Below, piece by piece: positions 1-64,000 of a stretch of DNA of 64,000 nucleotides. The DNA comes from an uncultured Winogradskyella sp. (GTDB lineage Bacteria > Bacteroidota > Bacteroidia > Flavobacteriales > Flavobacteriaceae). The stretch spans positions 124,001-188,000 of the forward strand of contig CAJXLB010000003.1 in the NCBI GenBank assembly GCA_913055905.1, in the 5' to 3' direction. Under the pieces are notes generated by a model, which was not told where the DNA came from, made no database searches, and saw only the letters and a program-made list of their open reading frames with translations. Numbering within the stretch: position 1 is the stretch's first letter; every line of letters starts with the position of its first letter. The translations under genes and the position numbers were made by a program.

Positions 1-2
1 GC

Positions 3-2126
3 TTTATGATAGACGGTAACGACGGTGGTATGAATATTACACGAGATGGTGGTAAAACATGGCGTTTTATAGGTAACATTCCCGTGGCACAGTTCTATCA
101 TATCGCAGTTGATAATGAAATCCCTTACAATGTCTATGGTGGTATGCAGGATAATGGGTCATGGCGAGGGCCGGCTTATGTTTGGAAATATCAAGGAATT
201 AGGAACAGCTATTGGCAGGAGATTAGTTTTGGCGACGGCTTCGACGTTGTACCAGATAGAGACGATTCGCGTTATGGCTGGTCCATGAGCCAACAAGGCT
301 ATGTAAGTCGTTATGATTGGAAAACAGGAAACAATTATAGCGTTAGACCAACGCATCCAGACCCTGATGTGCAATTGCGCTTTAATTGGAACTCGGCCAT
401 TAATATCGATCCTTTTGACAATAGCACCATTTATTTTGGAAGTCAATTTGTTCATAAATCCACAGACAAAGGTGAAACGTGGACCGTTATTTCTCCCGAT
501 CTTACGACTAACGACCCAGAGAAACAAAAACAATCAGAAAGTGGCGGACTTACCATGGATGCCACAGGTGCTGAAAACCACACCACAATTCTAGTAATAG
601 AACCTTCTCCTGTCGAGAAGGATATGCTCTGGGTTGGCACAGATGATGGACGTGTGCATTACACTACCAATGGTGGTGGAGAATGGATTGATGTGTCTAA
701 AAATCTCAAAGGCTTGCCTGAAGGTAGTTGGATTGCTCAAATAAAGGCTTCAAACAAAAATAAAGGCGAGGCTCTTTTAATTGCCAACGACTACAGACGT
801 TTTAACTACACACCTTACGCATATAGGACCAAGAACTACGGAAAATCTTGGGAACGAATTGTTGATGAAGACGACGTACAAAGCTATACACTAGCCATAG
901 TTGAAGATTTAGAAGAGCCCAACCTCATGTTTTTAGGTACCGATGATGGCCTTTACATTTCCATCGATGCGGGAGAAACATGGACCAAATGGACAGAGGG
1001 TTTCCCAACAACTTCCGTTAAGGATTTGGTTATTCATCCTAGAGAACATGATTTGGTAATTGGTACTTTTGGACGTGCCGCTTGGGTGCTGGACGATATC
1101 AGACCTCTCAGGGAAATTGCCAAGAATAAAGCCGTAATGACTTCTAATATTACTTTATTTGAACCGCCTACTGCCTATCAAGCGGCCTATCAGCAACCTA
1201 CAGGAAGCCGTTTTGGAGCTGATGCCATGTACCACGGTGAAAATCGCAGTGGAGGTGCACGATTCACTTATATGTTCAACAAAAAGGATATGCCTAAAAA
1301 AGAAGAAAAGGAAGAAAATGAGGAAGACAAAGAAGACATGGCATCTGAAAAAGCGGAATCTAAAGTAAATTGGGACTCGCTAACCTTGAAGATTTATGAT
1401 GGTGATCGGCTAATTAGAACCCTAAAGCGAAAAGCACCCAAGGATAATGGCCTTCATAAATGGACGTGGTATATGGATGAAAAAGGTGTTGATTATCCTT
1501 CAAGACGAATTCGAGAGCGAAATAGAGAACCTGGAGGCGTAGACGTTAAACCTGGAACGTACAAGGCTGTTTTACATTATGGAGATATGATGTCCGAAAC
1601 CATGGTAAAAGTAGAATCTGATCCAAGGCTAGATGTGTCGCAAAAGAATATCAACGAAGTCTATGCAGCCCTCAAAGGTTTAGAAAAATTGCAACAGACC
1701 TCAGCAGATGCTGTTAAACAACTCATTGAAAGCAAAACGATAGCTGAAAATTACAGCGAACAACTAAGCAAACTCGATAAGGAGAGCTATAAGGACCAAA
1801 TAAAGGCATCAAAAGAAATGGTTAAATCTATTGACAGTATAGTTGACAAATATCTTGGAAAAAGAGACAGACGTCAAGGGATAACTAGAAGTCCAGAAGT
1901 GACACCTCTACAGCGTTTAGGAACGGCGCGCAGTTATGTAAGTAACAGTCAAACGGGATTAACCTCGACGGAAACCACATTAATCAAACAGGCAAAAGAT
2001 GCCCTGAACGCCTTATTTGAGGAAACAAATACCTTTTTCAATAAGGACTGGACGGAGTATAAAAACAAGATGAGCACTTTGAAGCTAGACCCTTTTAAAC
2101 CGACTGAAACTTTCAGTATCGATTAA
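3..2126 (+). CDS. BNR/sortilin-type beta-propeller protein (5' end outside window)
   Basis: This is the C-terminal 700 or so residues of a large, probably exported glycosyl-hydrolase-like (VPS10/sortilin N-domain) protein. Asp-box (BNR) repeats of the form S/T-x-D-x-G-x-T-W recur: TRDGGKTW, STDKGETW, TTNGGGEW, TKNYGKSW and SIDAGETW. A charged Lys/Glu linker near residues 430-450 separates the propeller from a C-terminal region with a beta domain and a helical tail. The reading frame is open to the window edge and the first visible residues sit inside a propeller blade, so the methionine at position 6 is probably internal. Family members are usually secreted and about 1,000 residues long. The substrate is unknown; naming an enzymatic activity would be a guess. 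Confidence 0.85.
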   Translation, partial: FMIDGNDGGMNITRDGGKTWRFIGNIPVAQFYHIAVDNEIPYNVYGGMQDNGSWRGPAYVWKYQGIRNSYWQEISFGDGFDVVPDRDDSRYGWSMSQQGYVSRYDWKTGNNYSVRPTHPDPDVQLRFNWNSAINIDPFDNSTIYFGSQFVHKSTDKGETWTVISPDLTTNDPEKQKQSESGGLTMDATGAENHTTILVIEPSPVEKDMLWVGTDDGRVHYTTNGGGEWIDVSKNLKGLPEGSWIAQIKASNKNKGEALLIANDYRRFNYTPYAYRTKNYGKSWERIVDEDDVQSYTLAIVEDLEEPNLMFLGTDDGLYISIDAGETWTKWTEGFPTTSVKDLVIHPREHDLVIGTFGRAAWVLDDIRPLREIAKNKAVMTSNITLFEPPTAYQAAYQQPTGSRFGADAMYHGENRSGGARFTYMFNKKDMPKKEEKEENEEDKEDMASEKAESKVNWDSLTLKIYDGDRLIRTLKRKAPKDNGLHKWTWYMDEKGVDYPSRRIRERNREPGGVDVKPGTYKAVLHYGDMMSETMVKVESDPRLDVSQKNINEVYAALKGLEKLQQTSADAVKQLIESKTIAENYSEQLSKLDKESYKDQIKASKEMVKSIDSIVDKYLGKRDRRQGITRSPEVTPLQRLGTARSYVSNSQTGLTSTETTLIKQAKDALNALFEETNTFFNKDWTEYKNKMSTLKLDPFKPTETFSID

Positions 2127-2145
2127 GTTTAAAACAACAAATAAC

Positions 2146-2187
2146 GACCGTCTAACATCACTACAAGTGATATAGGCGGTTTTTTTA
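2146..2187. terminator. Bidirectional hairpin terminator
   Basis: ACCGTCTA pairs with TAGGCGGT (one G-T pair), with an inner ATCACT/AGTGAT stem, and a run of seven T follows on the plus strand. It lies between two converging genes and overlaps the stop codon of the minus-strand dehydrogenase. Confidence 0.75.
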
Positions 2188-3339
2188 TTTATATGCCTTA
2201 AGTTCTGAAATAGAAGCTACGCCAAGTTGTACCATATTGTTTTTAAAGTCATCACTTAAAATATTTATGACGTGGTCTGCCCCATATTTCCCTATGGCGG
2301 CAATACCATATAAAAACGGCCGACCGAGCATAACAAAATCAGCACCGAGATAAAGGGCTTTCATAATATCCAGACCTGTTCGTACACCGCTATCAAAAAT
2401 AATTGGGACTTGGCCACCCACCATAGCAGCTATGTCTGGTAATGCCACAATGGATGCTGGGGCACCGTTGAATTGTCTTCCGCCATGGTTGGACACCCAA
2501 ATTCCGTCCAACCCAATATCAATGGCTTTTTGTGCATCATCAGGGTGTAAAACCCCTTTAATCACCGTTGGACCGTCCCATATGGATTTCAACTGTTCGC
2601 AATAATCCCAATCTAATGTTCCTCCCAACCGATTACCCACAAAACCACTTACAAACTTAAAATCGGTGTTTTCTGTGTAAGATTCAACCGTTCTTAGCCT
2701 AGGTAATCCATGTCGAAGCGTGTCGTAGGACCAAACAGGATGCGTAAGTCCTTGCCATATTAGTTTTGGTGTTATTTTTGGTGGCATTGTCAATCCAGCG
2801 CGCTTCGTTCGTTCCCTTCTGCTTGCCATAGGCACATCTGCGGTGATAACCAAAGTGTGAAACCCTGCTGACTTGGCTCTAGACAAAATCGACGCTGCCA
2901 ACTCCATTTCTTTTGGCGGGTACAGTTGAAACCATCCGTTAGAACCTACTAAAGGGCCTATCGTTTCCGGTGTTTCTGTAGCTACTGTACTTAGACAGAA
3001 CGGAATGTTATTACTGTTTGCAGAAGCAGCCAAATAATGTTCTGATTTTGGCCAAATCAATCCCGTTAGCCCAACAGGAGCAATACCTATTGGGCAGGCA
3101 TAGGAACGACCAAACAAGTTTGTATTAATGTCCGCCTCTAGGTTTCCCTTACAAAATCTTGGTGTAAAGGTTATAGTTTCAAAAGCATTTCTATTGCGCT
3201 GAAGTAATCTTTCTGTACCTGTACCAGATTCCAAATACTCCCACGAGACATGAGGCAATCTGCTCTTGGCCTTCTTCGCCAAATCGTCAATTGCAGGAAA
3301 TCTGTTGGAATAGTACGCTTTATAGTTATGGTAAGACAT
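2185..3339 (-). CDS. FMN-dependent alpha-hydroxyacid dehydrogenase (lactate dehydrogenase-like)
   Basis: This belongs to the FMN-dependent alpha-hydroxyacid oxidase/dehydrogenase family (LldD, glycolate oxidase), which oxidises L-2-hydroxyacids such as L-lactate to 2-oxoacids. The 384 residues match the usual family length. Near residue 280 the signature SNHGGRQ carries the catalytic histidine and a substrate-binding arginine. It is followed by FDSGVRTG and LGADFVMLGRPFLYG, the FMN phosphate-binding part of the TIM barrel. The N-terminal region with WEYLESGTGTE is also typical. Substrate specificity cannot be told from the sequence. The gene begins 10 bases after the Fnr-like regulator gene on the same strand, so the two may be co-transcribed. 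Confidence 0.9.
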   Translation of the reverse strand: MSYHNYKAYYSNRFPAIDDLAKKAKSRLPHVSWEYLESGTGTERLLQRNRNAFETITFTPRFCKGNLEADINTNLFGRSYACPIGIAPVGLTGLIWPKSEHYLAASANSNNIPFCLSTVATETPETIGPLVGSNGWFQLYPPKEMELAASILSRAKSAGFHTLVITADVPMASRRERTKRAGLTMPPKITPKLIWQGLTHPVWSYDTLRHGLPRLRTVESYTENTDFKFVSGFVGNRLGGTLDWDYCEQLKSIWDGPTVIKGVLHPDDAQKAIDIGLDGIWVSNHGGRQFNGAPASIVALPDIAAMVGGQVPIIFDSGVRTGLDIMKALYLGADFVMLGRPFLYGIAAIGKYGADHVINILSDDFKNNMVQLGVASISELKAYK

Positions 3340-3349
3340 TAAAATGACA

Positions 3350-4027
3350 TTATTCCATCCACTTTAATGCTACATAGTCTTCAATCTTAATCTGTTTACC
3401 TTTTGTGGAAATAATACCTTCTTTCTTAAACTGGGATAAAATCCGTATGGCAGATTCTGTAGCCGTACCAACAATGCTGGCATAATCTTCCCTTGAAATA
3501 ACAATACTAAGGTAGCCATCATCATCAGTGCCAAAATTGTCATGAATATACATAAGAATCTCCGCCATGCGACGTTTCACGGACTTTTGTGCCATACTTA
3601 CCAAGGACTGATCGGATTCCTTTAAATCCTCTGCCATGGTTTTTAGTACATCCATCGTAAATTTTGGATTCTTATTAAGATCATCCATTATTTCACTCTT
3701 TGGAATAAAACACATTTCCATGTCGTTTAACGCCACCGCACTAAGATTGGTCTTTTGTTCGGTAACTAAAGAGCGTTTACCTAAAAGTCCACCTTTAACC
3801 ACAAGCTTTACAACCTGATCTTTACCATTTTCACTAAGCTTTGTGAGTTTACAGACACCGGATTTAACACAGTATACACCGTTTAGAGTTTCTCCTTCTT
3901 CAAAAATTACCTGACCTTTTTTGAAGATTTTACCAGTTTTGCACGCCGAAACGCGCATTAATTCTTCCCTTGACAAAGATTTTAACGAATTAAATTCTCT
4001 GACAATGCAAGATTCGCATTTGCTCAT
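3350..4027 (-). CDS. Crp/Fnr family transcription regulator, probable oxygen sensor
   Basis: A 225-residue regulator with an N-terminal cyclic-nucleotide-type beta-roll and a C-terminal winged helix (residues about 150-225). It begins with a Cys4-x2-Cys7 pair in the position of E. coli Fnr C20/C23. Cys106 in MEMCFIPKSEIMDDL aligns with Fnr C122. The third Fnr ligand, C29, aligns with Asn13, but Cys29, Cys53 and Cys59 are available nearby. The recognition helix reads TESAIR where Fnr has VETISR: the Glu and Arg are kept and the Ser is lost. It is divergent from ccoI and shares a palindromic operator with it. I infer that it activates the cbb3 and hemN promoters under low oxygen. The iron-sulphur cluster is inferred, not shown. 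Confidence 0.88.
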   Translation of the reverse strand: MSKCESCIVREFNSLKSLSREELMRVSACKTGKIFKKGQVIFEEGETLNGVYCVKSGVCKLTKLSENGKDQVVKLVVKGGLLGKRSLVTEQKTNLSAVALNDMEMCFIPKSEIMDDLNKNPKFTMDVLKTMAEDLKESDQSLVSMAQKSVKRRMAEILMYIHDNFGTDDDGYLSIVISREDYASIVGTATESAIRILSQFKKEGIISTKGKQIKIEDYVALKWME

Positions 4028-4048
4028 ACCTAATTGATTTAGTTGTTA

Positions 4049-4056
4049 TAAATATA
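4049..4056 (-). promoter_or_regulatory. Probable -7 box of the Crp/Fnr gene
   Basis: On the minus strand this reads TATATTTA, one base from TAnnTTTG. The start it implies (about 4043) places the shared palindrome at 4065-4078 near -28, over the -33 region. That position suggests autorepression. Inference only. Confidence 0.4.
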
Positions 4057-4064
4057 ACTAAAAG

Positions 4065-4108
4065 ATGACAAATATCATATTTTAATTTTACACAAAGGAC
4101 AACATTTG
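4065..4108 (+). promoter_or_regulatory. Fnr-like operator plus -7 box upstream of ccoI
   Basis: The operator ATGACA-AA-TATCAT (4065-4078) is a palindrome with one mismatch. A -7 box, AACATTTG (7 of 8 to TAnnTTTG), starts at 4101, exactly 36 bases after the operator starts. With transcription starting near 4113 the operator is centred at about -41.5, the class II activator position. There is no -33 box, as expected for an activator-dependent promoter. Confidence 0.72.
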
Positions 4109-4137
4109 CACTTAGGTATATTAGAGCAAATTGTTAT

Positions 4138-6513
4138 ATGAAAGATTCCACTTGTTTTCATTGTGGAGATAAATGTGGTGAAAATCCCATTCGTTTTCAA
4201 GAAAAATCCTTCTGCTGTAATGGTTGTAAAACGGTTTTCGAAATATTTAGCGAAAATGATTTAACCTGTTATTACGACCTGCAAAATGCTCCTGGTTCCG
4301 TCCCAAAAGAAATTGAAGGTAAATACGACTTTTTATCCCAAGACAATATTGTTGATAAATTAACTGAATTTAGGAGTGAGTCTGTTGAAATCGCCACTTT
4401 ATACATTCCTCATATTCACTGTAGTTCTTGTATCTGGATTTTAGAGAACCTCAACAAGCTTAATCCAAATATTAGTGACTCCATTGTCAATTTTGGCAAA
4501 AAAACAGTCAGGGTTACTTATGATCCGGCTAAAACAAGCCTAAAGGAAGTTGTTCTTCTATTGAGCTCAATAGGTTATGAACCCTACATTAGCCTCGATG
4601 ATTTTAAGTCTGTTCAAAAACAAGTTAATCGTTCTTTAATTTATAAACTAGGTGTTGCAGGTTTTGGCTTTGGAAATATTATGTTCTTGTCCTTTCCAGA
4701 ATATTTTGAGGTGAATGAATTCTGGCTAGAACAGTATAAGCATATGTTCCGTTGGATCATGTTTGCTTTGTCAGTACCTATTGTATTTTATTCGGCGCAA
4801 GATTATTTCGTTTCGGCATATAAAGGTTTAAAAGCGCGCTTGTTAAACATTGATGTTCCGATAGCTCTGGGTATAAGTGTATTATTTATTCGAAGTACTG
4901 CTGAAATCGCCTTCGATTTGGGTTCAGGTTTTTTTGACAGCTTGGCGGGTCTGGTATTTTTTCTTTTGGTAGGTAAATTTTTTCAGCAAAAAACTTATGC
5001 TTTTCTATCTTTTGAACGCGACTACAAATCGTACTTCCCTATTGCGATAACAAAAATCAACAAAGACGGAAGCGAAGAATCCATTCAAGTTTACGATATC
5101 AAAAAGGGAGACCGATTGTTAATTAGGAATGAAGAACTCATTCCCGTAGATGGAGTGCTCATAAACGGAAGAGGAAAAATAGACTACAGTTTTGTAACTG
5201 GAGAATCTCAAGCCGTGACCAAAAAATCTGGTGATAAGGTTTTTGCGGGAGGTAAACAAACCAATGGCATTATAGAGTTAGAAGCTTTAAAATCAGTAGA
5301 GCAAAGTTACCTTACCCAATTATGGTCCAATGATGTTTTCAACAAAGAAAAAGATGAGGGCTTTACCAACATAACCAACGCTATAAGTAAGCATTTTACC
5401 CTTATTGTCCTTGGTATTGCACTCGTTTCTACAACGTATTGGTTACTCACCGATGCCTCCAAGGCTATGAATGTATTTACAGCAGTTTTAATTATTGCAT
5501 GCCCTTGTGCTATTGCACTTTCTGCGCCTTTTACCTTTGGAAATTTGCTAAGAATATTCGGCAAACTCAAATTCTACATAAAAAACGCTAGTGTCATAGA
5601 GAGGTTAGCCCATATCAATACAATTGTTTTCGATAAAACGGGCACACTTACATCCAATAAAAAAAGTCAGGCCGTTTACGATGGTGAAGAACTCAACACT
5701 ACCGAAGCCTTGGTACTCAAAAACACATTAAGAGGGTCTAATCATCCCTTAAGCCGCACTTTATATGACATTTTAGAAGAACATGATATCATAACACTCG
5801 ATACATTTGAAGAGTACGTTGGTAAAGGAATAGAAGCCAAACATAACAATACAGCTCTTAAGATTGGATCAGCTGATTTTGTGGGAGGTGAGCGTGAACA
5901 AAACGCTTTAAACACAACGGTTCACATCAGTAGTAATAATAATTACAAAGGAAAATACACCTTTTACAACAGCTATAGAAAAGGCGTAGCGAAGTTATTC
6001 AATACGTTGAAAAATCATTTTGATTTGGTAATACTTTCGGGCGATAATGAAGGAGAACGCAACAATCTAAAGAAACTATTGCCTGGGAAAACCAAGCTTA
6101 TATTCAACCAAAAACCAGAGGATAAGTTAGATTATATTCAATACCACCAGTCTGAAGGTGCAAAAGTCCTTATGGTAGGCGATGGTCTAAATGACGCTGG
6201 TGCTTTAGCTCAGAGTGATGTAGGCATTGCCATATCCGAAGACATCAATGTTTTTTCGCCAGCTTGTGATGCCATTCTTGACGCTTCAAAACTTAAATAT
6301 TTAGATAGATATCTAGGCGCTGCAAAAACTGCTATTAAAATCATTAAATGGAGTTTTGCCCTGTCGTTTATATATAATGTGGTAGGGCTCTATTTTGCGG
6401 TTACGGGACAATTAGCTCCTGTAATAGCGGCTATTCTAATGCCTTTAAGCTCCATTAGCATTGTAATTTTTACCACTGTTTGCACCAATATTTTGGGACG
6501 AAGATTAAAATAA
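4138..6513 (+). CDS. ccoI: Copper-translocating P-type ATPase for cbb3 oxidase assembly (CcoI/FixI)
   Basis: A P1B-type ATPase of 791 residues that moves copper across the inner membrane, in this family to load the CuB site of cbb3 oxidase. The N-terminus has a cysteine-rich metal-binding segment (Cys6, 9, 13, 26, 27, 30) followed by a heavy-metal-associated domain with Cys95-x2-Cys98. The membrane copper site CPC is at 455-457, the phosphorylated aspartate of DKTGT at 499, and the hinge motif GDGLNDA near 680. The extended Cys-rich N-terminus and the location directly upstream of ccoS-ccoNO point to CcoI rather than a general copper exporter. It has its own Fnr-type promoter. Confidence 0.93.
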   Translation: MKDSTCFHCGDKCGENPIRFQEKSFCCNGCKTVFEIFSENDLTCYYDLQNAPGSVPKEIEGKYDFLSQDNIVDKLTEFRSESVEIATLYIPHIHCSSCIWILENLNKLNPNISDSIVNFGKKTVRVTYDPAKTSLKEVVLLLSSIGYEPYISLDDFKSVQKQVNRSLIYKLGVAGFGFGNIMFLSFPEYFEVNEFWLEQYKHMFRWIMFALSVPIVFYSAQDYFVSAYKGLKARLLNIDVPIALGISVLFIRSTAEIAFDLGSGFFDSLAGLVFFLLVGKFFQQKTYAFLSFERDYKSYFPIAITKINKDGSEESIQVYDIKKGDRLLIRNEELIPVDGVLINGRGKIDYSFVTGESQAVTKKSGDKVFAGGKQTNGIIELEALKSVEQSYLTQLWSNDVFNKEKDEGFTNITNAISKHFTLIVLGIALVSTTYWLLTDASKAMNVFTAVLIIACPCAIALSAPFTFGNLLRIFGKLKFYIKNASVIERLAHINTIVFDKTGTLTSNKKSQAVYDGEELNTTEALVLKNTLRGSNHPLSRTLYDILEEHDIITLDTFEEYVGKGIEAKHNNTALKIGSADFVGGEREQNALNTTVHISSNNNYKGKYTFYNSYRKGVAKLFNTLKNHFDLVILSGDNEGERNNLKKLLPGKTKLIFNQKPEDKLDYIQYHQSEGAKVLMVGDGLNDAGALAQSDVGIAISEDINVFSPACDAILDASKLKYLDRYLGAAKTAIKIIKWSFALSFIYNVVGLYFAVTGQLAPVIAAILMPLSSISIVIFTTVCTNILGRRLK

Positions 6514-6523
6514 ATAAAGTGAT

Positions 6524-6567
6524 ATGACAAATGTCATGTTTTAGATATGAACACAAGAGTATTTTTG
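6524..6567 (+). promoter_or_regulatory. Fnr-like operator plus -7 box upstream of ccoS
   Basis: The operator ATGACA-AA-TGTCAT (6524-6537) is a perfect palindrome. The -7 box TATTTTTG (6560-6567) matches TAnnTTTG fully and again starts 36 bases after the operator. Transcription would start near 6572, 16 bases before the ccoS start codon. This is the best copy of the four sites in the window. Confidence 0.8.
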
Positions 6568-6587
6568 AACCATAACTTCAATTAGGT

Positions 6588-6773
6588 ATGAGCGTTATAT
6601 ACATTGTTTTAACGGTAAGTGTTATCGTTGGTGTAGGTTTTTTTATTGTTTTTTTACTGGCCGTAAAGTCTGGACAATACGATGACAGCTACACACCATC
6701 GGTGCGCGTTCTTTTTGAAGACGAACTCGTAAAGGATAAAACTAAACAATCGATAAAATCAAAAACTGACTAA
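6588..6773 (+). CDS. ccoS: cbb3-type cytochrome oxidase assembly protein CcoS
   Basis: A 61-residue protein with one N-terminal membrane segment (about residues 4-26) and a short acidic tail. This fits CcoS, a small factor needed for cofactor insertion into cbb3 oxidase. The family hallmark is a single helix followed by a stretch such as SGQYDD, seen here at about residues 28-33. It is the first gene of the ccoS-NO-Q-P-G-fixH run and lies 10 bases before ccoNO. Its size and position make the call firm although little of such a short protein is conserved. Confidence 0.88.
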
Positions 6774-6783
6774 TTTTTTTAAT

Positions 6784-9000
6784 ATGGAAATGCAACAATT
6801 TTACTACGATAATAAAATCGTAAAAAAATTCCTCTACGCCACCATACTATGGGGAGTCGTTGGGATGCTCGTTGGCTTACTGCTAGCGTACATGTTTTTA
6901 TTCCCCAATGTAACGGATGGAATATCCTGGCTAAGTTTTGGCCGTCTTAGACCGCTTCATACAAATGCTGTCATTTTCGCCTTTGTTGGAAACGCCATTT
7001 TTGCAGGTGTCTATTATTCACTACAGCGTTTGCTCAAAGCAAGAATGTTCAGTGATTTTTTAAGTAACCTAAATTTTTGGGGCTGGCAATTAATTATCGT
7101 AGGCGCAGCGCTCACGCTTCCTCTAGGATATACAACCTCAAAGGAATATGCCGAGTTGGAATGGCCTTTTGATATTGCAATCGCATTGATTTGGGTCGCT
7201 TTTGGCGTTAATATGATAGGTACAATTCTTAAGCGTCGCCAGCGCCATTTGTATGTTGCTATTTGGTTCTATATCGCCACGTTTGTAACCGTTGCAGTAC
7301 TCCATATTTTTAACAGCTTGGAACTTCCAGTAAGCGGACTTAAGAGTTATTCCGTCTATGCTGGTGTTCAAGATGCCTTAGTCCAATGGTGGTATGGGCA
7401 TAATGCCGTGGCATTTTTCTTAACCACACCATTCCTAGGTCTAATGTATTACTTTGTGCCTAAAGCAGCTAATAGACCCGTTTACTCTTACAGACTGTCT
7501 ATAGTTCACTTTTGGTCGCTCATATTTATTTACATCTGGGCAGGACCGCACCACTTACTATATACAGCCTTACCAGAATGGGCTCAGCACCTAGGTGTTG
7601 CATTCTCTGTAATGCTTATTGCACCATCTTGGGGTGGTATGATAAACGGTTTGTTAACCTTACGAGGCGCTTGGGATAAAGTGAGAACAGACCCAGTTCT
7701 CAAGTTCATGGTTGTAGCCATTACGGGTTACGGTATGGCAACTTTTGAGGGCCCAATGTTATCACTGAAAAATGTAAATGCCATTGCCCACTTTACCGAT
7801 TGGATTATTGCTCACGTTCACGTAGGCGCTTTAGCTTGGAACGGGTTCTTGGCCTTTGGTATGATCTATTGGCTAATACCGCGATTATTTAAAACTAAAC
7901 TACATTCCGTAGGTCTTGCAAATCTGCATTTCTGGGTAGGAACACTCGGTATAATTTTATATGCACTACCAATGTACGTTGCTGGTTTCACCCAAGCTAG
8001 TATGTGGAAGCAGTTTAACCCAGACGGTACTTTAGTTTACGGTAACTTCCTAGAAACCGTAACTGAAATTATACCTATGTATTGGATGAGAGCCATTGGA
8101 GGTACCTTGTACATTACGGGTATGCTTGTGCTTGTGTACAACGTCATAATGACAATTGTTAAGTCCGATTCTAAAGTAACCGATGAGCTTGCTGAGGCAC
8201 CAGCACTTAAGCGTGTTTCTAAATCTCGGGTTGCCGGTGAAGGATGGCACACATGGTTGGAGAGAAAACCAGTATTGTTAACCATATATGCAACGATTGC
8301 CATATTGATAGGTGGAATTGTTCAAATTATACCAACCTTGGTGGTTGAGTCTAATATCCCTACCATAAGCAGTGTGAAACCTTATACACCATTAGAACTT
8401 GAAGGTCGTGACATTTACATCCGAGAAGGCTGTGTAGGTTGTCATTCGCAAATGATAAGACCTTTTAGAAGTGAGGTTGAACGTTACGACTGGACTTCGG
8501 ACAAGCAGTACTCCAAAGCTGGGGAGTATGTCTATGACCATCCATTCCTTTGGGGCAGCAAGCGTACAGGACCAGACTTGCACCGAGTTGGAGGTAAATA
8601 TTCCGATAACTGGCATTTTAACCATATGTACGATCCTCAGAGCACCTCTAGTGGTTCCATTATGCCATCTTACAAGTGGCTCATCGTTGGAAAAGGTGCG
8701 GAACTTGATAAGTCTATGACCGAAAAGAAAATGGAGACCATGGTTAAGCTTGGTGTACCATACACGGAAGAAGACATAGCCAACGCCCAAGCCTCAATGC
8801 TTGAGCAAGGTACACAGATAGAGAAAAATCTATATAGCGATCCTGACTTTGTTGCGTCTTATGAAGCCGATAAAGCAGCAGGTGGTGAAGATTTTGTTGA
8901 AATGCGAAACCGAGAAATCGTTGCAATTATTGCTTACCTACAACGACTGGGTACAGACATTAAAGTGAAGGATGACGAAAATATAACCGCTCAAAATTAA
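6784..9000 (+). CDS. ccoN: cbb3 cytochrome c oxidase, fused subunits I and II (CcoN-CcoO)
   Basis: The catalytic core of the high-affinity terminal oxidase, which reduces O2 to water and pumps protons. Residues 1 to about 475 form CcoN with around twelve membrane helices. Visible ligands are His59 and His346 (haem b), His206, His256 and His257 (CuB) and His344 (haem b3). The C-terminal part is CcoO, a membrane-anchored cytochrome c with Cys550-x2-Cys553-His554. In proteobacteria these are two genes; the 738-residue fusion is common in Bacteroidetes. There is no frameshift or internal stop at the junction (about residues 480-510). The gene is followed after 6 bases by ccoQ. Confidence 0.95.
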
Positions 9001-9006
9001 ATCGCC

Positions 9007-9195
9007 ATGCTAAAATTTGTAAAACATCATATGGAGAGTATAACTGGGATAGAAATATACCCTATAATCTCCTTGCTCATATTTTTCATCTTCTTTGTAG
9101 TTCTATTCTACTGGGTAATTACTGCGAAAAAAGACTATATCAATAAAGTGAGCCAAATACCATTAGAAAACCAACAAAACGACACACTATCATGA
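9007..9195 (+). CDS. ccoQ: Small cbb3 oxidase subunit, CcoQ-like
   Basis: A 62-residue protein with one membrane helix (about residues 17-38) and a polar C-terminal tail. Size, topology and position between ccoNO and ccoP fit CcoQ/FixQ, a small subunit that stabilises the oxidase. Sequence conservation in this family is low, so the name rests mainly on gene order. Its stop codon overlaps the ccoP start by 4 bases (ATGA), which suggests coupled translation. Confidence 0.75.
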   Translation: MLKFVKHHMESITGIEIYPIISLLIFFIFFVVLFYWVITAKKDYINKVSQIPLENQQNDTLS

Positions 9196-10205
9196 GAAAG
9201 TTAATTCCATCATATATAAGAGTGCCTGTTATATTCTTTGCTATCGCAGGCTTAGTTGAATACTTCATAGATTCAGGAGAGCAACCTGCATTTATGCAAC
9301 CCGTAGTCTTACTGTTTCTTGTCTTAGTTTTTTTAATTCTTGTGGCTATAGAAGGTATCGTAAGCTCTATGGACAATATCCTGTTCCAAAGTTTGGATGA
9401 AGAGGCCAAGGAGCGCTACCTAGCAAAACAGGGAGAAATACCACTATTCAACAAAATCAAAGCCATATACAAAAAACTGGCAGGTGGTAAACCTATTGAA
9501 GAGGAAGGCGAAATTATTTTAGATCATAATTACGACGGCATAAAAGAGCTAGATAACAATCTACCACCATGGTGGTTGTACGGGTTCTATGCGACCATCC
9601 TTTTTGGAGTGATTTATATGGTACGTTATCATGTCCTTGGGGCCGACGATCAATTCGTAGAATATGAAATTGAATATGCCGAGGCACAGCGCGCCATCGA
9701 AGAATACAAAAAAACGGCCAAAAATCTTGTGGATGTAAATACGGTTGAAGTTCTAACGGATGCTGCCGATTTAAATGCGGGTAAAAAGATTTTTGAAGCC
9801 AACTGCGTCGTCTGTCATATGGCTGATGGTGGCGGTGGAATTGGTCCTAACCTAACCGATGAAAACTGGATTTTAGGTGGTGGTATCAAAAATGTTTTCA
9901 ATACTATTTCCGAAGGTGGTAGAGCCGGGAAAGGAATGGTATCCTGGAAAACGGACCTAAAACCTATTGAAATGGCGCAAGTAGCCAGTTACGTACTGCA
10001 ATTTCAAGGTACAACACCTGCCAATCCAAAAGCCCCAGAAGGTGAGATTTGGATAGATGCGTCTTTAAAAGACACCGAAACAGGTGACGAAGTGCACGAT
10101 GTAGATATTAAAGTTGATACCGAAGATACTACTGAAGAGACCGAAGCAGCAGCTGATGAAGAAGCTACTAACATGGAAAGCACAACCATAGCGTCTAATA
10201 ATTAA
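9192..10205 (+). CDS. ccoP: cbb3 cytochrome c oxidase diheme-type subunit III with one visible haem site (CcoP)
   Basis: CcoP passes electrons into the cbb3 oxidase. The 337 residues start with two hydrophobic segments (about 10-60), then the conserved CcoP N-terminal membrane element with PPWWLYGFYATILFG (about 123-140), then a cytochrome c domain with Cys205-x2-Cys208-His209. Proteobacterial CcoP has two CxxCH motifs; only one is present here. The C-terminal 50 residues are acidic and low in complexity (runs of Glu, Asp and Thr), which is unusual. It overlaps ccoQ by 4 bases and is followed by ccoG after 22 bases. Confidence 0.92.
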   Translation: MRKLIPSYIRVPVIFFAIAGLVEYFIDSGEQPAFMQPVVLLFLVLVFLILVAIEGIVSSMDNILFQSLDEEAKERYLAKQGEIPLFNKIKAIYKKLAGGKPIEEEGEIILDHNYDGIKELDNNLPPWWLYGFYATILFGVIYMVRYHVLGADDQFVEYEIEYAEAQRAIEEYKKTAKNLVDVNTVEVLTDAADLNAGKKIFEANCVVCHMADGGGGIGPNLTDENWILGGGIKNVFNTISEGGRAGKGMVSWKTDLKPIEMAQVASYVLQFQGTTPANPKAPEGEIWIDASLKDTETGDEVHDVDIKVDTEDTTEETEAAADEEATNMESTTIASNN

Positions 10206-10227
10206 AATGTAGCACAGCTACCCTACC

Positions 10228-11652
10228 ATGGAAGCACCACAAAATGAAGTTTTTAGAGATTCTATTGCCACCATCAATGAAGAAGGGAAGCGCAATTGGA
10301 TTTTCCCTAAAAAACCTTCAGGGCCATATTATGAGAAACGTAAAATAGTTAGCTATGTTCTCTTAGCTTTCTTATTTGCTGCACCATTCATTAAAGTTAA
10401 TGGTAACCAATTTTTAATGTTTAACGTTTTAGAACGACGTTTCAATATTTTTGGTTTTCCATTTTGGCCGCAGGACTTTCATCTGTTTGTGATTTCCATG
10501 ATTATTGGAGTGGTATTTGTCACTCTATTTACTGTTGGCTTTGGGCGTATTTTCTGTGGGTGGATCTGTCCGCAAACTATTTTCATGGAAATGGTTTTCA
10601 GACGCATTGAGTATTGGATCGATGGCGATCGTAACAAACAAATGCGTCTAGCTAGACAAAAATGGGATGCAGAAAAAATCAAAAAACGTGTCTTTAAGTG
10701 GTTCATATTTTTGGTGATTTCGTTTTTAATAGCCAATGTGTTCCTAGCCTATCTCATCGGTAGCGATAAGCTCATACAATACATTGTTGATGGCCCTATG
10801 GCACATCTTGGTACTTTGGTGCCCTTATTGATTTTTACAGGAGTATTCTATTTCATCTTTGCCTGGTTTAGGGAGCAAGTTTGCATCATTGCGTGTCCTT
10901 ATGGGCGCTTGCAAGGCGTTTTACTCGACAATAAGTCTATTGTAGTCGCGTACGACCATAAACGTGGTGAAGGCGAAAACGGAAGAAAGAAATTCAGAAA
11001 AAATGAAGATAGAGAAGCCCTAGGTCACGGTGATTGTATTGACTGTTTTCAATGTGTGCACGTCTGCCCAACAGGCATAGACATTAGAAATGGCACCCAA
11101 CTGGAATGCGTGAATTGTACGGCCTGTATTGATGAGTGCGATACCATCATGGAAAAAGTAGGCTTACCAAAAGGACTCATACGTTATGCCAGTGAAGAAA
11201 ATATAGAGAAAAAAGTACCTTTTAAATTAACCGCTAGGATGAAGGGCTATATTGCCGTTCTAGTAATTCTCATTGGTGTATTGTTAGGAATGTTGGCCCT
11301 GAGAAATGATGTTGAAGCTAGGGTTTTAAGACTTCCAGGACAACTATATGAGAAAAAAGAGAACAACATTATAAGTAACGTCTACACCTATAAACTCGTA
11401 AATAAAACTACAAAAGACATTGAAGATGTCAGTTTCAAACTTAGAGGTGTTGATGGCACTATTAAACTTGTATCCACAGAAGATAGTTTTGTGGTTGAAT
11501 CTCAAGGATTGGCAGAAGGCACCTTGTTTATAGAACTGAATCAAAATGATCTTTCTGGTGATAAAAATGAACTTATGATCGAGGTTTACAGTAAAGACGA
11601 GCTCATTGAAACAACAACAGTAAGTTTCTTGGGACCACGAACCTTTAATTAA
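10228..11652 (+). CDS. ccoG: cbb3 oxidase accessory iron-sulphur protein CcoG
   Basis: A 474-residue membrane protein with about five helices and a polyferredoxin-type core. Two 4Fe-4S motifs are visible: CIDCFQCVHVCP and CVNCTACIDECD (about residues 270-312). Further cysteine pairs occur in FCGWICPQ and CIIACPYG, as in the NapH/RdxA family. CcoG is known to reduce Cu(II) for delivery to the cbb3 assembly pathway. The C-terminal 120 residues form a periplasmic immunoglobulin-like domain after a last helix near residue 345. The place between ccoP and fixH is the standard operon position. Confidence 0.92.
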   Translation: MEAPQNEVFRDSIATINEEGKRNWIFPKKPSGPYYEKRKIVSYVLLAFLFAAPFIKVNGNQFLMFNVLERRFNIFGFPFWPQDFHLFVISMIIGVVFVTLFTVGFGRIFCGWICPQTIFMEMVFRRIEYWIDGDRNKQMRLARQKWDAEKIKKRVFKWFIFLVISFLIANVFLAYLIGSDKLIQYIVDGPMAHLGTLVPLLIFTGVFYFIFAWFREQVCIIACPYGRLQGVLLDNKSIVVAYDHKRGEGENGRKKFRKNEDREALGHGDCIDCFQCVHVCPTGIDIRNGTQLECVNCTACIDECDTIMEKVGLPKGLIRYASEENIEKKVPFKLTARMKGYIAVLVILIGVLLGMLALRNDVEARVLRLPGQLYEKKENNIISNVYTYKLVNKTTKDIEDVSFKLRGVDGTIKLVSTEDSFVVESQGLAEGTLFIELNQNDLSGDKNELMIEVYSKDELIETTTVSFLGPRTFN

Positions 11653-11661
11653 TAAAGTGTT

Positions 11662-12108
11662 ATGAAAATAAATTGGGGAACAGCAATCGTATTAGCCATA
11701 ATCGGATTCATATCGTTTATCATGTTTTTCGTAATAAAAATGAGCACTAACGATAAGTATGATCATGATTTGGTAGTTGAGGATTATTATCAAAAAGAAT
11801 TGAATTTTCAAACTGATATTAATAAGGAATCCAAGTCAAAAGAACTGAAAACCAATGTTTCCTATAAAAAAACAGAAGAGGGGATTTTAATTAGCTTCCC
11901 TCCAGAGTTAGACTATAATAAAATTGATGGTAAAGTGTTCCTATATAGACCATCTAATAAACAATTAGATTTTGAAATTTCCATTTCTTTATCTAACCAC
12001 AATTTGCTCATACCTGACAAACGTTTATTGGATGGTCGCTGGAACATTTCTATCGATTGGGCCTATGAAGGAGAGTCTTACCTTTTCAAGGAAGCCATTA
12101 CCTATTAA
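11662..12108 (+). CDS. ccoH: FixH family protein
   Basis: A 148-residue protein with one N-terminal membrane helix (about residues 7-26) and a periplasmic beta-rich domain. It fits FixH/CcoH, a single-span partner of CcoI needed for stable cbb3 oxidase assembly. The pattern of a KYDHDLVVEDYYQKEL segment after the helix is typical of Bacteroidetes FixH. It follows ccoG after 9 bases and is 2 bases from the next gene, so it is clearly within the operon. Confidence 0.85.
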   Translation: MKINWGTAIVLAIIGFISFIMFFVIKMSTNDKYDHDLVVEDYYQKELNFQTDINKESKSKELKTNVSYKKTEEGILISFPPELDYNKIDGKVFLYRPSNKQLDFEISISLSNHNLLIPDKRLLDGRWNISIDWAYEGESYLFKEAITY

Positions 12109-12110
12109 AC

Positions 12111-12812
12111 ATGCTATTATCTGCACTCATATTAGGGCTTTTAGGCAGCTTACATTGTGTAGGTATGTGTGGCCCTATTGCATTTATGCTGCCTGTAGAC
12201 CGCACAAATTCCTTTAAAAGGATTACTCAAATTACGGTTTACCATATTGGTAGGATTTTGGCGTATAGCATACTCGGGCTTTTATTTGGCCTTATTGGCA
12301 AGAGCTTATATCTCTTTGGCTTTCAGCAACAACTTTCCATAATCGTTGGAGTACTAATGATAGTTCTTGTTATTATTCCTTACAAAACCCTTGGGAAATA
12401 CAATTTGTCTCGTCCAATAAACCGTATCATTTCAAAAGTGAAGTCTGGACTTGGTAAAGCCCTTAAAAAAAAGACAGCAGACACGTTTGTAACAATTGGA
12501 TTCCTTAATGGTTTTTTACCATGTGGACTGGTGTACATGGCTGTTTTTGGTGCAGTTGCAACAGGTAGTATTTTAGAAGGAAGTTTATATATGATTCTAT
12601 TTGGTATAGGAACCATTCCCTTAATGACCTCTGCTATCTATCTTGGAAAATTTTTAAACAGCAATATCAAGCAACGCATACAAAAAGCCGTACCGGTTTT
12701 TGTTGTTATCATTGGCGCCTTATTTATTCTTCGAGGATTAGGTTTGGGGATTCCCTACTTATCACCTGCTCCAGTTGTCGAAATGGCAAACAGTACTATT
12801 GAGTGTCATTAA
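12111..12812 (+). CDS. Sulfite exporter TauE/SafE-like membrane protein of the cco operon
   Basis: A 233-residue polytopic membrane protein with about six helices. The start LGSLHCVGMCGPI carries a His-Cys-x3-Cys motif in the first helix, and GFLNGFLPCGLVYMA a second cysteine site. These are the hallmarks of the SafE/DsbD-like family that closes Bacteroidetes cco operons. A role in copper handling or thiol transfer for the oxidase is an inference from the Cys motifs and position; sulfite export is not supported by context. Only 2 bases separate it from fixH. Confidence 0.8.
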   Translation: MLLSALILGLLGSLHCVGMCGPIAFMLPVDRTNSFKRITQITVYHIGRILAYSILGLLFGLIGKSLYLFGFQQQLSIIVGVLMIVLVIIPYKTLGKYNLSRPINRIISKVKSGLGKALKKKTADTFVTIGFLNGFLPCGLVYMAVFGAVATGSILEGSLYMILFGIGTIPLMTSAIYLGKFLNSNIKQRIQKAVPVFVVIIGALFILRGLGLGIPYLSPAPVVEMANSTIECH

Positions 12813-12819
12813 AATTACT

Positions 12820-13410
12820 ATGATAAAATCAAATCAGCTCCAATTAAGACTGTCAACTATTTTTGTAGGTCTTCTTCTAGTATGGTCCCTTAAATCACAA
12901 GCTCAGGATATTAGCGTGGAGAAATCCACTTTTGGCATACAAACAGGATTCTTAGGGGTTTGGGTGCATAATGAATCGCGACTTACCAACAGAATTGCCT
13001 TGAGAAGTGAATTTGGGCTTGATGCAGCAATTTCCTCCAATAGCTTTGTAGGAACTAGGGTCTTTATTATGGTGCCAGCCATAACTTTAGAACCACGTTG
13101 GTATTATAATTTGGGTAGACGAGTATCCAAATCCAAGCGTATAGATGGCAATACAGGGAATTTTATTTCCTTAAAAATAACCTATCATCCAGATATCGTA
13201 GTTGGAAATTTACCAGCTAACGCCAATTTAATCAGTGATGTCTCCATTATTCCTACCTACGGTGTGCGGCGCAATGTAGGCAAACATTTTACCTATGAGG
13301 TGGGCTTCGGTATTGGTTATGTCGATTATTTCTTAGAGGAGAATGTCTTTGGTGTCGAAGATGATGGCGTAGGAGTTAATCTGCACTTACGATTAGGCTA
13401 TAGATTTTAA
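12820..13410 (+). CDS. Outer-membrane beta-barrel-like protein, function unknown
   Basis: A 196-residue exported protein. I chose the ATG at 12820: it starts a clear signal peptide with a hydrophobic core ending at SQAQ, whereas the upstream ATG at 12775 would overlap the previous gene and add a non-secretory leader. The mature part has alternating hydrophobic residues and aromatic strand ends, finishing in LRLGYRF with a terminal Phe, which is typical of small outer-membrane barrels. It lies 7 bases after the cco operon and may be read with it. No enzyme motif is seen. Confidence 0.75.
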   Translation: MIKSNQLQLRLSTIFVGLLLVWSLKSQAQDISVEKSTFGIQTGFLGVWVHNESRLTNRIALRSEFGLDAAISSNSFVGTRVFIMVPAITLEPRWYYNLGRRVSKSKRIDGNTGNFISLKITYHPDIVVGNLPANANLISDVSIIPTYGVRRNVGKHFTYEVGFGIGYVDYFLEENVFGVEDDGVGVNLHLRLGYRF

Positions 13411-13437
13411 AAAAACGCCAGGGATTAACCCCTGGCG
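13409..13437 (-). terminator. Intrinsic terminator of the hemN-usp operon
   Basis: A perfect 8-bp stem, CGCCAGGG/CCCTGGCG (13416-13423 with 13430-13437). On the minus strand it is followed by a run of T, so it ends the hemN-usp transcript. On the plus strand the T tail is absent, but the hairpin could also slow the converging cco transcript. Confidence 0.8.
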
Positions 13438-13477
13438 CTTACTTGATATCAAACATTACTAACAAAAACATCAAGAA

Positions 13478-14311
13478 CTATATCTTAAACGTCATAACCG
13501 GCAAGGTAGAATGATTTGCAATATCTTCAGAAATACTTCCTTCAAAGAAATGAGCCAAGCCCTTGCGACCGTGCGTAGCCACAGCAATTAGATCTGCACC
13601 AATGACGTTAGCATAATTTAAAATTCCTTTTTCAATGGAATAATCACAAACAACATGAACATTTGGCAAGTTATCCAAACTTCCGTCAGCCTTCTTTAAG
13701 AATAAGGAAACCTTTTTATCAATTTCCATGGAGCTTCTAAAGTTACCGTCTGGTGAATTGACGTAGACTAAATGCATGTTAACGCCTAACTTTTCAAATG
13801 TTTTTTTGGCATTTATGTACGGTGTTATGGCTTCATCAGAAAAATCGCTTGCAAACACACCATTTTCAAAATCCAATAAAATAGGATTGTGCTTAATGAC
13901 CAATACTGGGATATCTGAGTGCCTAACCACCTTCTCTGTATTAGATCCCACAAGGACCTCCTTAACGCCACTTACACCATGCGAACCCATCACGATGAGG
14001 TTGGCATCGTACTCGTTGGCCACATCGTTTACTTCACTAAATACTTTAAAGTGTTTTACAATAGGCGTTACTTTAATTCCTTCTAAATAAGGCTTATCTA
14101 AAAAGGCTTCAAACTTTTGTTCTGCAAGTTTGAGATAAAATACAGCCTCTTCGTTTATACTGTTTCCATTTGAAGTTAGAATGGCATTGGAAAGCTCTAA
14201 CATATGTAAAACAAATAACTCTGAGCCGTATTTCTCAGCCAAATTAGCTGCAGCTTCGAGAGCATATTCAGAATGCTCAGAAAAATCAATTGGTACTATT
14301 ATTCGTTTCAT
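13478..14311 (-). CDS. Tandem-domain universal stress protein (UspA family)
   Basis: A 277-residue protein made of two Usp domains (about 1-145 and 150-277). Domain 1 has the nucleotide-binding motif MGSHGVSGVKEVLVGS and domain 2 has ATHGRKGLAHFFEGS, both close to the G-x2-G-x9-G-S/T pattern of ATP-binding Usp proteins. Such proteins help survival under starvation or low oxygen. The gene starts 10 bases after hemN on the same strand, so it should be under the same Fnr-like promoter. That would make it a low-oxygen stress protein; this regulatory part is inference. Confidence 0.9.
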   Translation of the reverse strand: MKRIIVPIDFSEHSEYALEAAANLAEKYGSELFVLHMLELSNAILTSNGNSINEEAVFYLKLAEQKFEAFLDKPYLEGIKVTPIVKHFKVFSEVNDVANEYDANLIVMGSHGVSGVKEVLVGSNTEKVVRHSDIPVLVIKHNPILLDFENGVFASDFSDEAITPYINAKKTFEKLGVNMHLVYVNSPDGNFRSSMEIDKKVSLFLKKADGSLDNLPNVHVVCDYSIEKGILNYANVIGADLIAVATHGRKGLAHFFEGSISEDIANHSTLPVMTFKI

Positions 14312-14321
14312 GGCTGTAGTT

Positions 14322-15686
14322 TTATATGGTCATTGAAAATAATTGTGTGTTTGGCTTTTTGCGCTGTAGTAACAGATCAAAAGCCATACAGATGTTTCTT
14401 ATAAAAGGTCGTCCTTTTTCAGTAACAATGACTTGCTTTCGTTCAAATTCCAGCAAACCATCGCGTTCAAATTCTTTAAGTTTTATGAGTACCTCAGGTA
14501 ATTCTTCAAACATCATAGATGGTTCAAGCCACGATGTTTTTAAATGGCACATGAGGTTTAAAATATGCTTTCTAATGATTAAATCTTCGGTATTGAGGAT
14601 ATGCCCACGATAAACCGGTATAATGCCTTCATTAACCAAATGATAATATTCTTCAATAGACTTCACATTCTGGGCAAATCCATACCAGCTGTCACTTATA
14701 GCTGAAACGCCTAGACCAATCATGCTCTGTGTTTTTGAAGCGGTATAGCCCATAAAATTCCGATGTAGCTTCTCGTGCTTCATGGCTCTGTAAAGGCTAT
14801 CTGTAGGCAGGGCAAAATGGTCCATACCAATTTCTACATAGCCAACTTTCTCTAGCATCTTCTTGCCAATTTCGTATTGTTGTCGCTTAGATTCTGGTGT
14901 TGGCAAATCTGCATCTTTAAAGCCGCGTTGGCCGTTACCCTTAATCCATGGCACATGAGCATAACTATAGAAAGCGATACGATCTGGTTTCAATTCTTCG
15001 GTATAAGCTATAGTCTTAACAATATCATCTTCGGTTTGAAATGGTAAACCAAAAATAATGTCGTGGCCAACCGAAGTATATCCTATTTCCCTAGCAAGTG
15101 CTGTAACTTCCTTGACCTTATCAAAGGTTTGTATCCTGTTAATGGCCGTCTGGACCTTGGGGTTATAATCTTGAACACCAAACGATACGCGCGTAAACCC
15201 TAAATCGAACAAGGTTTGAAGATGTTCCCTCGTGGTGTTGTTGGGGTGCCCTTCAAAACTAAATTCGTAGTCCGGTGCAAGATCTGCTCCAGTCAATAAT
15301 TCCGAAATAAGAAATTTGAGATTTTCTGGTGCAAAGAAAGTGGGTGTACCGCCACCTAAATGTAATTCCTTTATTCTAGGCTTGTGGTTAAATAAGTCCA
15401 GATAAAGATTCCATTCCCTCAGAAGTGCCTTAAGATATGGCAACTCTACATCATGCCTTTTGGTTATTCGTTTATGGCAACCACAAAACGTGCATAAACT
15501 TTCACAGAATGGCAGATGAATGTAAATAGACAAGCCTTCGGTCTCATTAGTCTCTTCAAAAGATCGCTTAATCGATTGTTTCCATTTTTTCATGGAAAAC
15601 GTTAAGAAATCCCAGTAAGGAACCGTAGGATAACTAGTGTAGCGTGGTCCCGCTACATTGTATTTATGAATTAAGTCTTGGCACAT
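14322..15686 (-). CDS. hemN: Oxygen-independent coproporphyrinogen III oxidase (HemN)
   Basis: A radical SAM enzyme that converts coproporphyrinogen III to protoporphyrinogen IX without oxygen, a late step of haem synthesis. The 454 residues match true HemN. Cys61-x3-Cys65-x2-Cys68 binds the 4Fe-4S cluster and Cys70 gives the extra cysteine found in genuine HemN (C62/C66/C69/C71 in E. coli). GGGTPTF near residue 110 is the SAM-binding glycine motif. It supplies haem for the cbb3 oxidase when oxygen is scarce. A perfect -7 box and an Fnr-like operator lie just upstream, and usp follows in the same operon. Confidence 0.95.
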   Translation of the reverse strand: MCQDLIHKYNVAGPRYTSYPTVPYWDFLTFSMKKWKQSIKRSFEETNETEGLSIYIHLPFCESLCTFCGCHKRITKRHDVELPYLKALLREWNLYLDLFNHKPRIKELHLGGGTPTFFAPENLKFLISELLTGADLAPDYEFSFEGHPNNTTREHLQTLFDLGFTRVSFGVQDYNPKVQTAINRIQTFDKVKEVTALAREIGYTSVGHDIIFGLPFQTEDDIVKTIAYTEELKPDRIAFYSYAHVPWIKGNGQRGFKDADLPTPESKRQQYEIGKKMLEKVGYVEIGMDHFALPTDSLYRAMKHEKLHRNFMGYTASKTQSMIGLGVSAISDSWYGFAQNVKSIEEYYHLVNEGIIPVYRGHILNTEDLIIRKHILNLMCHLKTSWLEPSMMFEELPEVLIKLKEFERDGLLEFERKQVIVTEKGRPFIRNICMAFDLLLQRKKPNTQLFSMTI

Positions 15687-15702
15687 AACGATTAGTGATG
15701 CT

Positions 15703-15746
15703 CAAAATTAAGCCGAGCAATCCTTAAATTATATGATATTTGTCAT
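15703..15746 (-). promoter_or_regulatory. Fnr-like operator plus -7 box upstream of hemN
   Basis: On the minus strand the operator ATGACA-AA-TATCAT (15746 to 15733) is identical to the one before ccoI. The -7 box TAATTTTG (15710 to 15703) is a full match to TAnnTTTG and again starts 36 bases after the operator. Transcription would start near 15698, about 11 bases before the hemN start codon. Confidence 0.78.
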
Positions 15747-15900
15747 GTAGGTCCTTTATTTACAAAGGGCTACCAAATATGAGTGATTCAGAAGGAAATA
15801 CTAATCATTCAGCACCACTTAGGGAGCTCGAATCAATTGGCTTAATAATAATATGAATTATAACCGAAGAGGACTTCTTAAATTAAAGACGCGGTTATTG

Positions 15901-15932
15901 TTTGCATTGAAGCATAGAGTTAATTAACTTTA
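15901..15932 (+). promoter_or_regulatory. Probable Bacteroidetes-type promoter of sodC
   Basis: TTTG (15901-15904) and TAACTTTA (15925-15932) are separated by 20 bases, close to the TTTG-N19-TAnnTTTG pattern. The sodC start codon follows at 15959. The rest of the 272-base gap before sodC holds the hemN promoter and a 7-bp inverted repeat (ATAACCG at 15860, CGGTTAT at 15892). Confidence 0.5.
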
Positions 15933-15958
15933 CAAGAGTAACAACAAAACAAAAAAAC

Positions 15959-16543
15959 ATGAAAATTAAATTATACGCTACCTTAGGAATGGGTTTATTG
16001 CTAATGGTAGCTTGCAAAGACAACAAAAAAGCAGAAGAACAAACTATTGAAACAGAAGTGGAGGAAGTTGTCAATGAAACCGAAGAACAAACAAAAACAT
16101 TAACCATAACACTTAATCCCAAAAGTGATAGCAACGTCTCTGGAACCGTTACATTTACAGAAAAAGACGGACAGGTAATGATGACCGCCAACATGACAGG
16201 ACTTAGTGAAGGTACACATGCCATTCACATCCACGAAACGGCAGATTGTAGCTCTCCAGACGGTAAATCAACAGGTGGACACTGGAATCCTACGGCAGAA
16301 CCTCATGGAAAATGGGGAGATGAAGGCGGATATCATAAAGGTGATATTGGTAATTTTGAAGTTGGCCCTGACGGTATTGGTACCATATCCATGACAACAG
16401 ATAAATGGTGCCTCAGTTGTGATGACGCCACTAAAAATATTATGGGAAAAGCCATTATAGTTCACCAAGGTGCAGATGACTTTACCTCTCAACCTTCTGG
16501 CGCTGCTGGTGCTCGTATTAGTTGTGCGGGAATTATTGAATAA
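15959..16543 (+). CDS. sodC: Cu/Zn superoxide dismutase, lipoprotein
   Basis: A 194-residue envelope enzyme that dismutates superoxide. A lipoprotein signal ends at LLMVAC with lipidated Cys19, followed by a Glu-rich linker (about 25-47). All metal ligands are present: His90, His92 and His169 (copper), His108 (bridging), His116, His126 and Asp129 (zinc). Arg186 and the probable Cys97-Cys189 disulphide are also in place. A CLSC pair at 151-154 is an addition beyond the usual fold. The gene is alone, with its own promoter and terminator, next to the respiratory genes. Confidence 0.95.
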   Translation: MKIKLYATLGMGLLLMVACKDNKKAEEQTIETEVEEVVNETEEQTKTLTITLNPKSDSNVSGTVTFTEKDGQVMMTANMTGLSEGTHAIHIHETADCSSPDGKSTGGHWNPTAEPHGKWGDEGGYHKGDIGNFEVGPDGIGTISMTTDKWCLSCDDATKNIMGKAIIVHQGADDFTSQPSGAAGARISCAGIIE

Positions 16544-16564
16544 AAAAACAAAAGACTACAGCGT

Positions 16565-16594
16565 AAAGCCATCACTAATATGATGGCTTTTTTT
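16565..16594 (+). terminator. Intrinsic terminator after sodC
   Basis: A perfect 10-bp stem, AAAGCCATCA/TGATGGCTTT (16565-16574 with 16581-16590), with a 6-base loop and T-rich tail. It lies just before the first possible start of the LETM1-related gene. Confidence 0.88.
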
Positions 16595-16650
16595 ATGGCG
16601 CGATGTCATTTAAAATTAAAATCTATCTTTATATCACCAAATGCTTTTCT

Positions 16651-17832
16651 ATGAATCCATCTGCAAGTGGTTGGATAAAAAAATTACTTAATGATGAGGC
16701 CTTAGATGATTTTACAAAAAAAGGTCCGCTAGACTATTACTATGCTTTACGGGCCACAGGTTTTATATATGGTACCAATATTAAACTTGCCGCTGAAGTA
16801 GTGCAACCGTTTGAACTGTCTGAAGAAGAACGATGCAAGGTTAATTTGCTGCTTAGCTTTTTTTACATCTACAAAAATTCCGATTCCAATGCTGGCTTTA
16901 TTACAAGCCTTATTGATTTTTATAAGACTATTAGCGAACAAAAGCGCTCCTTTTTTGAAGATATCTTCATTAGAAAATCGACATATGGATTGTTAGAGGA
17001 TACCATTCACAAACGCATTCACATAGACGATAGCTTTTTAGCCAAAAGTTTTAATTATTTCTTAATCAATGCCCTGCTATTTGTTGATGTCCTGGGATAT
17101 AAACATTATCTCAGCCATAATAGCAATACCAAGGCTTATGTTAATTTTTTAGAATCTGCTATTGAAACAATAGTCTTTTCGGTTATTGAAACAAAACATC
17201 AGAAATCTGAGTACGATGAAAACCTCGTTAAATTATTTAAAAGCTCGATAAGACATAAAACGACTTCAGCATTGTCAGATAAAGAAGCTATAAGCTTTAT
17301 TAAAGACCCTTTAGAAAAACAGTATGTCATAGATCTTGTGTGTATGGCCTCTTGGAGCGACAAGATTATAGACAGTGACGAAGTAGATTTTTTGAAGATG
17401 TTACAAAGGGAATTTGATCTTGACCCTAAACAAGTAACAGATTCTATTGAAGACATCAACAGATTTTATGAAAGGTACAAAGATGACGTCGCATTTTTAA
17501 GCTCTAAGAATCTAGCTCAAAGTTTGTACGACAACAGCAGTAAAGTAGTTGTTAAGCTTATTAAGCGAAACAGCAAAAGGCTTATAAATGAACTTTCTGA
17601 AAGTAAGGAAGCCCTTGCCCTTCTGGCAAAATCGACCCAACGTAATCTAACGGACGATGAGCAGAAAAAAGTTCAAATGCAGCTTATGGATATTTTTAAG
17701 TCCATTCCTAGTTTAGCCATTTTTATGCTGCCCGGAGGAATGTTATTGATGCCACTTTTTGTAAAGTTTATTCCAAAATTATTACCCTCTGCCTTTGATG
17801 AGAATAGAATTGACAATGACAAAAAAAACTAA
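16651..17832 (+). CDS. LETM1-related protein
   Basis: About 393 residues from the ATG at 16651; an upstream ATG at 16603 sits directly behind the sodC terminator and is less likely. The middle (about residues 220-290) resembles a TerB-like helical domain with acidic helices. The C-terminus, ALLAKSTQRNLTDDEQKKV through SIPSLAIFMLPGG and FIPKLLPSAFDEN, is the LETM1 membrane and ribosome-binding motif known from mitochondrial ion homeostasis proteins. Related flavobacterial proteins are annotated as LETM1-related and biofilm-associated. One or two hydrophobic segments lie at the C-terminus. The molecular function in bacteria is not established. Confidence 0.8.
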   Translation: MNPSASGWIKKLLNDEALDDFTKKGPLDYYYALRATGFIYGTNIKLAAEVVQPFELSEEERCKVNLLLSFFYIYKNSDSNAGFITSLIDFYKTISEQKRSFFEDIFIRKSTYGLLEDTIHKRIHIDDSFLAKSFNYFLINALLFVDVLGYKHYLSHNSNTKAYVNFLESAIETIVFSVIETKHQKSEYDENLVKLFKSSIRHKTTSALSDKEAISFIKDPLEKQYVIDLVCMASWSDKIIDSDEVDFLKMLQREFDLDPKQVTDSIEDINRFYERYKDDVAFLSSKNLAQSLYDNSSKVVVKLIKRNSKRLINELSESKEALALLAKSTQRNLTDDEQKKVQMQLMDIFKSIPSLAIFMLPGGMLLMPLFVKFIPKLLPSAFDENRIDNDKKN

Positions 17833-17848
17833 TTCTTCTATTCAGCTA

Positions 17849-18604
17849 TTACTCTAACCAATTTTTAAAATCCTTAACTCGCTCGCGAGCGACGATAATG
17901 TCCAAATCCTTAAACCGATTGAGTTTTACTTGCAAACGTGAATTGGTATAACTAATAATATCCTTTATCGCATTGATATTAACATAGAATTTACGGCTAA
18001 CCCTGAAAAATGTATGCGGCTCAAGTTCATCCTCCAACTGATCTAAAGTCATATCTAAAAGATAATTACGTCCATCTTTGGTAAAAGCGTAGGTACCTTT
18101 ATTTTCGCTATAAATGCATTCAATATCATCAACATTGATCAACTTAATGTGTTGACCCACCTTTACCGAAAACCGTTTTTTATATTCGCGCTCAATGGGA
18201 TTTACCAACAATTTCTTTATCTCGTTAAAATCTAAGGTAACAGCTTGGCTTTGGGATTTTTGCTTTGTGTACTGTTGCACTGCTTTCTTCAATTCGTCTT
18301 CATCAATTGGTTTGAGCAAATAATCTATGCTATTGAGTTTAAAGGCCTGCAGGGCATATTCATCATAGGCCGTTGTAAAAATTACCGCAGACTGAATTTC
18401 TATGGACTCAAAAATTTCAAAAGACAGGCCATCACTGAGCTGTATATCTAAAAAAATGATATCTGGATGTGGATTATTCTGAAACCACTCTAACGACTCC
18501 TCAACGGAGTGCAGCATAGTCTCGGCATTTAAATCTAGCGCCTTTAGCATACGCTGTAAACGTCGTGCAGAAGGCTTTTCATCTTCAATAATAATTACGT
18601 TCAT
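17849..18604 (-). CDS. LytTR-type response regulator
   Basis: A 251-residue two-component regulator. The start at 18604 was chosen because it gives MNVIIIEDEKPSARR, the standard receiver N-terminus; the longer frame would run into the preceding gene. The receiver domain (about 1-120) has the phosphoacceptor Asp53 in FLDIQLSDG, the TTAYDEYA switch region and the LKPID lysine. The C-terminal LytTR DNA-binding domain (about 145-250) includes FFRVSRKFYVN. It closes the operon that also carries the LytS-type kinase at 20930-22285, its likely partner. Confidence 0.93.
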   Translation of the reverse strand: MNVIIIEDEKPSARRLQRMLKALDLNAETMLHSVEESLEWFQNNPHPDIIFLDIQLSDGLSFEIFESIEIQSAVIFTTAYDEYALQAFKLNSIDYLLKPIDEDELKKAVQQYTKQKSQSQAVTLDFNEIKKLLVNPIEREYKKRFSVKVGQHIKLINVDDIECIYSENKGTYAFTKDGRNYLLDMTLDQLEDELEPHTFFRVSRKFYVNINAIKDIISYTNSRLQVKLNRFKDLDIIVARERVKDFKNWLE

Positions 18605-18605
18605 C

Positions 18606-19079
18606 TTATATTTTAAATTTTTTAGCTTTTGTGTGAATAATGGCGCCGCCAACTGCAGCTGTCAAGGCCGTAGCTAGCATAACCATCCACCAGAATTCCT
18701 TCATATTTCCAACGAAACGCGTTCCTATTTCTGACCAAAAAGCACAATACAAGCCAACTACAGACCAGCTCATAAAATAATAATGGTAAGACAGCCAATT
18801 CTCTTTCTTTTGTAGGGTTGGCAGCATGCCACCAGCAATACTAACCAAACTAACTATGGCAAAAAAATGAAATAAACTAAACCCTCCAAAATTCACGATA
18901 AAAAAGGAACTTACATTTAGGGAGAGCATAGAGACCACATAGATATAGCCTATTCTTTTATGAAACAATGTTCCTTTTGGGTTTAAGATTACCACTAACC
19001 CAGTTATCAAGGCTACTACAGATGTTATAAAATGGAACCATCCTATTCCGTTTTGTATGATTTCGTTTAAGTAATTCAT
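18606..19079 (-). CDS. DUF2306-like integral membrane protein
   Basis: A 157-residue protein with about four membrane helices and short loops. The pattern WFHFITSVVALITGLVVIL, HKRIGYIYVVSML and a late W-x-E-IGTRF fits the DUF2306 family, whose function is unknown. Its stop codon lies 1 base before the LytTR regulator start codon, so the two are surely co-transcribed. A sensory or accessory role in the two-component system is possible but is only a guess from position. Confidence 0.75.
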   Translation of the reverse strand: MNYLNEIIQNGIGWFHFITSVVALITGLVVILNPKGTLFHKRIGYIYVVSMLSLNVSSFFIVNFGGFSLFHFFAIVSLVSIAGGMLPTLQKKENWLSYHYYFMSWSVVGLYCAFWSEIGTRFVGNMKEFWWMVMLATALTAAVGGAIIHTKAKKFKI

Positions 19080-19102
19080 AAGTTATTCATCTTCATTTTC
19101 AC

Positions 19103-20266
19103 TCATTCTACATTTACTTTAATACCTTTTTTCCAAATCTGTTCTATATTTTCCAATACGGCAATATCCTTGGTAACATCGCCGTCGATTAGGATTAAAT
19201 CAGCATAAAACCCAGGTTTTATATAACCTAATTTTTCTAGTCCAAAAACCTGAGCTACATTACTCGTCGCCGTTTTAAGCACTTCCTTAGGGGACAGTCC
19301 AGCCTCACTAAGCAACTGTAATTCGCTGTAGATATCCGTGCCGTAGTTGATACCTAAATTCGGTGGATCTGTACCTGCTAGGATTGTTACTCCGGCATCA
19401 AATAACTTTTTTATTTCGGCGAGCAACTGTTCTTTGTTCATAAATTTTTCGGCATTGGCACCCATGCTTTCAAAAGCCTTTAATGTTGTTAGGAGTGTTG
19501 GAATAACAAAGAACGCATTGTTTGTAACCAAGGACTCAAGTTGTTCTTTTTCCATAGGCTTATCCCACCAAATATGAGCCAATCCGTCGGCATTTTTTGA
19601 GAGAACATTTATAGCATCTGCTAATCGGCTCACATGGACTACAGTAACTTTATCTGCTTTTTGTGCTTCTTCTATAATAGCGGCAACTGTTTCTATGCTC
19701 AGGGTTTTCTTCCAGGGCTCTACAATAATTTTAATATGGTCTACATTAGACTTTAAACGGCCATCAACAAAAGATTTGGCATCCTCAGGGCCTTTTAGGG
19801 TTGGCACCGGAAATCCAAATTGTGTTCCATGACCTTCTGGAGCCGTGGCCGCATAGCCAGCGACAAAAAACCTGGCATAGTTGGTAGAATCTTTTAATTG
19901 CCGCATGGCCATCTGAAACGGTTCTACGCCGTGCATATCCATAACATTTAAAACACCTGCTTTTGCAGCCTGTTGAAGCGATTGCGGTGACCAAGCATGC
20001 ACATGAGCATTACTTAAAGCTGGAATGACCGTTTTACCGTTTCCCTCTATAATGCTATCGCCTTCTTCTATAGCTATCGCACTTCCAATATTTGTTATAA
20101 GTCCGTTTGAAATTCGCAATGAGGTGTTTTCAATAACGTTTTCACCATCAAAAACTTTGACATTTTTAATAACAAAACTATTCTGAGCGTCCATTTGCCA
20201 TGCAAGGCAGAGTAGAGCTGCAGTAACCAGTATCTTAATTTTATTTGCTACCAAACGCATTATCAT
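19103..20266 (-). CDS. Secreted amidohydrolase, imidazolonepropionase/prolidase-like
   Basis: A 387-residue metal-dependent hydrolase of the amidohydrolase superfamily, with a signal peptide ending at WQMDAQ. Metal ligands are visible: the HxH pair in SNAHVHAW (about 88-90), Lys in DHIKIIVEP, the His of VTVVHVSR and LAHIWW, and the Asp of AGTDPPN. The small beta-sandwich at both ends is also present. This domain set fits periplasmic imidazolonepropionase-like or Xaa-Pro dipeptidase-like enzymes; the substrate is not clear. It overlaps the preceding 2TM gene by 4 bases, tying a hydrolase into the signalling operon. Confidence 0.88.
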   Translation of the reverse strand: MIMRLVANKIKILVTAALLCLAWQMDAQNSFVIKNVKVFDGENVIENTSLRISNGLITNIGSAIAIEEGDSIIEGNGKTVIPALSNAHVHAWSPQSLQQAAKAGVLNVMDMHGVEPFQMAMRQLKDSTNYARFFVAGYAATAPEGHGTQFGFPVPTLKGPEDAKSFVDGRLKSNVDHIKIIVEPWKKTLSIETVAAIIEEAQKADKVTVVHVSRLADAINVLSKNADGLAHIWWDKPMEKEQLESLVTNNAFFVIPTLLTTLKAFESMGANAEKFMNKEQLLAEIKKLFDAGVTILAGTDPPNLGINYGTDIYSELQLLSEAGLSPKEVLKTATSNVAQVFGLEKLGYIKPGFYADLILIDGDVTKDIAVLENIEQIWKKGIKVNVE

Positions 20267-20607
20267 TTCCAGTTTTGCTCCTCTTTATCCATAAATTCCT
20301 TAATCTTTCGTTTTTCCCAATCTTTTCCGAAAATGAAGTCGGGACCAAAAACACCTAAAAAGTGAAAAAGCAAACCTATTCCCCAGAAAATAGCCGTGGC
20401 ATAGGTTCCAAATCCTCTAAAACCATCTCCAGAATAAAAACCGATCAGTAAAATTAAAAAGGCATTAACTATAATATATACAGCAAGATGCCAGTAGAAG
20501 CCTACTAAGGTTTCTACCTTCTTTTTTGCTCTTAAGTAAGCTTCTTCCCTTCTAAAATCTGAGGGTTCATTATTTTCCTCATAAGGCTTGATACTATATT
20601 TTTCCAT
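20263..20607 (-). CDS. 2TM domain protein (second free copy)
   Basis: A 114-residue protein made almost wholly of one 2TM domain: a basic helix RAKKKVETLVGFYWHLAVY, two membrane helices, then the C-terminal motif WEKRKIKEFMDKE. The motif recurs in the two preceding genes, giving three related modules in one operon. The N-terminus carries a 20-residue polar extension. Function is unknown; family members often sit beside LytS/LytTR systems in flavobacteria. Confidence 0.85.
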   Translation of the reverse strand: MEKYSIKPYEENNEPSDFRREEAYLRAKKKVETLVGFYWHLAVYIIVNAFLILLIGFYSGDGFRGFGTYATAIFWGIGLLFHFLGVFGPDFIFGKDWEKRKIKEFMDKEEQNWK

Positions 20608-20617
20608 GATGACATTT

Positions 20618-20920
20618 CTATTTATTGGACAATTCCTTGTCCATATATTCGTTGATTTTTTTCTCTTCCCATTGGCTGCCTACGCGGAACATAAAAAAGT
20701 GAAATAGTAAAATAGCTCCCCAAACAATCCAATTGCTTAATACATTAATGCTCACTAATTCATTTGTAAAATCCTCCCAACTTGACAAATTATCATAGAC
20801 CTTAAAGGCTGTAATTCCACTATTCACGAGGATAAAAACAACCAAATGGTTATAAAACCCCTTTTCACGCTGCACGCGGTGCTTTGCTCTTATATATTTT
20901 AAATTTCTACTCTCTTCCAT
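20618..20920 (-). CDS. 2TM domain protein (first free copy)
   Basis: A 100-residue protein with the same layout as its neighbour: RAKHRVQREKGFYNHLVVF, two membrane helices and the closing motif WEEKKINEYMDKE. It starts 9 bases after the histidine kinase and ends 10 bases before the next copy. The shared GFY-x2-L-x2-Y/F and W-E-x-R/K-K-I motifs mark these as paralogues. Small size and lack of polar pockets argue against an enzyme. Confidence 0.85.
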   Translation of the reverse strand: MEESRNLKYIRAKHRVQREKGFYNHLVVFILVNSGITAFKVYDNLSSWEDFTNELVSINVLSNWIVWGAILLFHFFMFRVGSQWEEKKINEYMDKELSNK

Positions 20921-20929
20921 TTTTAAAAC

Positions 20930-22285
20930 TTATTTCCAACGGTTATCATCTTCTTTACGCATATATTCTTCTATTTTGCGCTGTTCCCATCGGGCTCCCA
21001 ATGCTCCATTATCTATAAATACGCGGTAAGCTTGAAAAACTAAACTAAGGCCCCAACCTACCATTGGAAACCAAAACCACTGTATAGTGTAAGGTGTAAA
21101 CTTGTACCAAATAAATATTAAAAATGGAATGATGACGAAATAGGAGATTAGACTGTAATAAAAGCCCTTAAGCTCTTCTACCTTCTTGCGCGCACGCACA
21201 TAGTCGTCGTTTAGCTTTTCTGGACTTGGTAATGTTCTTTTCATAATTGATACTTGTTTTGTGAGCATTGGAATGCCTACGGCAAAATCCTTCTCTCGTT
21301 GATTGATGACTACTTTTTTATTGGACAACAAATTATAACGTTGCTTAATGTTCTCTAATCCCACTCCACTACTTTTCTTTACAATTTGCTTTGGTTGAAG
21401 ATTGTTCATTACCACGAGATAATCGCCATCTTCATAAATCTTAATATGTAGCGGTTTACTCGAGGTTACCATATTGTGCTTCACGGCATTTTCGAGTAGC
21501 AATTGTAATGACAAGGGAACGACTTTACTTTCTGGATTTGTTGCCTTATCTGGGATTTCAAAAATGATACTATCCTCAAAACGCATTTTAAGCAAAGACA
21601 TGTAAGTTCTAGCAAAATTCAGCTCTTCATCCACCGTAACCAACTCCTTATTCTTTTGTTCCAATACATATCTATAAACCTTTGATAATGCGGTAGTAAA
21701 TTTCTGTGCACTATCAGGATTCTCCTCAATAAGACTTGTCAATACATTAAGACTGTTAAAAAGAAAATGAGGGTCTAATTGATTTTTTAGGGCATCAAAC
21801 TTGGCACTCGCTGTGCCTGCGATTACTTTTTGTTCCTTAACCTTGGTTTTCTGCAGTTCCTTGTAATAATAGAGCGCATGAAAAAACAGAGATATAATTA
21901 AAGTTATAAATAGAGCACTCACATAGAATTCTGCGCGCTCACTCTTCCAAAACTCTACCGCACTTTCACCTTCAATTACTATCTCAATAAAGGCTCTAAC
22001 AAAAAATATGGTTATTAAGGTAATAGCTACAGAACCGATAAAACCTATAGGCATTCTGTATTTGGCATATTTACGCCATACTACTTTATGGTTGAGGTAA
22101 TCAAAGAATTCTGAATTTACCAGAGTCAATGGTATGGAATAAATGAGATAATATAGAAACGATCTTAAGAAGCTTTTGTTAAACGCAATTTCCAATCCTG
22201 AAAAATAGCGTATAACCTGGTCTACAGCCATTATGGCCACGGCAACTATTATTCCTGAAAGTAGGGTTTTAAAAAATCGTTTCAT
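20930..22285 (-). CDS. LytS-type sensor histidine kinase fused to a 2TM domain
   Basis: A 451-residue membrane kinase. Four hydrophobic segments (about 8-27, 40-56, 80-100, 122-141) lead into the His_kinase domain with His173 in DPHFLFNSLN, the N-box LLLENAVKHN (262-271) and the glycine box GVGLENIKQR (307-316). It ends with a complete 2TM domain (about 362-451) carrying RARKKVEELKGFYYSL and WEQRKIEEYMRKE. An in-frame methionine at 348 (codon at 21244) opens MKRTLPSPEKL, which looks like the start of a once separate 2TM gene. The likely target is the LytTR regulator at the end of the operon. Confidence 0.92.
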   Translation of the reverse strand: MKRFFKTLLSGIIVAVAIMAVDQVIRYFSGLEIAFNKSFLRSFLYYLIYSIPLTLVNSEFFDYLNHKVVWRKYAKYRMPIGFIGSVAITLITIFFVRAFIEIVIEGESAVEFWKSERAEFYVSALFITLIISLFFHALYYYKELQKTKVKEQKVIAGTASAKFDALKNQLDPHFLFNSLNVLTSLIEENPDSAQKFTTALSKVYRYVLEQKNKELVTVDEELNFARTYMSLLKMRFEDSIIFEIPDKATNPESKVVPLSLQLLLENAVKHNMVTSSKPLHIKIYEDGDYLVVMNNLQPKQIVKKSSGVGLENIKQRYNLLSNKKVVINQREKDFAVGIPMLTKQVSIMKRTLPSPEKLNDDYVRARKKVEELKGFYYSLISYFVIIPFLIFIWYKFTPYTIQWFWFPMVGWGLSLVFQAYRVFIDNGALGARWEQRKIEEYMRKEDDNRWK

Positions 22286-22302
22286 TGTGTTAAAAAGTTT
22301 CC

Positions 22303-22923
22303 TTATTTACATTCTGCGATAACCTGCTTGGCTCGTTTTTCGCCCCAATCAGGATGAAATTCTGACTCCGCTTTAAATTTTTTAAAAAGTTCCAAAGTTT
22401 CTTCAAACTTTTTGCAAAATGGTGCTGTATCCTGGCCAAAATATTTGGCGCTACCCATTTCCCACTCCACCTTCGCGAAAGCTACTCTTGGGTTTTCTGG
22501 TGCAATGGCTTTCGCTTTGTTGTAAATTTCCGTGATTTTTCCGGAATACTTCATGCCATAAGTCATGCCATCGAAGGCAATCCAATTGGTTAGCACTTGA
22601 GCCTGAATTACCATAAGTTCTGGATTATTTTCACTCAGTCCCATGGCAATGTCTAAATGTTTTTGTGCCTTATCAAGTTGGGCTTTAAGAACAGCCTCGT
22701 CGGTGACATCCCAACTTTTCAAACTGTTGATCTGCGCGATGTAATAATGAGGCAGCCAGTTGTCTTTTTCGGCCGTTGCTATGCGTTCAAACATATTTTC
22801 GGCCTTATCTAAATGGCCAGCTTCCCATAATTCGAAAGCTTTTGTCATGCCTTTCTCAAAATTACCTTGAGCCATACCCAATGCTGATAAAGCTACCATA
22901 ACTAATGTAAATATCTGCTTCAT
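22303..22923 (-). CDS. Exported TPR-like protein, function unknown
   Basis: A 206-residue protein with a signal peptide ending at LGMAQ and a helical repeat body. Segments such as ELWEAGHLDKAENMFERIA and EIYNKAKAIAPENPRVAFAKVEWEMG read as tetratricopeptide repeats. A pair of cysteines (CKKFEET near residue 168, CK at the end) could form a disulphide. It is the second gene of the operon that leads to the kinase, 17 bases upstream of it, so a periplasmic partner of the sensor is possible. Confidence 0.7.
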   Translation of the reverse strand: MKQIFTLVMVALSALGMAQGNFEKGMTKAFELWEAGHLDKAENMFERIATAEKDNWLPHYYIAQINSLKSWDVTDEAVLKAQLDKAQKHLDIAMGLSENNPELMVIQAQVLTNWIAFDGMTYGMKYSGKITEIYNKAKAIAPENPRVAFAKVEWEMGSAKYFGQDTAPFCKKFEETLELFKKFKAESEFHPDWGEKRAKQVIAECK

Positions 22924-22933
22924 AATAATTGGT

Positions 22934-23356
22934 TTATAAGTTAATAGTTATTGTTGTATCACTGGTTAATTCGAATTTAGCATCCTTCCATTTCGGTGGT
23001 CCCATAAAGCCTGAGGCGTTATTGGAGCATCCGTAATCTTCCTTTGGAATACCCATAAAGTTGGTATCCATTTTACCATTATCATTTTCGTCATGAAAAA
23101 TGGAAATAGCATAAATACCTTTAGGAATATTTTCAAAAACCACCTCACAGGTCTTATCGGCAATAGAACTCGTAGTTCCTTTAAAAGTATTTTCCAAAAA
23201 ATCCTCTTCTGTATCGTAAATGGCTAAGAACACTTTCCCCTCATTGCTACTCAAACCGTTAACTTTAACTGTTATGTTATATTCCTCTTGAGATTGTATC
23301 TGTGAGGTAAATATGTGTACAAGAACAATAATTAATAATCGTAATAAGGTACTCAT
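22934..23356 (-). CDS. DUF2141 exported protein
   Basis: A 140-residue protein of the DUF2141 family. The start at 23356 gives MSTLLRLLIIVLVHIF, a signal peptide; the longer frame adds a non-secretory leader. The body is an immunoglobulin-like beta domain containing GKVFLAIYDTEEDF, IFHDENDNGKMDTN and GIPKEDYGCSNNA, which are the family motifs and include a calcium-site-like D-x-N-D-N-G loop. It is the first gene of the minus-strand operon ending at 17849. Function is unknown. Confidence 0.8.
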   Translation of the reverse strand: MSTLLRLLIIVLVHIFTSQIQSQEEYNITVKVNGLSSNEGKVFLAIYDTEEDFLENTFKGTTSSIADKTCEVVFENIPKGIYAISIFHDENDNGKMDTNFMGIPKEDYGCSNNASGFMGPPKWKDAKFELTSDTTITINL

Positions 23357-23598
23357 GATGTTTCTTTTTTTGAATGTGATACAAATATCTAACACGTATA
23401 AAGATATTTAAAAGAAGCCTTACTGAATTGTATTTTTTTATTGATGAATTGTAAACAAGTGATTTGTTACAGTATTATTTAGCGTAATTCACGTCGGTTT
23501 CAGTACATATTAGTTTAGCAATTAGATGAAATATGGAGTACTTCCATCTCCGATAAAGTCATTTACTTTTTTTAACTTTAGCTATACTTGTTCTCATT

Positions 23599-23964
23599 AT
23601 GGACAAAAAAGCTGGACTTACAAAAGATGCTGGGTGGCAATTTGGAATACGGCGGACAATTCCTGTTAGTCTAGAGAAGACATGGGATTACCTGTTTTCA
23701 GAAAAATGTGCATCTATTTGGTTAAGAGATGCAGAAACTGAGTTCTCCACAATCAAAACGCATTCTCACATAAGAACAAAATGGAAGCTTAGTCCTTGGC
23801 CCAATAAGGCGAACTTGCAAATGAGAGTCATTCCCCGTAAAAATAAAACAACCATTGCGTTTCATATCGATAGACTGGAAAGTGAGCAGCAGAGAAACGC
23901 TTCTAAAATATATTGGACCAACGTTATCACTGACCTCATAAAGACACTGCAAGACGATAACTAA
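23599..23964 (+). CDS. SRPBCC (START/AHSA1-like) domain protein
   Basis: A 121-residue cytoplasmic protein with the START-like layout: an early IRRTIPVSLEKTWDYLFSE segment, a central sheet and a C-terminal helix ending WTNVITDLIKTLQDD. The family binds hydrophobic ligands or acts as a co-chaperone, but no ligand can be named. It stands alone: 242 bases of gene-free sequence precede it, with TATACTTG and TAACTTTA as possible -7 elements. In the gap of 108 bases behind it I see nothing of note. Confidence 0.75.
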   Translation: MDKKAGLTKDAGWQFGIRRTIPVSLEKTWDYLFSEKCASIWLRDAETEFSTIKTHSHIRTKWKLSPWPNKANLQMRVIPRKNKTTIAFHIDRLESEQQRNASKIYWTNVITDLIKTLQDDN

Positions 23965-24072
23965 AAGCCTTTTTACGGCATAAGCCAAATACAATTATTC
24001 GAATTGCCAACTGCATGTCTTCTAAATCACTTATCTTTATGAGCATAGCATTACTTAAATTCGTAAAATACC

Positions 24073-24750
24073 ATGAGACGTCAGCTTTTAATACCTTTTA
24101 TAATCGTAGGATTACTATTATCCTGTAATTCCTCAGATAAAAAAACAGCAGCAGAGTTAGAATCAGATAACCAAACGGACTCCACCGCTGTAAAAAAAAT
24201 TAAAGACAAAACTTTTGTTGCTATAGATTCGGACGAAGCCCTTGTTGCCACGGCTCTTATGGCAGCACCTAAGGCCAGTAGAGAACGGTGTAAGGTAATC
24301 GGTTATAATATGAATGGTGAATTTGTGACCTTTAGAGAAGGTGATAATGAATTTATAGTACTTGTTGACGACCCAAAGAAACCAGGTTTTAATGCCGCCT
24401 GTTACCACAAGAATCTAGAGCCATTTATGGCAAGGGGTCGCGAATTAAGAGCCCAAGGAAAAACGGCAACCGAAATTTTTGATATAAGGGAAGCAGAGGC
24501 TAAATCAGGTAAGCTAGATATGGGAAAGCCAGGTTCTACCTTACATATTTATTTTGGCCCTAATGAAACATATGATCCCGAAACCTTTGAAGTTGAGGGT
24601 GCGCACTACCGTTACGTGGTTTACATGCCTTTTGCAACCGCAGAATCTACAGGTTTGCCCGAAGTACCGATAGCGGCAAATCATCCTTGGATCATGAATC
24701 CTGGCACGCATAGGGCTCATATTATGATTTCGCCAGTAGCAGAAGATTAA
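24073..24750 (+). CDS. Lipoprotein of unknown function
   Basis: A 225-residue envelope protein with a lipoprotein signal ending at LLLSC (Cys18). A Lys/Asp-rich linker follows, then a globular domain from about residue 55. Conserved-looking features are SRERCKVIGY with Cys75, FNAACYHKNLEPF with Cys113, and a late HPWIMNPGTHRAHIMISP with three histidines that could bind a metal. I do not recognise the family. It has its own upstream TATCTTTA (7 of 8 to the -7 box) and no partner gene on the same strand within 130 bases. Confidence 0.75.
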   Translation: MRRQLLIPFIIVGLLLSCNSSDKKTAAELESDNQTDSTAVKKIKDKTFVAIDSDEALVATALMAAPKASRERCKVIGYNMNGEFVTFREGDNEFIVLVDDPKKPGFNAACYHKNLEPFMARGRELRAQGKTATEIFDIREAEAKSGKLDMGKPGSTLHIYFGPNETYDPETFEVEGAHYRYVVYMPFATAESTGLPEVPIAANHPWIMNPGTHRAHIMISPVAED

Positions 24751-24820
24751 TAGATTCCGGTTTATCTTGTAATTATCAAGATGTAGAGCCTTTTTAAACT
24801 AAAGGGCGTCTTACATCTTA

Positions 24821-24864
24821 CTGACATTGGTCATTTCTTCTTCGAAATTGATTCTTTATTTTTA
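24821..24864 (+). promoter_or_regulatory. Fnr-like operator plus -7 box upstream of the ArsC-like operon
   Basis: The core TGAC-ATTG-GTCA (24822-24833) matches the TGAC-N4-GTCA half-sites of the other three operators, extended by a T on the right. A -7 box TATTTTTA (7 of 8) starts at 24857, exactly 36 bases after the operator starts at 24821. The same register as at ccoI, ccoS and hemN is hard to explain by chance. Transcription would start near 24869. Confidence 0.62.
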
Positions 24865-24887
24865 TTTAGATTCAAACGTGAATTATT

Positions 24888-25106
24888 ATGAAGAATCTTC
24901 AAAACATATTGCAGGAAATCACGCAGCTTACCACGGATATTGAAACCAATTATCCGGAACTTTATCGCTATTTGGATGAAAATCCGTTAACGCTACCCAC
25001 AATGGATAAGCCACATATGGACAAACAGGTGTTAGAATCCTATTTAAAAAGCTTAGAGCAACTACTAAGGCATCATCTAGAAACACACCAAAACAAGAAC
25101 AATTAA
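24888..25106 (+). CDS. Small helical protein, function unknown
   Basis: A 72-residue, wholly helical-looking protein without cysteines, signal or membrane segments. The central YPELYRYLDENPLTLPT and the tail SYLKSLEQLLRHHLETHQNK suggest two amphipathic helices around a turn; His residues are frequent at the end. I do not recognise it by function. It lies behind a probable Fnr-type promoter and 13 bases before the ArsC-like gene, so the two are likely expressed together at low oxygen. Confidence 0.72.
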   Translation: MKNLQNILQEITQLTTDIETNYPELYRYLDENPLTLPTMDKPHMDKQVLESYLKSLEQLLRHHLETHQNKNN

Positions 25107-25119
25107 TAATTTGGGAATC

Positions 25120-25485
25120 ATGGGAGAAATAGCCACCTCAAAACGACAAATTACACTTTTTTACAGTTCTAAATCGAGAAGAGCAAAACAGACTTTGGCC
25201 TATGCCCAAACGAAGGGTTTGCCCATTCAGGAAATCGATATTTTAAAAACTCCTCTTACTGGCACCCAAATTATGGAAATAGCCAACCGTCTACAACTAA
25301 AGGTAAAGGACTTAGTCAACCAAGAACATCCTTCATATTCGTCAACAATGGAGCATCACAATTTTTCTGATGAAGATTGGATTAAAACCATACAGCACAA
25401 TCCTGCCATTTTAAAGCAACCCATTGCTATACACGATGAGAAAATCATTCTTGTGGAAACACCAACGGATATAATTAGAATTTAA
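25120..25485 (+). CDS. ArsC/Spx-family protein without the catalytic cysteine
   Basis: A 121-residue thioredoxin-fold protein of the arsenate reductase/Spx family. The ATG at 25120 is preferred to a TTG at 25111. The usual N-terminal NPxCxxC motif is replaced by FYSSKSRRAKQTLAYAQ: the fold positions are kept but both cysteines are absent, and the protein contains no cysteine at all. Later family features remain, including the helix GTQIMEIANRLQLKVKDLV, the ILKQPIAIHDEKIIL strand and a C-terminal tail. It cannot be a normal arsenate reductase. A regulatory or binding role, as for Spx, is possible. It follows the 72-residue protein in the same small operon. Confidence 0.82.
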   Translation: MGEIATSKRQITLFYSSKSRRAKQTLAYAQTKGLPIQEIDILKTPLTGTQIMEIANRLQLKVKDLVNQEHPSYSSTMEHHNFSDEDWIKTIQHNPAILKQPIAIHDEKIILVETPTDIIRI

Positions 25486-25959
25486 TTACTGCTCACCTTT
25501 TAAAACCTTTAAATAAGCAGCGATCTGGCCTCTATGATAGGTCTCATGTTCCAAGACCTTACGCATAATAAACCACCAATAGGTCATTTGGTTTCCTTCG
25601 CTATCGTGTAAAACATCGTTGATTGTTTTATCATCGAACTCTGAAATTAAAGTCGATCTTTTTTTGCCATAGCGTTTTAAGGTTTGAAGCATCGTTTTGT
25701 AGGTGGAAGCATCGACATTAATAGGAACTTCATCAGAGCCCAGCTGCCATTTAAATTCTCTTGCGTTGGTCGTTGAAAGTTTAAAAAACAAATCATCAAC
25801 ATCGATAAGGTGCTGTACCAAGTGAGCAAAGCTCATGGCAGAATTATTTAATCGCCAATTCATAAATCCATCTGGAAGCTCTTTTAGTCTTTTAAGGGTC
25901 AATCCTCTTATTTGCTCTGATAAAAGAGCGAGTTCTTCTATTTTATTACCAGTAACCAT
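25486..25959 (-). CDS. DinB-family protein
   Basis: A 157-residue four-helix bundle protein of the DinB/YfiT-like superfamily. The metal-binding histidines are visible: one in SFAHLVQHLIDVD (about residues 45-57) and two in LEHETYHRGQ (about 136-145), the typical three-His site. Family members include thiol-dependent S-transferases and damage-induced proteins; the activity here is unknown. Its stop codon abuts that of the converging ArsC-like gene. Confidence 0.85.
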   Translation of the reverse strand: MVTGNKIEELALLSEQIRGLTLKRLKELPDGFMNWRLNNSAMSFAHLVQHLIDVDDLFFKLSTTNAREFKWQLGSDEVPINVDASTYKTMLQTLKRYGKKRSTLISEFDDKTINDVLHDSEGNQMTYWWFIMRKVLEHETYHRGQIAAYLKVLKGEQ

Positions 25960-26067
25960 AAGAATTTATTTTAAAACATTTAAACGTATAGGATTACGGC
26001 AAACTTCGCAATGACAGTCATCAGATTTAATATTTAGAATCAAAATTAAAAGTGTTAAAATAAACGC

Positions 26068-26087
26068 CTTTTCAATCCATTGAAAAG
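26068..26087. repeat. Perfect inverted repeat in the DUF4136 upstream region
   Basis: CTTTTCAA (26068-26075) and TTGAAAAG (26080-26087) flank TCCA. It may be an operator or a small hairpin. Apart from this and an 11-bp palindrome at 26011, the gap between the DinB and DUF4136 genes shows nothing clear. Confidence 0.4.
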
Positions 26088-26133
26088 TATTAACTTAGGC
26101 TTTAAATAACAGAAACCAATCGTCTTAAGTCAT

Positions 26134-26661
26134 AAAAAAAATATTTTTTTACTTACAGCCATCTTTTCTTTAGCCCTGTTATCGTGCTCATCATCAAAAG
26201 TAGTATCGGATTACGATGACACCATAAACTTTAGTGAATATAAAACATACGGATTTTCAAATAAGGCCAAGCAAATCCCTGTAGATGATATGGTAAAAAC
26301 CAGACTTTTAAACAGCATCTCTTCAAACCTAACCTCTAAGGGATTAACCGAGTCGCCTAATCCAGATTTACTTGTAGATTTAGCAATTAAAACAGAAAAG
26401 AAAAAGGACTACTCCAATACGAACGTAAATTTAAGTACGGTATGGGGTAAAAAATGGAGATTTCGCACAGGTGTTGGAAAACCCTATTCCAAACAAATCA
26501 ATTATACCGAAGGCACTTTAATCATCCATCTTGTAGATAGAGCAAAGGACGTGTTGGTATGGAAGGGCTCTGGCTCTGGCATTGTAAAGGAAGAAAGTCT
26601 AAAAAAGGAAAATATAGCAATGGGCATCAATAAGATATTGGAAAGTTATCCACCACAATAA
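26134..26661 (+). CDS. DUF4136 lipoprotein with a missing start codon
   Basis: From the first in-frame methionine (26290) this would be a 123-residue protein without a signal, but the same frame is open further upstream. It encodes KKNIFLLTAIFSLALLSC, a textbook lipoprotein signal, then SDYDDTINFSEYKTYGF, the usual start of DUF4136. The codon before this is CAT, and no ATG, GTG or TTG lies between it and the stop at 26107. Inserting one G after position 26133 would give ATG followed by AAA AAA AAT. The start codon therefore seems lost through a one-base deletion, or through a sequencing error in a run of eight A. The mature part otherwise looks intact. Position 26134 is the first codon after the expected ATG. 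Confidence 0.75.
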   Translation, partial: KKNIFLLTAIFSLALLSCSSSKVVSDYDDTINFSEYKTYGFSNKAKQIPVDDMVKTRLLNSISSNLTSKGLTESPNPDLLVDLAIKTEKKKDYSNTNVNLSTVWGKKWRFRTGVGKPYSKQINYTEGTLIIHLVDRAKDVLVWKGSGSGIVKEESLKKENIAMGINKILESYPPQ

Positions 26662-26688
26662 TTGATTTTCATTTCACTAACCATAAAA

Positions 26689-26717
26689 AAAAGACCATCA
26701 TGACGATGGTCTTTTAT
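26689..26717. terminator. Bidirectional intrinsic terminator
   Basis: A perfect 11-bp stem, AAAAGACCATC/GATGGTCTTTT (26689-26699 with 26705-26715), with a 5-base loop. A-rich and T-rich flanks serve both the plus-strand DUF4136 gene and the converging ndk gene. Confidence 0.88.
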
Positions 26718-26739
26718 TAGTTTATGTTTGTTTTCTTTT

Positions 26740-27159
26740 TTAGAACATTTCACGTCCCGAAAAATGAAAAGCACCTTCTATCAATGCATTTTCATCACTA
26801 TCACTGCCATGCACGGCATTTTCGCCAATAGATGCAGCATATAATTTACGGATAGTACCCTCAGCTGCCTCTGCAGGATTGGTAGCACCAATTAAGGTTC
26901 TAAAATCCTCTACAGCATTGTCTTTTTCCAATATTGCCGCCACAATTGGTCCTCGAGTCATATATTCTACCAACTCTGGAAAAAACGGACGCTCTTTGTG
27001 AATTGCATAAAACGTCTCAGCGTCTGCTTTAGTCATTTGCGTAAGCTTCATTGCTACGATTCTAAAACCTGAAGCGGTAATTTTTTCTAATATTGCGCCA
27101 ATGTGTCCCTTTTCAACAGCATCCGGCTTTAACATTGTAAATGTTCTGTTAGTTGCCAT
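26740..27159 (-). CDS. ndk: Nucleoside diphosphate kinase
   Basis: A 139-residue enzyme that transfers phosphate from ATP to other nucleoside diphosphates. The start at 27159 yields [18 protein letters not shown], the normal family N-terminus; the longer open frame would add 33 unrelated residues. The catalytic histidine lies in ENAVHGSDS (about residue 115), and [15 protein letters not shown] and [14 protein letters not shown] are standard motifs. It is divergent from nrnA with a 123-base shared promoter region. Confidence 0.96.
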
Positions 27160-27282
27160 GTAATTATTTTTAATTTTTTTAATCTTCGCCTTATATGGTC
27201 TGGCGAAATTCGATGCAAAAGTAATGTATTTCTTTAATTTATCAAGAGCTGTAAACATTAAAAAATTGTATCTTCGTCCACT

Positions 27283-28302
27283 ATGATTTTAGGACAAATA
27301 AGCGACATTAAACAAATTTTAAACAGCCCAAAGGATATTGTAATTGTGCCTCACAGAAATCCCGATGGAGATGCAATGGGATCATCCTTAGGACTATACC
27401 ACTTCCTTAACCAAAATGAGCATAACGTTGATGTTATTGCACCAAACGATTATCCAGAATTTTTAAAATGGCTTCCAGGCAATGATGTTGTTTTAAAATA
27501 CGAAGAGCAAATGTCCATATGCCAAGAAAAGATTGACAGGGCCGACCTCATTTTCACCCTAGATTTTAATGCTTTGCATCGTGCAGGAGACGAACTCGGA
27601 AAGGCCATAGAAACATCAAAGGCAGATAAAATAATGATAGATCATCACCAACAACCCGATGATTATGCTGCATTTACCTATTCGGATGTAAGTATGTCCT
27701 CTACTTGTGAGATGGTCTACAATTTTATTGAAATGCTGGACCAATTAGATAAAATTACTCCAGAGGTAGCTACTTGCCTATATACTGGAATTATGACAGA
27801 CACAGGCTCATTTCGTTTTCAATCTACCACAAGCAGGACCCATCGGGTTACGGCAGATCTTATGGACAAAGGCGCTGTGAATTTTCAAATTCATAATGCC
27901 GTATACGATACCAATTCCTATTCGCGTTTACAGCTTTTAGGAAGAGCCATGCAAAATCTAAAAGTGCTACCAGAATACAAAACCGCCTACATCACGTTAT
28001 CTCAAGAAGAGCTTGATACGTTTCAATTCAAAAAAGGAGATACAGAAGGTTTTGTTAATTACGGTCTATCTTTAAAGGATGTTATTTTTGCGGCAATTTT
28101 TATCGAAAACCAACAGGACGCCATAATTAAGGTCTCTCTAAGAAGCAAAGGGAATTTTTCTGTAAACGAGTTCTCAAGGGCTCATTTCAATGGTGGTGGT
28201 CATACAAATGCAGCTGGAGGGCGTTCGCATCTAACACTAAAAGAGACGGTTGATAAATTTATTAGTATCTTGCCTCATTATAAAGCGCAATTGTCCCAAT
28301 GA
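27283..28302 (+). CDS. nrnA: DHH-family oligoribonuclease / pAp phosphatase (NrnA-like)
   Basis: A 339-residue DHH/DHHA1 phosphoesterase that degrades short RNA fragments and 3'-phosphoadenosine 5'-phosphate. Metal motifs are visible: [12 protein letters not shown] (about 24-35), DFNALHR (about 98), and IDHHQQPD (about 118). The C-terminal DHHA1 domain ends with [12 protein letters not shown]. Flavobacteria commonly use NrnA in place of Orn. Its stop overlaps the gldI start by 4 bases. Confidence 0.92.
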
Positions 28303-28835
28303 TTAAAAAGCTAATTACCTTACTGACTATTACAGCTGTCCTGTTTAGTTGTAAATCTCCTGAAGCTAGAATGCCAGAATCCGTGAAGACAGGATCGTTC
28401 CTAAAGGAATCTGCAGAACGCAATAAAAAACTTAATGCGAAGGAACAGGAGGAAATTGAAAAAATCATAGCCAATAATCCTGCCATAGATTATATAGCCT
28501 CTGAAAGCGGATTTTGGTATTTCTACACCAATAAAGTGGAAAAAGATTCGCTACAACCAGAGTTTGGAGATGTCATTGATTTCGATTTTAACGTTTCTAA
28601 TTTAAAAGGAGAAGAAATCTATGCTACTTCCAACAAGACGTATGTTATGGATAAAGAAGAATTGTTCACAGGTTTGCGAGAAGGATTAAAACTCATGAAG
28701 CCTAGTGAGCAAGTGACCTTTATTTTTCCTTCCCAAAAAGCCTTTGGTTATTATGGCGATGACAATAAAATAGGAACCAACATTCCGCTAATTTGCGAAG
28801 TAACCCTAAATACAATAATTAAAAACAATGATTAA
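28299..28835 (+). CDS. gldI: Gliding-associated FKBP-type prolyl isomerase lipoprotein GldI
   Basis: A 178-residue lipoprotein with signal ending at VLFSC (Cys18). After a helical linker (residues 30-60) it has an FKBP-type domain: FGDVIDFDFNVSNLKGEEIY, LFTGLREGLKLMKPSEQVTFIFPSQKAFGYYG and IPLICEVTL. GldI is a periplasmic folding factor needed for gliding motility in Flavobacterium johnsoniae. Its presence does not prove gliding, since many non-gliders keep it. It overlaps nrnA by 4 bases and the next isomerase gene by 8. Confidence 0.9.
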   Translation: MIKKLITLLTITAVLFSCKSPEARMPESVKTGSFLKESAERNKKLNAKEQEEIEKIIANNPAIDYIASESGFWYFYTNKVEKDSLQPEFGDVIDFDFNVSNLKGEEIYATSNKTYVMDKEELFTGLREGLKLMKPSEQVTFIFPSQKAFGYYGDDNKIGTNIPLICEVTLNTIIKNND

Positions 28836-30036
28836 AAGAACAATTTTATCAATTTGTATACTTGCGGCACTGTTAAGCAGTTCTTGCCAGGAACGTTATC
28901 CCGACCTAGAAGATGGTTTATACGCAGAAATTGTAACCAATAAAGGCACAATGGTCGCAGAACTTTATTACGACAAAGTCCCTGTTACCGTGGCTAACTT
29001 TGTGGCCTTGGCCGAAGGCAATCATCCTATGGTCGAAGAACAATATAAGGATAAGCCCTTTTTTGATAGCCTCACGTTTCATCGTGTCATCAACAATTTT
29101 ATGATTCAAGGTGGTGACCCAACAGGCACAGGTTCTGGGACACCAGGCTATAGGTTTGCGGCAGATTTTGATAAAGATTTAAAACATGATCAACCCGGAA
29201 TACTGTCCATGGCCAATGCTGGTGGCATAAATACCAATGGTAGCCAATTTTTCATTACCGAAGTCCCTTACCCTAGCTTAGACTTTTACGATGCCCAAGG
29301 CAATTTAAAGGCATGTGACCAGCCTGGAGTAAGCTGTCACTCTGTTTTTGGTAAGCTTGTGAAAGGAATAGAAGTGCAAGATTCGATTTCTAACGTGAAA
29401 GTTGTTAATCCTATGGCTAGAAACCATAAACCTGTTGAGGATGTCATAATGACCGAGGTTAATATTATAAGAAAAGGTAAGGACGCTAAACTTTTTGATG
29501 CTCCAAAAGTATTTGAAGAACAAATGCCTGAAGTTGAAGTTACGTTCAATACCTTAAGGGAAGAAGCGAAGCAAAAAGCTCAAGAATTGGCACAGCAAGC
29601 AAAAACAGAATGGCTTAAGAAAAATGAAGAGCTGGAAGGACGACGTATTGAATCGCCAACTGGAATGGCCATGATCTTTACGCACGAAGGCAACGGAGAA
29701 CAACCTAACTCATCACAACGTGTAAGTATTGATTGTGCAGGCTATTTTGAAAATGGCGAATTGTTTTGGACGACCTGGAAAGATGTAGCCCAAAAATATG
29801 GTAAGTACGACCAACGACAAGATGATGCAGGTCGCTATGCGCCATTTGATATGCCATACAATGAAACGGCAAGTTTAGTAGCGGGTTTCAGGGAAGCCAT
29901 GTTAAACATGAAAGTTGGTGATAAGGCTAGAGTTTTTATTCCTTATTATCTAGGTTACGGAGAAGCTGGAAGAGCTCCTGTGATTCCACCAAAAACCAAC
30001 CTTGTCTTCGATATAGAATTGGTAGGTATAAAATAA
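28828..30036 (+). CDS. Cyclophilin-FKBP double prolyl isomerase lipoprotein
   Basis: A 402-residue envelope protein with lipoprotein signal ending at LLSSSC (Cys20). Residues about 30-215 are a cyclophilin domain with FHRVINNFMIQGGDP, GILSMANAGGINTNGSQFFIT and HSVFGKLVKG. A Lys/Glu-rich helix (about 235-275) leads to an FKBP domain with LVAGFREAMLNMKVGDKARVFIPYYLGYGEAG and a final IELVGIK. Combining the two unrelated isomerase folds in one chain is uncommon outside this phylum. The gene overlaps gldI, so both folding factors are made together. Confidence 0.92.
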   Translation: MIKRTILSICILAALLSSSCQERYPDLEDGLYAEIVTNKGTMVAELYYDKVPVTVANFVALAEGNHPMVEEQYKDKPFFDSLTFHRVINNFMIQGGDPTGTGSGTPGYRFAADFDKDLKHDQPGILSMANAGGINTNGSQFFITEVPYPSLDFYDAQGNLKACDQPGVSCHSVFGKLVKGIEVQDSISNVKVVNPMARNHKPVEDVIMTEVNIIRKGKDAKLFDAPKVFEEQMPEVEVTFNTLREEAKQKAQELAQQAKTEWLKKNEELEGRRIESPTGMAMIFTHEGNGEQPNSSQRVSIDCAGYFENGELFWTTWKDVAQKYGKYDQRQDDAGRYAPFDMPYNETASLVAGFREAMLNMKVGDKARVFIPYYLGYGEAGRAPVIPPKTNLVFDIELVGIK

Positions 30037-30053
30037 GACCTTTAGTAATATTT

Positions 30054-30092
30054 AAAAAGCTGGTTAGTCAATAGATATAACCAGCTTTTTTT
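30054..30092. terminator. Intrinsic terminator between the isomerase and pepD genes
   Basis: A perfect 13-bp stem, AAAAAGCTGGTTA/TAACCAGCTTTTT (30054-30066 with 30078-30090), followed by T residues. It serves the isomerase gene and, read in reverse, pepD. Confidence 0.88.
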
Positions 30093-30094
30093 AT

Positions 30095-31558
30095 TTATGC
30101 TTCTGGAATATTTTTTAAGATCTCAAGAACAAATTCCCAGTATTTTTGAGCCGAAGAAATCTGCGCACGTTCATCTGGAGAATGTGCTCCTTTAATATTA
30201 GGTCCAAAGCTAATCATGTCCATCTCAGGATAATGCTGACCCAAAATACCGCATTCTAAACCTGCATGACAGGCAGCAACATGTGGCTCTTCCCCATTAT
30301 TTAAACGTTTGTAAATTGGGACTATGATTTTTAGAATTTCAGAGTCCATATTTGGTGCCCAGCCTGGATAATCACCTGAAAAAGTAACATCACACTCCAT
30401 AAGCTCAAAGGCCGCTTTTAAGGCGAAGGCCAGGTCCCATTTAGAGCTTTCAACAGAGCTTCTTGTTAAGCACCCTATTTTAATATTCCCATCTTTAACA
30501 ATTACCCGAGCAATATTGTTAGACGTTTCAACCAAATCTGGAATATCTGGACTCATTCTATAAACGCCATTGTGCGCTGTGTAGAGTGCTCGCGTCAATT
30601 GTTTTTGAATGGTAACAGGCAATAAGTTTGATGGTAATTCACATTCGGTACAAGAAATGACCATGTTTGGTTCCAAGGTTTTAAACTCATGCTTAATGGT
30701 CGTTGCCAGTTCATCAAATGCTGCTTTAAAATCAGCTATTTTAGACGTATCTACAATGACTACGGCCCTACTCTCTCGTGGAATAGCATTTCTTAAGCTT
30801 CCGCCATCTATCTCCGCAATACGCAATCCAAATTTATCATAACCACCATAAAGCAAACGATTCATTAGCTTGTTGGCATTGGCTAGTCCTTCATGTATTT
30901 GCATTCCAGAGTGTCCACCTTGAAGACCTTTGACGTCTATTACATAAGCTTGGGAAGTCCCTGGGATTCGTTCCACTGCATAACGGCGTGTCGCGGTAAT
31001 ATCTACACCTCCCGCACAGCCAACACCAATTTCATCGTCCTCCTCTGTATCAAGGTTCAGTAATATTTCACCTTTTAACAAGCCTCCTTTTAAACCCTTG
31101 GCACCTGTCATTCCAGTTTCCTCATCGATCGTAAATAGTGCCTCTAGAGGCGGGTGTGCTATGGAATCACTCTCTAGAATAGCCATGATGGTTGCCACAC
31201 CCAAACCATTATCTGCTCCAAGTGTGGTGCCTTTGGCTTTTACCCAATCACCATCTACAAACATGTCTATTCCCTGATTTTCAAAATCGAAAACAGTATC
31301 ATTGTTTTTTTGGTGTACCATATCCAAGTGGGACTGCATCACCACAGGTTTGCGGTTTTCCATTCCAGGTGAAGCAGGTTTTCTAATAATAACGTTACCT
31401 GTCTCATCCTCTATGGTTTCAAGTCCCAGACTTTTGCCAAAATCCTTCATGAATTTTATAACACGTTCTTCTTTTTTTGAGGGTCTTGGCACTGCATTTA
31501 AGTCGGCAAATTTATTCCACAGAACCTTAGGTTCTAATGCTCTTATGTCTGAGTTCAT
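30095..31558 (-). CDS. pepD: Aminoacyl-histidine dipeptidase (PepD)
   Basis: A 487-residue M20-family zinc peptidase that cleaves Xaa-His and other dipeptides. Metal and catalytic motifs are clear: MQSHLDMVHQK (about 74-84), GADNGLGVA (about 117-125) and FTIDEETGMTGAKG (about 145-158). HAGLECG near residue 439 supplies the late metal ligand. The length matches cytosolic PepD, and no signal peptide is seen. It is divergent from the DUF3810 gene. Confidence 0.94.
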   Translation of the reverse strand: MNSDIRALEPKVLWNKFADLNAVPRPSKKEERVIKFMKDFGKSLGLETIEDETGNVIIRKPASPGMENRKPVVMQSHLDMVHQKNNDTVFDFENQGIDMFVDGDWVKAKGTTLGADNGLGVATIMAILESDSIAHPPLEALFTIDEETGMTGAKGLKGGLLKGEILLNLDTEEDDEIGVGCAGGVDITATRRYAVERIPGTSQAYVIDVKGLQGGHSGMQIHEGLANANKLMNRLLYGGYDKFGLRIAEIDGGSLRNAIPRESRAVVIVDTSKIADFKAAFDELATTIKHEFKTLEPNMVISCTECELPSNLLPVTIQKQLTRALYTAHNGVYRMSPDIPDLVETSNNIARVIVKDGNIKIGCLTRSSVESSKWDLAFALKAAFELMECDVTFSGDYPGWAPNMDSEILKIIVPIYKRLNNGEEPHVAACHAGLECGILGQHYPEMDMISFGPNIKGAHSPDERAQISSAQKYWEFVLEILKNIPEA

Positions 31559-31699
31559 CTTGTAATTTTATTAGTTTATACAAAGTTACAAAACCACTTC
31601 CGTTCAGTGTAAAGACTTAAAAAGTATTCCAACAAAAATCCCAAGAAGTGCAATTCACTATTTTAATTTTCCTTAAACTTTTACCATAGGGTTTTTCTC

Positions 31700-31707
31700 T
31701 ATATTTG
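31700..31707 (+). promoter_or_regulatory. -7 box of the DUF3810 gene
   Basis: TATATTTG is a full match to TAnnTTTG, 7 bases before the start codon at 31715. The transcript would be almost leaderless. No clear -33 TTTG is found at the expected distance. Confidence 0.45.
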
Positions 31708-31714
31708 AACTTAA

Positions 31715-32779
31715 ATGAAACGTAACAGACTATTCTTAATCGCATTTCTTGGCATTCAGTTGATCGTAATTTACAGCCTTAAACGCGCTCCTGATGTCGT
31801 TGAAACGGTCTACAGTACTGCTGTTTATCCAATACTATCACAAGCTATGCGCTACGTTTTTGGTTGGATACCCTTTTCTGTAGGTGATATTTTCTATACC
31901 ATCGCTTCAGTCTATATTCTAAGATGGTTGGTTGTGAATAGGAGACGAATCTACAAGGATACCCTGAATTGGATTTTAGATATTACAGCGGTTTTCTCAG
32001 TTATTTATTTTGCATTTCATGTATTGTGGGCTTATAATTATTACAGACCGCCTCTGTACAAATCGTTGAATATTTCCGCGGATTACTCCACCGAAGCCTT
32101 ATTTGAATTTACCTCAAGACTTATAGATAAATCCAACCAAATTCACAATCAACTATCTCGAGAAGATTCAATAAAAATAGAACTCCCATACAGCAAAACA
32201 GACATCTTCAATTTAGCCAAGAATGGCTATGATAATCTTGAAAAAGCTTACCCTAAGTGGCATTATGCGCCTAAAAGCTTAAAAAAATCAATATATAGCT
32301 TACCGCTCACGTACATGGGTTTCTCCGGCTACCTCAACCCTTTTACGAACGAAGCCCAAGTAGACGGACTTTTACCTACTTATAAATTCCCAACCACAAC
32401 TTGTCACGAAATTGCGCATCAAATCGGTTATGCGGCAGAGAACGAAGCCAATTTTATAGGATGCCTAGCAGCCATTAATAATGACGACCTATACTTTAAG
32501 TATTCAGGATACACCTTTGCGTTGCGGTATTGCATTTATGAATTACATCGACGAAATGCCGACCTATATTATGAACTGCTTCCAAGAATTAACAAAGGTA
32601 TATTGGCCAACTACATGGAGGTGGAAGAATTTTGGAAGTCTTATGAAAATCCATTAGAACCTGTTTTTAAAACTACTTTTGATAGTTTCTTAAAAGCTAA
32701 TAATCAAGTTGATGGAATGAAAAGTTATAATTACGTCGTGGCGCTTCTGGTAAATTACTACAAGACCAACGCACTGTAA
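31715..32779 (+). CDS. DUF3810 membrane-anchored metalloprotease-like protein
   Basis: A 354-residue protein with three hydrophobic segments near the N-terminus (about 5-22, 45-65, 88-108), followed by a soluble domain. The domain contains TTCHEIAHQIGYAAENEANF (about 228-247): an HExxH zinc site and a downstream glutamate, as in zincin peptidases. Proteolytic activity has not been shown for DUF3810 as far as I know. The gene stands alone between pepD and the amidohydrolase pair. Confidence 0.85.
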   Translation: MKRNRLFLIAFLGIQLIVIYSLKRAPDVVETVYSTAVYPILSQAMRYVFGWIPFSVGDIFYTIASVYILRWLVVNRRRIYKDTLNWILDITAVFSVIYFAFHVLWAYNYYRPPLYKSLNISADYSTEALFEFTSRLIDKSNQIHNQLSREDSIKIELPYSKTDIFNLAKNGYDNLEKAYPKWHYAPKSLKKSIYSLPLTYMGFSGYLNPFTNEAQVDGLLPTYKFPTTTCHEIAHQIGYAAENEANFIGCLAAINNDDLYFKYSGYTFALRYCIYELHRRNADLYYELLPRINKGILANYMEVEEFWKSYENPLEPVFKTTFDSFLKANNQVDGMKSYNYVVALLVNYYKTNAL

Positions 32780-32862
32780 ACGTTAAAAAGTCTTAACAGG
32801 ACTCTAGCAAATGGCCTATATCCTTATCTTTAGGCATCAAATTTTAAACTAACCCTAATTTT

Positions 32863-35820
32863 ATGATGAAGTTCTTTTTAAAGCTGCTCATGCTAATGTG
32901 CAGTGTTTCACTATTCTCGCAAGATTATTTCCCGAGCAATTCGGGAGTAATTGCAAAGAATTCCAACTACACCGCATTTATTAACGCTACCATCCATGTA
33001 TCTCCGACCGAAATTATTTCCAATGGAACCTTGTTAATTAGGAAAGGAAAAGTGGTAAATGTTGGTAAGTCCGTAAAAATCCCGGACAACACGACTGTGA
33101 TAGATTTAAGCGGCAAAACTATCTATCCTTCCTTTATTGATTTATACACCACATTTGGCGTTGAAAAACCCAAACGAAGCGGTGATGGCCCTAGGTACGG
33201 CCCTGGACGCAGCGGTTATTATTGGAATGATCATGTTATGCCTGAGCAAGACGTTATGGCAAGTTTTAAATACAATGAAAAAGACGCCTCCGAAATGCAT
33301 AAACTTGGCTTTGGAGTAGTCAACACCCATATGCCAGATGGTATTGTCCGTGGAACAGGAGCTTTAATTGCTTTAAATAATGATGCAGACAATTCGCTAC
33401 GAGTAGTTGATGGTGAAGTGTCCCAACACTTCTCATTTAGCAAAAGTGTAAGGTCTAGACAATCCTATCCAAGCTCAATTATGGGAAGTATGGCTCTTCT
33501 GAGACAAATGTATAATGATGCAAAGTGGTATGCCGCCGGAAATATAGATACGCGGGATTTATCCCTTGAAGCCTTAAATAAAAACAAGGAACTCCTTCAA
33601 ATTTTCGAAGCGAATAGCAGGGCAAATCTCATGCGTGCCGATAAAGTGGGTGACGAATCAGAAGTTCAATACGTCATTGTTGGTGGTGGTGATGAGTATG
33701 AACGTATTGACGATGTAAAAAATACCAAAGCGGTATTAATTCTACCAATAGATTTTCAGGCAGCCTATGATGTTGAAGATCCATTTTTAGCTCACTCGTT
33801 ATCCTTAAGTGATATGAGAGCTTGGAATCAAGAACCACACAACCCAAGGCTTTTAGCAGAAAATGGTATCCCGTTTGTATTAACTACCCACGGATTAAAA
33901 TCAAAAAAGAGCTTTAAATCGAATCTTATGAAGGCCATAGAAAGTGGGCTCTCTAAGGAAAAGGCACTAGAAGCTCTTACCACTCTGCCTGCGAGTTTAC
34001 TAGGTAAAACAGACCTCTTGGGAACTCTAAAAGCTGGAAGCTATGCTAATTTTTTAATTACAGATGGCGATATTTTCGATAAGAAAACCAAACTATACGA
34101 AAACTGGGTTCAGGGAACACCGCATGTCATTGAAGACATGACATCGACAGATATAGATGGAGACTACACTTTCAATCTTGGAGGAAAGGATTACACGCTT
34201 TCCATCAAGAACAGTTTAAGCAAACCAAATGCAAAGCTCGAAAGTGATTCCATTAGCTATTCAACTAAAATGAATTATTCTAATGATTGGGTTAATCTTA
34301 CCTTTAAAACGGCAGATAGCACCAATAAGGAATATATTAGGATTGCGGCCAATGCAAGTTCAGCAAATAGTCTTAACGGCAAAGCCATAATGCCGAATGG
34401 CAATACTCTAAGCTTTTACGCCCTAAAAAAGAAAGAAGAGGCCGAAGACAAAAAACAAAAAGATAAAGATGAAGAAGCATCTCAGCCTTTTTTCAGTCCC
34501 ATCACTTATCCTAACCTCGCCTTTGGTTTTGAAGAAAAACCAAAATCCGAAAACTTGCTTTTTAAAAATGCAACGATATGGACCAACGAGGCCGAAGGTG
34601 TTCTAGAGAAAGCAGACCTTCTTATTAAAGATGGTAAAATTGCCAAAATAGGCAATAACCTCTCTGATAGAAATGCAAAGGTTATAGATGCCACAGGAAA
34701 GCACATTACAGCTGGTATTATCGATGAGCATTCACACATTGCGGCTGCATCGATAAATGAAGGTGGCCAAAACTCTTCTGCTGAAGTTACCATTGAAGAT
34801 GTTATTGATGATGAAGACATCGATTTATATCGTAATTTGGCTGGAGGTGTTACTTCCATTCAAATTCTGCATGGCTCTGCCAATCCTATTGGTGGACGTT
34901 CGGCAATCATAAAATTGAAATGGGGAGAATCTGCCGATAATTTAGTTTACGACAACTCACCAAAGTTCATCAAATTCGCACTAGGTGAAAACGTAAAGCA
35001 ATCGCGTTCTACGACCAATATGCGTTTCCCAAAATCCAGAATGGGTGTCGAGCAAGTTTTTATCGACTATTTTACGCGCGCTAAGGCTTACGACGACAAG
35101 AAGAAAAGCGGGCAACCATATCGTAAGGATACCGAAATGGAAGTTCTAGCCGAAATTTTAAATGGAGAACGCTTTATTTCGTGCCATTCCTATGTGCAAA
35201 GCGAAATAAATATGCTCATGAAGGTTGCGGAAAAATTCAATTTCCGTGTCAATACATTTACACACATTCTGGAAGGTTACAAGGTGGCGGACAAAATGAA
35301 AGAACATGGTGTAGGAGGTTCTACCTTTAGCGATTGGTGGGCTTATAAATACGAAGTTAATGACGCCATTCCTTACAACGCGGCAATTATGCACAAGGTG
35401 GGCGTAACCACAGCAATCAATAGTGACGATGCCGAAATGGCACGTCGTCTAAATCAAGAAGCCGCAAAAGCAGTAAAATATGGTGGCGTAAGTGAAGAAG
35501 AAGCACTTAAAATGGTAACTCTAAACCCTGCTAAACTCTTACATCTAGATGATAGGGTTGGTAGCCTTAAGACCGGTAAAGATGCAGATATCGTGCTATG
35601 GTCTGACCATCCTTTATCCATTTATGCCAAGGCAGAAAAAACAATCATTGAAGGTGTAACCTATTTTGACATAGAACGCGACAAGCAAATGCGTGAGGCC
35701 ATTAAAAAAGAAAAAAGCGAATTAATTAATTTAATGCTTCAAGACAAAAACAAGGGCTTAAAAACACAGCCCGTTGTTAAAAAAGAAAAGGAACTGTTGC
35801 ACTGCGACTCTATGGACTAA
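32863..35820 (+). CDS. Exported double amidohydrolase (one half likely inactive)
   Basis: A 985-residue protein with a signal peptide ending near SLFSQ, built of two amidohydrolase domains. The N-terminal half (about 30-430) has the fold outline and a late ADFLIT-like segment, but its metal motif is replaced by SFIDLYTTFG, without HxH. The C-terminal half (about 565-965) keeps the HSH pair in IDEHSHIAAAS, CHSY, THILEG and the Asp of INSDDAEM, so it should bind metal. A Lys/Glu-rich linker separates the halves. Related to periplasmic imidazolonepropionase-like or dipeptidase-like enzymes. The next gene, 18 bases on, has the same fold. Confidence 0.88.
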   Translation: MMKFFLKLLMLMCSVSLFSQDYFPSNSGVIAKNSNYTAFINATIHVSPTEIISNGTLLIRKGKVVNVGKSVKIPDNTTVIDLSGKTIYPSFIDLYTTFGVEKPKRSGDGPRYGPGRSGYYWNDHVMPEQDVMASFKYNEKDASEMHKLGFGVVNTHMPDGIVRGTGALIALNNDADNSLRVVDGEVSQHFSFSKSVRSRQSYPSSIMGSMALLRQMYNDAKWYAAGNIDTRDLSLEALNKNKELLQIFEANSRANLMRADKVGDESEVQYVIVGGGDEYERIDDVKNTKAVLILPIDFQAAYDVEDPFLAHSLSLSDMRAWNQEPHNPRLLAENGIPFVLTTHGLKSKKSFKSNLMKAIESGLSKEKALEALTTLPASLLGKTDLLGTLKAGSYANFLITDGDIFDKKTKLYENWVQGTPHVIEDMTSTDIDGDYTFNLGGKDYTLSIKNSLSKPNAKLESDSISYSTKMNYSNDWVNLTFKTADSTNKEYIRIAANASSANSLNGKAIMPNGNTLSFYALKKKEEAEDKKQKDKDEEASQPFFSPITYPNLAFGFEEKPKSENLLFKNATIWTNEAEGVLEKADLLIKDGKIAKIGNNLSDRNAKVIDATGKHITAGIIDEHSHIAAASINEGGQNSSAEVTIEDVIDDEDIDLYRNLAGGVTSIQILHGSANPIGGRSAIIKLKWGESADNLVYDNSPKFIKFALGENVKQSRSTTNMRFPKSRMGVEQVFIDYFTRAKAYDDKKKSGQPYRKDTEMEVLAEILNGERFISCHSYVQSEINMLMKVAEKFNFRVNTFTHILEGYKVADKMKEHGVGGSTFSDWWAYKYEVNDAIPYNAAIMHKVGVTTAINSDDAEMARRLNQEAAKAVKYGGVSEEEALKMVTLNPAKLLHLDDRVGSLKTGKDADIVLWSDHPLSIYAKAEKTIIEGVTYFDIERDKQMREAIKKEKSELINLMLQDKNKGLKTQPVVKKEKELLHCDSMD

Positions 35821-35838
35821 CCACTTAAATAAAAAGAA

Positions 35839-37158
35839 ATGAAAAATTCAAAATACATATATACACTTTTAACCCTTGTTTGCTTTAGTTTAGGCATAGC
35901 CCAGCAAACTCCCGCGCCAGAGCAAACTAGAGACATTGCAATTGTAGGAGCAACGGCTCACATTGGCGACGGCACAGTTGTTGAAAATAGCATGATTATC
36001 CTCAGCAATGGAAAAATTAGTCGTGTATTGGAAGGAAACAACAATGATGGGTTAGGGCTACAATCCATGGACGTCATTGAAGCTAAAGGAAAGCATGTCT
36101 ACCCTGGTTTTATTGTAGCCAACGGTACTTTAGGTTTGGTAGAGGTCGATGCTGTAAAAGCGTCAAATGACTTATCAGAGCTTGGTGCCTTTAATCCTCA
36201 TATTAGAAGTATTATAGCCTACAATGCCGAATCTAAAGTAGTGGAATCTATGCGCCCTAATGGTGTTTTATTAGGTCAAGTCGTACCACGTGGTGGCCGA
36301 ATTACCGGAACCTCTTCTGTAGTACAATATGATGCGTGGAATTGGGAAGATGCGGTCGTTAAAATGGACGATGGCATCCATATTAATTGGCCTAACAGCT
36401 TTAGACGAGGACGTTGGTGGCTAGGAGAAGATCCTGGCTTAAAACCTAATAAGGATTATGCCAAAGAAGTTAAGGAACTTACCGATTATTTTAACGAATC
36501 CAAAAGCTATAATAAAGGAAATAAACCAGAGGTGCATTTGCCTTTTGAAGCTATGGCAGGTTTATTCGACGGTACAAAACGTTTGTATATCAATGTAGAT
36601 GATGAAAAGGGCATAACAGACGCTGTTAATTTCGCGAAGTCACAAGGTGTTGAGCACGTTACCATTGTAGGTGCCTATGAAGCTCACAAAGTAGCTGATT
36701 TCTTAAAAAATAATAACATTTCTGTTTTCTTGAGGCGTGTACATTCGCGACCAAATAATGAAGATGATGACTATGACACGCCTTTTAAGCTTGCCAAACA
36801 CCTTGTGGATGCAGGCGTATTGGTAGCACTAGAGCCTAGTGGTCAAATGGAGCGCATGAATTCTAGAAATCTTCCGTTTTATGCAGGGACAACGGTTGCT
36901 TACGGATTATCAAAGGAGCAAGCACTCCAATTGATTACGTCCAATCCAGCAAAAATTTTGGGAATAGATGACAGGTTTGGAACCCTAGAAGAAGGAAAAA
37001 GCGCAACGCTATTCATAAGCGAAGGAGATGCTTTGGATATGCGCACCAACAAAGTAACCCATGCATTTATAGATGGTAGGCAACTTAGCTTGGAAACCCA
37101 TCAAACCGAATTGGCAAAACGCTATTCTGATAAATATAATATCGAATTAAAAGATTAG
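35839..37158 (+). CDS. Exported amidohydrolase-fold protein lacking metal ligands
   Basis: A 439-residue protein with a signal peptide ending at LGIAQ. The frame of an amidohydrolase is present: an early GATAHIGDGTVVENS beta-sandwich, YPGFIVANGTLGLVE where the HxH should be, and a late SNPAKILGIDDRFGTLEEGKSATLF. Neither the HxH pair nor the late metal-binding Asp (here EPSGQM) is kept. It follows the double-domain protein after 18 bases. I infer a non-catalytic partner or regulator of that enzyme. Confidence 0.85.
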   Translation: MKNSKYIYTLLTLVCFSLGIAQQTPAPEQTRDIAIVGATAHIGDGTVVENSMIILSNGKISRVLEGNNNDGLGLQSMDVIEAKGKHVYPGFIVANGTLGLVEVDAVKASNDLSELGAFNPHIRSIIAYNAESKVVESMRPNGVLLGQVVPRGGRITGTSSVVQYDAWNWEDAVVKMDDGIHINWPNSFRRGRWWLGEDPGLKPNKDYAKEVKELTDYFNESKSYNKGNKPEVHLPFEAMAGLFDGTKRLYINVDDEKGITDAVNFAKSQGVEHVTIVGAYEAHKVADFLKNNNISVFLRRVHSRPNNEDDDYDTPFKLAKHLVDAGVLVALEPSGQMERMNSRNLPFYAGTTVAYGLSKEQALQLITSNPAKILGIDDRFGTLEEGKSATLFISEGDALDMRTNKVTHAFIDGRQLSLETHQTELAKRYSDKYNIELKD

Positions 37159-37160
37159 AT

Positions 37161-37187
37161 AAAAGCGAGCTCAGGCTCGCTTTTGTT
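37161..37187 (+). terminator. Intrinsic terminator after the amidohydrolase pair
   Basis: A perfect 10-bp stem, AAAAGCGAGC/GCTCGCTTTT (37161-37170 with 37175-37184), with a 4-base loop, followed by a T-rich tail. Confidence 0.9.
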
Positions 37188-37249
37188 TTAGGCGGGCCTA
37201 TCATTTCGAGGCCACTACATTTTTAAGCTTTCAACTTATTTTATTGCAG

Positions 37250-37257
37250 TAACTTTG
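37250..37257 (+). promoter_or_regulatory. -7 box of the TrmH-like gene
   Basis: TAACTTTG is a full match to TAnnTTTG, 8 bases before the start codon at 37266. This implies a very short leader. No clear -33 box is seen. Confidence 0.45.
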
Positions 37258-37265
37258 CAACTACT

Positions 37266-38063
37266 ATGATAAAAACTATTTCGAGCACACAAAACGTCCT
37301 AGTGAAACAACTGGTCGTATTAAAGGAAAAATCCCGTGAGCGAAAAAAACAAGGGCTTTTTGTACTGGAAGGCAAACGGGAATTGTCCTTAGCCATTAAA
37401 GGTGGCTACACCGTTAAGTCGTTATTATTTTTCCCAGATCTATTCTCCACTAGCGAGGCTAAGGCCCTAGGACAATATGGTATAGAAATTATTGAAATTT
37501 CAAAAGAGGTCTTTACAAAATTAGCCCACCGAGAAACGACGGAAGGCGTTATAGCTGTTGTTAAAGCCAAAAACCACCATTTGGAAGATTTGAAACTACA
37601 GACTAAAAACCCTCTGATTTTGGTTGCTGAAGCACCTGAAAAACCTGGGAACATTGGAGCGTTACTCCGTACCGCTGATGCTGCAGATGTTGATGCCGTT
37701 ATAATAGCTAATCCAAAATCTGATCTTTACAATCCAAATATCATTCGGTCTAGTGTAGGCTGTGTATTTTCGTCACAAATTGCACTGGCGTCAACAGAAG
37801 AGGCTATTGACTATCTCAAACACTATAATTTCAATATTTTCTCGGCTATTCTTCAAGAGTCAGAACCTTATCATCATCAAGATTACACACAACCAACGGC
37901 TATCGTTGTTGGTACAGAAGCAAGCGGATTATCTCAAGAATGGCGCAGAGCAGCAACAAAAAACATTCATATTCCTATGCAAGGTCAAATCGATTCCATG
38001 AATGTTTCGGTAGCAGCAGGAATTCTTATTTTTGAAGCCAAAAGACAACGCGATTTTAAATAA
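37266..38063 (+). CDS. SpoU/TrmH-family RNA 2'-O-methyltransferase
   Basis: A 265-residue SPOUT methyltransferase that modifies ribose in tRNA or rRNA. The N-terminal substrate domain (about 1-95) includes GLFVLEGKRELSLAI. The C-terminal knot has the three family motifs: APEKPGNIGALLRTADA (about 122-138), IVVGTEASGLSQEW and IPMQGQIDSMNVSVAAGILIFE. It most resembles RlmB/TrmH-like enzymes, but the exact target cannot be stated. It overlaps the next gene by one base. Confidence 0.92.
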   Translation: MIKTISSTQNVLVKQLVVLKEKSRERKKQGLFVLEGKRELSLAIKGGYTVKSLLFFPDLFSTSEAKALGQYGIEIIEISKEVFTKLAHRETTEGVIAVVKAKNHHLEDLKLQTKNPLILVAEAPEKPGNIGALLRTADAADVDAVIIANPKSDLYNPNIIRSSVGCVFSSQIALASTEEAIDYLKHYNFNIFSAILQESEPYHHQDYTQPTAIVVGTEASGLSQEWRRAATKNIHIPMQGQIDSMNVSVAAGILIFEAKRQRDFK

Positions 38064-39298
38064 TGATGACATCCACTACCCTATTCTACATTATAATTGC
38101 CATTATCCTAATTAATTTCTTTAAAGATAAAATCATAAACGCTCTTAATGCCAAACACTATAACGACCCAATACCTTCAGAACTTGATGATGTGTTTGAT
38201 GAGGACGAGTACAAAAAATCCCAAGCTTACAAATTAGCGAATTACAACTTTGGTCTGTGGTCATCTGCGTTTAGCTTAATTTTAACCCTTGGTTTTTTAA
38301 TTTTTGATGGATTTGAGTATGTAGACGATTTCGCTCGCCAATACGCTAATAATGAGATTGTAGTTGGTCTAATATTCTTTGGTATAATTATGATAGCGAG
38401 CGATATCTTAACCACTCCTTTTTCCTATTACAAAACCTTTGTTATTGAAGAGCGATTCGGATTTAATAAGACCACCAAAAAAACCTTTATTCTAGACAAA
38501 GTTAAAGGGTTATTTATGATGGCCATAATTGGAGGTGGTTTAATGGCCGCAGTAATTTGGTTCTATCAATTTACAGGACAGTACTTTTGGGTTTATACAT
38601 GGGCAATTATTACAGTATTCACCATTTTTATGAATATGTTCTACTCCAGATTGATAGTACCGCTTTTCAATAAACAAAAGCCCTTGGAGGATGGCACTTT
38701 ACGAGATAAAATCTCAGATTATGCCAAATCTGTTGGGTTTAGCCTTAATAAGATTTTTGTCATAGATGGCTCTAAACGCAGTACAAAAGCCAATGCGTAT
38801 TTCTCTGGTTTCGGCAGGGAAAAACGTGTCACTCTTTACGACACCTTAGTAGAGGACTTAAACGATGAAGAGATTGTTGCCGTTTTGGCCCATGAGGTAG
38901 GACACTATAAAAAGCATCATATCATTTTCAACTTAATATTTTCTGTTTTATTGACAGGTATAACACTTTTCATTCTTTCTGTTTTTATTTCAAATCCATT
39001 ACTGTCACAGGCTATTGGAGTGCAAAAGCCAAGTTTTCATGTAGGTTTAGTGGCGTTTGGCCTATTGTATGCACCAATATCTGAATTAACGGGATTGGTA
39101 ATGAATTACATATCACGACTTTTTGAATATCAAGCAGATAATTATGCCAAAACAACTTATGCCGCCAAGCCATTGATTACCTCTTTGAAAAAACTTTCTA
39201 AAAATAGTCTTAGTAATCTCACCCCTCATAAGGCCTATGTCTTTATGCATTATTCCCACCCTACATTACTGAATCGTGTAAAAAACCTGAAAGGCTAA
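38063..39298 (+). CDS. M48 zinc metalloprotease, CAAX protease 1 (Ste24)-like
   Basis: A 411-residue membrane protease with about seven helices. The catalytic motif is VLAHEVGHYKKHH (about 273-285), HExxH, with the third ligand in FEYQADNYA (about 352-360), a clear M48 pattern. The N-terminal helical domain and the YNFGLWSSAF region match eukaryotic-type Ste24 rather than HtpX. Bacteria do not prenylate proteins in the usual sense, so the natural substrate is unknown; membrane protein quality control is plausible. Confidence 0.92.
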   Translation: MMTSTTLFYIIIAIILINFFKDKIINALNAKHYNDPIPSELDDVFDEDEYKKSQAYKLANYNFGLWSSAFSLILTLGFLIFDGFEYVDDFARQYANNEIVVGLIFFGIIMIASDILTTPFSYYKTFVIEERFGFNKTTKKTFILDKVKGLFMMAIIGGGLMAAVIWFYQFTGQYFWVYTWAIITVFTIFMNMFYSRLIVPLFNKQKPLEDGTLRDKISDYAKSVGFSLNKIFVIDGSKRSTKANAYFSGFGREKRVTLYDTLVEDLNDEEIVAVLAHEVGHYKKHHIIFNLIFSVLLTGITLFILSVFISNPLLSQAIGVQKPSFHVGLVAFGLLYAPISELTGLVMNYISRLFEYQADNYAKTTYAAKPLITSLKKLSKNSLSNLTPHKAYVFMHYSHPTLLNRVKNLKG

Positions 39299-39371
39299 TT
39301 TTATTTTAATAGACGAGATTTTCTGGTGAATAAGATATTGCTTATTCCCCTAGTTTTAGTACTTTAGTTCT

Positions 39372-41579
39372 ATGACTGAAGTTGATATTGAAAAAGAAAA
39401 TGCAGCAATTGCCAAAGCTTACAAGGAACTCCTTAAAGTAAGCTATCAAACCTTGAGTCGTGCCGATAAAAAATTAATTCGTCAAGCATTCGAGGTCGCC
39501 TTGGATGCACATAAGGATCAACGACGTAAATCTGGCGAAGCTTACATTTTTCACCCTATTGCCGTAGCTAAAATAGTCGCCCAGGAAATTGGTCTAGATG
39601 CTACTTCCATCGCCTCTGCCCTGTTACACGATGTAGTTGAGGATAATCCCAATTACACCATAGCAGACATAGAACAATTGTTTGGAGAAACCGTTGCAAG
39701 AATTGTTGATGGCCTAACCAAAATATCGTCATTAGACACGGAAATGGATGTTTCGCTTCAGGCGGAAAACTTCAGGAAAATGCTTCTCACCCTTAATGAA
39801 GATGTTAGGGTAATTATTATAAAAATTGCCGATCGCTTGCACAACATGCAGACCATGGAATCCATGCGTGCCGATAAGCAAGTAAAAATCGCCTCCGAAA
39901 CGCTCTACATTTATGCGCCATTAGCTCATAGAATAGGACTTTATAACATTAAAACAGAACTCGAAGATTTAGGCTTAAAATATACCGAACCAGAAGTTTA
40001 TAATGACATTCTGGAAAAAATGAAAGAGAGTAAAGAAGAGCAAGACGCTTATATTAAATCATTTTCTAAGGTAATTGAAGAGTCGTTGAATAAGGAAGGT
40101 ATTAATTACGAAATTAAGGGCAGACCAAAATCCATATTTAGCATAAGGCGTAAGATGGTGAAACAAGGAATCTCTTTTGAGGAAGTCTATGACAAGTTCG
40201 CCGTTAGAATTATATATAAGTCCGATTTAGCTAATGAAAAATTCCTAGCGTGGAAGATTTACTCCATTGTTACCGATCATTTTACACCTAACCCAATTCG
40301 ATTACGCGATTGGATTTCATCGCCTAAATCAACCGGTTATGAAGCGCTACATATCACAGTTGTTGGACCAAAAAGTCGCTTCGTGGAAGTTCAAATCCGA
40401 AGTGAGCGCATGAACGAAATAGCAGAAAAAGGTTACGCGGCGCATTACAAATACAAAAATGAAACTGATAAAGATGACAGTTTAGACCTTTGGATAAATC
40501 GCTTGCAAGAAGCCCTAGAGAGCAATGAAGTGGATGCTGTGGATTTTGTTGAGCAGTTTAAACTCAACCTCTACTCCAAAGAAATTTTTGTATTCTCGCC
40601 AAAAGGAGATTTAAAATCCTTACCAAAAGGTGCCACACCTTTAGATTTTGCCTTTAGCATACACACTGAGATTGGCATGAAAACACGTGGTGCCAAGGTC
40701 AATGGTAAACTTGTGCCGTTAAGCCACGAACTGCAGAGTGGTGATCGCGTTGAGATTTTAACTTCAGAGAATGCCAAGCCCAATGCCAACTGGTTGGATT
40801 ATGCAACAACAGCTAGAGCACGGAGTAAAATTAAATCAGCCTTAAGGGAAGACACCAAACGCATAGCAGAAGAAGGGAAAGAGATTTTAAGGCGTAAACT
40901 AAAGCAACTTAAAATCACACTAAACGAAAGCTCAGTAAATGACCTTGTCAATTATTTCAACCTTAATACCTCATTAGATCTTTTTTACCGTGTAGGCATA
41001 GGAAGTATCGATAATACGAAGTTAAAGGCTTTTGCCGCCTCAAGAAGCAGTTCTATCGTGAGCTACTTTAAAAAGAAAATACGTAAACCAGAACCGCCAA
41101 AGGACATCAATAAAGAGGAAATTACTTCTAAGTACGACATGTTGGTCTTTGGCAAAGAGGAAGAGAAACTGAATTATACACTGGCCAATTGCTGCAATCC
41201 CATTCCTGGAGATAAGGTCTTTGGTTTTTTAACCATCAATGACGGAATTAAGGTTCATAAAAAAAATTGTCCTAATGCCGTTAGCCTTCAGTCTAACTAC
41301 GCCTACAGAATCATGCCCGCGAAGTGGATAGACTCGTCACAGCAAGTGTACACCTCGCAAATAGAACTATCTGGCATCGACAACCTTGGCCTCGTTAACG
41401 ATATTACTAATCTTATCTCCCAAAACATGCATGTAAACATGAAAAGCATAAGTTTTTCTAGTGAAGACGGTGTGTTCTCGGGAAAAATAACCGTACAGGT
41501 ACAAAATCAGGCTATACTCAAGAAACTCATGGATAAGCTCAAAAAAATTAATGGTATCGATAAGGTTAAGAGAGTCTAA
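39372..41579 (+). CDS. Bifunctional (p)ppGpp synthetase/hydrolase (Rel/SpoT)
   Basis: A 735-residue stringent-response enzyme. Domains in order: HD hydrolase (about 40-200) with SALLHDVVEDN, the intact HDxxED motif; synthetase (about 245-385) with RLRDWISSPKSTGYEALHITVVGP; TGS (about 395-455); a zinc-finger-like region with ANCCNPIPGDKV (about 605); and ACT (about 660-735). The positively charged RLRD in place of the acidic ExDD of RelA supports a two-way enzyme. It makes and breaks ppGpp in starvation. The fur-like and purA genes follow; PurA is a known ppGpp target in some bacteria. Confidence 0.95.
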   Translation: MTEVDIEKENAAIAKAYKELLKVSYQTLSRADKKLIRQAFEVALDAHKDQRRKSGEAYIFHPIAVAKIVAQEIGLDATSIASALLHDVVEDNPNYTIADIEQLFGETVARIVDGLTKISSLDTEMDVSLQAENFRKMLLTLNEDVRVIIIKIADRLHNMQTMESMRADKQVKIASETLYIYAPLAHRIGLYNIKTELEDLGLKYTEPEVYNDILEKMKESKEEQDAYIKSFSKVIEESLNKEGINYEIKGRPKSIFSIRRKMVKQGISFEEVYDKFAVRIIYKSDLANEKFLAWKIYSIVTDHFTPNPIRLRDWISSPKSTGYEALHITVVGPKSRFVEVQIRSERMNEIAEKGYAAHYKYKNETDKDDSLDLWINRLQEALESNEVDAVDFVEQFKLNLYSKEIFVFSPKGDLKSLPKGATPLDFAFSIHTEIGMKTRGAKVNGKLVPLSHELQSGDRVEILTSENAKPNANWLDYATTARARSKIKSALREDTKRIAEEGKEILRRKLKQLKITLNESSVNDLVNYFNLNTSLDLFYRVGIGSIDNTKLKAFAASRSSSIVSYFKKKIRKPEPPKDINKEEITSKYDMLVFGKEEEKLNYTLANCCNPIPGDKVFGFLTINDGIKVHKKNCPNAVSLQSNYAYRIMPAKWIDSSQQVYTSQIELSGIDNLGLVNDITNLISQNMHVNMKSISFSSEDGVFSGKITVQVQNQAILKKLMDKLKKINGIDKVKRV

Positions 41580-41586
41580 AATTATG

Positions 41587-41594
41587 TAAATTTG
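41587..41594 (+). promoter_or_regulatory. -7 box upstream of the Fur-family gene
   Basis: TAAATTTG is a full match to TAnnTTTG, located just after the rel stop codon and 11 bases before the start at 41605. The Fur-family gene may therefore have its own promoter besides read-through from rel. Confidence 0.45.
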
Positions 41595-41604
41595 CAGCCT
41601 AATT

Positions 41605-42057
41605 ATGAATGCAACCACAGAAGAAAGTAATCAGGAAATTGTAAAACGTGTTTTTACACAATTTCTAGAAGAAAAAGGACACAGAAAGACGCCTGAACGC
41701 TATGCTATATTGCAAGAAATATACGATAGCGAAGAGCATTTTGATATAGAGTCGCTCTACATTAAAATGAAGAATAAAAACTACCGAGTTAGTCGTGCCA
41801 CGCTTTATAACACAATAGAACTGCTTCTCGACTGTGGTTTGGTTAGAAAGCACCAATTTGGCCAAAGTCAGGCCCATTACGAAAAATCGTATTTCGATAA
41901 ACAACACGACCACGTCATTCTTACCGATACAGGCGAGGTTATCGAGTTTTGCGACCCACGCATTCAATCCATACAAAAAACCATAGAAGAGGTTTTTAAT
42001 ATTAACATAACTAATCACTCACTCTATTTTTACGGTATTCGTAAAAATGACGACTAA
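41605..42057 (+). CDS. Fur-family metal-dependent repressor
   Basis: A 150-residue regulator with an N-terminal winged helix (about 10-85, containing [15 protein letters not shown] and [13 protein letters not shown]) and a C-terminal dimerisation domain. The regulatory metal site is in [18 protein letters not shown] (about 92-110). The CxxC structural zinc pair of E. coli Fur is absent: those positions read LTDT, and only single cysteines remain. Whether it responds to iron, zinc, manganese or peroxide cannot be told. It is 12 bases before purA. Confidence 0.9.
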
Positions 42058-42069
42058 CTAAAATATACC

Positions 42070-43350
42070 ATGGCAGTAGATTTACTACTAGGACTTCAAT
42101 GGGGAGATGAAGGTAAAGGAAAAATCGTTGACGTTTTTACATCAAAATATGATATCATAGCGAGGTTTCAAGGTGGCCCAAACGCAGGCCATACCTTGGT
42201 TTTTAATGGAAGAAAACACGTTCTCCATACTATTCCCTCTGGCATTTTCCACGATAATACCATTAACTTGGTAGGAAATGGCGTAGTCATTGATCCTGTG
42301 ATTTTTAAGAAAGAGCTTGATAAGCTAGATGAACAAAATGTAGACTACAAAAAGTCTTTATGTATCTCTAGAAAAGCCCATATTATTCTTCCAACGCACA
42401 GGTTATTGGACGCTGCAAGCGAAGCGTCTAAAGGGAAGGCAAAAATTGGTTCTACATTAAAAGGCATTGGCCCAACCTATATGGACAAAACCGGCCGTAA
42501 TGGAATCAGGGTTGGAGATATTGAAATGGCAGACTGGAAAAAGAAATATAGAGCTCTAGCTGACAAGCATGAAGCCATGATCTCTTTTTACAATGTAGAT
42601 ATTGAATACAATTTGAACGAACTAGAATCAGAATTTTTTAAGGCAATAGACACCTTAAAATCACTTCAGTTTATAGATTCTGAAGATTATATACACAAAG
42701 CCCAAGTTGAGGGTAAGTCCATATTAGCTGAAGGCGCCCAAGGATCTTTACTAGATATAGATTTTGGGACGTATCCTTATGTAACATCATCGAATACTAC
42801 TGCCGCAGGAGCATGTACTGGTTTGGGTGTAGCTCCTAGTAAAATTGGCGATGTATTCGGTATTTTTAAAGCCTATACAACGAGAGTTGGGTCGGGACCT
42901 TTTCCTACCGAATTGTTTGATGAAGATGGTGAGACCATGGGACGCGTTGGTCACGAATTTGGTGCCACTACAGGTAGACCAAGACGCTGTGGCTGGTTAG
43001 ATTTAGTGGCATTGCGATATGCTTGCCAAGTTAATGGTGTGACACAACTCATTATGATGAAAGGTGATGTTCTTTCAGGTTTCGAAAGACTTAAAGTCTG
43101 CACGGCATATGATTATAAGGGAAAAACCATCTCTCATTTACCATACAACATTGAATCCGAAAATGTAAAACCAATTTATACTGAACTTAAAGGGTGGTCC
43201 GCTGACTTAACGGAAATGACAAAGGCCTCGGAATTACCTCAAGAATTTAACGACTACGTGACATTCTTAGAAAATGAGCTAGAAATTCCAATAACCATCG
43301 TTTCCGTAGGGCCTGACAGGAAACAGACCATTATAAGAAAAGAAGTTTAG
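42070..43350 (+). CDS. purA: Adenylosuccinate synthetase
   Basis: A 426-residue GTP-dependent enzyme that converts IMP and aspartate to adenylosuccinate, the first committed step to AMP. The N-terminal GLQWGDEGKGKIVD (about 7-20) holds the catalytic Asp and P-loop, followed by GGPNAGHTLV with the catalytic His. LKGIGPTYMDKTGRNGIR and TTTGRPRRCGWLD-like motifs (GATTGRPRRCGWLDLV) are intact. The length is standard. Confidence 0.97.
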   Translation: MAVDLLLGLQWGDEGKGKIVDVFTSKYDIIARFQGGPNAGHTLVFNGRKHVLHTIPSGIFHDNTINLVGNGVVIDPVIFKKELDKLDEQNVDYKKSLCISRKAHIILPTHRLLDAASEASKGKAKIGSTLKGIGPTYMDKTGRNGIRVGDIEMADWKKKYRALADKHEAMISFYNVDIEYNLNELESEFFKAIDTLKSLQFIDSEDYIHKAQVEGKSILAEGAQGSLLDIDFGTYPYVTSSNTTAAGACTGLGVAPSKIGDVFGIFKAYTTRVGSGPFPTELFDEDGETMGRVGHEFGATTGRPRRCGWLDLVALRYACQVNGVTQLIMMKGDVLSGFERLKVCTAYDYKGKTISHLPYNIESENVKPIYTELKGWSADLTEMTKASELPQEFNDYVTFLENELEIPITIVSVGPDRKQTIIRKEV

Positions 43351-43424
43351 CACAATTGGCTTCGTTAAAAAAACTGTAAATCATACTAAAAAAATCGTTT
43401 TACAGGTTAAACAGTCATAGACCT

Positions 43425-45242
43425 ATGACAATGGACACAAGGAGAATTTGGCCTCTACTCATAATACTATTTTATGGGCTAACAGCAGTATCCCAACAAA
43501 CTGAGGTTATTACCATAGAATATGCTGGCACAGGATACACAGACCCTGAAATCGAGGACGGTGCAAAGGTCTTTCTAAGAGATAAGTCCCAGCAAGTTCA
43601 TTTTATCCATAAAGGTGTGGATATGTGGTGCGATAAAGCCATCTATTACGAAGATCAAGATTTTATAGAGGCGTTTAGCAATGTCTTGGTAAAACAAGGT
43701 GATTCCATAAACATGGTGGCGAAATACGTAGAATACAGTGGCAAAACCCAAATAGCCATAGCGAGTGGAAACGTTGTCCTTACAGAACCTAAATCTGTAT
43801 TGAGCACAGATACCCTATATTTTGATCGTGTTAAACAGCAAGCATTCTATAAAACACGCGGCAAGGTCGTAAGAGACACCTCTGGTACCATTACGAGTCA
43901 AATTGGTCGGTATTACCTCAACGCGCGCAAATACCAATTCATTCAGGATGTAGAGCTTGTTAATCCAGAATATGTACTAAATACAGAGCGCCTTGATTTT
44001 TTTCCAGATAACGGTTATGCCTATCTATTTGGCCCATCGACCATAGTGGGTGAAGGAAGTAAAGTTTACACGGAGCGTGGATTTTATGACACGAACAATG
44101 ATACTGGACATTTTCAACGTAATGCTCGTGTAGATTATGACAATAGAACGGTAGAAGGTGATAGCATTTATTTTAATAGAAATAGAAATTTTGCATCGGC
44201 CACGAATAATATTACCGTTACAGATACCATTAACAATAGCATCGTAAAAGGCCACTATGCCGAAGTATGGCGCGACAAGGATTCGGTTTTTATAACAAAG
44301 CGAGCCTTAGCCATTACTGTTCAAGATAAGGATTCCGTGTATGTGCACGCCGATACCTTAATGGTTACAGGCAAGGAAAACAATAGAATAACGAGGGCTT
44401 ATTACAATGTTAGGCTTTATAAAAGCGATTTAGCAGGTAAAGCCGATTCTATTCACATTAATCATAAAACCGGACTTACCAAAATGATCAATCTAAGCCG
44501 CTTTAGCTCTAGCGATGCCTTTGCAATTGATCGTAAGCCCGTACTTTGGAATATGGGAAATCAAATGACAGGAGATACCATTCATCTTATCTCTAATGTT
44601 AAAACCGAAAAACTAGATTCCCTAAAAGTCTTCAACAATGCTTTTTTGGTAAGTAGAGATAGCTTAAGTGATGATGGTTACAACCAGATAAAGGGACAAC
44701 GGCTTATTGGATTATTCCGTGATAACGAGCTATACAATGTTGATATTATTAAGAATGCAGAAGTCATTTACTACTCTAGAAACTCCGAAAATGAATTAGT
44801 TGGCATCAACAAATCCAAGTCTGGCAGTATCAATATTCAAATAGAAAATCAGGAGATACAAGAAATTAGACTGATCAATCAAATTGATGGACAATTGTTT
44901 CCCGAATCTCAATTTCCGAGAAGTGGAAAGCGTTTAAGAGGGTTCGACTGGCGCGGTGAAGAACAGCCAAAATCCGTGGAGGATTTATTTATAGGAGATC
45001 CGCCTTTAGATTTACCCATAATAAGTGGCTTAAAAGACTATGTGCCTCCAGAGGAGTTTGTTGATGAAAGCGTCCAGGAACGTGTGGAGTCAGCAGGAAA
45101 AAGCACACCTAACAAAACCAATAAAGCTGCTCGAAATTTACCAACGAATTCAGCAGCCCAAGGCACTAAAAGCATGTCAAAAACACCTGTTCTCAAGACA
45201 ACGAAAGAAGGCGAAGACCGATCTAAGACTGAAGAGCAATAG
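43425..45242 (+). CDS. OstA-like protein, probable lipopolysaccharide transport component
   Basis: A 605-residue exported protein with a signal peptide ending near AVSQQ. The body is a chain of repeated short beta strands of the OstA/LptA type, for example DMWCDKAIYYEDQDFIEAFSNVLVKQGDSI and the AKYVEYSGKTQIAIASGNV unit, which form the periplasmic bridge for lipopolysaccharide. The C-terminal 90 residues are a polar, low-complexity tail rich in Lys, Glu, Ser and Thr. Bacteroidetes carry this long OstA-like protein beside separate LptA and LptD. The aminotransferase follows after 8 bases. Confidence 0.85.
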   Translation: MTMDTRRIWPLLIILFYGLTAVSQQTEVITIEYAGTGYTDPEIEDGAKVFLRDKSQQVHFIHKGVDMWCDKAIYYEDQDFIEAFSNVLVKQGDSINMVAKYVEYSGKTQIAIASGNVVLTEPKSVLSTDTLYFDRVKQQAFYKTRGKVVRDTSGTITSQIGRYYLNARKYQFIQDVELVNPEYVLNTERLDFFPDNGYAYLFGPSTIVGEGSKVYTERGFYDTNNDTGHFQRNARVDYDNRTVEGDSIYFNRNRNFASATNNITVTDTINNSIVKGHYAEVWRDKDSVFITKRALAITVQDKDSVYVHADTLMVTGKENNRITRAYYNVRLYKSDLAGKADSIHINHKTGLTKMINLSRFSSSDAFAIDRKPVLWNMGNQMTGDTIHLISNVKTEKLDSLKVFNNAFLVSRDSLSDDGYNQIKGQRLIGLFRDNELYNVDIIKNAEVIYYSRNSENELVGINKSKSGSINIQIENQEIQEIRLINQIDGQLFPESQFPRSGKRLRGFDWRGEEQPKSVEDLFIGDPPLDLPIISGLKDYVPPEEFVDESVQERVESAGKSTPNKTNKAARNLPTNSAAQGTKSMSKTPVLKTTKEGEDRSKTEEQ

Positions 45243-45250
45243 GTTTTAGT

Positions 45251-46432
45251 ATGGATAAGGACTTCTTTAAATATCAAGCACAGACCACACCGCACCCATT
45301 GGCTATAGAGGTCAGTCATGCCAAAGGCTCATACATATGCGATACTAACGGAAAGGCCTATTTGGATTTTGTGGCAGGGGTTTCTGCCTGCAGTTTGGGT
45401 CACTGCCATCCAAAAGTAATTGCTGCAACCAAAGCCCAACTTGATTCTTATCTGCATGTTATGGTGTACGGCGAGTTTATTCAACAACCTGCTGTAGAAC
45501 TGGCTAAATTTCTTGCAGAAGAACTTCCAGACCCATTGGATACCACTTATTTGGTCAATTCTGGCACTGAAGCTATCGAAGGCAGTATTAAACTCGCAAG
45601 ACGTTACACAGGTCGAAGTGAAATTATCGCGGCGAATAATGCTTATCACGGCAACACCATGGGCTCCTTGAGCTTAATGGACTACAATGAGCGGAAGCGT
45701 CCTTTTTTACCTCTTATTCCAGATATAAGGCACATCGCCTTTAATTGTGAATGGTGTCTTAACCAAATCACGGAAAAAACAGCTGCCGTGATTTTAGAAA
45801 CCATACAGGGTGGTGCCGGATTTATTGAACCCATTAACGACTATCTCATTAAAGTACAAAGACGCTGCCAGGAGGTTGGAGCGCTATTGATTCTTGATGA
45901 AATCCAACCTGGAATAGGCAGAACAGGAAAACTCTTCGGCTTTGAAAATTATAATTGTGTTCCAGATATAGTAGTTACTGGTAAAGGTCTTGGAGGAGGT
46001 CTACCAATCGGAGCATTTACGGCCTCACAAAAAATCATGTCCTGCTTAAAGGACAATCCTAAGCTTGGGCATATTACAACCTTTGGAGGCAACCCTGTTA
46101 TTGCTGCTGCTGCTTTGGCGACCTTAAAAGAGATATGTAACTCTGATTTGATGGAACAAGCCTTGGAGAAGGAACAATTAATCCGTAAACATTTAGTACA
46201 TAAACACATTTTAACCATCAGAGGTCGTGGTCTTATGCTAGCAGCGCTAACTAGACATGAGAACATTACCAATGCCTTAGTTTTAGAAGCAAAAAATCGA
46301 GGGCTAATTCTTTTTTGGCTACTTTTTGAACCTCGAGCAATAAGAATTACACCTCCATTGACTATTTCTAATGAAGAAATAGTCGAAGGTTGCCGCATTA
46401 TTTGTGAGATTCTCGACACTCTGGATGACTAG
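45251..46432 (+). CDS. Class III pyridoxal-phosphate aminotransferase
   Basis: A 393-residue PLP enzyme of the acetylornithine/ornithine aminotransferase group. Typical motifs are LVNSGTEAIEGSIKLAR (about 98-114), ILDEIQPGIGRTGKLFGFE (about 215-233) with the Asp that contacts the PLP ring, and IVVTGKGLGGGLPIGAF with the Schiff-base lysine near residue 246. The short C-terminal domain ends in a standard small helix. The substrate is not defined. Its place in an operon with the OstA-like gene hints at an envelope role, but this is weak. Confidence 0.92.
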   Translation: MDKDFFKYQAQTTPHPLAIEVSHAKGSYICDTNGKAYLDFVAGVSACSLGHCHPKVIAATKAQLDSYLHVMVYGEFIQQPAVELAKFLAEELPDPLDTTYLVNSGTEAIEGSIKLARRYTGRSEIIAANNAYHGNTMGSLSLMDYNERKRPFLPLIPDIRHIAFNCEWCLNQITEKTAAVILETIQGGAGFIEPINDYLIKVQRRCQEVGALLILDEIQPGIGRTGKLFGFENYNCVPDIVVTGKGLGGGLPIGAFTASQKIMSCLKDNPKLGHITTFGGNPVIAAAALATLKEICNSDLMEQALEKEQLIRKHLVHKHILTIRGRGLMLAALTRHENITNALVLEAKNRGLILFWLLFEPRAIRITPPLTISNEEIVEGCRIICEILDTLDD

Positions 46433-46582
46433 TTTATTTTGCATAACTCTGGTTATCAGATTATAACCGAACGCCTTCTAAAGTATTACATGTGTTAATT
46501 AATTTGTTAAAAACAATCAGCAAAGACATTTGATTAAGCAAAGGATACTCCTAATTTTAGTTTGTGAATTATTAATCCGCCT

Positions 46583-47989
46583 ATGCAATACAGTCACAAC
46601 GACGAAAACTTCTCACTTACCCGATTTGAATCAATGCTAAAGACGAACGATATCCTTTTCTTTGATTCAAATGAATTCGAAAACATTATACACCACTATT
46701 TAGAAAACGGTAAAATTGCTTTAGCCAAAAGAGCTATAAAACTCGGATTAGAACAACATCCTTCATCAATAAACTTAAGATTATTTCAAGTTGAAATTTT
46801 AGTCATTGAAAATAAGTTCAAAGAAGCAGATGATATTTTGGAAATGCTTCATGAGCTAGAACCCAATAATGAAGAAATTTACATACAAAAGGCCAACGTG
46901 CTGTCCAAACAAGATAAACACTTAGAGGCCATTCGTACGCTCATAAGCGCAATTGATTTGTCTGGAATTCCCGAAGATAATGCCGACCTATTTGCGTTAA
47001 TTGGTATGGAATATTTATTCTTGGATGATTTTCAAAATGCCATAATCTATTTTAAAAAATGCCTAGAGGCTGATATGACGGATTATGGAGCACTGCATAA
47101 CATCATCTATTGTTACGATTTCTTAAACAAAAACGAGGAAGCGATAGAATACCTCAATTGGTTTATTGACTTAAATCCGTATTGTGAAGTTGCATGGCAT
47201 CAATTAGGACGACAATATTTTGCTATCAAGGATTACCCAAGGGCAAACACGGCCTTTGATTTTGCGATCATATCAGACGATACTTTTGTAGGCGCTTATA
47301 TTGAAAAGGGAAAAGTCCTTGAAAAACTAAAGTTATACAAGGAAGCTATTGAGAATTATAAAATTACGCTAGCGATAGATGAGCCTACATCATTTGCCCT
47401 ACTTCGCATTGGTCATTGTTATGAAAAGTTAGGTCAGGATAATTTAGCAGTACAATTCTTCCAAAAAACCATAGATGACGATGCACTTCTTGATAAAGGC
47501 TGGATTGCAATCACAAAATTTTACATGAAGCGCCTAGACTATCAAAAAGCCCTTTATTACATTAAAAGTGCCGTGAATATTGATAGCGAAAATGTACTCT
47601 ACTGGAAACTTTATGCCACCATTAACAAACGACTCAATTTTTTAGAAGAGGCAGAATACGGCTATAAACGCTCCTTAGAGTTAGGGAATTACGAGTTGGA
47701 TACTTGGCTGGACCGTGCTGATATTTTAACCTCGCTTGGAGAAAGGGAAGCTGCTATCACTACCCTGAAAGATGCTCAAGCTTTCTACCCTGAAAATGCT
47801 GAAATAGAATACCGTTTGGCAGGCCTTTATTTTTCTGAACTAGATGAGTCTAAAGGACGTTTTCATCTTAAGAATGCCCTAAAGCTCAACGAGGAGTTTA
47901 GCTTTATCATTTCAGAGTTATTTCCTAAAGTAGATAATATGCCTTTGGTAAAGGCCATTATTTTCGAAAACAAAAAAACTTCCAATTAA
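46583..47989 (+). CDS. Tetratricopeptide repeat protein
   Basis: A 468-residue cytoplasmic-looking protein made mostly of tetratricopeptide repeats (about residues 40-440, roughly eleven units). Examples are EEIYIQKANVLSKQDKHLEAIRTLISA and GAYIEKGKVLEKLKLYKEAIENYKITLAID. There is no signal peptide or membrane segment. Proteins of this length and repeat count are common in Bacteroidetes, with no settled function. An upstream TAATTTTA is a possible -7 element in the 150-base gap. Confidence 0.9.
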   Translation: MQYSHNDENFSLTRFESMLKTNDILFFDSNEFENIIHHYLENGKIALAKRAIKLGLEQHPSSINLRLFQVEILVIENKFKEADDILEMLHELEPNNEEIYIQKANVLSKQDKHLEAIRTLISAIDLSGIPEDNADLFALIGMEYLFLDDFQNAIIYFKKCLEADMTDYGALHNIIYCYDFLNKNEEAIEYLNWFIDLNPYCEVAWHQLGRQYFAIKDYPRANTAFDFAIISDDTFVGAYIEKGKVLEKLKLYKEAIENYKITLAIDEPTSFALLRIGHCYEKLGQDNLAVQFFQKTIDDDALLDKGWIAITKFYMKRLDYQKALYYIKSAVNIDSENVLYWKLYATINKRLNFLEEAEYGYKRSLELGNYELDTWLDRADILTSLGEREAAITTLKDAQAFYPENAEIEYRLAGLYFSELDESKGRFHLKNALKLNEEFSFIISELFPKVDNMPLVKAIIFENKKTSN

Positions 47990-48025
47990 AAAATCCATAC
48001 CTTAGCCCTTCAATAAAAATTTGAA

Positions 48026-48994
48026 ATGCAAAGACGTGTTTTAGATTATCTTCTTGTTACGCTTAAAGGTATGGCCATGGGTGCTGCAGATGTGGTTCCT
48101 GGCGTTTCTGGTGGTACAATCGCCTTTATATCCGGCATTTATGAAGAACTTATAGAAAGCATTGATAACCTGAGCCTAAAAGTCTTTAAAATCTGGAAAA
48201 AAGAAGGCTTTGCAAAAGCTTGGAAATCGATAAACGGAACCTTTCTTTTGGCCTTATTCTCCGGAATCGCCATAAGCATTCTCTCTTTGGCTAAACTTAT
48301 TAAATGGCTTCTTCATAACGAACCGATCCTACTTTGGTCTTTCTTTTTTGGCCTAGTATTGGCCAGTATACTGTATGTAGCCAAGCAGATTCAAAAATGG
48401 AATCTCGCCATTCTACTTGCTGTACTAATTACTTCGGTCATATCTTATTACATAACGTTGGCCGAGCCTTTTGCATCACCGGACAGTTATTTGTATCTCC
48501 TTTTTTGTGGTTTCATAGCCATTATAGCAATGATATTACCAGGCGTTTCCGGTGCCTTTATTCTCTTGATATTGGGAGCCTATCAAACAGCTATTGACAC
48601 TATCAATAATTTGGTAGAAGGTCTAACTACGGGAAATATGGATGTATTCAAGGATGCTTTTATAAAATTTGCCTTACTGGGTATTGGAGCTGTTTTAGGT
48701 CTCAAGGTATTCTCAAAAGCTTTAAACTGGATGTTTAAGCACAAAAAAAATCTTACGCTCGCCATTCTTACAGGATTCATGGTAGGTTCACTCAATAAAA
48801 TATGGCCCTGGAAAGAAGTTCTCAAAACACGTATTAATTCCAAAGGAGAGGTTGTTACCCTTTTAGATAAAAGTATTTTACCGTCTTCGTATAACGGTAA
48901 CAGTCAAATTTTAATGGCTCTAATCCTTATCGTTGTAGGTTTTGCCACAATTCTTATTTTGGAATATCTAGGAAGAGAAAGAACAAAAGCTTAA
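48026..48994 (+). CDS. DUF368 membrane protein, candidate undecaprenyl-phosphate translocase (copy 1)
   Basis: A 322-residue polytopic protein with about nine helices. Both halves carry the family signature, DVVPGVSGGTIAFISGIYEEL (about 21-41) and MILPGVSGAFILLILGAYQ (about 171-189), which shows an inverted or tandem repeat fold. DUF368 proteins were recently linked to recycling of undecaprenyl phosphate across the membrane (PopT). That role is known for other species; here it is by family only. The second copy follows after 18 bases. Confidence 0.88.
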   Translation: MQRRVLDYLLVTLKGMAMGAADVVPGVSGGTIAFISGIYEELIESIDNLSLKVFKIWKKEGFAKAWKSINGTFLLALFSGIAISILSLAKLIKWLLHNEPILLWSFFFGLVLASILYVAKQIQKWNLAILLAVLITSVISYYITLAEPFASPDSYLYLLFCGFIAIIAMILPGVSGAFILLILGAYQTAIDTINNLVEGLTTGNMDVFKDAFIKFALLGIGAVLGLKVFSKALNWMFKHKKNLTLAILTGFMVGSLNKIWPWKEVLKTRINSKGEVVTLLDKSILPSSYNGNSQILMALILIVVGFATILILEYLGRERTKA

Positions 48995-49012
48995 CAGAAA
49001 GACACAGCGAAA

Positions 49013-50032
49013 GTGGAAAGCACACGACATTTTAAAGACCGCTTTTTTCTTGTTATCAAGGGCTTGGCCATGGGAGCTGCCAATAAAGTCCCAGGTGTTT
49101 CTGGCGGTGTGGTTGCCTTTGTAGCTGGCTTCTACGAGGAATTTATTTACTCACTGCAACGGATAAATAAAACGGCCTTTAAATTACTTTTTAACGGGAG
49201 GTTCAAGAGCTTTTTCAGATATGTGAATGGTAAATTTCTGGGCTTGCTTTTTTTTGGAATGATTGTCAGCTATTTTAGTGTTTCAAAAATATTGGACTAT
49301 CTCATTGTTCATTACGAACTCTACGTGTGGTCTACGTTCTTCGGAATGATTTTAGGCTCAATTTACTACATAAGCAAAGATTTTGAAGACTGGAACACCA
49401 AGACAATTTTGGCCTTAATATTAGGTGCTGCCGCTGGGCTAAGTATTAGCTTTTTGGATCCTGCTACAGAAAATGATAATTTGTTTTTTGTTTTTTTCTG
49501 CGGAATCATAAGCGTCTCAGGCATGACGCTTCCCGGTTTTTCTGGGTCTTTCATACTCATCCTACTAGGAAACTACGTGTTGTTATTAGTGGACGCGGTT
49601 AATGCTCTTTTTGATACGCTTTACGACATTGCTGGTGGTAATTTTGAATTCTTACAAAATGCTGTTAGGATTAGATTATTGAAGGTCCTAGCCGTCTTTA
49701 CATTGGGCTCAGTCACAGGGTTGGTCACCTTTTCCCATATCCTTAACTACATACTCAAGCATTATAAAAATATCACTTTGGCGACAATCGTTGGCTTTAT
49801 CATTGGATCTTTGGGTGTGGTTTGGCCGTGGAAAAAAACACTGTATAAGAAAAACTCAGATGGCGCGTTTATTTTAGATTCTACTGGAAAACAGATTGTT
49901 GCAAATTACGAGCGCTATTTACCTGAATTTAATACGGAAACGTATATGGCGATTGCTTATATTGTTTTAGGAATTTTAATAGTGCTAGCTTTAGAATGGT
50001 ATGGAGAACGAACAAGACAAGTCAAAGCTTAA
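49013..50032 (+). CDS. DUF368 membrane protein, candidate undecaprenyl-phosphate translocase (copy 2)
   Basis: A 339-residue paralogue of the preceding gene, starting at a GTG. The signatures are NKVPGVSGGVVAFVAGFYEEF (about 22-42) and MTLPGFSGSFILILLGNY (about 166-183), where Phe replaces the Val of the first copy. Insertions of about 10 residues before the last helix distinguish the two. The 3' end overlaps the aroE gene by 32 bases, so translation is likely coupled. Confidence 0.88.
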   Translation: MESTRHFKDRFFLVIKGLAMGAANKVPGVSGGVVAFVAGFYEEFIYSLQRINKTAFKLLFNGRFKSFFRYVNGKFLGLLFFGMIVSYFSVSKILDYLIVHYELYVWSTFFGMILGSIYYISKDFEDWNTKTILALILGAAAGLSISFLDPATENDNLFFVFFCGIISVSGMTLPGFSGSFILILLGNYVLLLVDAVNALFDTLYDIAGGNFEFLQNAVRIRLLKVLAVFTLGSVTGLVTFSHILNYILKHYKNITLATIVGFIIGSLGVVWPWKKTLYKKNSDGAFILDSTGKQIVANYERYLPEFNTETYMAIAYIVLGILIVLALEWYGERTRQVKA

Positions 50033-50759
50033 ATTCGGACTAATAGGAAAAGACATAGACTATTCTTTTTCCAGGAGTTACTTTGCCAAAAAATTCAAAA
50101 CCGAAAATCTGCCTTATTCTTACGTCAACTATGATATTGACGACATTCATAAATTGGATGAAATCATAGCGAATACCCCAAATCTCAAAGGGCTTAATGT
50201 AACCATTCCGTATAAAGAAAGTGTCATGCCGTTATTAGATGACATCAACAAAAAAGCTAAAAAAATTGGTGCTGTAAACACCATAAAAATAACGAGATAC
50301 CAGAAGCTCATAGGTTACAATACTGATTTTTATGGGTTTAAAACTTCCCTAAAACCGCATTTAAAACCTTATCACAAACGTGCCCTTATACTTGGGACTG
50401 GTGGTGCTTCCAAAGCGATTGCCTATGCCTTAAAGAAACTTCATATCGATTATGACTATGTTTCCAGAAACGAAAAGAAAGGCGTTAAATTTTTATACTC
50501 AGATTTAACAAACGCCATTATAAGTAGCTATACTATCATTATTAACTGTACTCCTATTGGCACTTATCCTAATGTTAATGCTTGTCCTGATATCCCTTAC
50601 GAAGCCATTACAGAAAAACACATTTTATACGATTTGGTATACAACCCTGAACAAACAAAATTTCTGAGCTGCGGCGATGTTAAAGGCGCAACGACCATCA
50701 ATGGGTTAGAAATGTTAAAACTTCAAGCCGAAAAGGCCTGGGAGATATGGAATAAGTGA
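50001..50759 (+). CDS. aroE: Shikimate dehydrogenase
   Basis: A 252-residue NADP-dependent enzyme of aromatic amino acid synthesis, reducing 3-dehydroshikimate to shikimate. The substrate domain shows FGLIGKDIDYSFSRSYF (about 11-27) and GLNVTIPYKESVMPLLD with the catalytic Lys (about 60-76). The Rossmann fold has LILGTGGASKAIAYALKKL (about 123-141), and the late ATTINGLEMLKLQAEKAWEIW is standard. The ATG at 50001 lies inside the end of the DUF368 gene and gives the expected N-terminus; the codons before IGKDIDYSFS form a polar leader of ten residues. Confidence 0.94.
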   Translation: MENEQDKSKLKFGLIGKDIDYSFSRSYFAKKFKTENLPYSYVNYDIDDIHKLDEIIANTPNLKGLNVTIPYKESVMPLLDDINKKAKKIGAVNTIKITRYQKLIGYNTDFYGFKTSLKPHLKPYHKRALILGTGGASKAIAYALKKLHIDYDYVSRNEKKGVKFLYSDLTNAIISSYTIIINCTPIGTYPNVNACPDIPYEAITEKHILYDLVYNPEQTKFLSCGDVKGATTINGLEMLKLQAEKAWEIWNK

Positions 50760-50785
50760 TAACACGGAGCAAAGCCCTTATTTCC

Positions 50786-50816
50786 TTTGTAGTTCTTGGA
50801 GTTGTTAGTATCTTTA
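50786..50816 (+). promoter_or_regulatory. Bacteroidetes-type promoter of the DUF349 gene
   Basis: TTTG (50786-50789), then 19 bases, then TATCTTTA (50809-50816), one base off the TTTG-N19-TAnnTTTG consensus. The start codon lies 22 bases downstream at 50838. Confidence 0.65.
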
Positions 50817-50837
50817 GCATTCTAAAAATTTACAGAC

Positions 50838-52853
50838 ATGTCTGAGAATGATAACCTGCAAGAAGCAGAAGGAAATATTGAAAAAAAACCAAATACTGTG
50901 GTATCTGAAACGGAACTAGCGTCGGAAGCGGATGACCTTAAAAAAGAGAATCCAGCCGAAACTACTAGTGAAGAAACTCAAGCTGCTGCTCCAAAAAAAA
51001 CCGAGGAAGAGCCATCATCTACCGATAAAGAAACAGCACCAGAAAAGGCAAAGGATAAACACGTAGAAGATATTGAGGCCTCAAATGCAGAAGATGCCGA
51101 GGATGAATCCAATGCCGAAAGACATGATGTAGAGGAAAAGGATTATGAGTCCATGAGCATGGATAAACTTGTAGTGGAGCTCAATTATTTGCTCAAGCAT
51201 CACAAAATTCAAACCATATCAAAGCAGGTTAATAAAATTAAGCGTGAATTCAATTCTAAATTTAACGACCTCCTTGAAGAAAAGAAAGAAGAATTTTTAG
51301 CAGATGGTGGCAATGAAATAGATTTCTACTACACTAATGACAACAAGAAGTTGTTCAACCAACTGTATAAAGACTATAAAAAAGGAATTAGCGCATATTA
51401 CAAGGAGCGCGAGCAGACCTTAAAACAAAATCTTGAAAATAGGCTTGCTATCATCGAGGAAATTAAAGGTCTCATCAACGTAGAAGAAAACATCCATACA
51501 ACCTACAAGCATTTTAAAGAGCTCCAAGAAAAATGGCGCAATGCTGGCCCTATTCCTAGAGACAAATACAATAATGCTTGGAATACGTACCATCATCATG
51601 TAGAACGTTTTTACGACTTTCTGCACCTCAACAACGAATTACGTGATATGGATTTTAAGCATAATTACGAGCAAAAGCTTAAAATTATAGAACGTGCAGA
51701 GGAATTAGCCAAAGATGATAATGTCAATAGGGCCTTTAGAGAATTACAGGTTTTACACAAAATGTGGAAGGAAGAGTTGGGACCTGTTGCAAAAGAACAC
51801 AGGGAAGCCATCTGGGAACGTTTTAGTGAAGCCACCAAAACTATTCACGATAAACGCCAAGCCTATTACGCCGATTTAGACAAGGCTTATGAGAAAAATC
51901 TTGACCGTAAAAACGATATTATTGCGAAAATTCAGGAGATAGCTGATAACAAAGCAAATAGTCATGGCGCCTGGCAAAAGAAAATAAAGGAAGTAGAAGC
52001 GCTTCGCGAAGCATTTTTTAATGCAGGTAAGGTACCACTAAAGTTAAATGAAGCAACCTGGGCCAGATTTAAGGATGCGGTAAGGCAATTTAATCGTGGC
52101 AAAAACCAGTTCTATAAAAACCTAAAGAAGGAGCAATACGAGAATCTTCAAAAAAAGAAAGAGCTTATAAAAATTGCTGAAGAAAATAAGGACAGTGACG
52201 ACTTTGATGTGGTGACTCCCCTTATGAAAAAAATTCAGAATGACTGGAAGAAGATTGGCCATGTACCTAGAAAGGATAGCGACAAGGTATGGAAGCAATT
52301 TAAAGCTGCCTGTAATCACTATTTTGATCGTATCCATGCTAAAAGACGCAAGGAAAATGAGCATTTGTACGAAGCTTTTGACCAGAAAACGAAAATACTT
52401 GACACCGTAAAGAATTTAGATTTTGGATCTGATAACAAAGCAAATGTTCAACTTTTAAAAGAAAAAATTGCCGAGTGGAAATCAGTTGGCTATGTCCCTC
52501 AAAATAAGCGCTATATCGACGGTAAATTTTATAAAGCTATCGATAATGCCTTTGACCAGTTAAACATGGATAAGGCCAAATTAGAGATGGTTAAGTTTGA
52601 GAGTAAATTAGAGAATTTAGCCAATAACAAGGACGATAATCGTTTACTCGATAATGAGCAAAACTTTATAAGAAAGAAAATTACTGAGGTTAAAGCAGAA
52701 ATCAACCAATTAGAGAATAACCTGCTTTTCTTTTCCAATGTAGACGATAGCAATCCTCTGGTGAAGGATGTTCACAAAAATATAGATAGACATAAGAAGG
52801 AATTGGAAACTTGGAAAACCAAATTATCCAAACTCAAGGATATGTATTCCTAA
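50838..52853 (+). CDS. DUF349 coiled-coil protein
   Basis: A 671-residue, highly charged helical protein. The first 110 residues are a low-complexity Glu/Ala/Lys/Thr region. The rest holds about six repeats of the DUF349 unit, recognised by the pattern W-K/R-x2-G-x-V/I-P-R/K, as in KWRNAGPIPRDKYNNAW, DWKKIGHVPRKDSDKVW and EWKSVGYVPQNKRYID. DUF349 has no settled role, although such proteins have been linked to stress or ribosome-related functions. No membrane segment is seen. A hairpin terminator follows. Confidence 0.88.
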   Translation: MSENDNLQEAEGNIEKKPNTVVSETELASEADDLKKENPAETTSEETQAAAPKKTEEEPSSTDKETAPEKAKDKHVEDIEASNAEDAEDESNAERHDVEEKDYESMSMDKLVVELNYLLKHHKIQTISKQVNKIKREFNSKFNDLLEEKKEEFLADGGNEIDFYYTNDNKKLFNQLYKDYKKGISAYYKEREQTLKQNLENRLAIIEEIKGLINVEENIHTTYKHFKELQEKWRNAGPIPRDKYNNAWNTYHHHVERFYDFLHLNNELRDMDFKHNYEQKLKIIERAEELAKDDNVNRAFRELQVLHKMWKEELGPVAKEHREAIWERFSEATKTIHDKRQAYYADLDKAYEKNLDRKNDIIAKIQEIADNKANSHGAWQKKIKEVEALREAFFNAGKVPLKLNEATWARFKDAVRQFNRGKNQFYKNLKKEQYENLQKKKELIKIAEENKDSDDFDVVTPLMKKIQNDWKKIGHVPRKDSDKVWKQFKAACNHYFDRIHAKRRKENEHLYEAFDQKTKILDTVKNLDFGSDNKANVQLLKEKIAEWKSVGYVPQNKRYIDGKFYKAIDNAFDQLNMDKAKLEMVKFESKLENLANNKDDNRLLDNEQNFIRKKITEVKAEINQLENNLLFFSNVDDSNPLVKDVHKNIDRHKKELETWKTKLSKLKDMYS

Positions 52854-52877
52854 GCGTTTTTTATTTCTAATAAAATC

Positions 52878-52911
52878 AAAACCCATCTGCTTTTTTTAAC
52901 AGATGGGTTTT
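52878..52911. terminator. Hairpin terminator between DUF349 and mazG operons
   Basis: A perfect 12-bp stem, AAAACCCATCTG/CAGATGGGTTTT (52878-52889 with 52900-52911), with a T-rich loop. Both arms end in A or T runs, so it can act in both directions. The rest of the 241-base gap to mazG shows no gene or other clear signal. Confidence 0.75.
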
Positions 52912-53094
52912 GCCCTAACTAAACTAAATTAACCTTAATTACAACCGCTTCTAATAATTAAGATTACCTACTAAGATTATAAAAACATAACTGATAACTG
53001 CTTTTATACTTTAGTTACGTATAGAAATAAGTTCTTAGATGTTTAAAACAGGAAATTGCGAAAAATTTAACAATTTCAGTGAGCTGATATTGCT

Positions 53095-53868
53095 CTAGAG
53101 ATGCTTGGCTTCTTCCCAAAACACATCCATCTCTTGCAACGACATATCCTTAAGGGATTTATTGAGTTCTTTGGCCTTGGATTCCAAATACTGAAAACGC
53201 TTAATGAACTTCTTATTGGTTTTTTCGAGGGCATTTTCTGGATTCACCTTCAAAAAACGCGCATAGTTAATCATTGAAAACAAGACATCACCAAATTCGT
53301 TTTCAATTGCTTTAACATCACCTTTCTTAACTTCTGCCCTTAATTCTGCCAGCTCCTCCTCTACTTTTTGAAACACTTGTTCGGGCCGTTCCCAATCAAA
53401 GCCAACACCAGCAACCTTATCTTGTATTCGATTCGCTTTAACTAAAGCGGGTAAGCTTCTTGGCACACCCTCTAATACACTTTTCTTGCCTTCTTTAAGT
53501 TTGAGCTGTTCCCAGTTACGCTTAACATCCTCTTCATTTTCCACTTTTACATCACCGTAAATGTGAGGGTGACGCTTTATAAGCTTATCGCAAATGGCAT
53601 TGCAGACATCTGCAATGTCAAAGACGTTGGTCTCGCTTCCTATTTTAGAATAAAAGACAATATGAAGTAAAACATCACCTAATTCCTTCTTGACTTCGAT
53701 AAGATCATTATCCAATATAGCATCACCTAATTCATAAACCTCCTCAATGGTAAGATGCCTAAGCGATTGCATCGTTTGCTTCTTATCCCATGGACACTGC
53801 TCGCGCAGTTCATCCATAATAACAAGTAGTCGTTCAAAGGCCTTTAGCTGATTTTTTTTATCTGACAT
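53095..53868 (-). CDS. mazG: Nucleoside triphosphate pyrophosphohydrolase (MazG)
   Basis: A 257-residue enzyme that hydrolyses NTPs to NMP and pyrophosphate, cleaning the nucleotide pool and lowering ppGpp in E. coli. Two tandem MazG domains are visible. The first has CPWDKKQTMQSLRHLTIEEVYEL (about 20-42) with the EExxE-type metal site, and the second has KVEEELAELRAEVKKGD and ENEFGDVLFSMINYAR (about 167-206). It starts 2 bases after the DUF5606 gene. Confidence 0.95.
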   Translation of the reverse strand: MSDKKNQLKAFERLLVIMDELREQCPWDKKQTMQSLRHLTIEEVYELGDAILDNDLIEVKKELGDVLLHIVFYSKIGSETNVFDIADVCNAICDKLIKRHPHIYGDVKVENEEDVKRNWEQLKLKEGKKSVLEGVPRSLPALVKANRIQDKVAGVGFDWERPEQVFQKVEEELAELRAEVKKGDVKAIENEFGDVLFSMINYARFLKVNPENALEKTNKKFIKRFQYLESKAKELNKSLKDMSLQEMDVFWEEAKHL

Positions 53869-53870
53869 GT

Positions 53871-54296
53871 TTATTCTTCCTCAGAGGTATCATTTTCTTC
53901 ATCAGATTCTAAGTAATGTAGTAAGTCTTTAGCCTGCAAAAGATTGTACCACTGTATAATTTTTTTGATATCTGAGGCGTAGACACGATCTTCATCATAT
54001 TCTGGTAAAACATCGAAGAAATATTCTTCCAAGGCATCTTTTCCATCTTTGTGGCTTATGCTTGTTTTTTCGCCATTTTCTTTGGTTTTTACTTTTTTGA
54101 GAACATCTCGCAACGGCACTTCCTCTGTTAGCGTATAGATAGCAATCTCACTTAAAACACTGATATTGCTGTGTGCGCGTACCGTAATGCGCTTACCATC
54201 AACTAAAGATTCAACAATAGCTCCAGTTCGCGTCTGTGTTACTATCTTAAATAGACCGGGTTTACCCGAAATGGATAATATTTTATCTAAACTCAT
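53871..54296 (-). CDS. DUF5606 protein
   Basis: A 141-residue cytoplasmic protein of the Bacteroidetes family DUF5606. The N-terminal half, LDKILSISGKPGLFKIVTQTR through GKRITVRAHSNISVLSEIAIYT, looks like a small beta domain. The C-terminal half is helical and ends in an acidic tail of nine Glu/Asp/Ser/Thr residues. Its function is unknown. Constant linkage to def and mazG in flavobacteria suggests a housekeeping role. Confidence 0.85.
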   Translation of the reverse strand: MSLDKILSISGKPGLFKIVTQTRTGAIVESLVDGKRITVRAHSNISVLSEIAIYTLTEEVPLRDVLKKVKTKENGEKTSISHKDGKDALEEYFFDVLPEYDEDRVYASDIKKIIQWYNLLQAKDLLHYLESDEENDTSEEE

Positions 54297-54308
54297 AGCA
54301 TTTTTTTA

Positions 54309-54899
54309 TTAGCGCTTTCTGCTCATTGCAGGAAAGCGCATTTTATAGTCAATTTTTATTTTTCCTTTTGAAATGTTGGTTAGCTTTCCTTTTATCAACC
54401 GTTTTTTAAAGGACGATAATTTATCCGTGAATAATATACCCTCAATATGGTCGTACTCATGCTGTATCACACGTGCGATGAGCCCATCATAAGTCTCTAC
54501 ATGAGTATCAAAATTTTCATCTTGATATTGAATTTTTATCTGCGGTTTTCTAAATACGTCTTCCCTCACATCGGGAATGCTTAAACAACCTTCATTAAAT
54601 GCCCATTCATCACCAACTTCTTCAATAATTTTAGCATTGATAAAAGTCTTTTTAAATCCTTTGAGCTGAGCCTTTTCTTCTTCAGAAAAACTGTCGTCCT
54701 CGGCAAAAGGCTCTGTATCTACCAAAAACAACCTAATGGACAAGCCTACTTGTGGTGCTGCCAATCCCACACCGTACGCACCATACATAGTATCGTACAT
54801 ATTTTCGATAAGTGTACTCAGGTCTGGATAGTTCTTATCTATTTCTTTTGCCTTTTTCTTAAGAACGGCATCGCCATAAGCCACGATAGGTAATATCAT
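54309..54899 (-). CDS. def: Peptide deformylase
   Basis: A 196-residue metalloenzyme that removes the formyl group from new proteins. All three motifs are intact: GVGLAAPQVG (about 43-52), EGCLSIPD (about 103-110) with the metal-binding Cys, and HEYDHIEG (about 147-154) with HExxH. The length is typical of a type I enzyme with a slightly long insert of acidic residues near 75-85 (EDDSFSEEEKAQ). Confidence 0.96.
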   Translation of the reverse strand: MILPIVAYGDAVLKKKAKEIDKNYPDLSTLIENMYDTMYGAYGVGLAAPQVGLSIRLFLVDTEPFAEDDSFSEEEKAQLKGFKKTFINAKIIEEVGDEWAFNEGCLSIPDVREDVFRKPQIKIQYQDENFDTHVETYDGLIARVIQHEYDHIEGILFTDKLSSFKKRLIKGKLTNISKGKIKIDYKMRFPAMSRKR

Positions 54900-54936
54900 A
54901 TCACTTTAATTTCAGGTGCAAAAGTACAATACTTAT

Positions 54937-55350
54937 TTAAGATTTTGAAGCCAAATAACTTTGTAAAATCAGCGTAGCGCTTATCTCATCTACAAGAGCC
55001 TTATTTCGTCTTTGCTTTTTCTTTAGCCCACTATCAATCATGGTTTGAAATGCCATTTTAGATGTAAATCTTTCATCGACTCGCTCCACAGGGATTTCAG
55101 GCAATATCTTGTTTAAGCTTTTTAGAAACTTTAAGATGTGCACTTCGCTTTCCGAAGCCGTATTATCCATTTGTTTTGGCAACCCCACAACGAAGAGCTC
55201 CACATTTTCAGCCTTAGCATAATCCTGGAGAAACCTAATCAAGTCCTTAGTTTCAACCGTTGTTAAGCCCGAAGCTATAAGTTGCAGCTCGTCGGTTACT
55301 GCAATCCCTGTACGCTTAGTACCATAATCAATAGCGAGAATTCGTCCCAT
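54937..55350 (-). CDS. ruvX: Putative pre-16S rRNA nuclease / RuvX (YqgF)
   Basis: A 137-residue RNase H-like protein. ILAIDYGTKRTGIAVTD (about 4-20) has the first catalytic aspartate, FVVGLPKQMDNTASE (about 56-70) the central motif, and VDERFTSKMA (about 91-100) and ALVDEISATLILQSYL (about 118-133) the later acidic residues. The family processes the 5' end of 16S rRNA in E. coli and was earlier called a Holliday junction resolvase. It heads the ruvX-def-DUF5606-mazG operon. Confidence 0.92.
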   Translation of the reverse strand: MGRILAIDYGTKRTGIAVTDELQLIASGLTTVETKDLIRFLQDYAKAENVELFVVGLPKQMDNTASESEVHILKFLKSLNKILPEIPVERVDERFTSKMAFQTMIDSGLKKKQRRNKALVDEISATLILQSYLASKS

Positions 55351-55535
55351 AGTGGCAAAGTTACAACTACTTCACCAATAGGTTGTAATTTTTGACGGGA
55401 AGTCTTCAACAGGAGACTGAACTAAACCCTTTTTTTCCTGTCTAAGACCTGATGTTGAAATTATCAATGTGATGCTCATTGGAAAGATGCTATAAAAATT
55501 TTGATAATTTCTTCTTTCGACCCTAAGCAACCTAT

Positions 55536-55543
55536 TATCTTTG
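55536..55543 (+). promoter_or_regulatory. -7 box of dapD
   Basis: TATCTTTG is a full match to TAnnTTTG, 22 bases before the dapD start codon. No -33 TTTG is found at 19 bases. The 215-base gap between ruvX and dapD shows nothing else certain. Confidence 0.5.
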
Positions 55544-55565
55544 ACGAAGAAAAATACTTATCCCT

Positions 55566-56381
55566 ATGGAACACTTACAATCGGTCATAGAAAAAGCTTG
55601 GGAAGACCGTTCTTTACTATCGAATACAGAAACTATTGAAGCCATAAGAAAGGTTGTGGATTTAATTGACGAAGGCCAACTCAGGGTTGCTGAACCTCTA
55701 AAAACAGGTTGGAAGGTTAATGAATGGGTTAAAAAGGCAGTGGTCTTGTATTTTCCTATTCAGAAAATGGAAACCTTTGAGGTAGGTATTTTTGAATATC
55801 ATGATAAGATTCCTTTAAAGAAAAATTATAAAGAAAAAGGAATTAGAGTGGTTCCTCATGCCGTGGCGAGACATGGTGCTTATATTTCCAAAGGCGTTAT
55901 TATGATGCCTAGCTATGTAAATATAGGAGCCTACGTCGATGAAGGTACTATGGTAGATACTTGGGCTACTGTTGGTAGTTGTGCCCAGATTGGCAAAAAC
56001 GTCCACCTCTCTGGAGGCGTTGGTATTGGCGGTGTTTTAGAACCTTTACAAGCCGCTCCCGTAATTATAGAAGATGGTGCTTTTATCGGTTCTAGATGTA
56101 TTGTCGTAGAAGGTGTACATGTTGAAAAAGAGGCCGTTCTAGGGGCTAACGTAGTTTTAACCATGAGCACAAAGATCATTGATGTAACTGAAGAACAACC
56201 CATAGAAATGAAAGGCCGTGTTCCTGCGAGATCGGTTGTAATTCCAGGTAGTTACACCAAAAAATTTGCCGCAGGAGAATATCAAGTACCATGCGCCTTA
56301 ATCATTGGTAAGCGCAAGGAAAGCACAGATAAGAAGACATCGCTTAACGATGCCCTACGTGAATACGACGTTGCCGTCTAA
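55566..56381 (+). CDS. dapD: Tetrahydrodipicolinate N-succinyltransferase
   Basis: A 271-residue enzyme of the lysine and diaminopimelate pathway, making N-succinyl-2-amino-6-oxopimelate. The central left-handed beta helix of hexapeptide repeats runs from about 105 to 215, with VNIGAYVDEGTMVDTWATVGSCAQIG and HLSGGVGIGGVLEPLQAAPVII. The N-terminal helical domain and the IPGSYTKKFAAGEYQVPCALI end are standard. The gene precedes two glycosyltransferase genes, 8 bases from the first. Confidence 0.96.
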   Translation: MEHLQSVIEKAWEDRSLLSNTETIEAIRKVVDLIDEGQLRVAEPLKTGWKVNEWVKKAVVLYFPIQKMETFEVGIFEYHDKIPLKKNYKEKGIRVVPHAVARHGAYISKGVIMMPSYVNIGAYVDEGTMVDTWATVGSCAQIGKNVHLSGGVGIGGVLEPLQAAPVIIEDGAFIGSRCIVVEGVHVEKEAVLGANVVLTMSTKIIDVTEEQPIEMKGRVPARSVVIPGSYTKKFAAGEYQVPCALIIGKRKESTDKKTSLNDALREYDVAV

Positions 56382-56389
56382 AAATAAAT

Positions 56390-57457
56390 ATGAAGGTTTT
56401 AATAATTCAGCAAAAAATGATTGGAGATGTATTGACCTCCAGCATACTTTGTGAAGCCATTAAAAACAAATATCCAGATTCTGAACTTCATTATCTAATT
56501 AACACTCATACGTATCCAGTTGTTGAGCACAATCCTTATGTAGATGCATTTATCTTCTTTTCACCCGAGATTGAAAACAGCAAGTTAAAGTTCTATACAT
56601 TTCTAAAGGAAATAAGGCATTCCAAATACGATGTGGTTATAGATGCCTACTCCAAATTATCCAGTAATCTAATAACATGGTTTTCTAGAGCGAAAGTGAA
56701 AATTTCAAAATATAAAAGTTATACCGCTTTCCTTTACGACCACCCTGTAATTTATAAAGATACACCACAAACCAATGCAGGATTGGCCATCGAAAATAGA
56801 TTACAGCTTTTAGAGCCTCTAGGAATAACTCTCGAAAAACCTTTAAAACCAAAAATCTATTTAACTACAGAGGAGAAGGAAAAAGCCAAAAACTATTTGA
56901 TCTCTAATGGTATTGATATTGCAGAGCCACTATATATGATAAGTGTTCTAGGAAGTGGCATACTAAAGACGTATCCATTTGATTATATGGCCAAACTATT
57001 GGACTATATCGTAGAATTCAATCCCAAATCCCAAATTCTTTTTAATTATATCCCGAAACAAAAGGACGATGCCAAAACGATTTATGATCTCTGTGTCCCT
57101 AAAACACAATCCCAAATTTTCCTGGATGTCTTTGGTAACAGCCTAAGAGATTTTATGGCCCTGACTACCTATTGCGATGCTCTTATAGGTAATGAAGGTG
57201 GTGCAGTAAATATGGCTAAAGCCTTAAATATCCCAACATTTACTATATTTTCGCCTTGGATAGATAAAAACACTTGGAATATTTTTGATGATGCCAAGAC
57301 AAATGTCTCCGTCCATCTCAAGGATTATAAGCCAGGGATTTACAAAAAACCGGAAAAGGCTTATAAAAAGCAAGCGCTTTCATTATACGAGGAATTTAAT
57401 CCTGAATTATTCAAAGAAGCGTTGCTAACTTTTATAGAAGGTTTGAACGAAAAATAA
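56390..57457 (+). CDS. Glycosyltransferase family 9, heptosyltransferase-like
   Basis: A 355-residue GT-B fold enzyme. MKVLIIQQKMIGDVLTSSILCEAI (1-24) is the usual acceptor-side start, and the donor-side motif is GNEGGAVNMAKALNIPTFTIFSPW (about 264-287). The family adds heptose or related sugars to the lipopolysaccharide inner core. It is followed by a 166-base gap and other lipopolysaccharide-type genes. The sugar cannot be named. Confidence 0.9.
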   Translation: MKVLIIQQKMIGDVLTSSILCEAIKNKYPDSELHYLINTHTYPVVEHNPYVDAFIFFSPEIENSKLKFYTFLKEIRHSKYDVVIDAYSKLSSNLITWFSRAKVKISKYKSYTAFLYDHPVIYKDTPQTNAGLAIENRLQLLEPLGITLEKPLKPKIYLTTEEKEKAKNYLISNGIDIAEPLYMISVLGSGILKTYPFDYMAKLLDYIVEFNPKSQILFNYIPKQKDDAKTIYDLCVPKTQSQIFLDVFGNSLRDFMALTTYCDALIGNEGGAVNMAKALNIPTFTIFSPWIDKNTWNIFDDAKTNVSVHLKDYKPGIYKKPEKAYKKQALSLYEEFNPELFKEALLTFIEGLNEK

Positions 57458-57597
57458 CCCTTTTTAGATTTTTGCTTTTAAGTCTAAGGTCGTGAAGCTT
57501 TAACGTTGATTACATCCCTAAAAAATTTTGGTTGTGCTAGTACTCGTGTCACTAAAAAGCCTACATCAACTTTAATTTTAAAGATATTTTAAAATTG

Positions 57598-57605
57598 TAT
57601 TTTTG
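57598..57605 (+). promoter_or_regulatory. -7 box of the WaaE-like gene
   Basis: TATTTTTG is a full match to TAnnTTTG. It covers the TTG at 57603, which therefore is unlikely to be the start codon; the ATG at 57624 is 18 bases downstream and fits. The preceding 140 bases show no other clear signal. Confidence 0.5.
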
Positions 57606-57623
57606 GCGCACATACACACAGCT

Positions 57624-58385
57624 ATGCTAAAATTTTCAGGTGTCGTCATTACGTTTAACGAAGAACGCTACATAGAAAAGTGCCTTGAATCGCTGCACAA
57701 TGTTGTGGATGAAATTGTAGTGGTAGATTCCTATTCTACCGATAAGACCAAAGCCATATGCGAAAAATTTAAGGTGAAATTTATTGAACAAAAATTCTTG
57801 GGCTACATTGAGCAAAAGAACTTTGCCTTAAGCCAAGCCAAATACAACCATGTGGTTTCATTAGACGGAGACGAATCATTATCTGAAGAATTGCAACAAT
57901 CCATAAAACGCTTAAAATCATCTTGGCAATACGATGGATATTACTGCAACAGACGCAATAATTTCTGTGGGCAGTGGATAAATTATTCGGATTGGTACCC
58001 TAATAAAAAACTCCGAGTATTCGATAAGACAAAGGCCGAATGGCGTGGCCTTAACCCGCATGACCACATAGAATTATTCGATAATCGAGCTAAAACCGGA
58101 CACCTTAAAGGCGACATTCTTCACAAAACTTACCAGACTTATTCGGAGTTTAACAAAAAGATGGAACATTTTTCGACCATAGCATCTAAAGCTTACTACA
58201 ACAAAGGAATCTCGGCACCCTTGTGGAAAATTTTTTGGAACCCTACATGGGCATTTTTTAAAGCTTACGTGCTGCGTTTGGGGTTTTTAGATGGCTTTAA
58301 TGGCTTTGTTATATGTTATCAAACTGGCCATCTTACCTTTTTAAAATATTCAAAGTTGAGGGAATTGTATCGGTCTAAGAACTAA
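57624..58385 (+). CDS. Family 2 glycosyltransferase, WaaE/KdtX-like
   Basis: A 253-residue inverting glycosyltransferase. The N-terminal VVITFNEERYIEKCLESL (about 6-23) and VDEIVVVDSYSTDKT, then VSLDGDESLSEEL (about 80-92) with the metal-binding D-x-D, are the usual GT2 motifs. The middle, GQWINYSDWYPNKKLRVFDK and GLNPHDHIEL, matches the WaaE/KdtX subgroup that adds glucose to the lipopolysaccharide core. The start at 57624 is supported by the promoter position. Confidence 0.9.
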   Translation: MLKFSGVVITFNEERYIEKCLESLHNVVDEIVVVDSYSTDKTKAICEKFKVKFIEQKFLGYIEQKNFALSQAKYNHVVSLDGDESLSEELQQSIKRLKSSWQYDGYYCNRRNNFCGQWINYSDWYPNKKLRVFDKTKAEWRGLNPHDHIELFDNRAKTGHLKGDILHKTYQTYSEFNKKMEHFSTIASKAYYNKGISAPLWKIFWNPTWAFFKAYVLRLGFLDGFNGFVICYQTGHLTFLKYSKLRELYRSKN

Positions 58386-58395
58386 TTCATTATTT

Positions 58396-59157
58396 TTATC
58401 TCCAGAAAAACACCTTGTTCTTAATGCGTCTTCGTCTCCAAAAGCGCTCTTGAAACTTCTGTGTGGCCAACCACATTAAGTCATAAACTTTGTCAGAGTC
58501 TTCTCCGCACAATTTTGCATATTCATCGCTCATGGTCTTAATCATGGATTTGTGCGTTGTGAGCTTGGCGAAGTTTTTGATTCGAGTTTCAAAATCCATG
58601 GATTTAAATTCCATCCGGTTTAAGTCGACCAGAAAGAATTTATAGTCCTCTCCTACTTTCTGTATTAAAGTATTCCCTGGTGAATGGTCCAAAAAATTGA
58701 CACCCTTCTCATGAAGTTGAAATGTAAACCGCGTAAAGGCCCTAAGTATTTTTTCGTGATCCGGATAATCTAAGTCTGTTGTAAGTTCTCTATAGGTAAG
58801 TTGGCAATCTAATTGCTCGGAAATATAATAACTGTTCTTAAATAAAAATGGCGTTGTAAATTCGTAATAGGCAATAGGCTGGGGCGTACCTATACCAAGA
58901 TGAAGTAACTTTTGGGCATATTCAAAAGAGCGCTGCGCTTTACTTTTTCTAAAAAACCGATAGGTAATTTGATTGACTATGTTTGGAACTCTAAAGGATT
59001 TAATATTTAGGGTTTGGCCGTTAAGCTTAAATAATTTTAAAGTGTTCCGTTCTTGATTCCCGAAAGGTTCTCCTTCAATTTCAAAGTTATCAATGATATG
59101 GTCTAAAAAAGATTCGTGACTTTTATAAGACGTATGGATATATTTGGTTTTCCGCAC
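58396..59157 (-). CDS. Lipopolysaccharide core kinase-like protein (Kdo/WaaP family)
   Basis: A 253-residue protein kinase-like enzyme. The catalytic loop reads NFLDHSPGNTLIQ (about 154-166), with the Asp and Asn of the kinase fold, and the metal-binding Asp is in FFLVDLNRMEF (about 173-183). The N-terminal half has a lysine-rich glycine-poor lobe. The family phosphorylates Kdo or heptose in the inner core. It is convergent with the WaaE-like gene and in the same region as the family 9 transferase. Confidence 0.85.
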   Translation of the reverse strand: MRKTKYIHTSYKSHESFLDHIIDNFEIEGEPFGNQERNTLKLFKLNGQTLNIKSFRVPNIVNQITYRFFRKSKAQRSFEYAQKLLHLGIGTPQPIAYYEFTTPFLFKNSYYISEQLDCQLTYRELTTDLDYPDHEKILRAFTRFTFQLHEKGVNFLDHSPGNTLIQKVGEDYKFFLVDLNRMEFKSMDFETRIKNFAKLTTHKSMIKTMSDEYAKLCGEDSDKVYDLMWLATQKFQERFWRRRRIKNKVFFWR

Positions 59158-59286
59158 TTATATTTTTTTAATTCCGAAAAGGCTACAATCTAAAATGTCA
59201 TGCGCCTTTAAAGGACTCGACCTACCAATTCATAAGCCAGTGCCTTCGTTAGGGTACAAAAATATAACTATTTTAGCATTCTAATT

Positions 59287-60300
59287 ATGCCAAGATCAAT
59301 GAAAACAAAAGGACTATTTGTAGTAACTTCCGTGTACCACATCCTTTTGTCTATCCTGCATATAGAAGAGCGTAAATTAAAGCCAGGTATACTGGTCATC
59401 GTTGAAATTACTCCCAATATAGAATCGCTTATCAAGGGCCTAAAACAAACCAGATGGTTTACCGACGTCATTTTAATGCCAGGCCGGAAAAAACAAAAAC
59501 GAATGGCCGGAAAAATAACCTATACCTTAAATAGGAAAAAAATTGTGTCTCTCATTGATGCAGAGGATGATCAGATGCTCAATTTATTAAAGGACGATTC
59601 CGAATATGATATATACATCTGTTCTCCAGACTCCGCCAAAAACTATTTTATCTACAAATACAAAGACCATAGCATCTTTATGATAGAGGATGGTCTTAAA
59701 ACATACGTAACTACTGCTCCAACTACCACCAAACAGCTATCGAATAAATTGGTAAACAGACCTATACCTAATGGTTTTGACAAAAGGATTACCAAGGTTT
59801 TTGCCTCTAAACCCGATGACCTACCCAAAGAACTTAAACTAAAATCGGAACGCTTAAATTGGAAGGCAACACTGGCCCAATTAAGTTCAGATAAACAAGA
59901 GGAACTAACACAAGCCTTCTTCCATGACAGCACCTTAAAAGATATTAGTGTTTTTCCAAAAGATAAGACCAAAAGCCTAATTATTACGCAGACTTTAAAT
60001 GAAGATGGTATTGTAGCAGATGAGAGCACCAAACTGAAATACTATGACGATTTTGTAAATCAAGCCCAAACGGAACTCATCTATATAAAACCACATCCTA
60101 GAGAACTTACAAACTACGCTGAGCATTACAAGTCCGATAAGCGCGTTATTGTTCTACCACAGTTGTTTCCGGCCGAGTTATTGACCTTACTTCCTAGCCT
60201 AAAATTTGAAAAAGCGTTTACCGCCTATTCTACGGCTATTGATGCCTTGACCAATGTGAAAGAAAAAATTGTTTTAGGTCATGCGTTATTCAAGCGCTAA
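59287..60300 (+). CDS. GT-B glycosyltransferase with sialyltransferase-type motifs (GT52-like)
   Basis: A 337-residue protein with N-terminal FVVTSVYHILLSILH typical of family 52 and polysialyltransferase-like enzymes. Three motifs of the bacterial sialyltransferase superfamily are seen: acid-acid-Gly at Glu134-Asp135-Gly136 in IEDGLKTY, His270-Pro271 in IKPHPRE, and Ser315-Thr316 in AYSTAIDA. These bind acceptor and CMP-sugar. Whether it transfers sialic acid or another nonulosonic acid is open, because no sugar-activation gene is in the window. A second ATG at 59299 is an equally possible start. The 129-base gap before it shows no clear promoter. Confidence 0.72.
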   Translation: MPRSMKTKGLFVVTSVYHILLSILHIEERKLKPGILVIVEITPNIESLIKGLKQTRWFTDVILMPGRKKQKRMAGKITYTLNRKKIVSLIDAEDDQMLNLLKDDSEYDIYICSPDSAKNYFIYKYKDHSIFMIEDGLKTYVTTAPTTTKQLSNKLVNRPIPNGFDKRITKVFASKPDDLPKELKLKSERLNWKATLAQLSSDKQEELTQAFFHDSTLKDISVFPKDKTKSLIITQTLNEDGIVADESTKLKYYDDFVNQAQTELIYIKPHPRELTNYAEHYKSDKRVIVLPQLFPAELLTLLPSLKFEKAFTAYSTAIDALTNVKEKIVLGHALFKR

Positions 60301-60358
60301 TAGCCTATTTGACCCTCTAATTTCAAAGACACAATTTTATTACCTAGAGGCTAAATCG

Positions 60359-60379
60359 TATCTTTGTCATGTATTTTTG
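60359..60379 (+). promoter_or_regulatory. Two -7 boxes upstream of the CCA-adding enzyme
   Basis: TATCTTTG (60359-60366) and TATTTTTG (60372-60379) are both full matches to TAnnTTTG and 13 bases apart. Each may drive its own start. A TTTG -33 box is not found at the usual distance. Confidence 0.45.
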
Positions 60380-60412
60380 GTGCTACTATCGTACTAAAGC
60401 TTACTAGTTTTT

Positions 60413-61840
60413 ATGAATTACAAACAAGCCTTAAATCACGATATTTTTAAGTCTATATCACAATCAGCTCAAGACCTAGGAGTTGACTGTTATGTCATTG
60501 GTGGTTTTGTAAGGGACCTATTGTTAGAAAGAGAGAATTCTAAGGATATCGATATCGTGGCTGTAGGTAGCGGAATTGAATTAGCTTCACATGTTTCCCA
60601 ATCCTTACCCAATTCACCCAAAGTACAGATATTTAAAACCTATGGCACTGCCATGTTGAGATATAATGATATAGATGTAGAATTTGTAGGCGCCAGAAAA
60701 GAAAGCTACACAAAGGACAGTAGAAATCCAGTGGTAGAAACCGGGACATTGGAAGACGACCAAAACCGTCGCGATTTCACCATTAATGCGTTGGCACTAA
60801 GTCTTAATGAAGTCAATTATGGCGACCTCATCGACCCGTTTAATGGCTTGTCGGATTTAGAAAAAGGCATCATAAAAACACCATTAGACCCAGACATTAC
60901 CTTTAGCGATGATCCATTGCGCATGCTGCGTGCCATTCGGTTTGCAACACAATTAAATTTTAAAATAGAGAAGGCCTCTTTTGAAGCCATAGAGCGCAAC
61001 AAAGACCGAATTAAAATTATTACCAAGGAGCGCATCGTTGTAGAACTGAATAAAATTCTTGAAACGTCGAAACCTTCCACAGGGTTTAAGCTCTTGGAAA
61101 AAACAGGACTTTTAGAATATATCCTCCCGGAACTTACAGCCTTAAAAGGTATTGAAGAAATTGAAGGCCAACGGCATAAAGACAATTTTTACCACACGCT
61201 GGAGGTCGTAGATAATATTTGCAAAACGACAGATAATCTATGGCTTAGATGGGCGGCATTATTACATGATATAGGCAAAGCACCAACAAAAAAATTTACT
61301 AAAAAGAATGGCTGGACCTTCCATGCGCATGAATTTGTAGGGTCTAAAATGGTGTACAAATTATTCAAACGGCTTAAAATGCCCTTGAATGATAAAATGA
61401 AGTTTGTTCAAAAAATGGTATTGATGAGCTCGAGACCTATAGCCTTGGCTTCTGAGGTTACGGACTCTGCCGTGAGACGCCTTATTTTTGATGCAGGTGA
61501 GCACGTTGAGGATTTAATGACACTTTGCGAGGCAGATATTACAACCAAAAACCCAAAACGATTCAGAAAATACCACAACAATTTTAAATTGGTTCGTGAG
61601 AAAATATCTGAAGTTGAAGAACGTGATCGCATAAGAAATTTTCAACCACCTGTGACTGGTGAAGAAATTATGAGAACCTTTAATCTTGGTCCCTCACGTG
61701 AAATAGGAATGATCAAGGAAACCATAAAAGAAGCCATTTTAGATGGGAAGATTCCCAACGAACATGAAGCGGCATATGAGTTAATGCTAGAAAAAGGAAA
61801 GAAATTAGGCTTAACAATAAGCAATGAAAAAGAGATTTAG
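60413..61840 (+). CDS. cca: CCA-adding tRNA nucleotidyltransferase with HD domain
   Basis: A 475-residue class II nucleotidyltransferase. The active site is [25 protein letters not shown] (about 28-52) with the D-x-D pair, followed by [14 protein letters not shown] (about 119-132) and the template motif [16 protein letters not shown] (about 167-182). An HD domain with HTLEVVDNI and [13 protein letters not shown] (about 262-292) follows. It adds or repairs the CCA end of tRNA. Poly(A) polymerase is the other possibility, but a lone copy with HD fits the CCA enzyme. It overlaps ctaA by 17 bases. Confidence 0.92.
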
Positions 61841-62864
61841 AAAAACGGCAAAGGTAGCCCTTGTATTAATCTATTTGGTTATTGCGGCAGGTGCCATTGT
61901 AAGGATGACAGGCTCTGGAATGGGCTGCCCAGATTGGCCAAAGTGCTTTGGGTATTACATCCCTCCTACAGATATTGCGGATTTACAATTCAAACCTAAT
62001 CACGATTACAAGAAAGGCGTGGTTATCATTGTAGATGAAGCCTTGCAGGTAGCCAAAACAGATTTTGTCTCTGATGACGAACTTAACCTCAACAATTGGG
62101 AACCCTACACCGCTCATGATTATGCTATTTTTAATCCCGTGCATACGTGGGTGGAATATATAAATCGCTTACTCGGCGCACTTTCTGGTTTACCTATTTT
62201 GCTATTTACCATTATGGCTATTTGGTTGTGGAAAGACAAAAAGCGATTTCTTATGCTTTCACTACTTACTGTATTTGGGATGGGATTTCAGGCGTGGTTG
62301 GGTAAGACCGTTGTAGATTCTAATCTGGCGCCTTACAAGATTACCACGCATATGGTTATGGCCTTGGTCATTGTGGCCCTTATCCTATATCTTATCTATA
62401 CGGCAAAAACAACCTTTAAAAATCAGATTTATGATGCGCGATTTCGTATCATACTTATTGTAGCGACAGTAATTAGTCTCATTCAAATTATACTTGGCAC
62501 GCAGGTGCGCCAATTTGTTGATGTTCAAAATAAATTGAATGGTTATCTCAATTGGGATTTTACAGCCATTGCGCCAAATGATTTTTATATCCATAGAACC
62601 TTATCCATACTCATTTTGGTGCTCAATCTTACACTGTTCCTTAGAAATAGAACGCTTAATTTGGGCTACTCTAAAATCAATTTAGTACTGGTGTGCATTG
62701 GACTTGAAATTGCTACTGGTATTGCTATGTACTATTTTAATTTTCCATTTTCAACACAGCCAATACATTTACTTATTGCCGCAATTATGATTGGCATTCA
62801 GTTTTATATTATTTTAGAAAGCAGCAATAAGAAGGTTTTGAAACCAGTTGCAAGTGCTAGTTAA
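61824..62864 (+). CDS. ctaA: Haem A synthase (CtaA/COX15)
   Basis: A 346-residue membrane enzyme with about eight helices that oxidises haem O to haem A, the cofactor of aa3-type oxidases. The helix [24 protein letters not shown] (about 15-38) carries the family signature and a Cys pair. Histidine ligands are visible in [19 protein letters not shown] (about 108-126), [12 protein letters not shown] and [10 protein letters not shown]. It implies that this organism also makes an aa3-type oxidase elsewhere, besides the cbb3 enzyme here. Confidence 0.93.
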
Positions 62865-62892
62865 ATTGTATATTTAGTATAGATTTACACTT

Positions 62893-63408
62893 ATGATTTA
62901 CCGCTTTAGAGTCATTTTAGACAACGATACAGAAGATGATGTGTTTCGTGATTTAGAAATCAGGGAAACCGACACCATGGAAGACCTCCATAATATCATC
63001 ACGCAATCCTTTGGTTTTGATGGTATGGAAATGGCTTCGTTTTACATTAGTGATGACGATTGGAATCAAGGCGAAGAAATTGCTATGTTTGATATGAGCG
63101 AGGGCTCCAATAAAGTTAAGGTGATGGCAACAACCACAATTAAGGACGTGGTACATGAAGCCTCACCAAAATTAATTTACGTCTACGATTTCCTTAGCAT
63201 GTGGACGTTTTATGTGGAATTAGCAGAGATTGTTGAGGAAGCTCAAGGTACCGATTATCCCAACCTTATGTTTGTCCATGGCCAAATTCCAGACAACGCA
63301 CCAGAGAAATCATTTGAAGCCGAAAGTTTTGACGATTTTAATGAGTTTGATGATGATTTGGATATGGACGATTATGAAAGTTTGGATTTTGATGAAAATT
63401 GGAATTAA
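62893..63408 (+). CDS. pRiA4b ORF-3 / IS1096 TnpR-like domain protein
   Basis: A 171-residue acidic protein matching the family named after plasmid pRiA4b ORF-3. The segment IYRFRVILDNDTEDDVFRDLEI (about 2-23), DTMEDLHNIITQSFGFD (about 27-43) and IYVYDFLSMWTFYVELAEI (about 95-113) are typical. The last 35 residues are strongly acidic (Asp/Glu-rich). The family name derives from passenger genes on mobile elements, but no transposase, repeat or target duplication is near, so this looks like a stable chromosomal gene of unknown function. Confidence 0.82.
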   Translation: MIYRFRVILDNDTEDDVFRDLEIRETDTMEDLHNIITQSFGFDGMEMASFYISDDDWNQGEEIAMFDMSEGSNKVKVMATTTIKDVVHEASPKLIYVYDFLSMWTFYVELAEIVEEAQGTDYPNLMFVHGQIPDNAPEKSFEAESFDDFNEFDDDLDMDDYESLDFDENWN

Positions 63409-63420
63409 CCAATTTCAGTT
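63396..63420. terminator. Weak hairpin between converging genes
   Basis: A perfect 7-bp stem, AAATTGG/CCAATTT (63396-63402 with 63409-63415), whose loop contains the stop codon of the plus-strand gene. Only a short T-rich stretch follows, so terminator activity is uncertain. Confidence 0.4.
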
Positions 63421-63423
63421 TTA

Positions 63424-63741
63424 TTACAACTCTAAATCTTCTTCCGCTTTGTTATCTTGAGGTGCAGTGGCCAATAATACACCAGCAAGAGGTACTAAAA
63501 ACAACCATTTGTTGTAGCCTGCGTCATTGAGTCTTCTAAAGCCTAAAGTAATTAAGGGCAAGCTCAGTAATATCCGTACCCAGAAATTCAATTCCCTGTT
63601 AAATTCAAACTGACCTCTAAATGCGACCCAGAGCGGATACAGTACTAACCAAGTAAACAAAAAGAAATACCAAAATTCCTTTAAGCTGGCTTTGCCGTTG
63701 ATGTCAAAAATCTGTTTAAATGGATTTAGTATATATCTCAT
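63424..63741 (-). CDS. DUF805 membrane protein
   Basis: A 105-residue protein from the ATG at 63741; a GTG at 63750 would add three residues. MRYILNPFKQIFDINGKASLKEFWYFFLFTWLV is the DUF805 start: a short amphipathic piece followed by a first helix. Two more helices follow (about 45-62 and 75-92), and GFRRLNDAGYNKWLFLVPL is the family motif. The function is unknown. Confidence 0.88.
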   Translation of the reverse strand: MRYILNPFKQIFDINGKASLKEFWYFFLFTWLVLYPLWVAFRGQFEFNRELNFWVRILLSLPLITLGFRRLNDAGYNKWLFLVPLAGVLLATAPQDNKAEEDLEL

Positions 63742-63903
63742 TTTATGCACTTTGACCTAAAGATAAAAAAATTCCATCTTAAATTACAAAAGGTTTTGTT
63801 ACTTGGCTTTAACAACATGTCGCTAACGGCAAAGCATAAAACCTGTAACAAAAAATTACTTCACTCGTCTTATCAATAACTAATCAAAAAAAACCAATCC
63901 ATT

Positions 63904-64000
63904 TTGGAGCCAATCCTTACAATTAACAATCTCACCAAAAAATTTGGGTACCTCACTGCTGTTAAAGATTTAAGCTTTACCATTAATAAAGGCAATGTCT
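63904..64000 (+). CDS. ABC transporter ATP-binding protein (3' end outside window)
   Basis: The first 32 codons of a gene are visible, starting from a TTG at 63904: the frame has a stop at 63877 and no ATG between. The sequence EPILTINNLTKKFGYLTAVKDLSF is the usual A-loop region of ABC ATPases, with the aromatic Tyr that stacks on ATP. The Walker A motif would come a few residues past the window edge. The transported substrate is unknown. The 153-base gap before it shows no clear promoter. Confidence 0.75.
   Translation, partial: MEPILTINNLTKKFGYLTAVKDLSFTINKGNV

Follow-up and report, generated by a model that had tools for sequence, protein, structure and literature searches.

The window is the whole stretch of 64,000 nucleotides that was analysed, from the genome of an uncultured Winogradskyella sp. 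Its relevant features are collected in Table 1. The gene of a Crp/Fnr-family regulator, here called Fnr-like, lies divergently beside a gene that we take to be ccoI, and the cbb3 oxidase operon stands downstream of the latter. In this operon ccoN and ccoO are fused (6784-9000), and the names ccoP, ccoG and ccoH are again our assumption, taken over from an earlier sequence-only reading of this DNA. The Pfam family FixS was found on a homologue of ccoS, and relatives of the fused CcoNO occur in 116 of 149 genomes. The radical SAM protein of the minus-strand unit is presumably HemN. No Pfam family was found for the 72-aa small gene of the fourth unit.

Table 1. Genes, operators and -7 boxes of the proposed regulon in the window
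Feature	Position	Strand	Basis or remark
Fnr-like Crp/Fnr regulator, 225 aa	3350..4027	-	probable reader of the operator
Operator ATGACAAATATCAT	4065..4078	+	common to ccoI (class II) and the divergent fnr-like gene
-7 box AACATTTG of ccoI	4101..4108	+	7/8 match
Presumed ccoI, copper P-type ATPase of the cbb3 oxidase locus	4138..6513	+	ORF
Operator ATGACAAATGTCAT	6524..6537	+	exact consensus, 5' of the ccoS operon
-7 box TATTTTTG	6560..6567	+	8/8 match, site 6524
cbb3 oxidase operon: ccoS, fused ccoNO, presumed ccoP, ccoG, ccoH	6588..12108	+	ORFs
Universal stress protein, second gene of the hemN unit	13478..14311	-	Pfam Usp
hemN-type radical SAM protein	14322..15686	-	Pfam Radical_SAM
-7 box TAATTTTG	15703..15710	-	8/8 match, hemN site
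Operator ATGACAAATATCAT, 5' of hemN	15733..15746	-	same letters as the 4065 site
Weak operator CTGACATTGGTCAT	24821..24834	+	2 mismatches, in register; conservation partial
-7 box TATTTTTA	24857..24864	+	7/8 match, site 24821
72-aa small gene and ArsC-like gene	24888..25485	+	ORFs, family search

The sequence-only reading had placed ATGACA-N2-TGTCAT palindromes before four transcription units in one exact register. Direct reading of the sites at 4065, 6524, 15746 and 24821 confirmed this: the distance from operator start to box start is 36 bases at 4/4 sites, and the boxes comprise two full and two 7/8 matches to TAnnTTTG, as had been stated. The poorest of the four is the site at 24821, with two operator mismatches. 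At ≤3 mismatches the operator alone shows no clear enrichment in the window (41 places against a shuffled mean of 33.0, with 41 reached in 10 of 100 shuffles); the signal is the register. The claim that the window holds no other copy stands at ≤3 mismatches in all, because the genome-wide register scan gave only four matches within it. A looser place lies at 26024 on the minus strand, with 3 mismatches in the operator and 1 in the box.

The genome scan that the sequence-only reading had proposed was run with the pattern operator-N22-TAnnTTTG, summing mismatches over all positions and using the reversed pattern as control. The results showed 31 matches against 8 controls at ≤3 mismatches, and 14 against 0 at ≤2. 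An ATG lies 60-73 bases past the operator start in 23 of 30 loci; this reading covers all the register matches except C10:15639. Among these loci, L034 is the operator of L018 in the opposite reading direction. The operator alone was found at ≤1 mismatch in 17 places of the genome against 4 controls; 10 of the 17 are on the register list (≤3 mismatches), including one within an antisense frame, and 7 are absent from it. Across 60 genomes of the genus there are 58 exact operators against a control of 11. The register was examined in 33 of the 58 (4 of the own genome plus one from each of 29 relatives), all found without using the register, and TAnnTTTG (≤1 mismatch) lies at exactly +36 in 25 of these 33. 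The background of box matches averages 0.92 per offset across the 66 strand placements, operator-overlapping offsets excluded. The binomial p of the +36 peak is 3e-29, a value that does not describe independent events because the rows are partly orthologous promoters.

Short palindromes arising by chance near A+T-rich promoters would fit the unclear enrichment of the operator alone in the window and the 7 operator-only sites that fall outside the register list. The in-register control counts, the exact +36 peak and conservation across genera make this explanation scarcely credible, and chance origin was rejected on the control counts, apart from individual weak sites like that at 24821. The genome scan, the ATG spacing and the +36 peak clearly contradict equally many random matches inside genes, the outcome that the sequence-only reading had named as a refutation. 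The Crp/Fnr type assigned to the operator is upheld. In the own genome the box occupies +36 to +43 from the operator start. TAnnTTTG boxes were mapped at -12 to -5 from the transcription starts of Flavobacterium psychrophilum, in the available part of that study (PMC9723704). With start positions carried over from this species, the operator centre would lie at -41.5, in agreement with the class II position claimed earlier.

The conservation of the four units differs. Before ccoI, the operator is in register in 27/30 named loci (operator ≤3, box ≤2 mismatches), or in 22/30 at 3 mismatches in all. Before ccoS-NO, it is in register in 39/40 fetched genomes (operator ≤4, box ≤1 mismatches). The 24821 site was compared in 29 homologue rows, with the closest homologue L347 left out; at 3 mismatches in all it occurs in 1/29 (the window's own), and at 4+1 mismatches in 8/29. 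An operator of this type is absent before L348 and L349, two of the closest homologues read. Conservation of the 24821 unit as a target is only partly supported. Further targets elsewhere in the genome include pflB, the gene of formate-THF ligase (fhs), and Usp, CBS and PPK2 genes, and the targets uphold the low-oxygen gene content proposed for the regulon. The available part of the F. psychrophilum study reports strong induction of the cbb3 oxidase, and also of haem enzymes, under oxygen limitation (PMC9723704).

The Fnr-like protein carries PF00027 (cNMP_binding) and PF13545 (HTH_Crp_2), both above cut-off. Its best NCBIfam match is Fnr, at 91.2 bits and below the cut-off of 228. Six cysteines are kept in 39/39 nearer orthologues. 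Two orthologue rows with 55% identity also keep C4, C7, C53 and C106 and have lost C29 and C59. C4, C7 and C106 align with the N-terminal CxxC and the central Cys of FNR, and C53 is the other cysteine common to all rows. The FNR pattern CX2CX5C does not occur; the next cysteine is C29, with spacing CX2CX21C. Because the third N-terminal cysteine is off the FNR spacing and C29 is not kept, we call the protein Fnr-like and not FNR. E191 and R195 of the recognition helix are present in 39/39 orthologues and invariant in 19 rows. In the recognition helices TESAIR and TE[TS]xIR, the E and R aligned with the FNR contact residues are retained. The structure model from 19 close orthologues had a mean pLDDT of 52 and was too poor to use.

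The Fnr-like protein is probably the oxygen input. The off-spacing third cluster ligand and the invariant C53 would also fit a regulon whose cysteines sense a signal other than oxygen, for example nitric oxide or the thiol redox state. The low-oxygen nature of the targets (cbb3 oxidase, oxygen-independent haem synthesis, pyruvate formate-lyase) and the response of cbb3 and haem enzymes in F. psychrophilum (PMC9723704) make such a signal unlikely.

A second candidate reader is a fusion of a receiver (PF00072) with a Crp part (PF00027 and PF13545), paired with a histidine kinase. A frame lies directly upstream of the receiver-Crp gene in 54/54 loci, one being merely 156 aa as seen. This frame has the ATPase motif QGTGIGLNI at 49/53 loci (counts over 53 loci exclude L340), and Pfam kinase domains were found in it in five genomes, the own one included. 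The operator lies directly behind the receiver-Crp gene in 39/53 loci, at 3 mismatches in the own genome. The own kinase has a canonical LOV domain together with HisKA and HATPase domains, with the LOV hallmarks NCRFLQ, NYKKDG, FWN and IGIQ. The cysteine of NCRFLQ is the photoactive cysteine of LOV domains, and the other hallmark residues are flavin contacts. Its PDB matches include LOV chains of sensory-box, phototropin and blue-light-photoreceptor proteins (best E 3.5e-36). LOV kinase counts are lower bounds, because many kinases were read only to 500 aa. The receiver-Crp fusion beside a PAS kinase probably also reads the operator, which makes the earlier view of a single regulator too narrow.

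Site numbers were compared with the regulators present. In 149 genera (sites at ≤2 mismatches, Fnr-like protein at E ≤1e-40, receiver-Crp protein at E ≤1e-60) there are 944 sites against 41 reversed controls. The mean is 11.4 sites in the 37 genomes with both regulators, 5.6 in the 55 with the Fnr-like protein alone, 6.3 in the 29 with the receiver-Crp protein alone, and 1.2 in the 28 with neither. The low counts of the last class may reflect missing targets, because 27/28 of its genomes lack cbb3 oxidase. Within the genus (37 genomes), the mean is 9.9 in 23 genomes with both and 5.1 in 10 with the Fnr-like protein alone; the two with the receiver-Crp protein alone have 0 and 5 sites, and the two with neither have no sites. 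There are exceptions. Three genomes with neither regulator at the thresholds used nevertheless have sites: G130 13 (82% complete), G229 8 (73%) and G220 3 (99%). Neither G210 nor G226, both with the Fnr-like protein, has a site at 2 mismatches; in G226 one at 4 lies before cbb3. In G014, which encodes the receiver-Crp protein, sites are likewise missing at 2 mismatches and one appears at 3.

Among cbb3-positive genomes, the receiver-Crp protein is present in 28/29 without and 36/87 with an Fnr-like orthologue. With the operator at ≤4 mismatches, the box at ≤1 and the ccoS start at 60-66, the cbb3 promoter carries the operator in register in 23/24 fetched receiver-Crp-only genera and 15/15 Fnr-only genera; three more receiver-Crp-only genera also have it in register. 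At this operator threshold it is absent before cbb3 in G122. The identical operator and register in receiver-Crp-only genera would also be expected if the Fnr-like protein were the sole reader wherever present and the receiver-Crp protein took over only in lineages that lost it, so that the own genome would have no dual control. The available part of a study of Caulobacterales describes a parallel swap (PMC4999443). We nevertheless consider this division of labour rather unlikely, since genomes with both regulators have an operator directly behind the receiver-Crp gene (the 39 loci are of all kinds) and site numbers about equal to the sum of the two single classes.

A third Crp-family protein may also be considered. 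The receiver-Crp-only genomes G118, G157 and G190 encode a Crp paralogue of ~250 aa whose N-terminus has the spacing CX2CX4C and which also carries a central Cys and the recognition helix TEEQVIR, and several genomes have further Crp-family proteins. Such a paralogue could read the cbb3 sites where the Fnr-like protein is missing, leaving the receiver-Crp protein only the sites of the Usp cluster. The ~250-aa protein was found in 3/29 receiver-Crp-only genomes among the best matches read, the Cys group is absent from the Crp paralogues among the best matches read in G195 and G113, and the cbb3 operator is still present in 20/21 fetched receiver-Crp-only genomes other than those three. This assignment is distinctly unlikely.

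Base 1 of the cbb3 operator was considered as a marker of the regulator. It is C in 18/23 receiver-Crp-only promoters with a site and A in 13/15 Fnr-only promoters. The marker was rejected: the Fnr-only G226 and G182 have C and stand among receiver-Crp-only rows of the tree, and the receiver-Crp-only G151 and G157 have A. Because these genomes cross the classes, the base seems to follow lineage. The CcoI tree (~200 columns, 36/41 rows; G124, G156, G089, G195 and G118 dropped as unreadable) has 4 starred branches only, and at least 4 changes of regulator label are forced on it.

Taken together, we believe, with a probability of roughly 0.7, that ATGACA-N2-TGTCAT is the class II operator of an Fnr-like regulon with a second, receiver-Crp reader that can replace the Fnr-like protein. 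The regulon would belong to Winogradskyella and other Flavobacteriaceae and comprise roughly 25 units in the own genome. A Crp-family dimer at -41.5 would recruit RNA polymerase to the TAnnTTTG promoter that this bacterial group uses. The main reader would be the Fnr-like protein, most likely with an oxygen-labile Fe-S cluster, and it would activate the genes of cbb3 oxidase, of oxygen-independent haem synthesis, of fermentation and of survival. At the promoter of the fnr-like gene itself the same operator would lie at -27.5, where binding should repress; on that strand of the ccoI operator a -7 box stands at +22 in 22 of the 27 loci with the operator in register. The receiver-Crp response regulator, presumably phosphorylated by the neighbouring PAS (often LOV) histidine kinase, would be the second reader and could take over from the Fnr-like protein. 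A more tentative extension, to which we give somewhat less than even odds, is that two inputs meet at a single operator and register in marine members of the Flavobacteriaceae. One would be an Fnr-like protein of oxygen type, the other a blue-light LOV kinase whose signal passes through the receiver-Crp protein; the two regulators would have been exchanged for one another several times, with the cbb3 operator retained. Light and oxygen would therefore set the same low-oxygen and survival regulon.

Among the open-access matches listed, no description of a low-oxygen regulon of Flavobacteriaceae was found; subscription papers and preprints were outside this scope. For a large bacterial family of marine and fresh waters, the proposal offers a low-oxygen regulon in concrete, testable form, a natural series in which regulators swap and the operator stays unchanged, and a possible direct meeting point of blue-light and oxygen control.

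FNR of Escherichia coli and Aliivibrio fischeri activates class II promoters from -41.5. The Fnr-like protein resembles it in the Crp fold, the CxxC near the N-terminus, the position of the central Cys, the E and R of the helix, the centre at -41.5 and the low-oxygen targets. The operator ATGAC-N4-GTCAT has the same geometry as the FNR site TTGAT-N4-ATCAA with different letters. The Fnr-like protein differs in having Ile where FNR has Ser and no third Cys at the FNR spacing, in falling below the NCBIfam Fnr cut-off, and in its TAnnTTTG promoter. The own kinase is similar to LOV histidine kinases (PDB 6ph3 and 6pps, 'Blue-light-activated histidine kinase') in its LOV domain with the NCRFLQ Cys, HisKA and HATPase; unlike theirs, its partner is a receiver-Crp protein that would share its operator with an Fnr-like regulator. 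MalR-type Crp/Fnr homologues, of the same family and bacterial order, were predicted for a Flavobacteriales MAG in a study that used a MalR matrix from Bacteroides for its search and predicted carbon sensing; the available part of that study reports no low-oxygen operator (PMC8510549). For Caulobacterales it has been proposed that FixLJ-FixK took the place of FnrN at FnrN sites already present (PMC4999443). As far as the available part of that paper goes, this alphaproteobacterial system would be alike in that two oxygen-responsive inputs share an operator 5' of cco and hemN, and in the loss of an Fe-S regulator with retention of the operator. It differs in phylum and operator, and the kinase here is a PAS or LOV protein with no haem PAS shown. 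Unlike FixLJ-FixK, the receiver and the Crp part are fused in one protein here, so the kinase would act on the operator directly, with no FixK step.

The sequence-only reading had placed the palindrome ATGACA-N2-TGTCAT before four transcription units, each with a -7 box (TAnnTTTG) starting exactly 36 bases after the operator start, and re-reading of the sites bore out all four operators and the single register. The operator without the register is frequent by chance at up to 3 mismatches (41 matches in the window, 33.0 expected); thus, the signal rests in the register. The suggested genome scan was run, and operator-N22-TAnnTTTG gave 14 matches in the own genome (2.95 Mb) when up to 2 mismatches were allowed and 31 when up to 3 were, with 0 and 8, respectively, in the reversed controls. 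An open-frame ATG lay 60-73 bases past the operator start in 23 of 30 own-genome loci examined, and at 48 and 96 bases in two others; the remaining five were inside a gene frame or had no fitting frame. Across 60 genomes of the genus, 58 exact operators were found (reversed controls 11). Thirty-three exact operators were picked without using the register, four of them own and the other 29 each from a different relative's genome; 25 of the 33 had the box at exactly +36. Mapped starts in F. psychrophilum place the box at -12 to -5, with a median leader of 24 bases (PMC9723704). This box position puts the predicted starts of own-genome units 48 bases past the operator start, with leaders of about 12-25 bases, and the operator centre at -41.5.

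By Pfam, the first genes behind operators in the own genome encode pyruvate formate-lyase, formate-THF ligase, radical SAM HemN, Usp proteins, CBS proteins, DUF294-CBS, PPK2, cytochrome c with a Tll0287 domain, pyridine-nucleotide oxidoreductase, LysE, CitMHS, a TonB-type protein and a biotin-lipoyl protein followed by biotin carboxylase; a few lacked a Pfam family. On contig C4, sites are crowded in a Usp gene cluster that also contains an Hsp20 gene and a pair of kinase and regulator genes.

Features in the window and in contig C4 of the own genome (G000)
Location	Feature	Remark
Window 4065	Operator	ccoI
Window 6524	Operator	cbb3 operon (ccoS/ccoNO)
Window 15746 (-)	Operator	hemN-usp
Window 24821	Operator	Small operon
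Window 3350-4027 (-)	Fnr-like Crp/Fnr regulator	225 aa
Window 2185-4027	fnr-like gene and next gene, 10 bases past it on the same strand	Possible operon; next gene presumably FMN-dependent alpha-hydroxy-acid (lactate) dehydrogenase-like
Window 6784-9000	ccoN and ccoO as a single fused frame	Several related genera: single stop codon inside the matching stretch
Window 17849-22285	LytTR-type regulator and histidine kinase with C-terminal 2TM-like tail, as we take them to be	Nearby, presumably two free short 2TM-like proteins
G000:C4:149459-151342 (L134:9459-11342)	Kinase PAS-LOV-PAS-HisKA-HATPase	Overlaps receiver-Crp gene
G000:C4:212708-212781	Single operator between divergent units, box in register both sides, 3 mismatches each	CBS protein on one side; small protein, then ABC1 kinase on the other

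The Fnr-like protein has a Crp fold, and FNR-type structures rank next after 2gau among its matches. Its nearest named orthologues are from Winogradskyella (up to 96% identical), which makes it very probable that the window belongs to this genus of Flavobacteriaceae. Its six cysteines are kept in 39/39 nearer orthologues; in a second alignment, C4, C7, C53 and C106 are kept in 19/19 rows, and C29 and C59 are missing in the two rows at 55% identity. C4, C7 and C106 align with the CxxC and central cysteine of FNR. The operator is in register before ccoI in 27 of 30 loci; on the fnr-like strand, a -7 box lies at +22 from this shared operator in 22 of 27. The fnr-like promoter thus overlaps the operator, centred at -27.5, and autorepression from this position is predicted.

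The C4 cluster encodes a receiver-Crp protein of 349 aa, which is probably a second reader of the same operator. Its recognition helix is ATETFIR, compared with ATESAIR in the Fnr-like protein, and an operator lies within 200 bases past its stop in 39 of 53 loci (up to 3 mismatches). Several genomes carry, in addition to the main receiver-Crp group, a second one at about 39-45% identity. Over 149 genera, mean sites per genome were 11.4 with both regulators, 5.6 with the Fnr-like protein alone, 6.3 with receiver-Crp alone and 1.2 with neither, counts not independent owing to shared ancestry; regulator absence coincides with cbb3 absence, so the low counts prove little. Only one of 116 cbb3-positive genomes, G130, had neither regulator. 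The ccoS promoter (operator up to 4 mismatches, box up to 1) carried the operator in register in 15/15 Fnr-only genera, in 23/24 receiver-Crp-only genera fetched, and in G130. In other stretches of receiver-Crp-only genomes, it preceded ccoS, hemN, Usp, cytochrome c and 2-oxoacid:ferredoxin oxidoreductase genes. The CcoI tree requires at least four changes of regulator label.

When the cut-off was relaxed, most of the 29 receiver-Crp-only genomes still had the receiver-Crp protein itself as their best Crp match. Among the exceptions, G118, G157 and G190 (L247, L250, L251) encode a further Crp paralogue (about 250 aa) that has CX2CX4C at its N-terminus, a central cysteine and helix TEEQVIR; minus these three genomes, the cbb3 count is 20/21. 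The paralogue's cysteine spacing is nearer to FNR than that of the window's regulator. A paralogue in each of G195 and G113, also among the exceptions, lacks this cysteine group. Against the two-reader interpretation, G130, G229 and G220 have sites with neither regulator, G210 and G226 have the Fnr-like protein and no site at 2 mismatches, the operator was not found before cbb3 in G122, and the sole site of G014, which has receiver-Crp, needs 3 mismatches.

The own kinase's LOV domain is canonical, with NCRFLQ and LOV structure matches (best E 3.5e-36). At above 140 bits, a LOV-like domain occurs in at least 29 of 54 kinases (at least 21/29 relatives in the genus; at least 8/25 in the family sample, own genome included), 28 of these 29 with the LOV cysteine (L180 without). 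None was seen in the visible parts of six receiver-Crp-only kinases sampled (G212, G195, G124, G151, G225, G118), four being plain PAS kinases by Pfam. Light input may therefore have been added to a redox kinase at a later stage, in lineages that also have the Fnr-like protein, as this small sample suggests.

None of the papers listed by our open-access literature searches dealt with an Fnr regulon in Flavobacteriaceae or with a LOV kinase paired with a receiver-Crp protein. In PMC8510549, carbon sensing is the function assigned to a homologue from Flavobacteriales, and CRP and LOV were absent from the searchable text of PMC6365647. In Caulobacterales, FnrN is proposed to have been replaced by FixLJ-FixK on old FnrN sites (PMC4999443), a replacement similar to the one suggested here; unlike FixLJ-FixK, however, receiver and Crp are here one protein.
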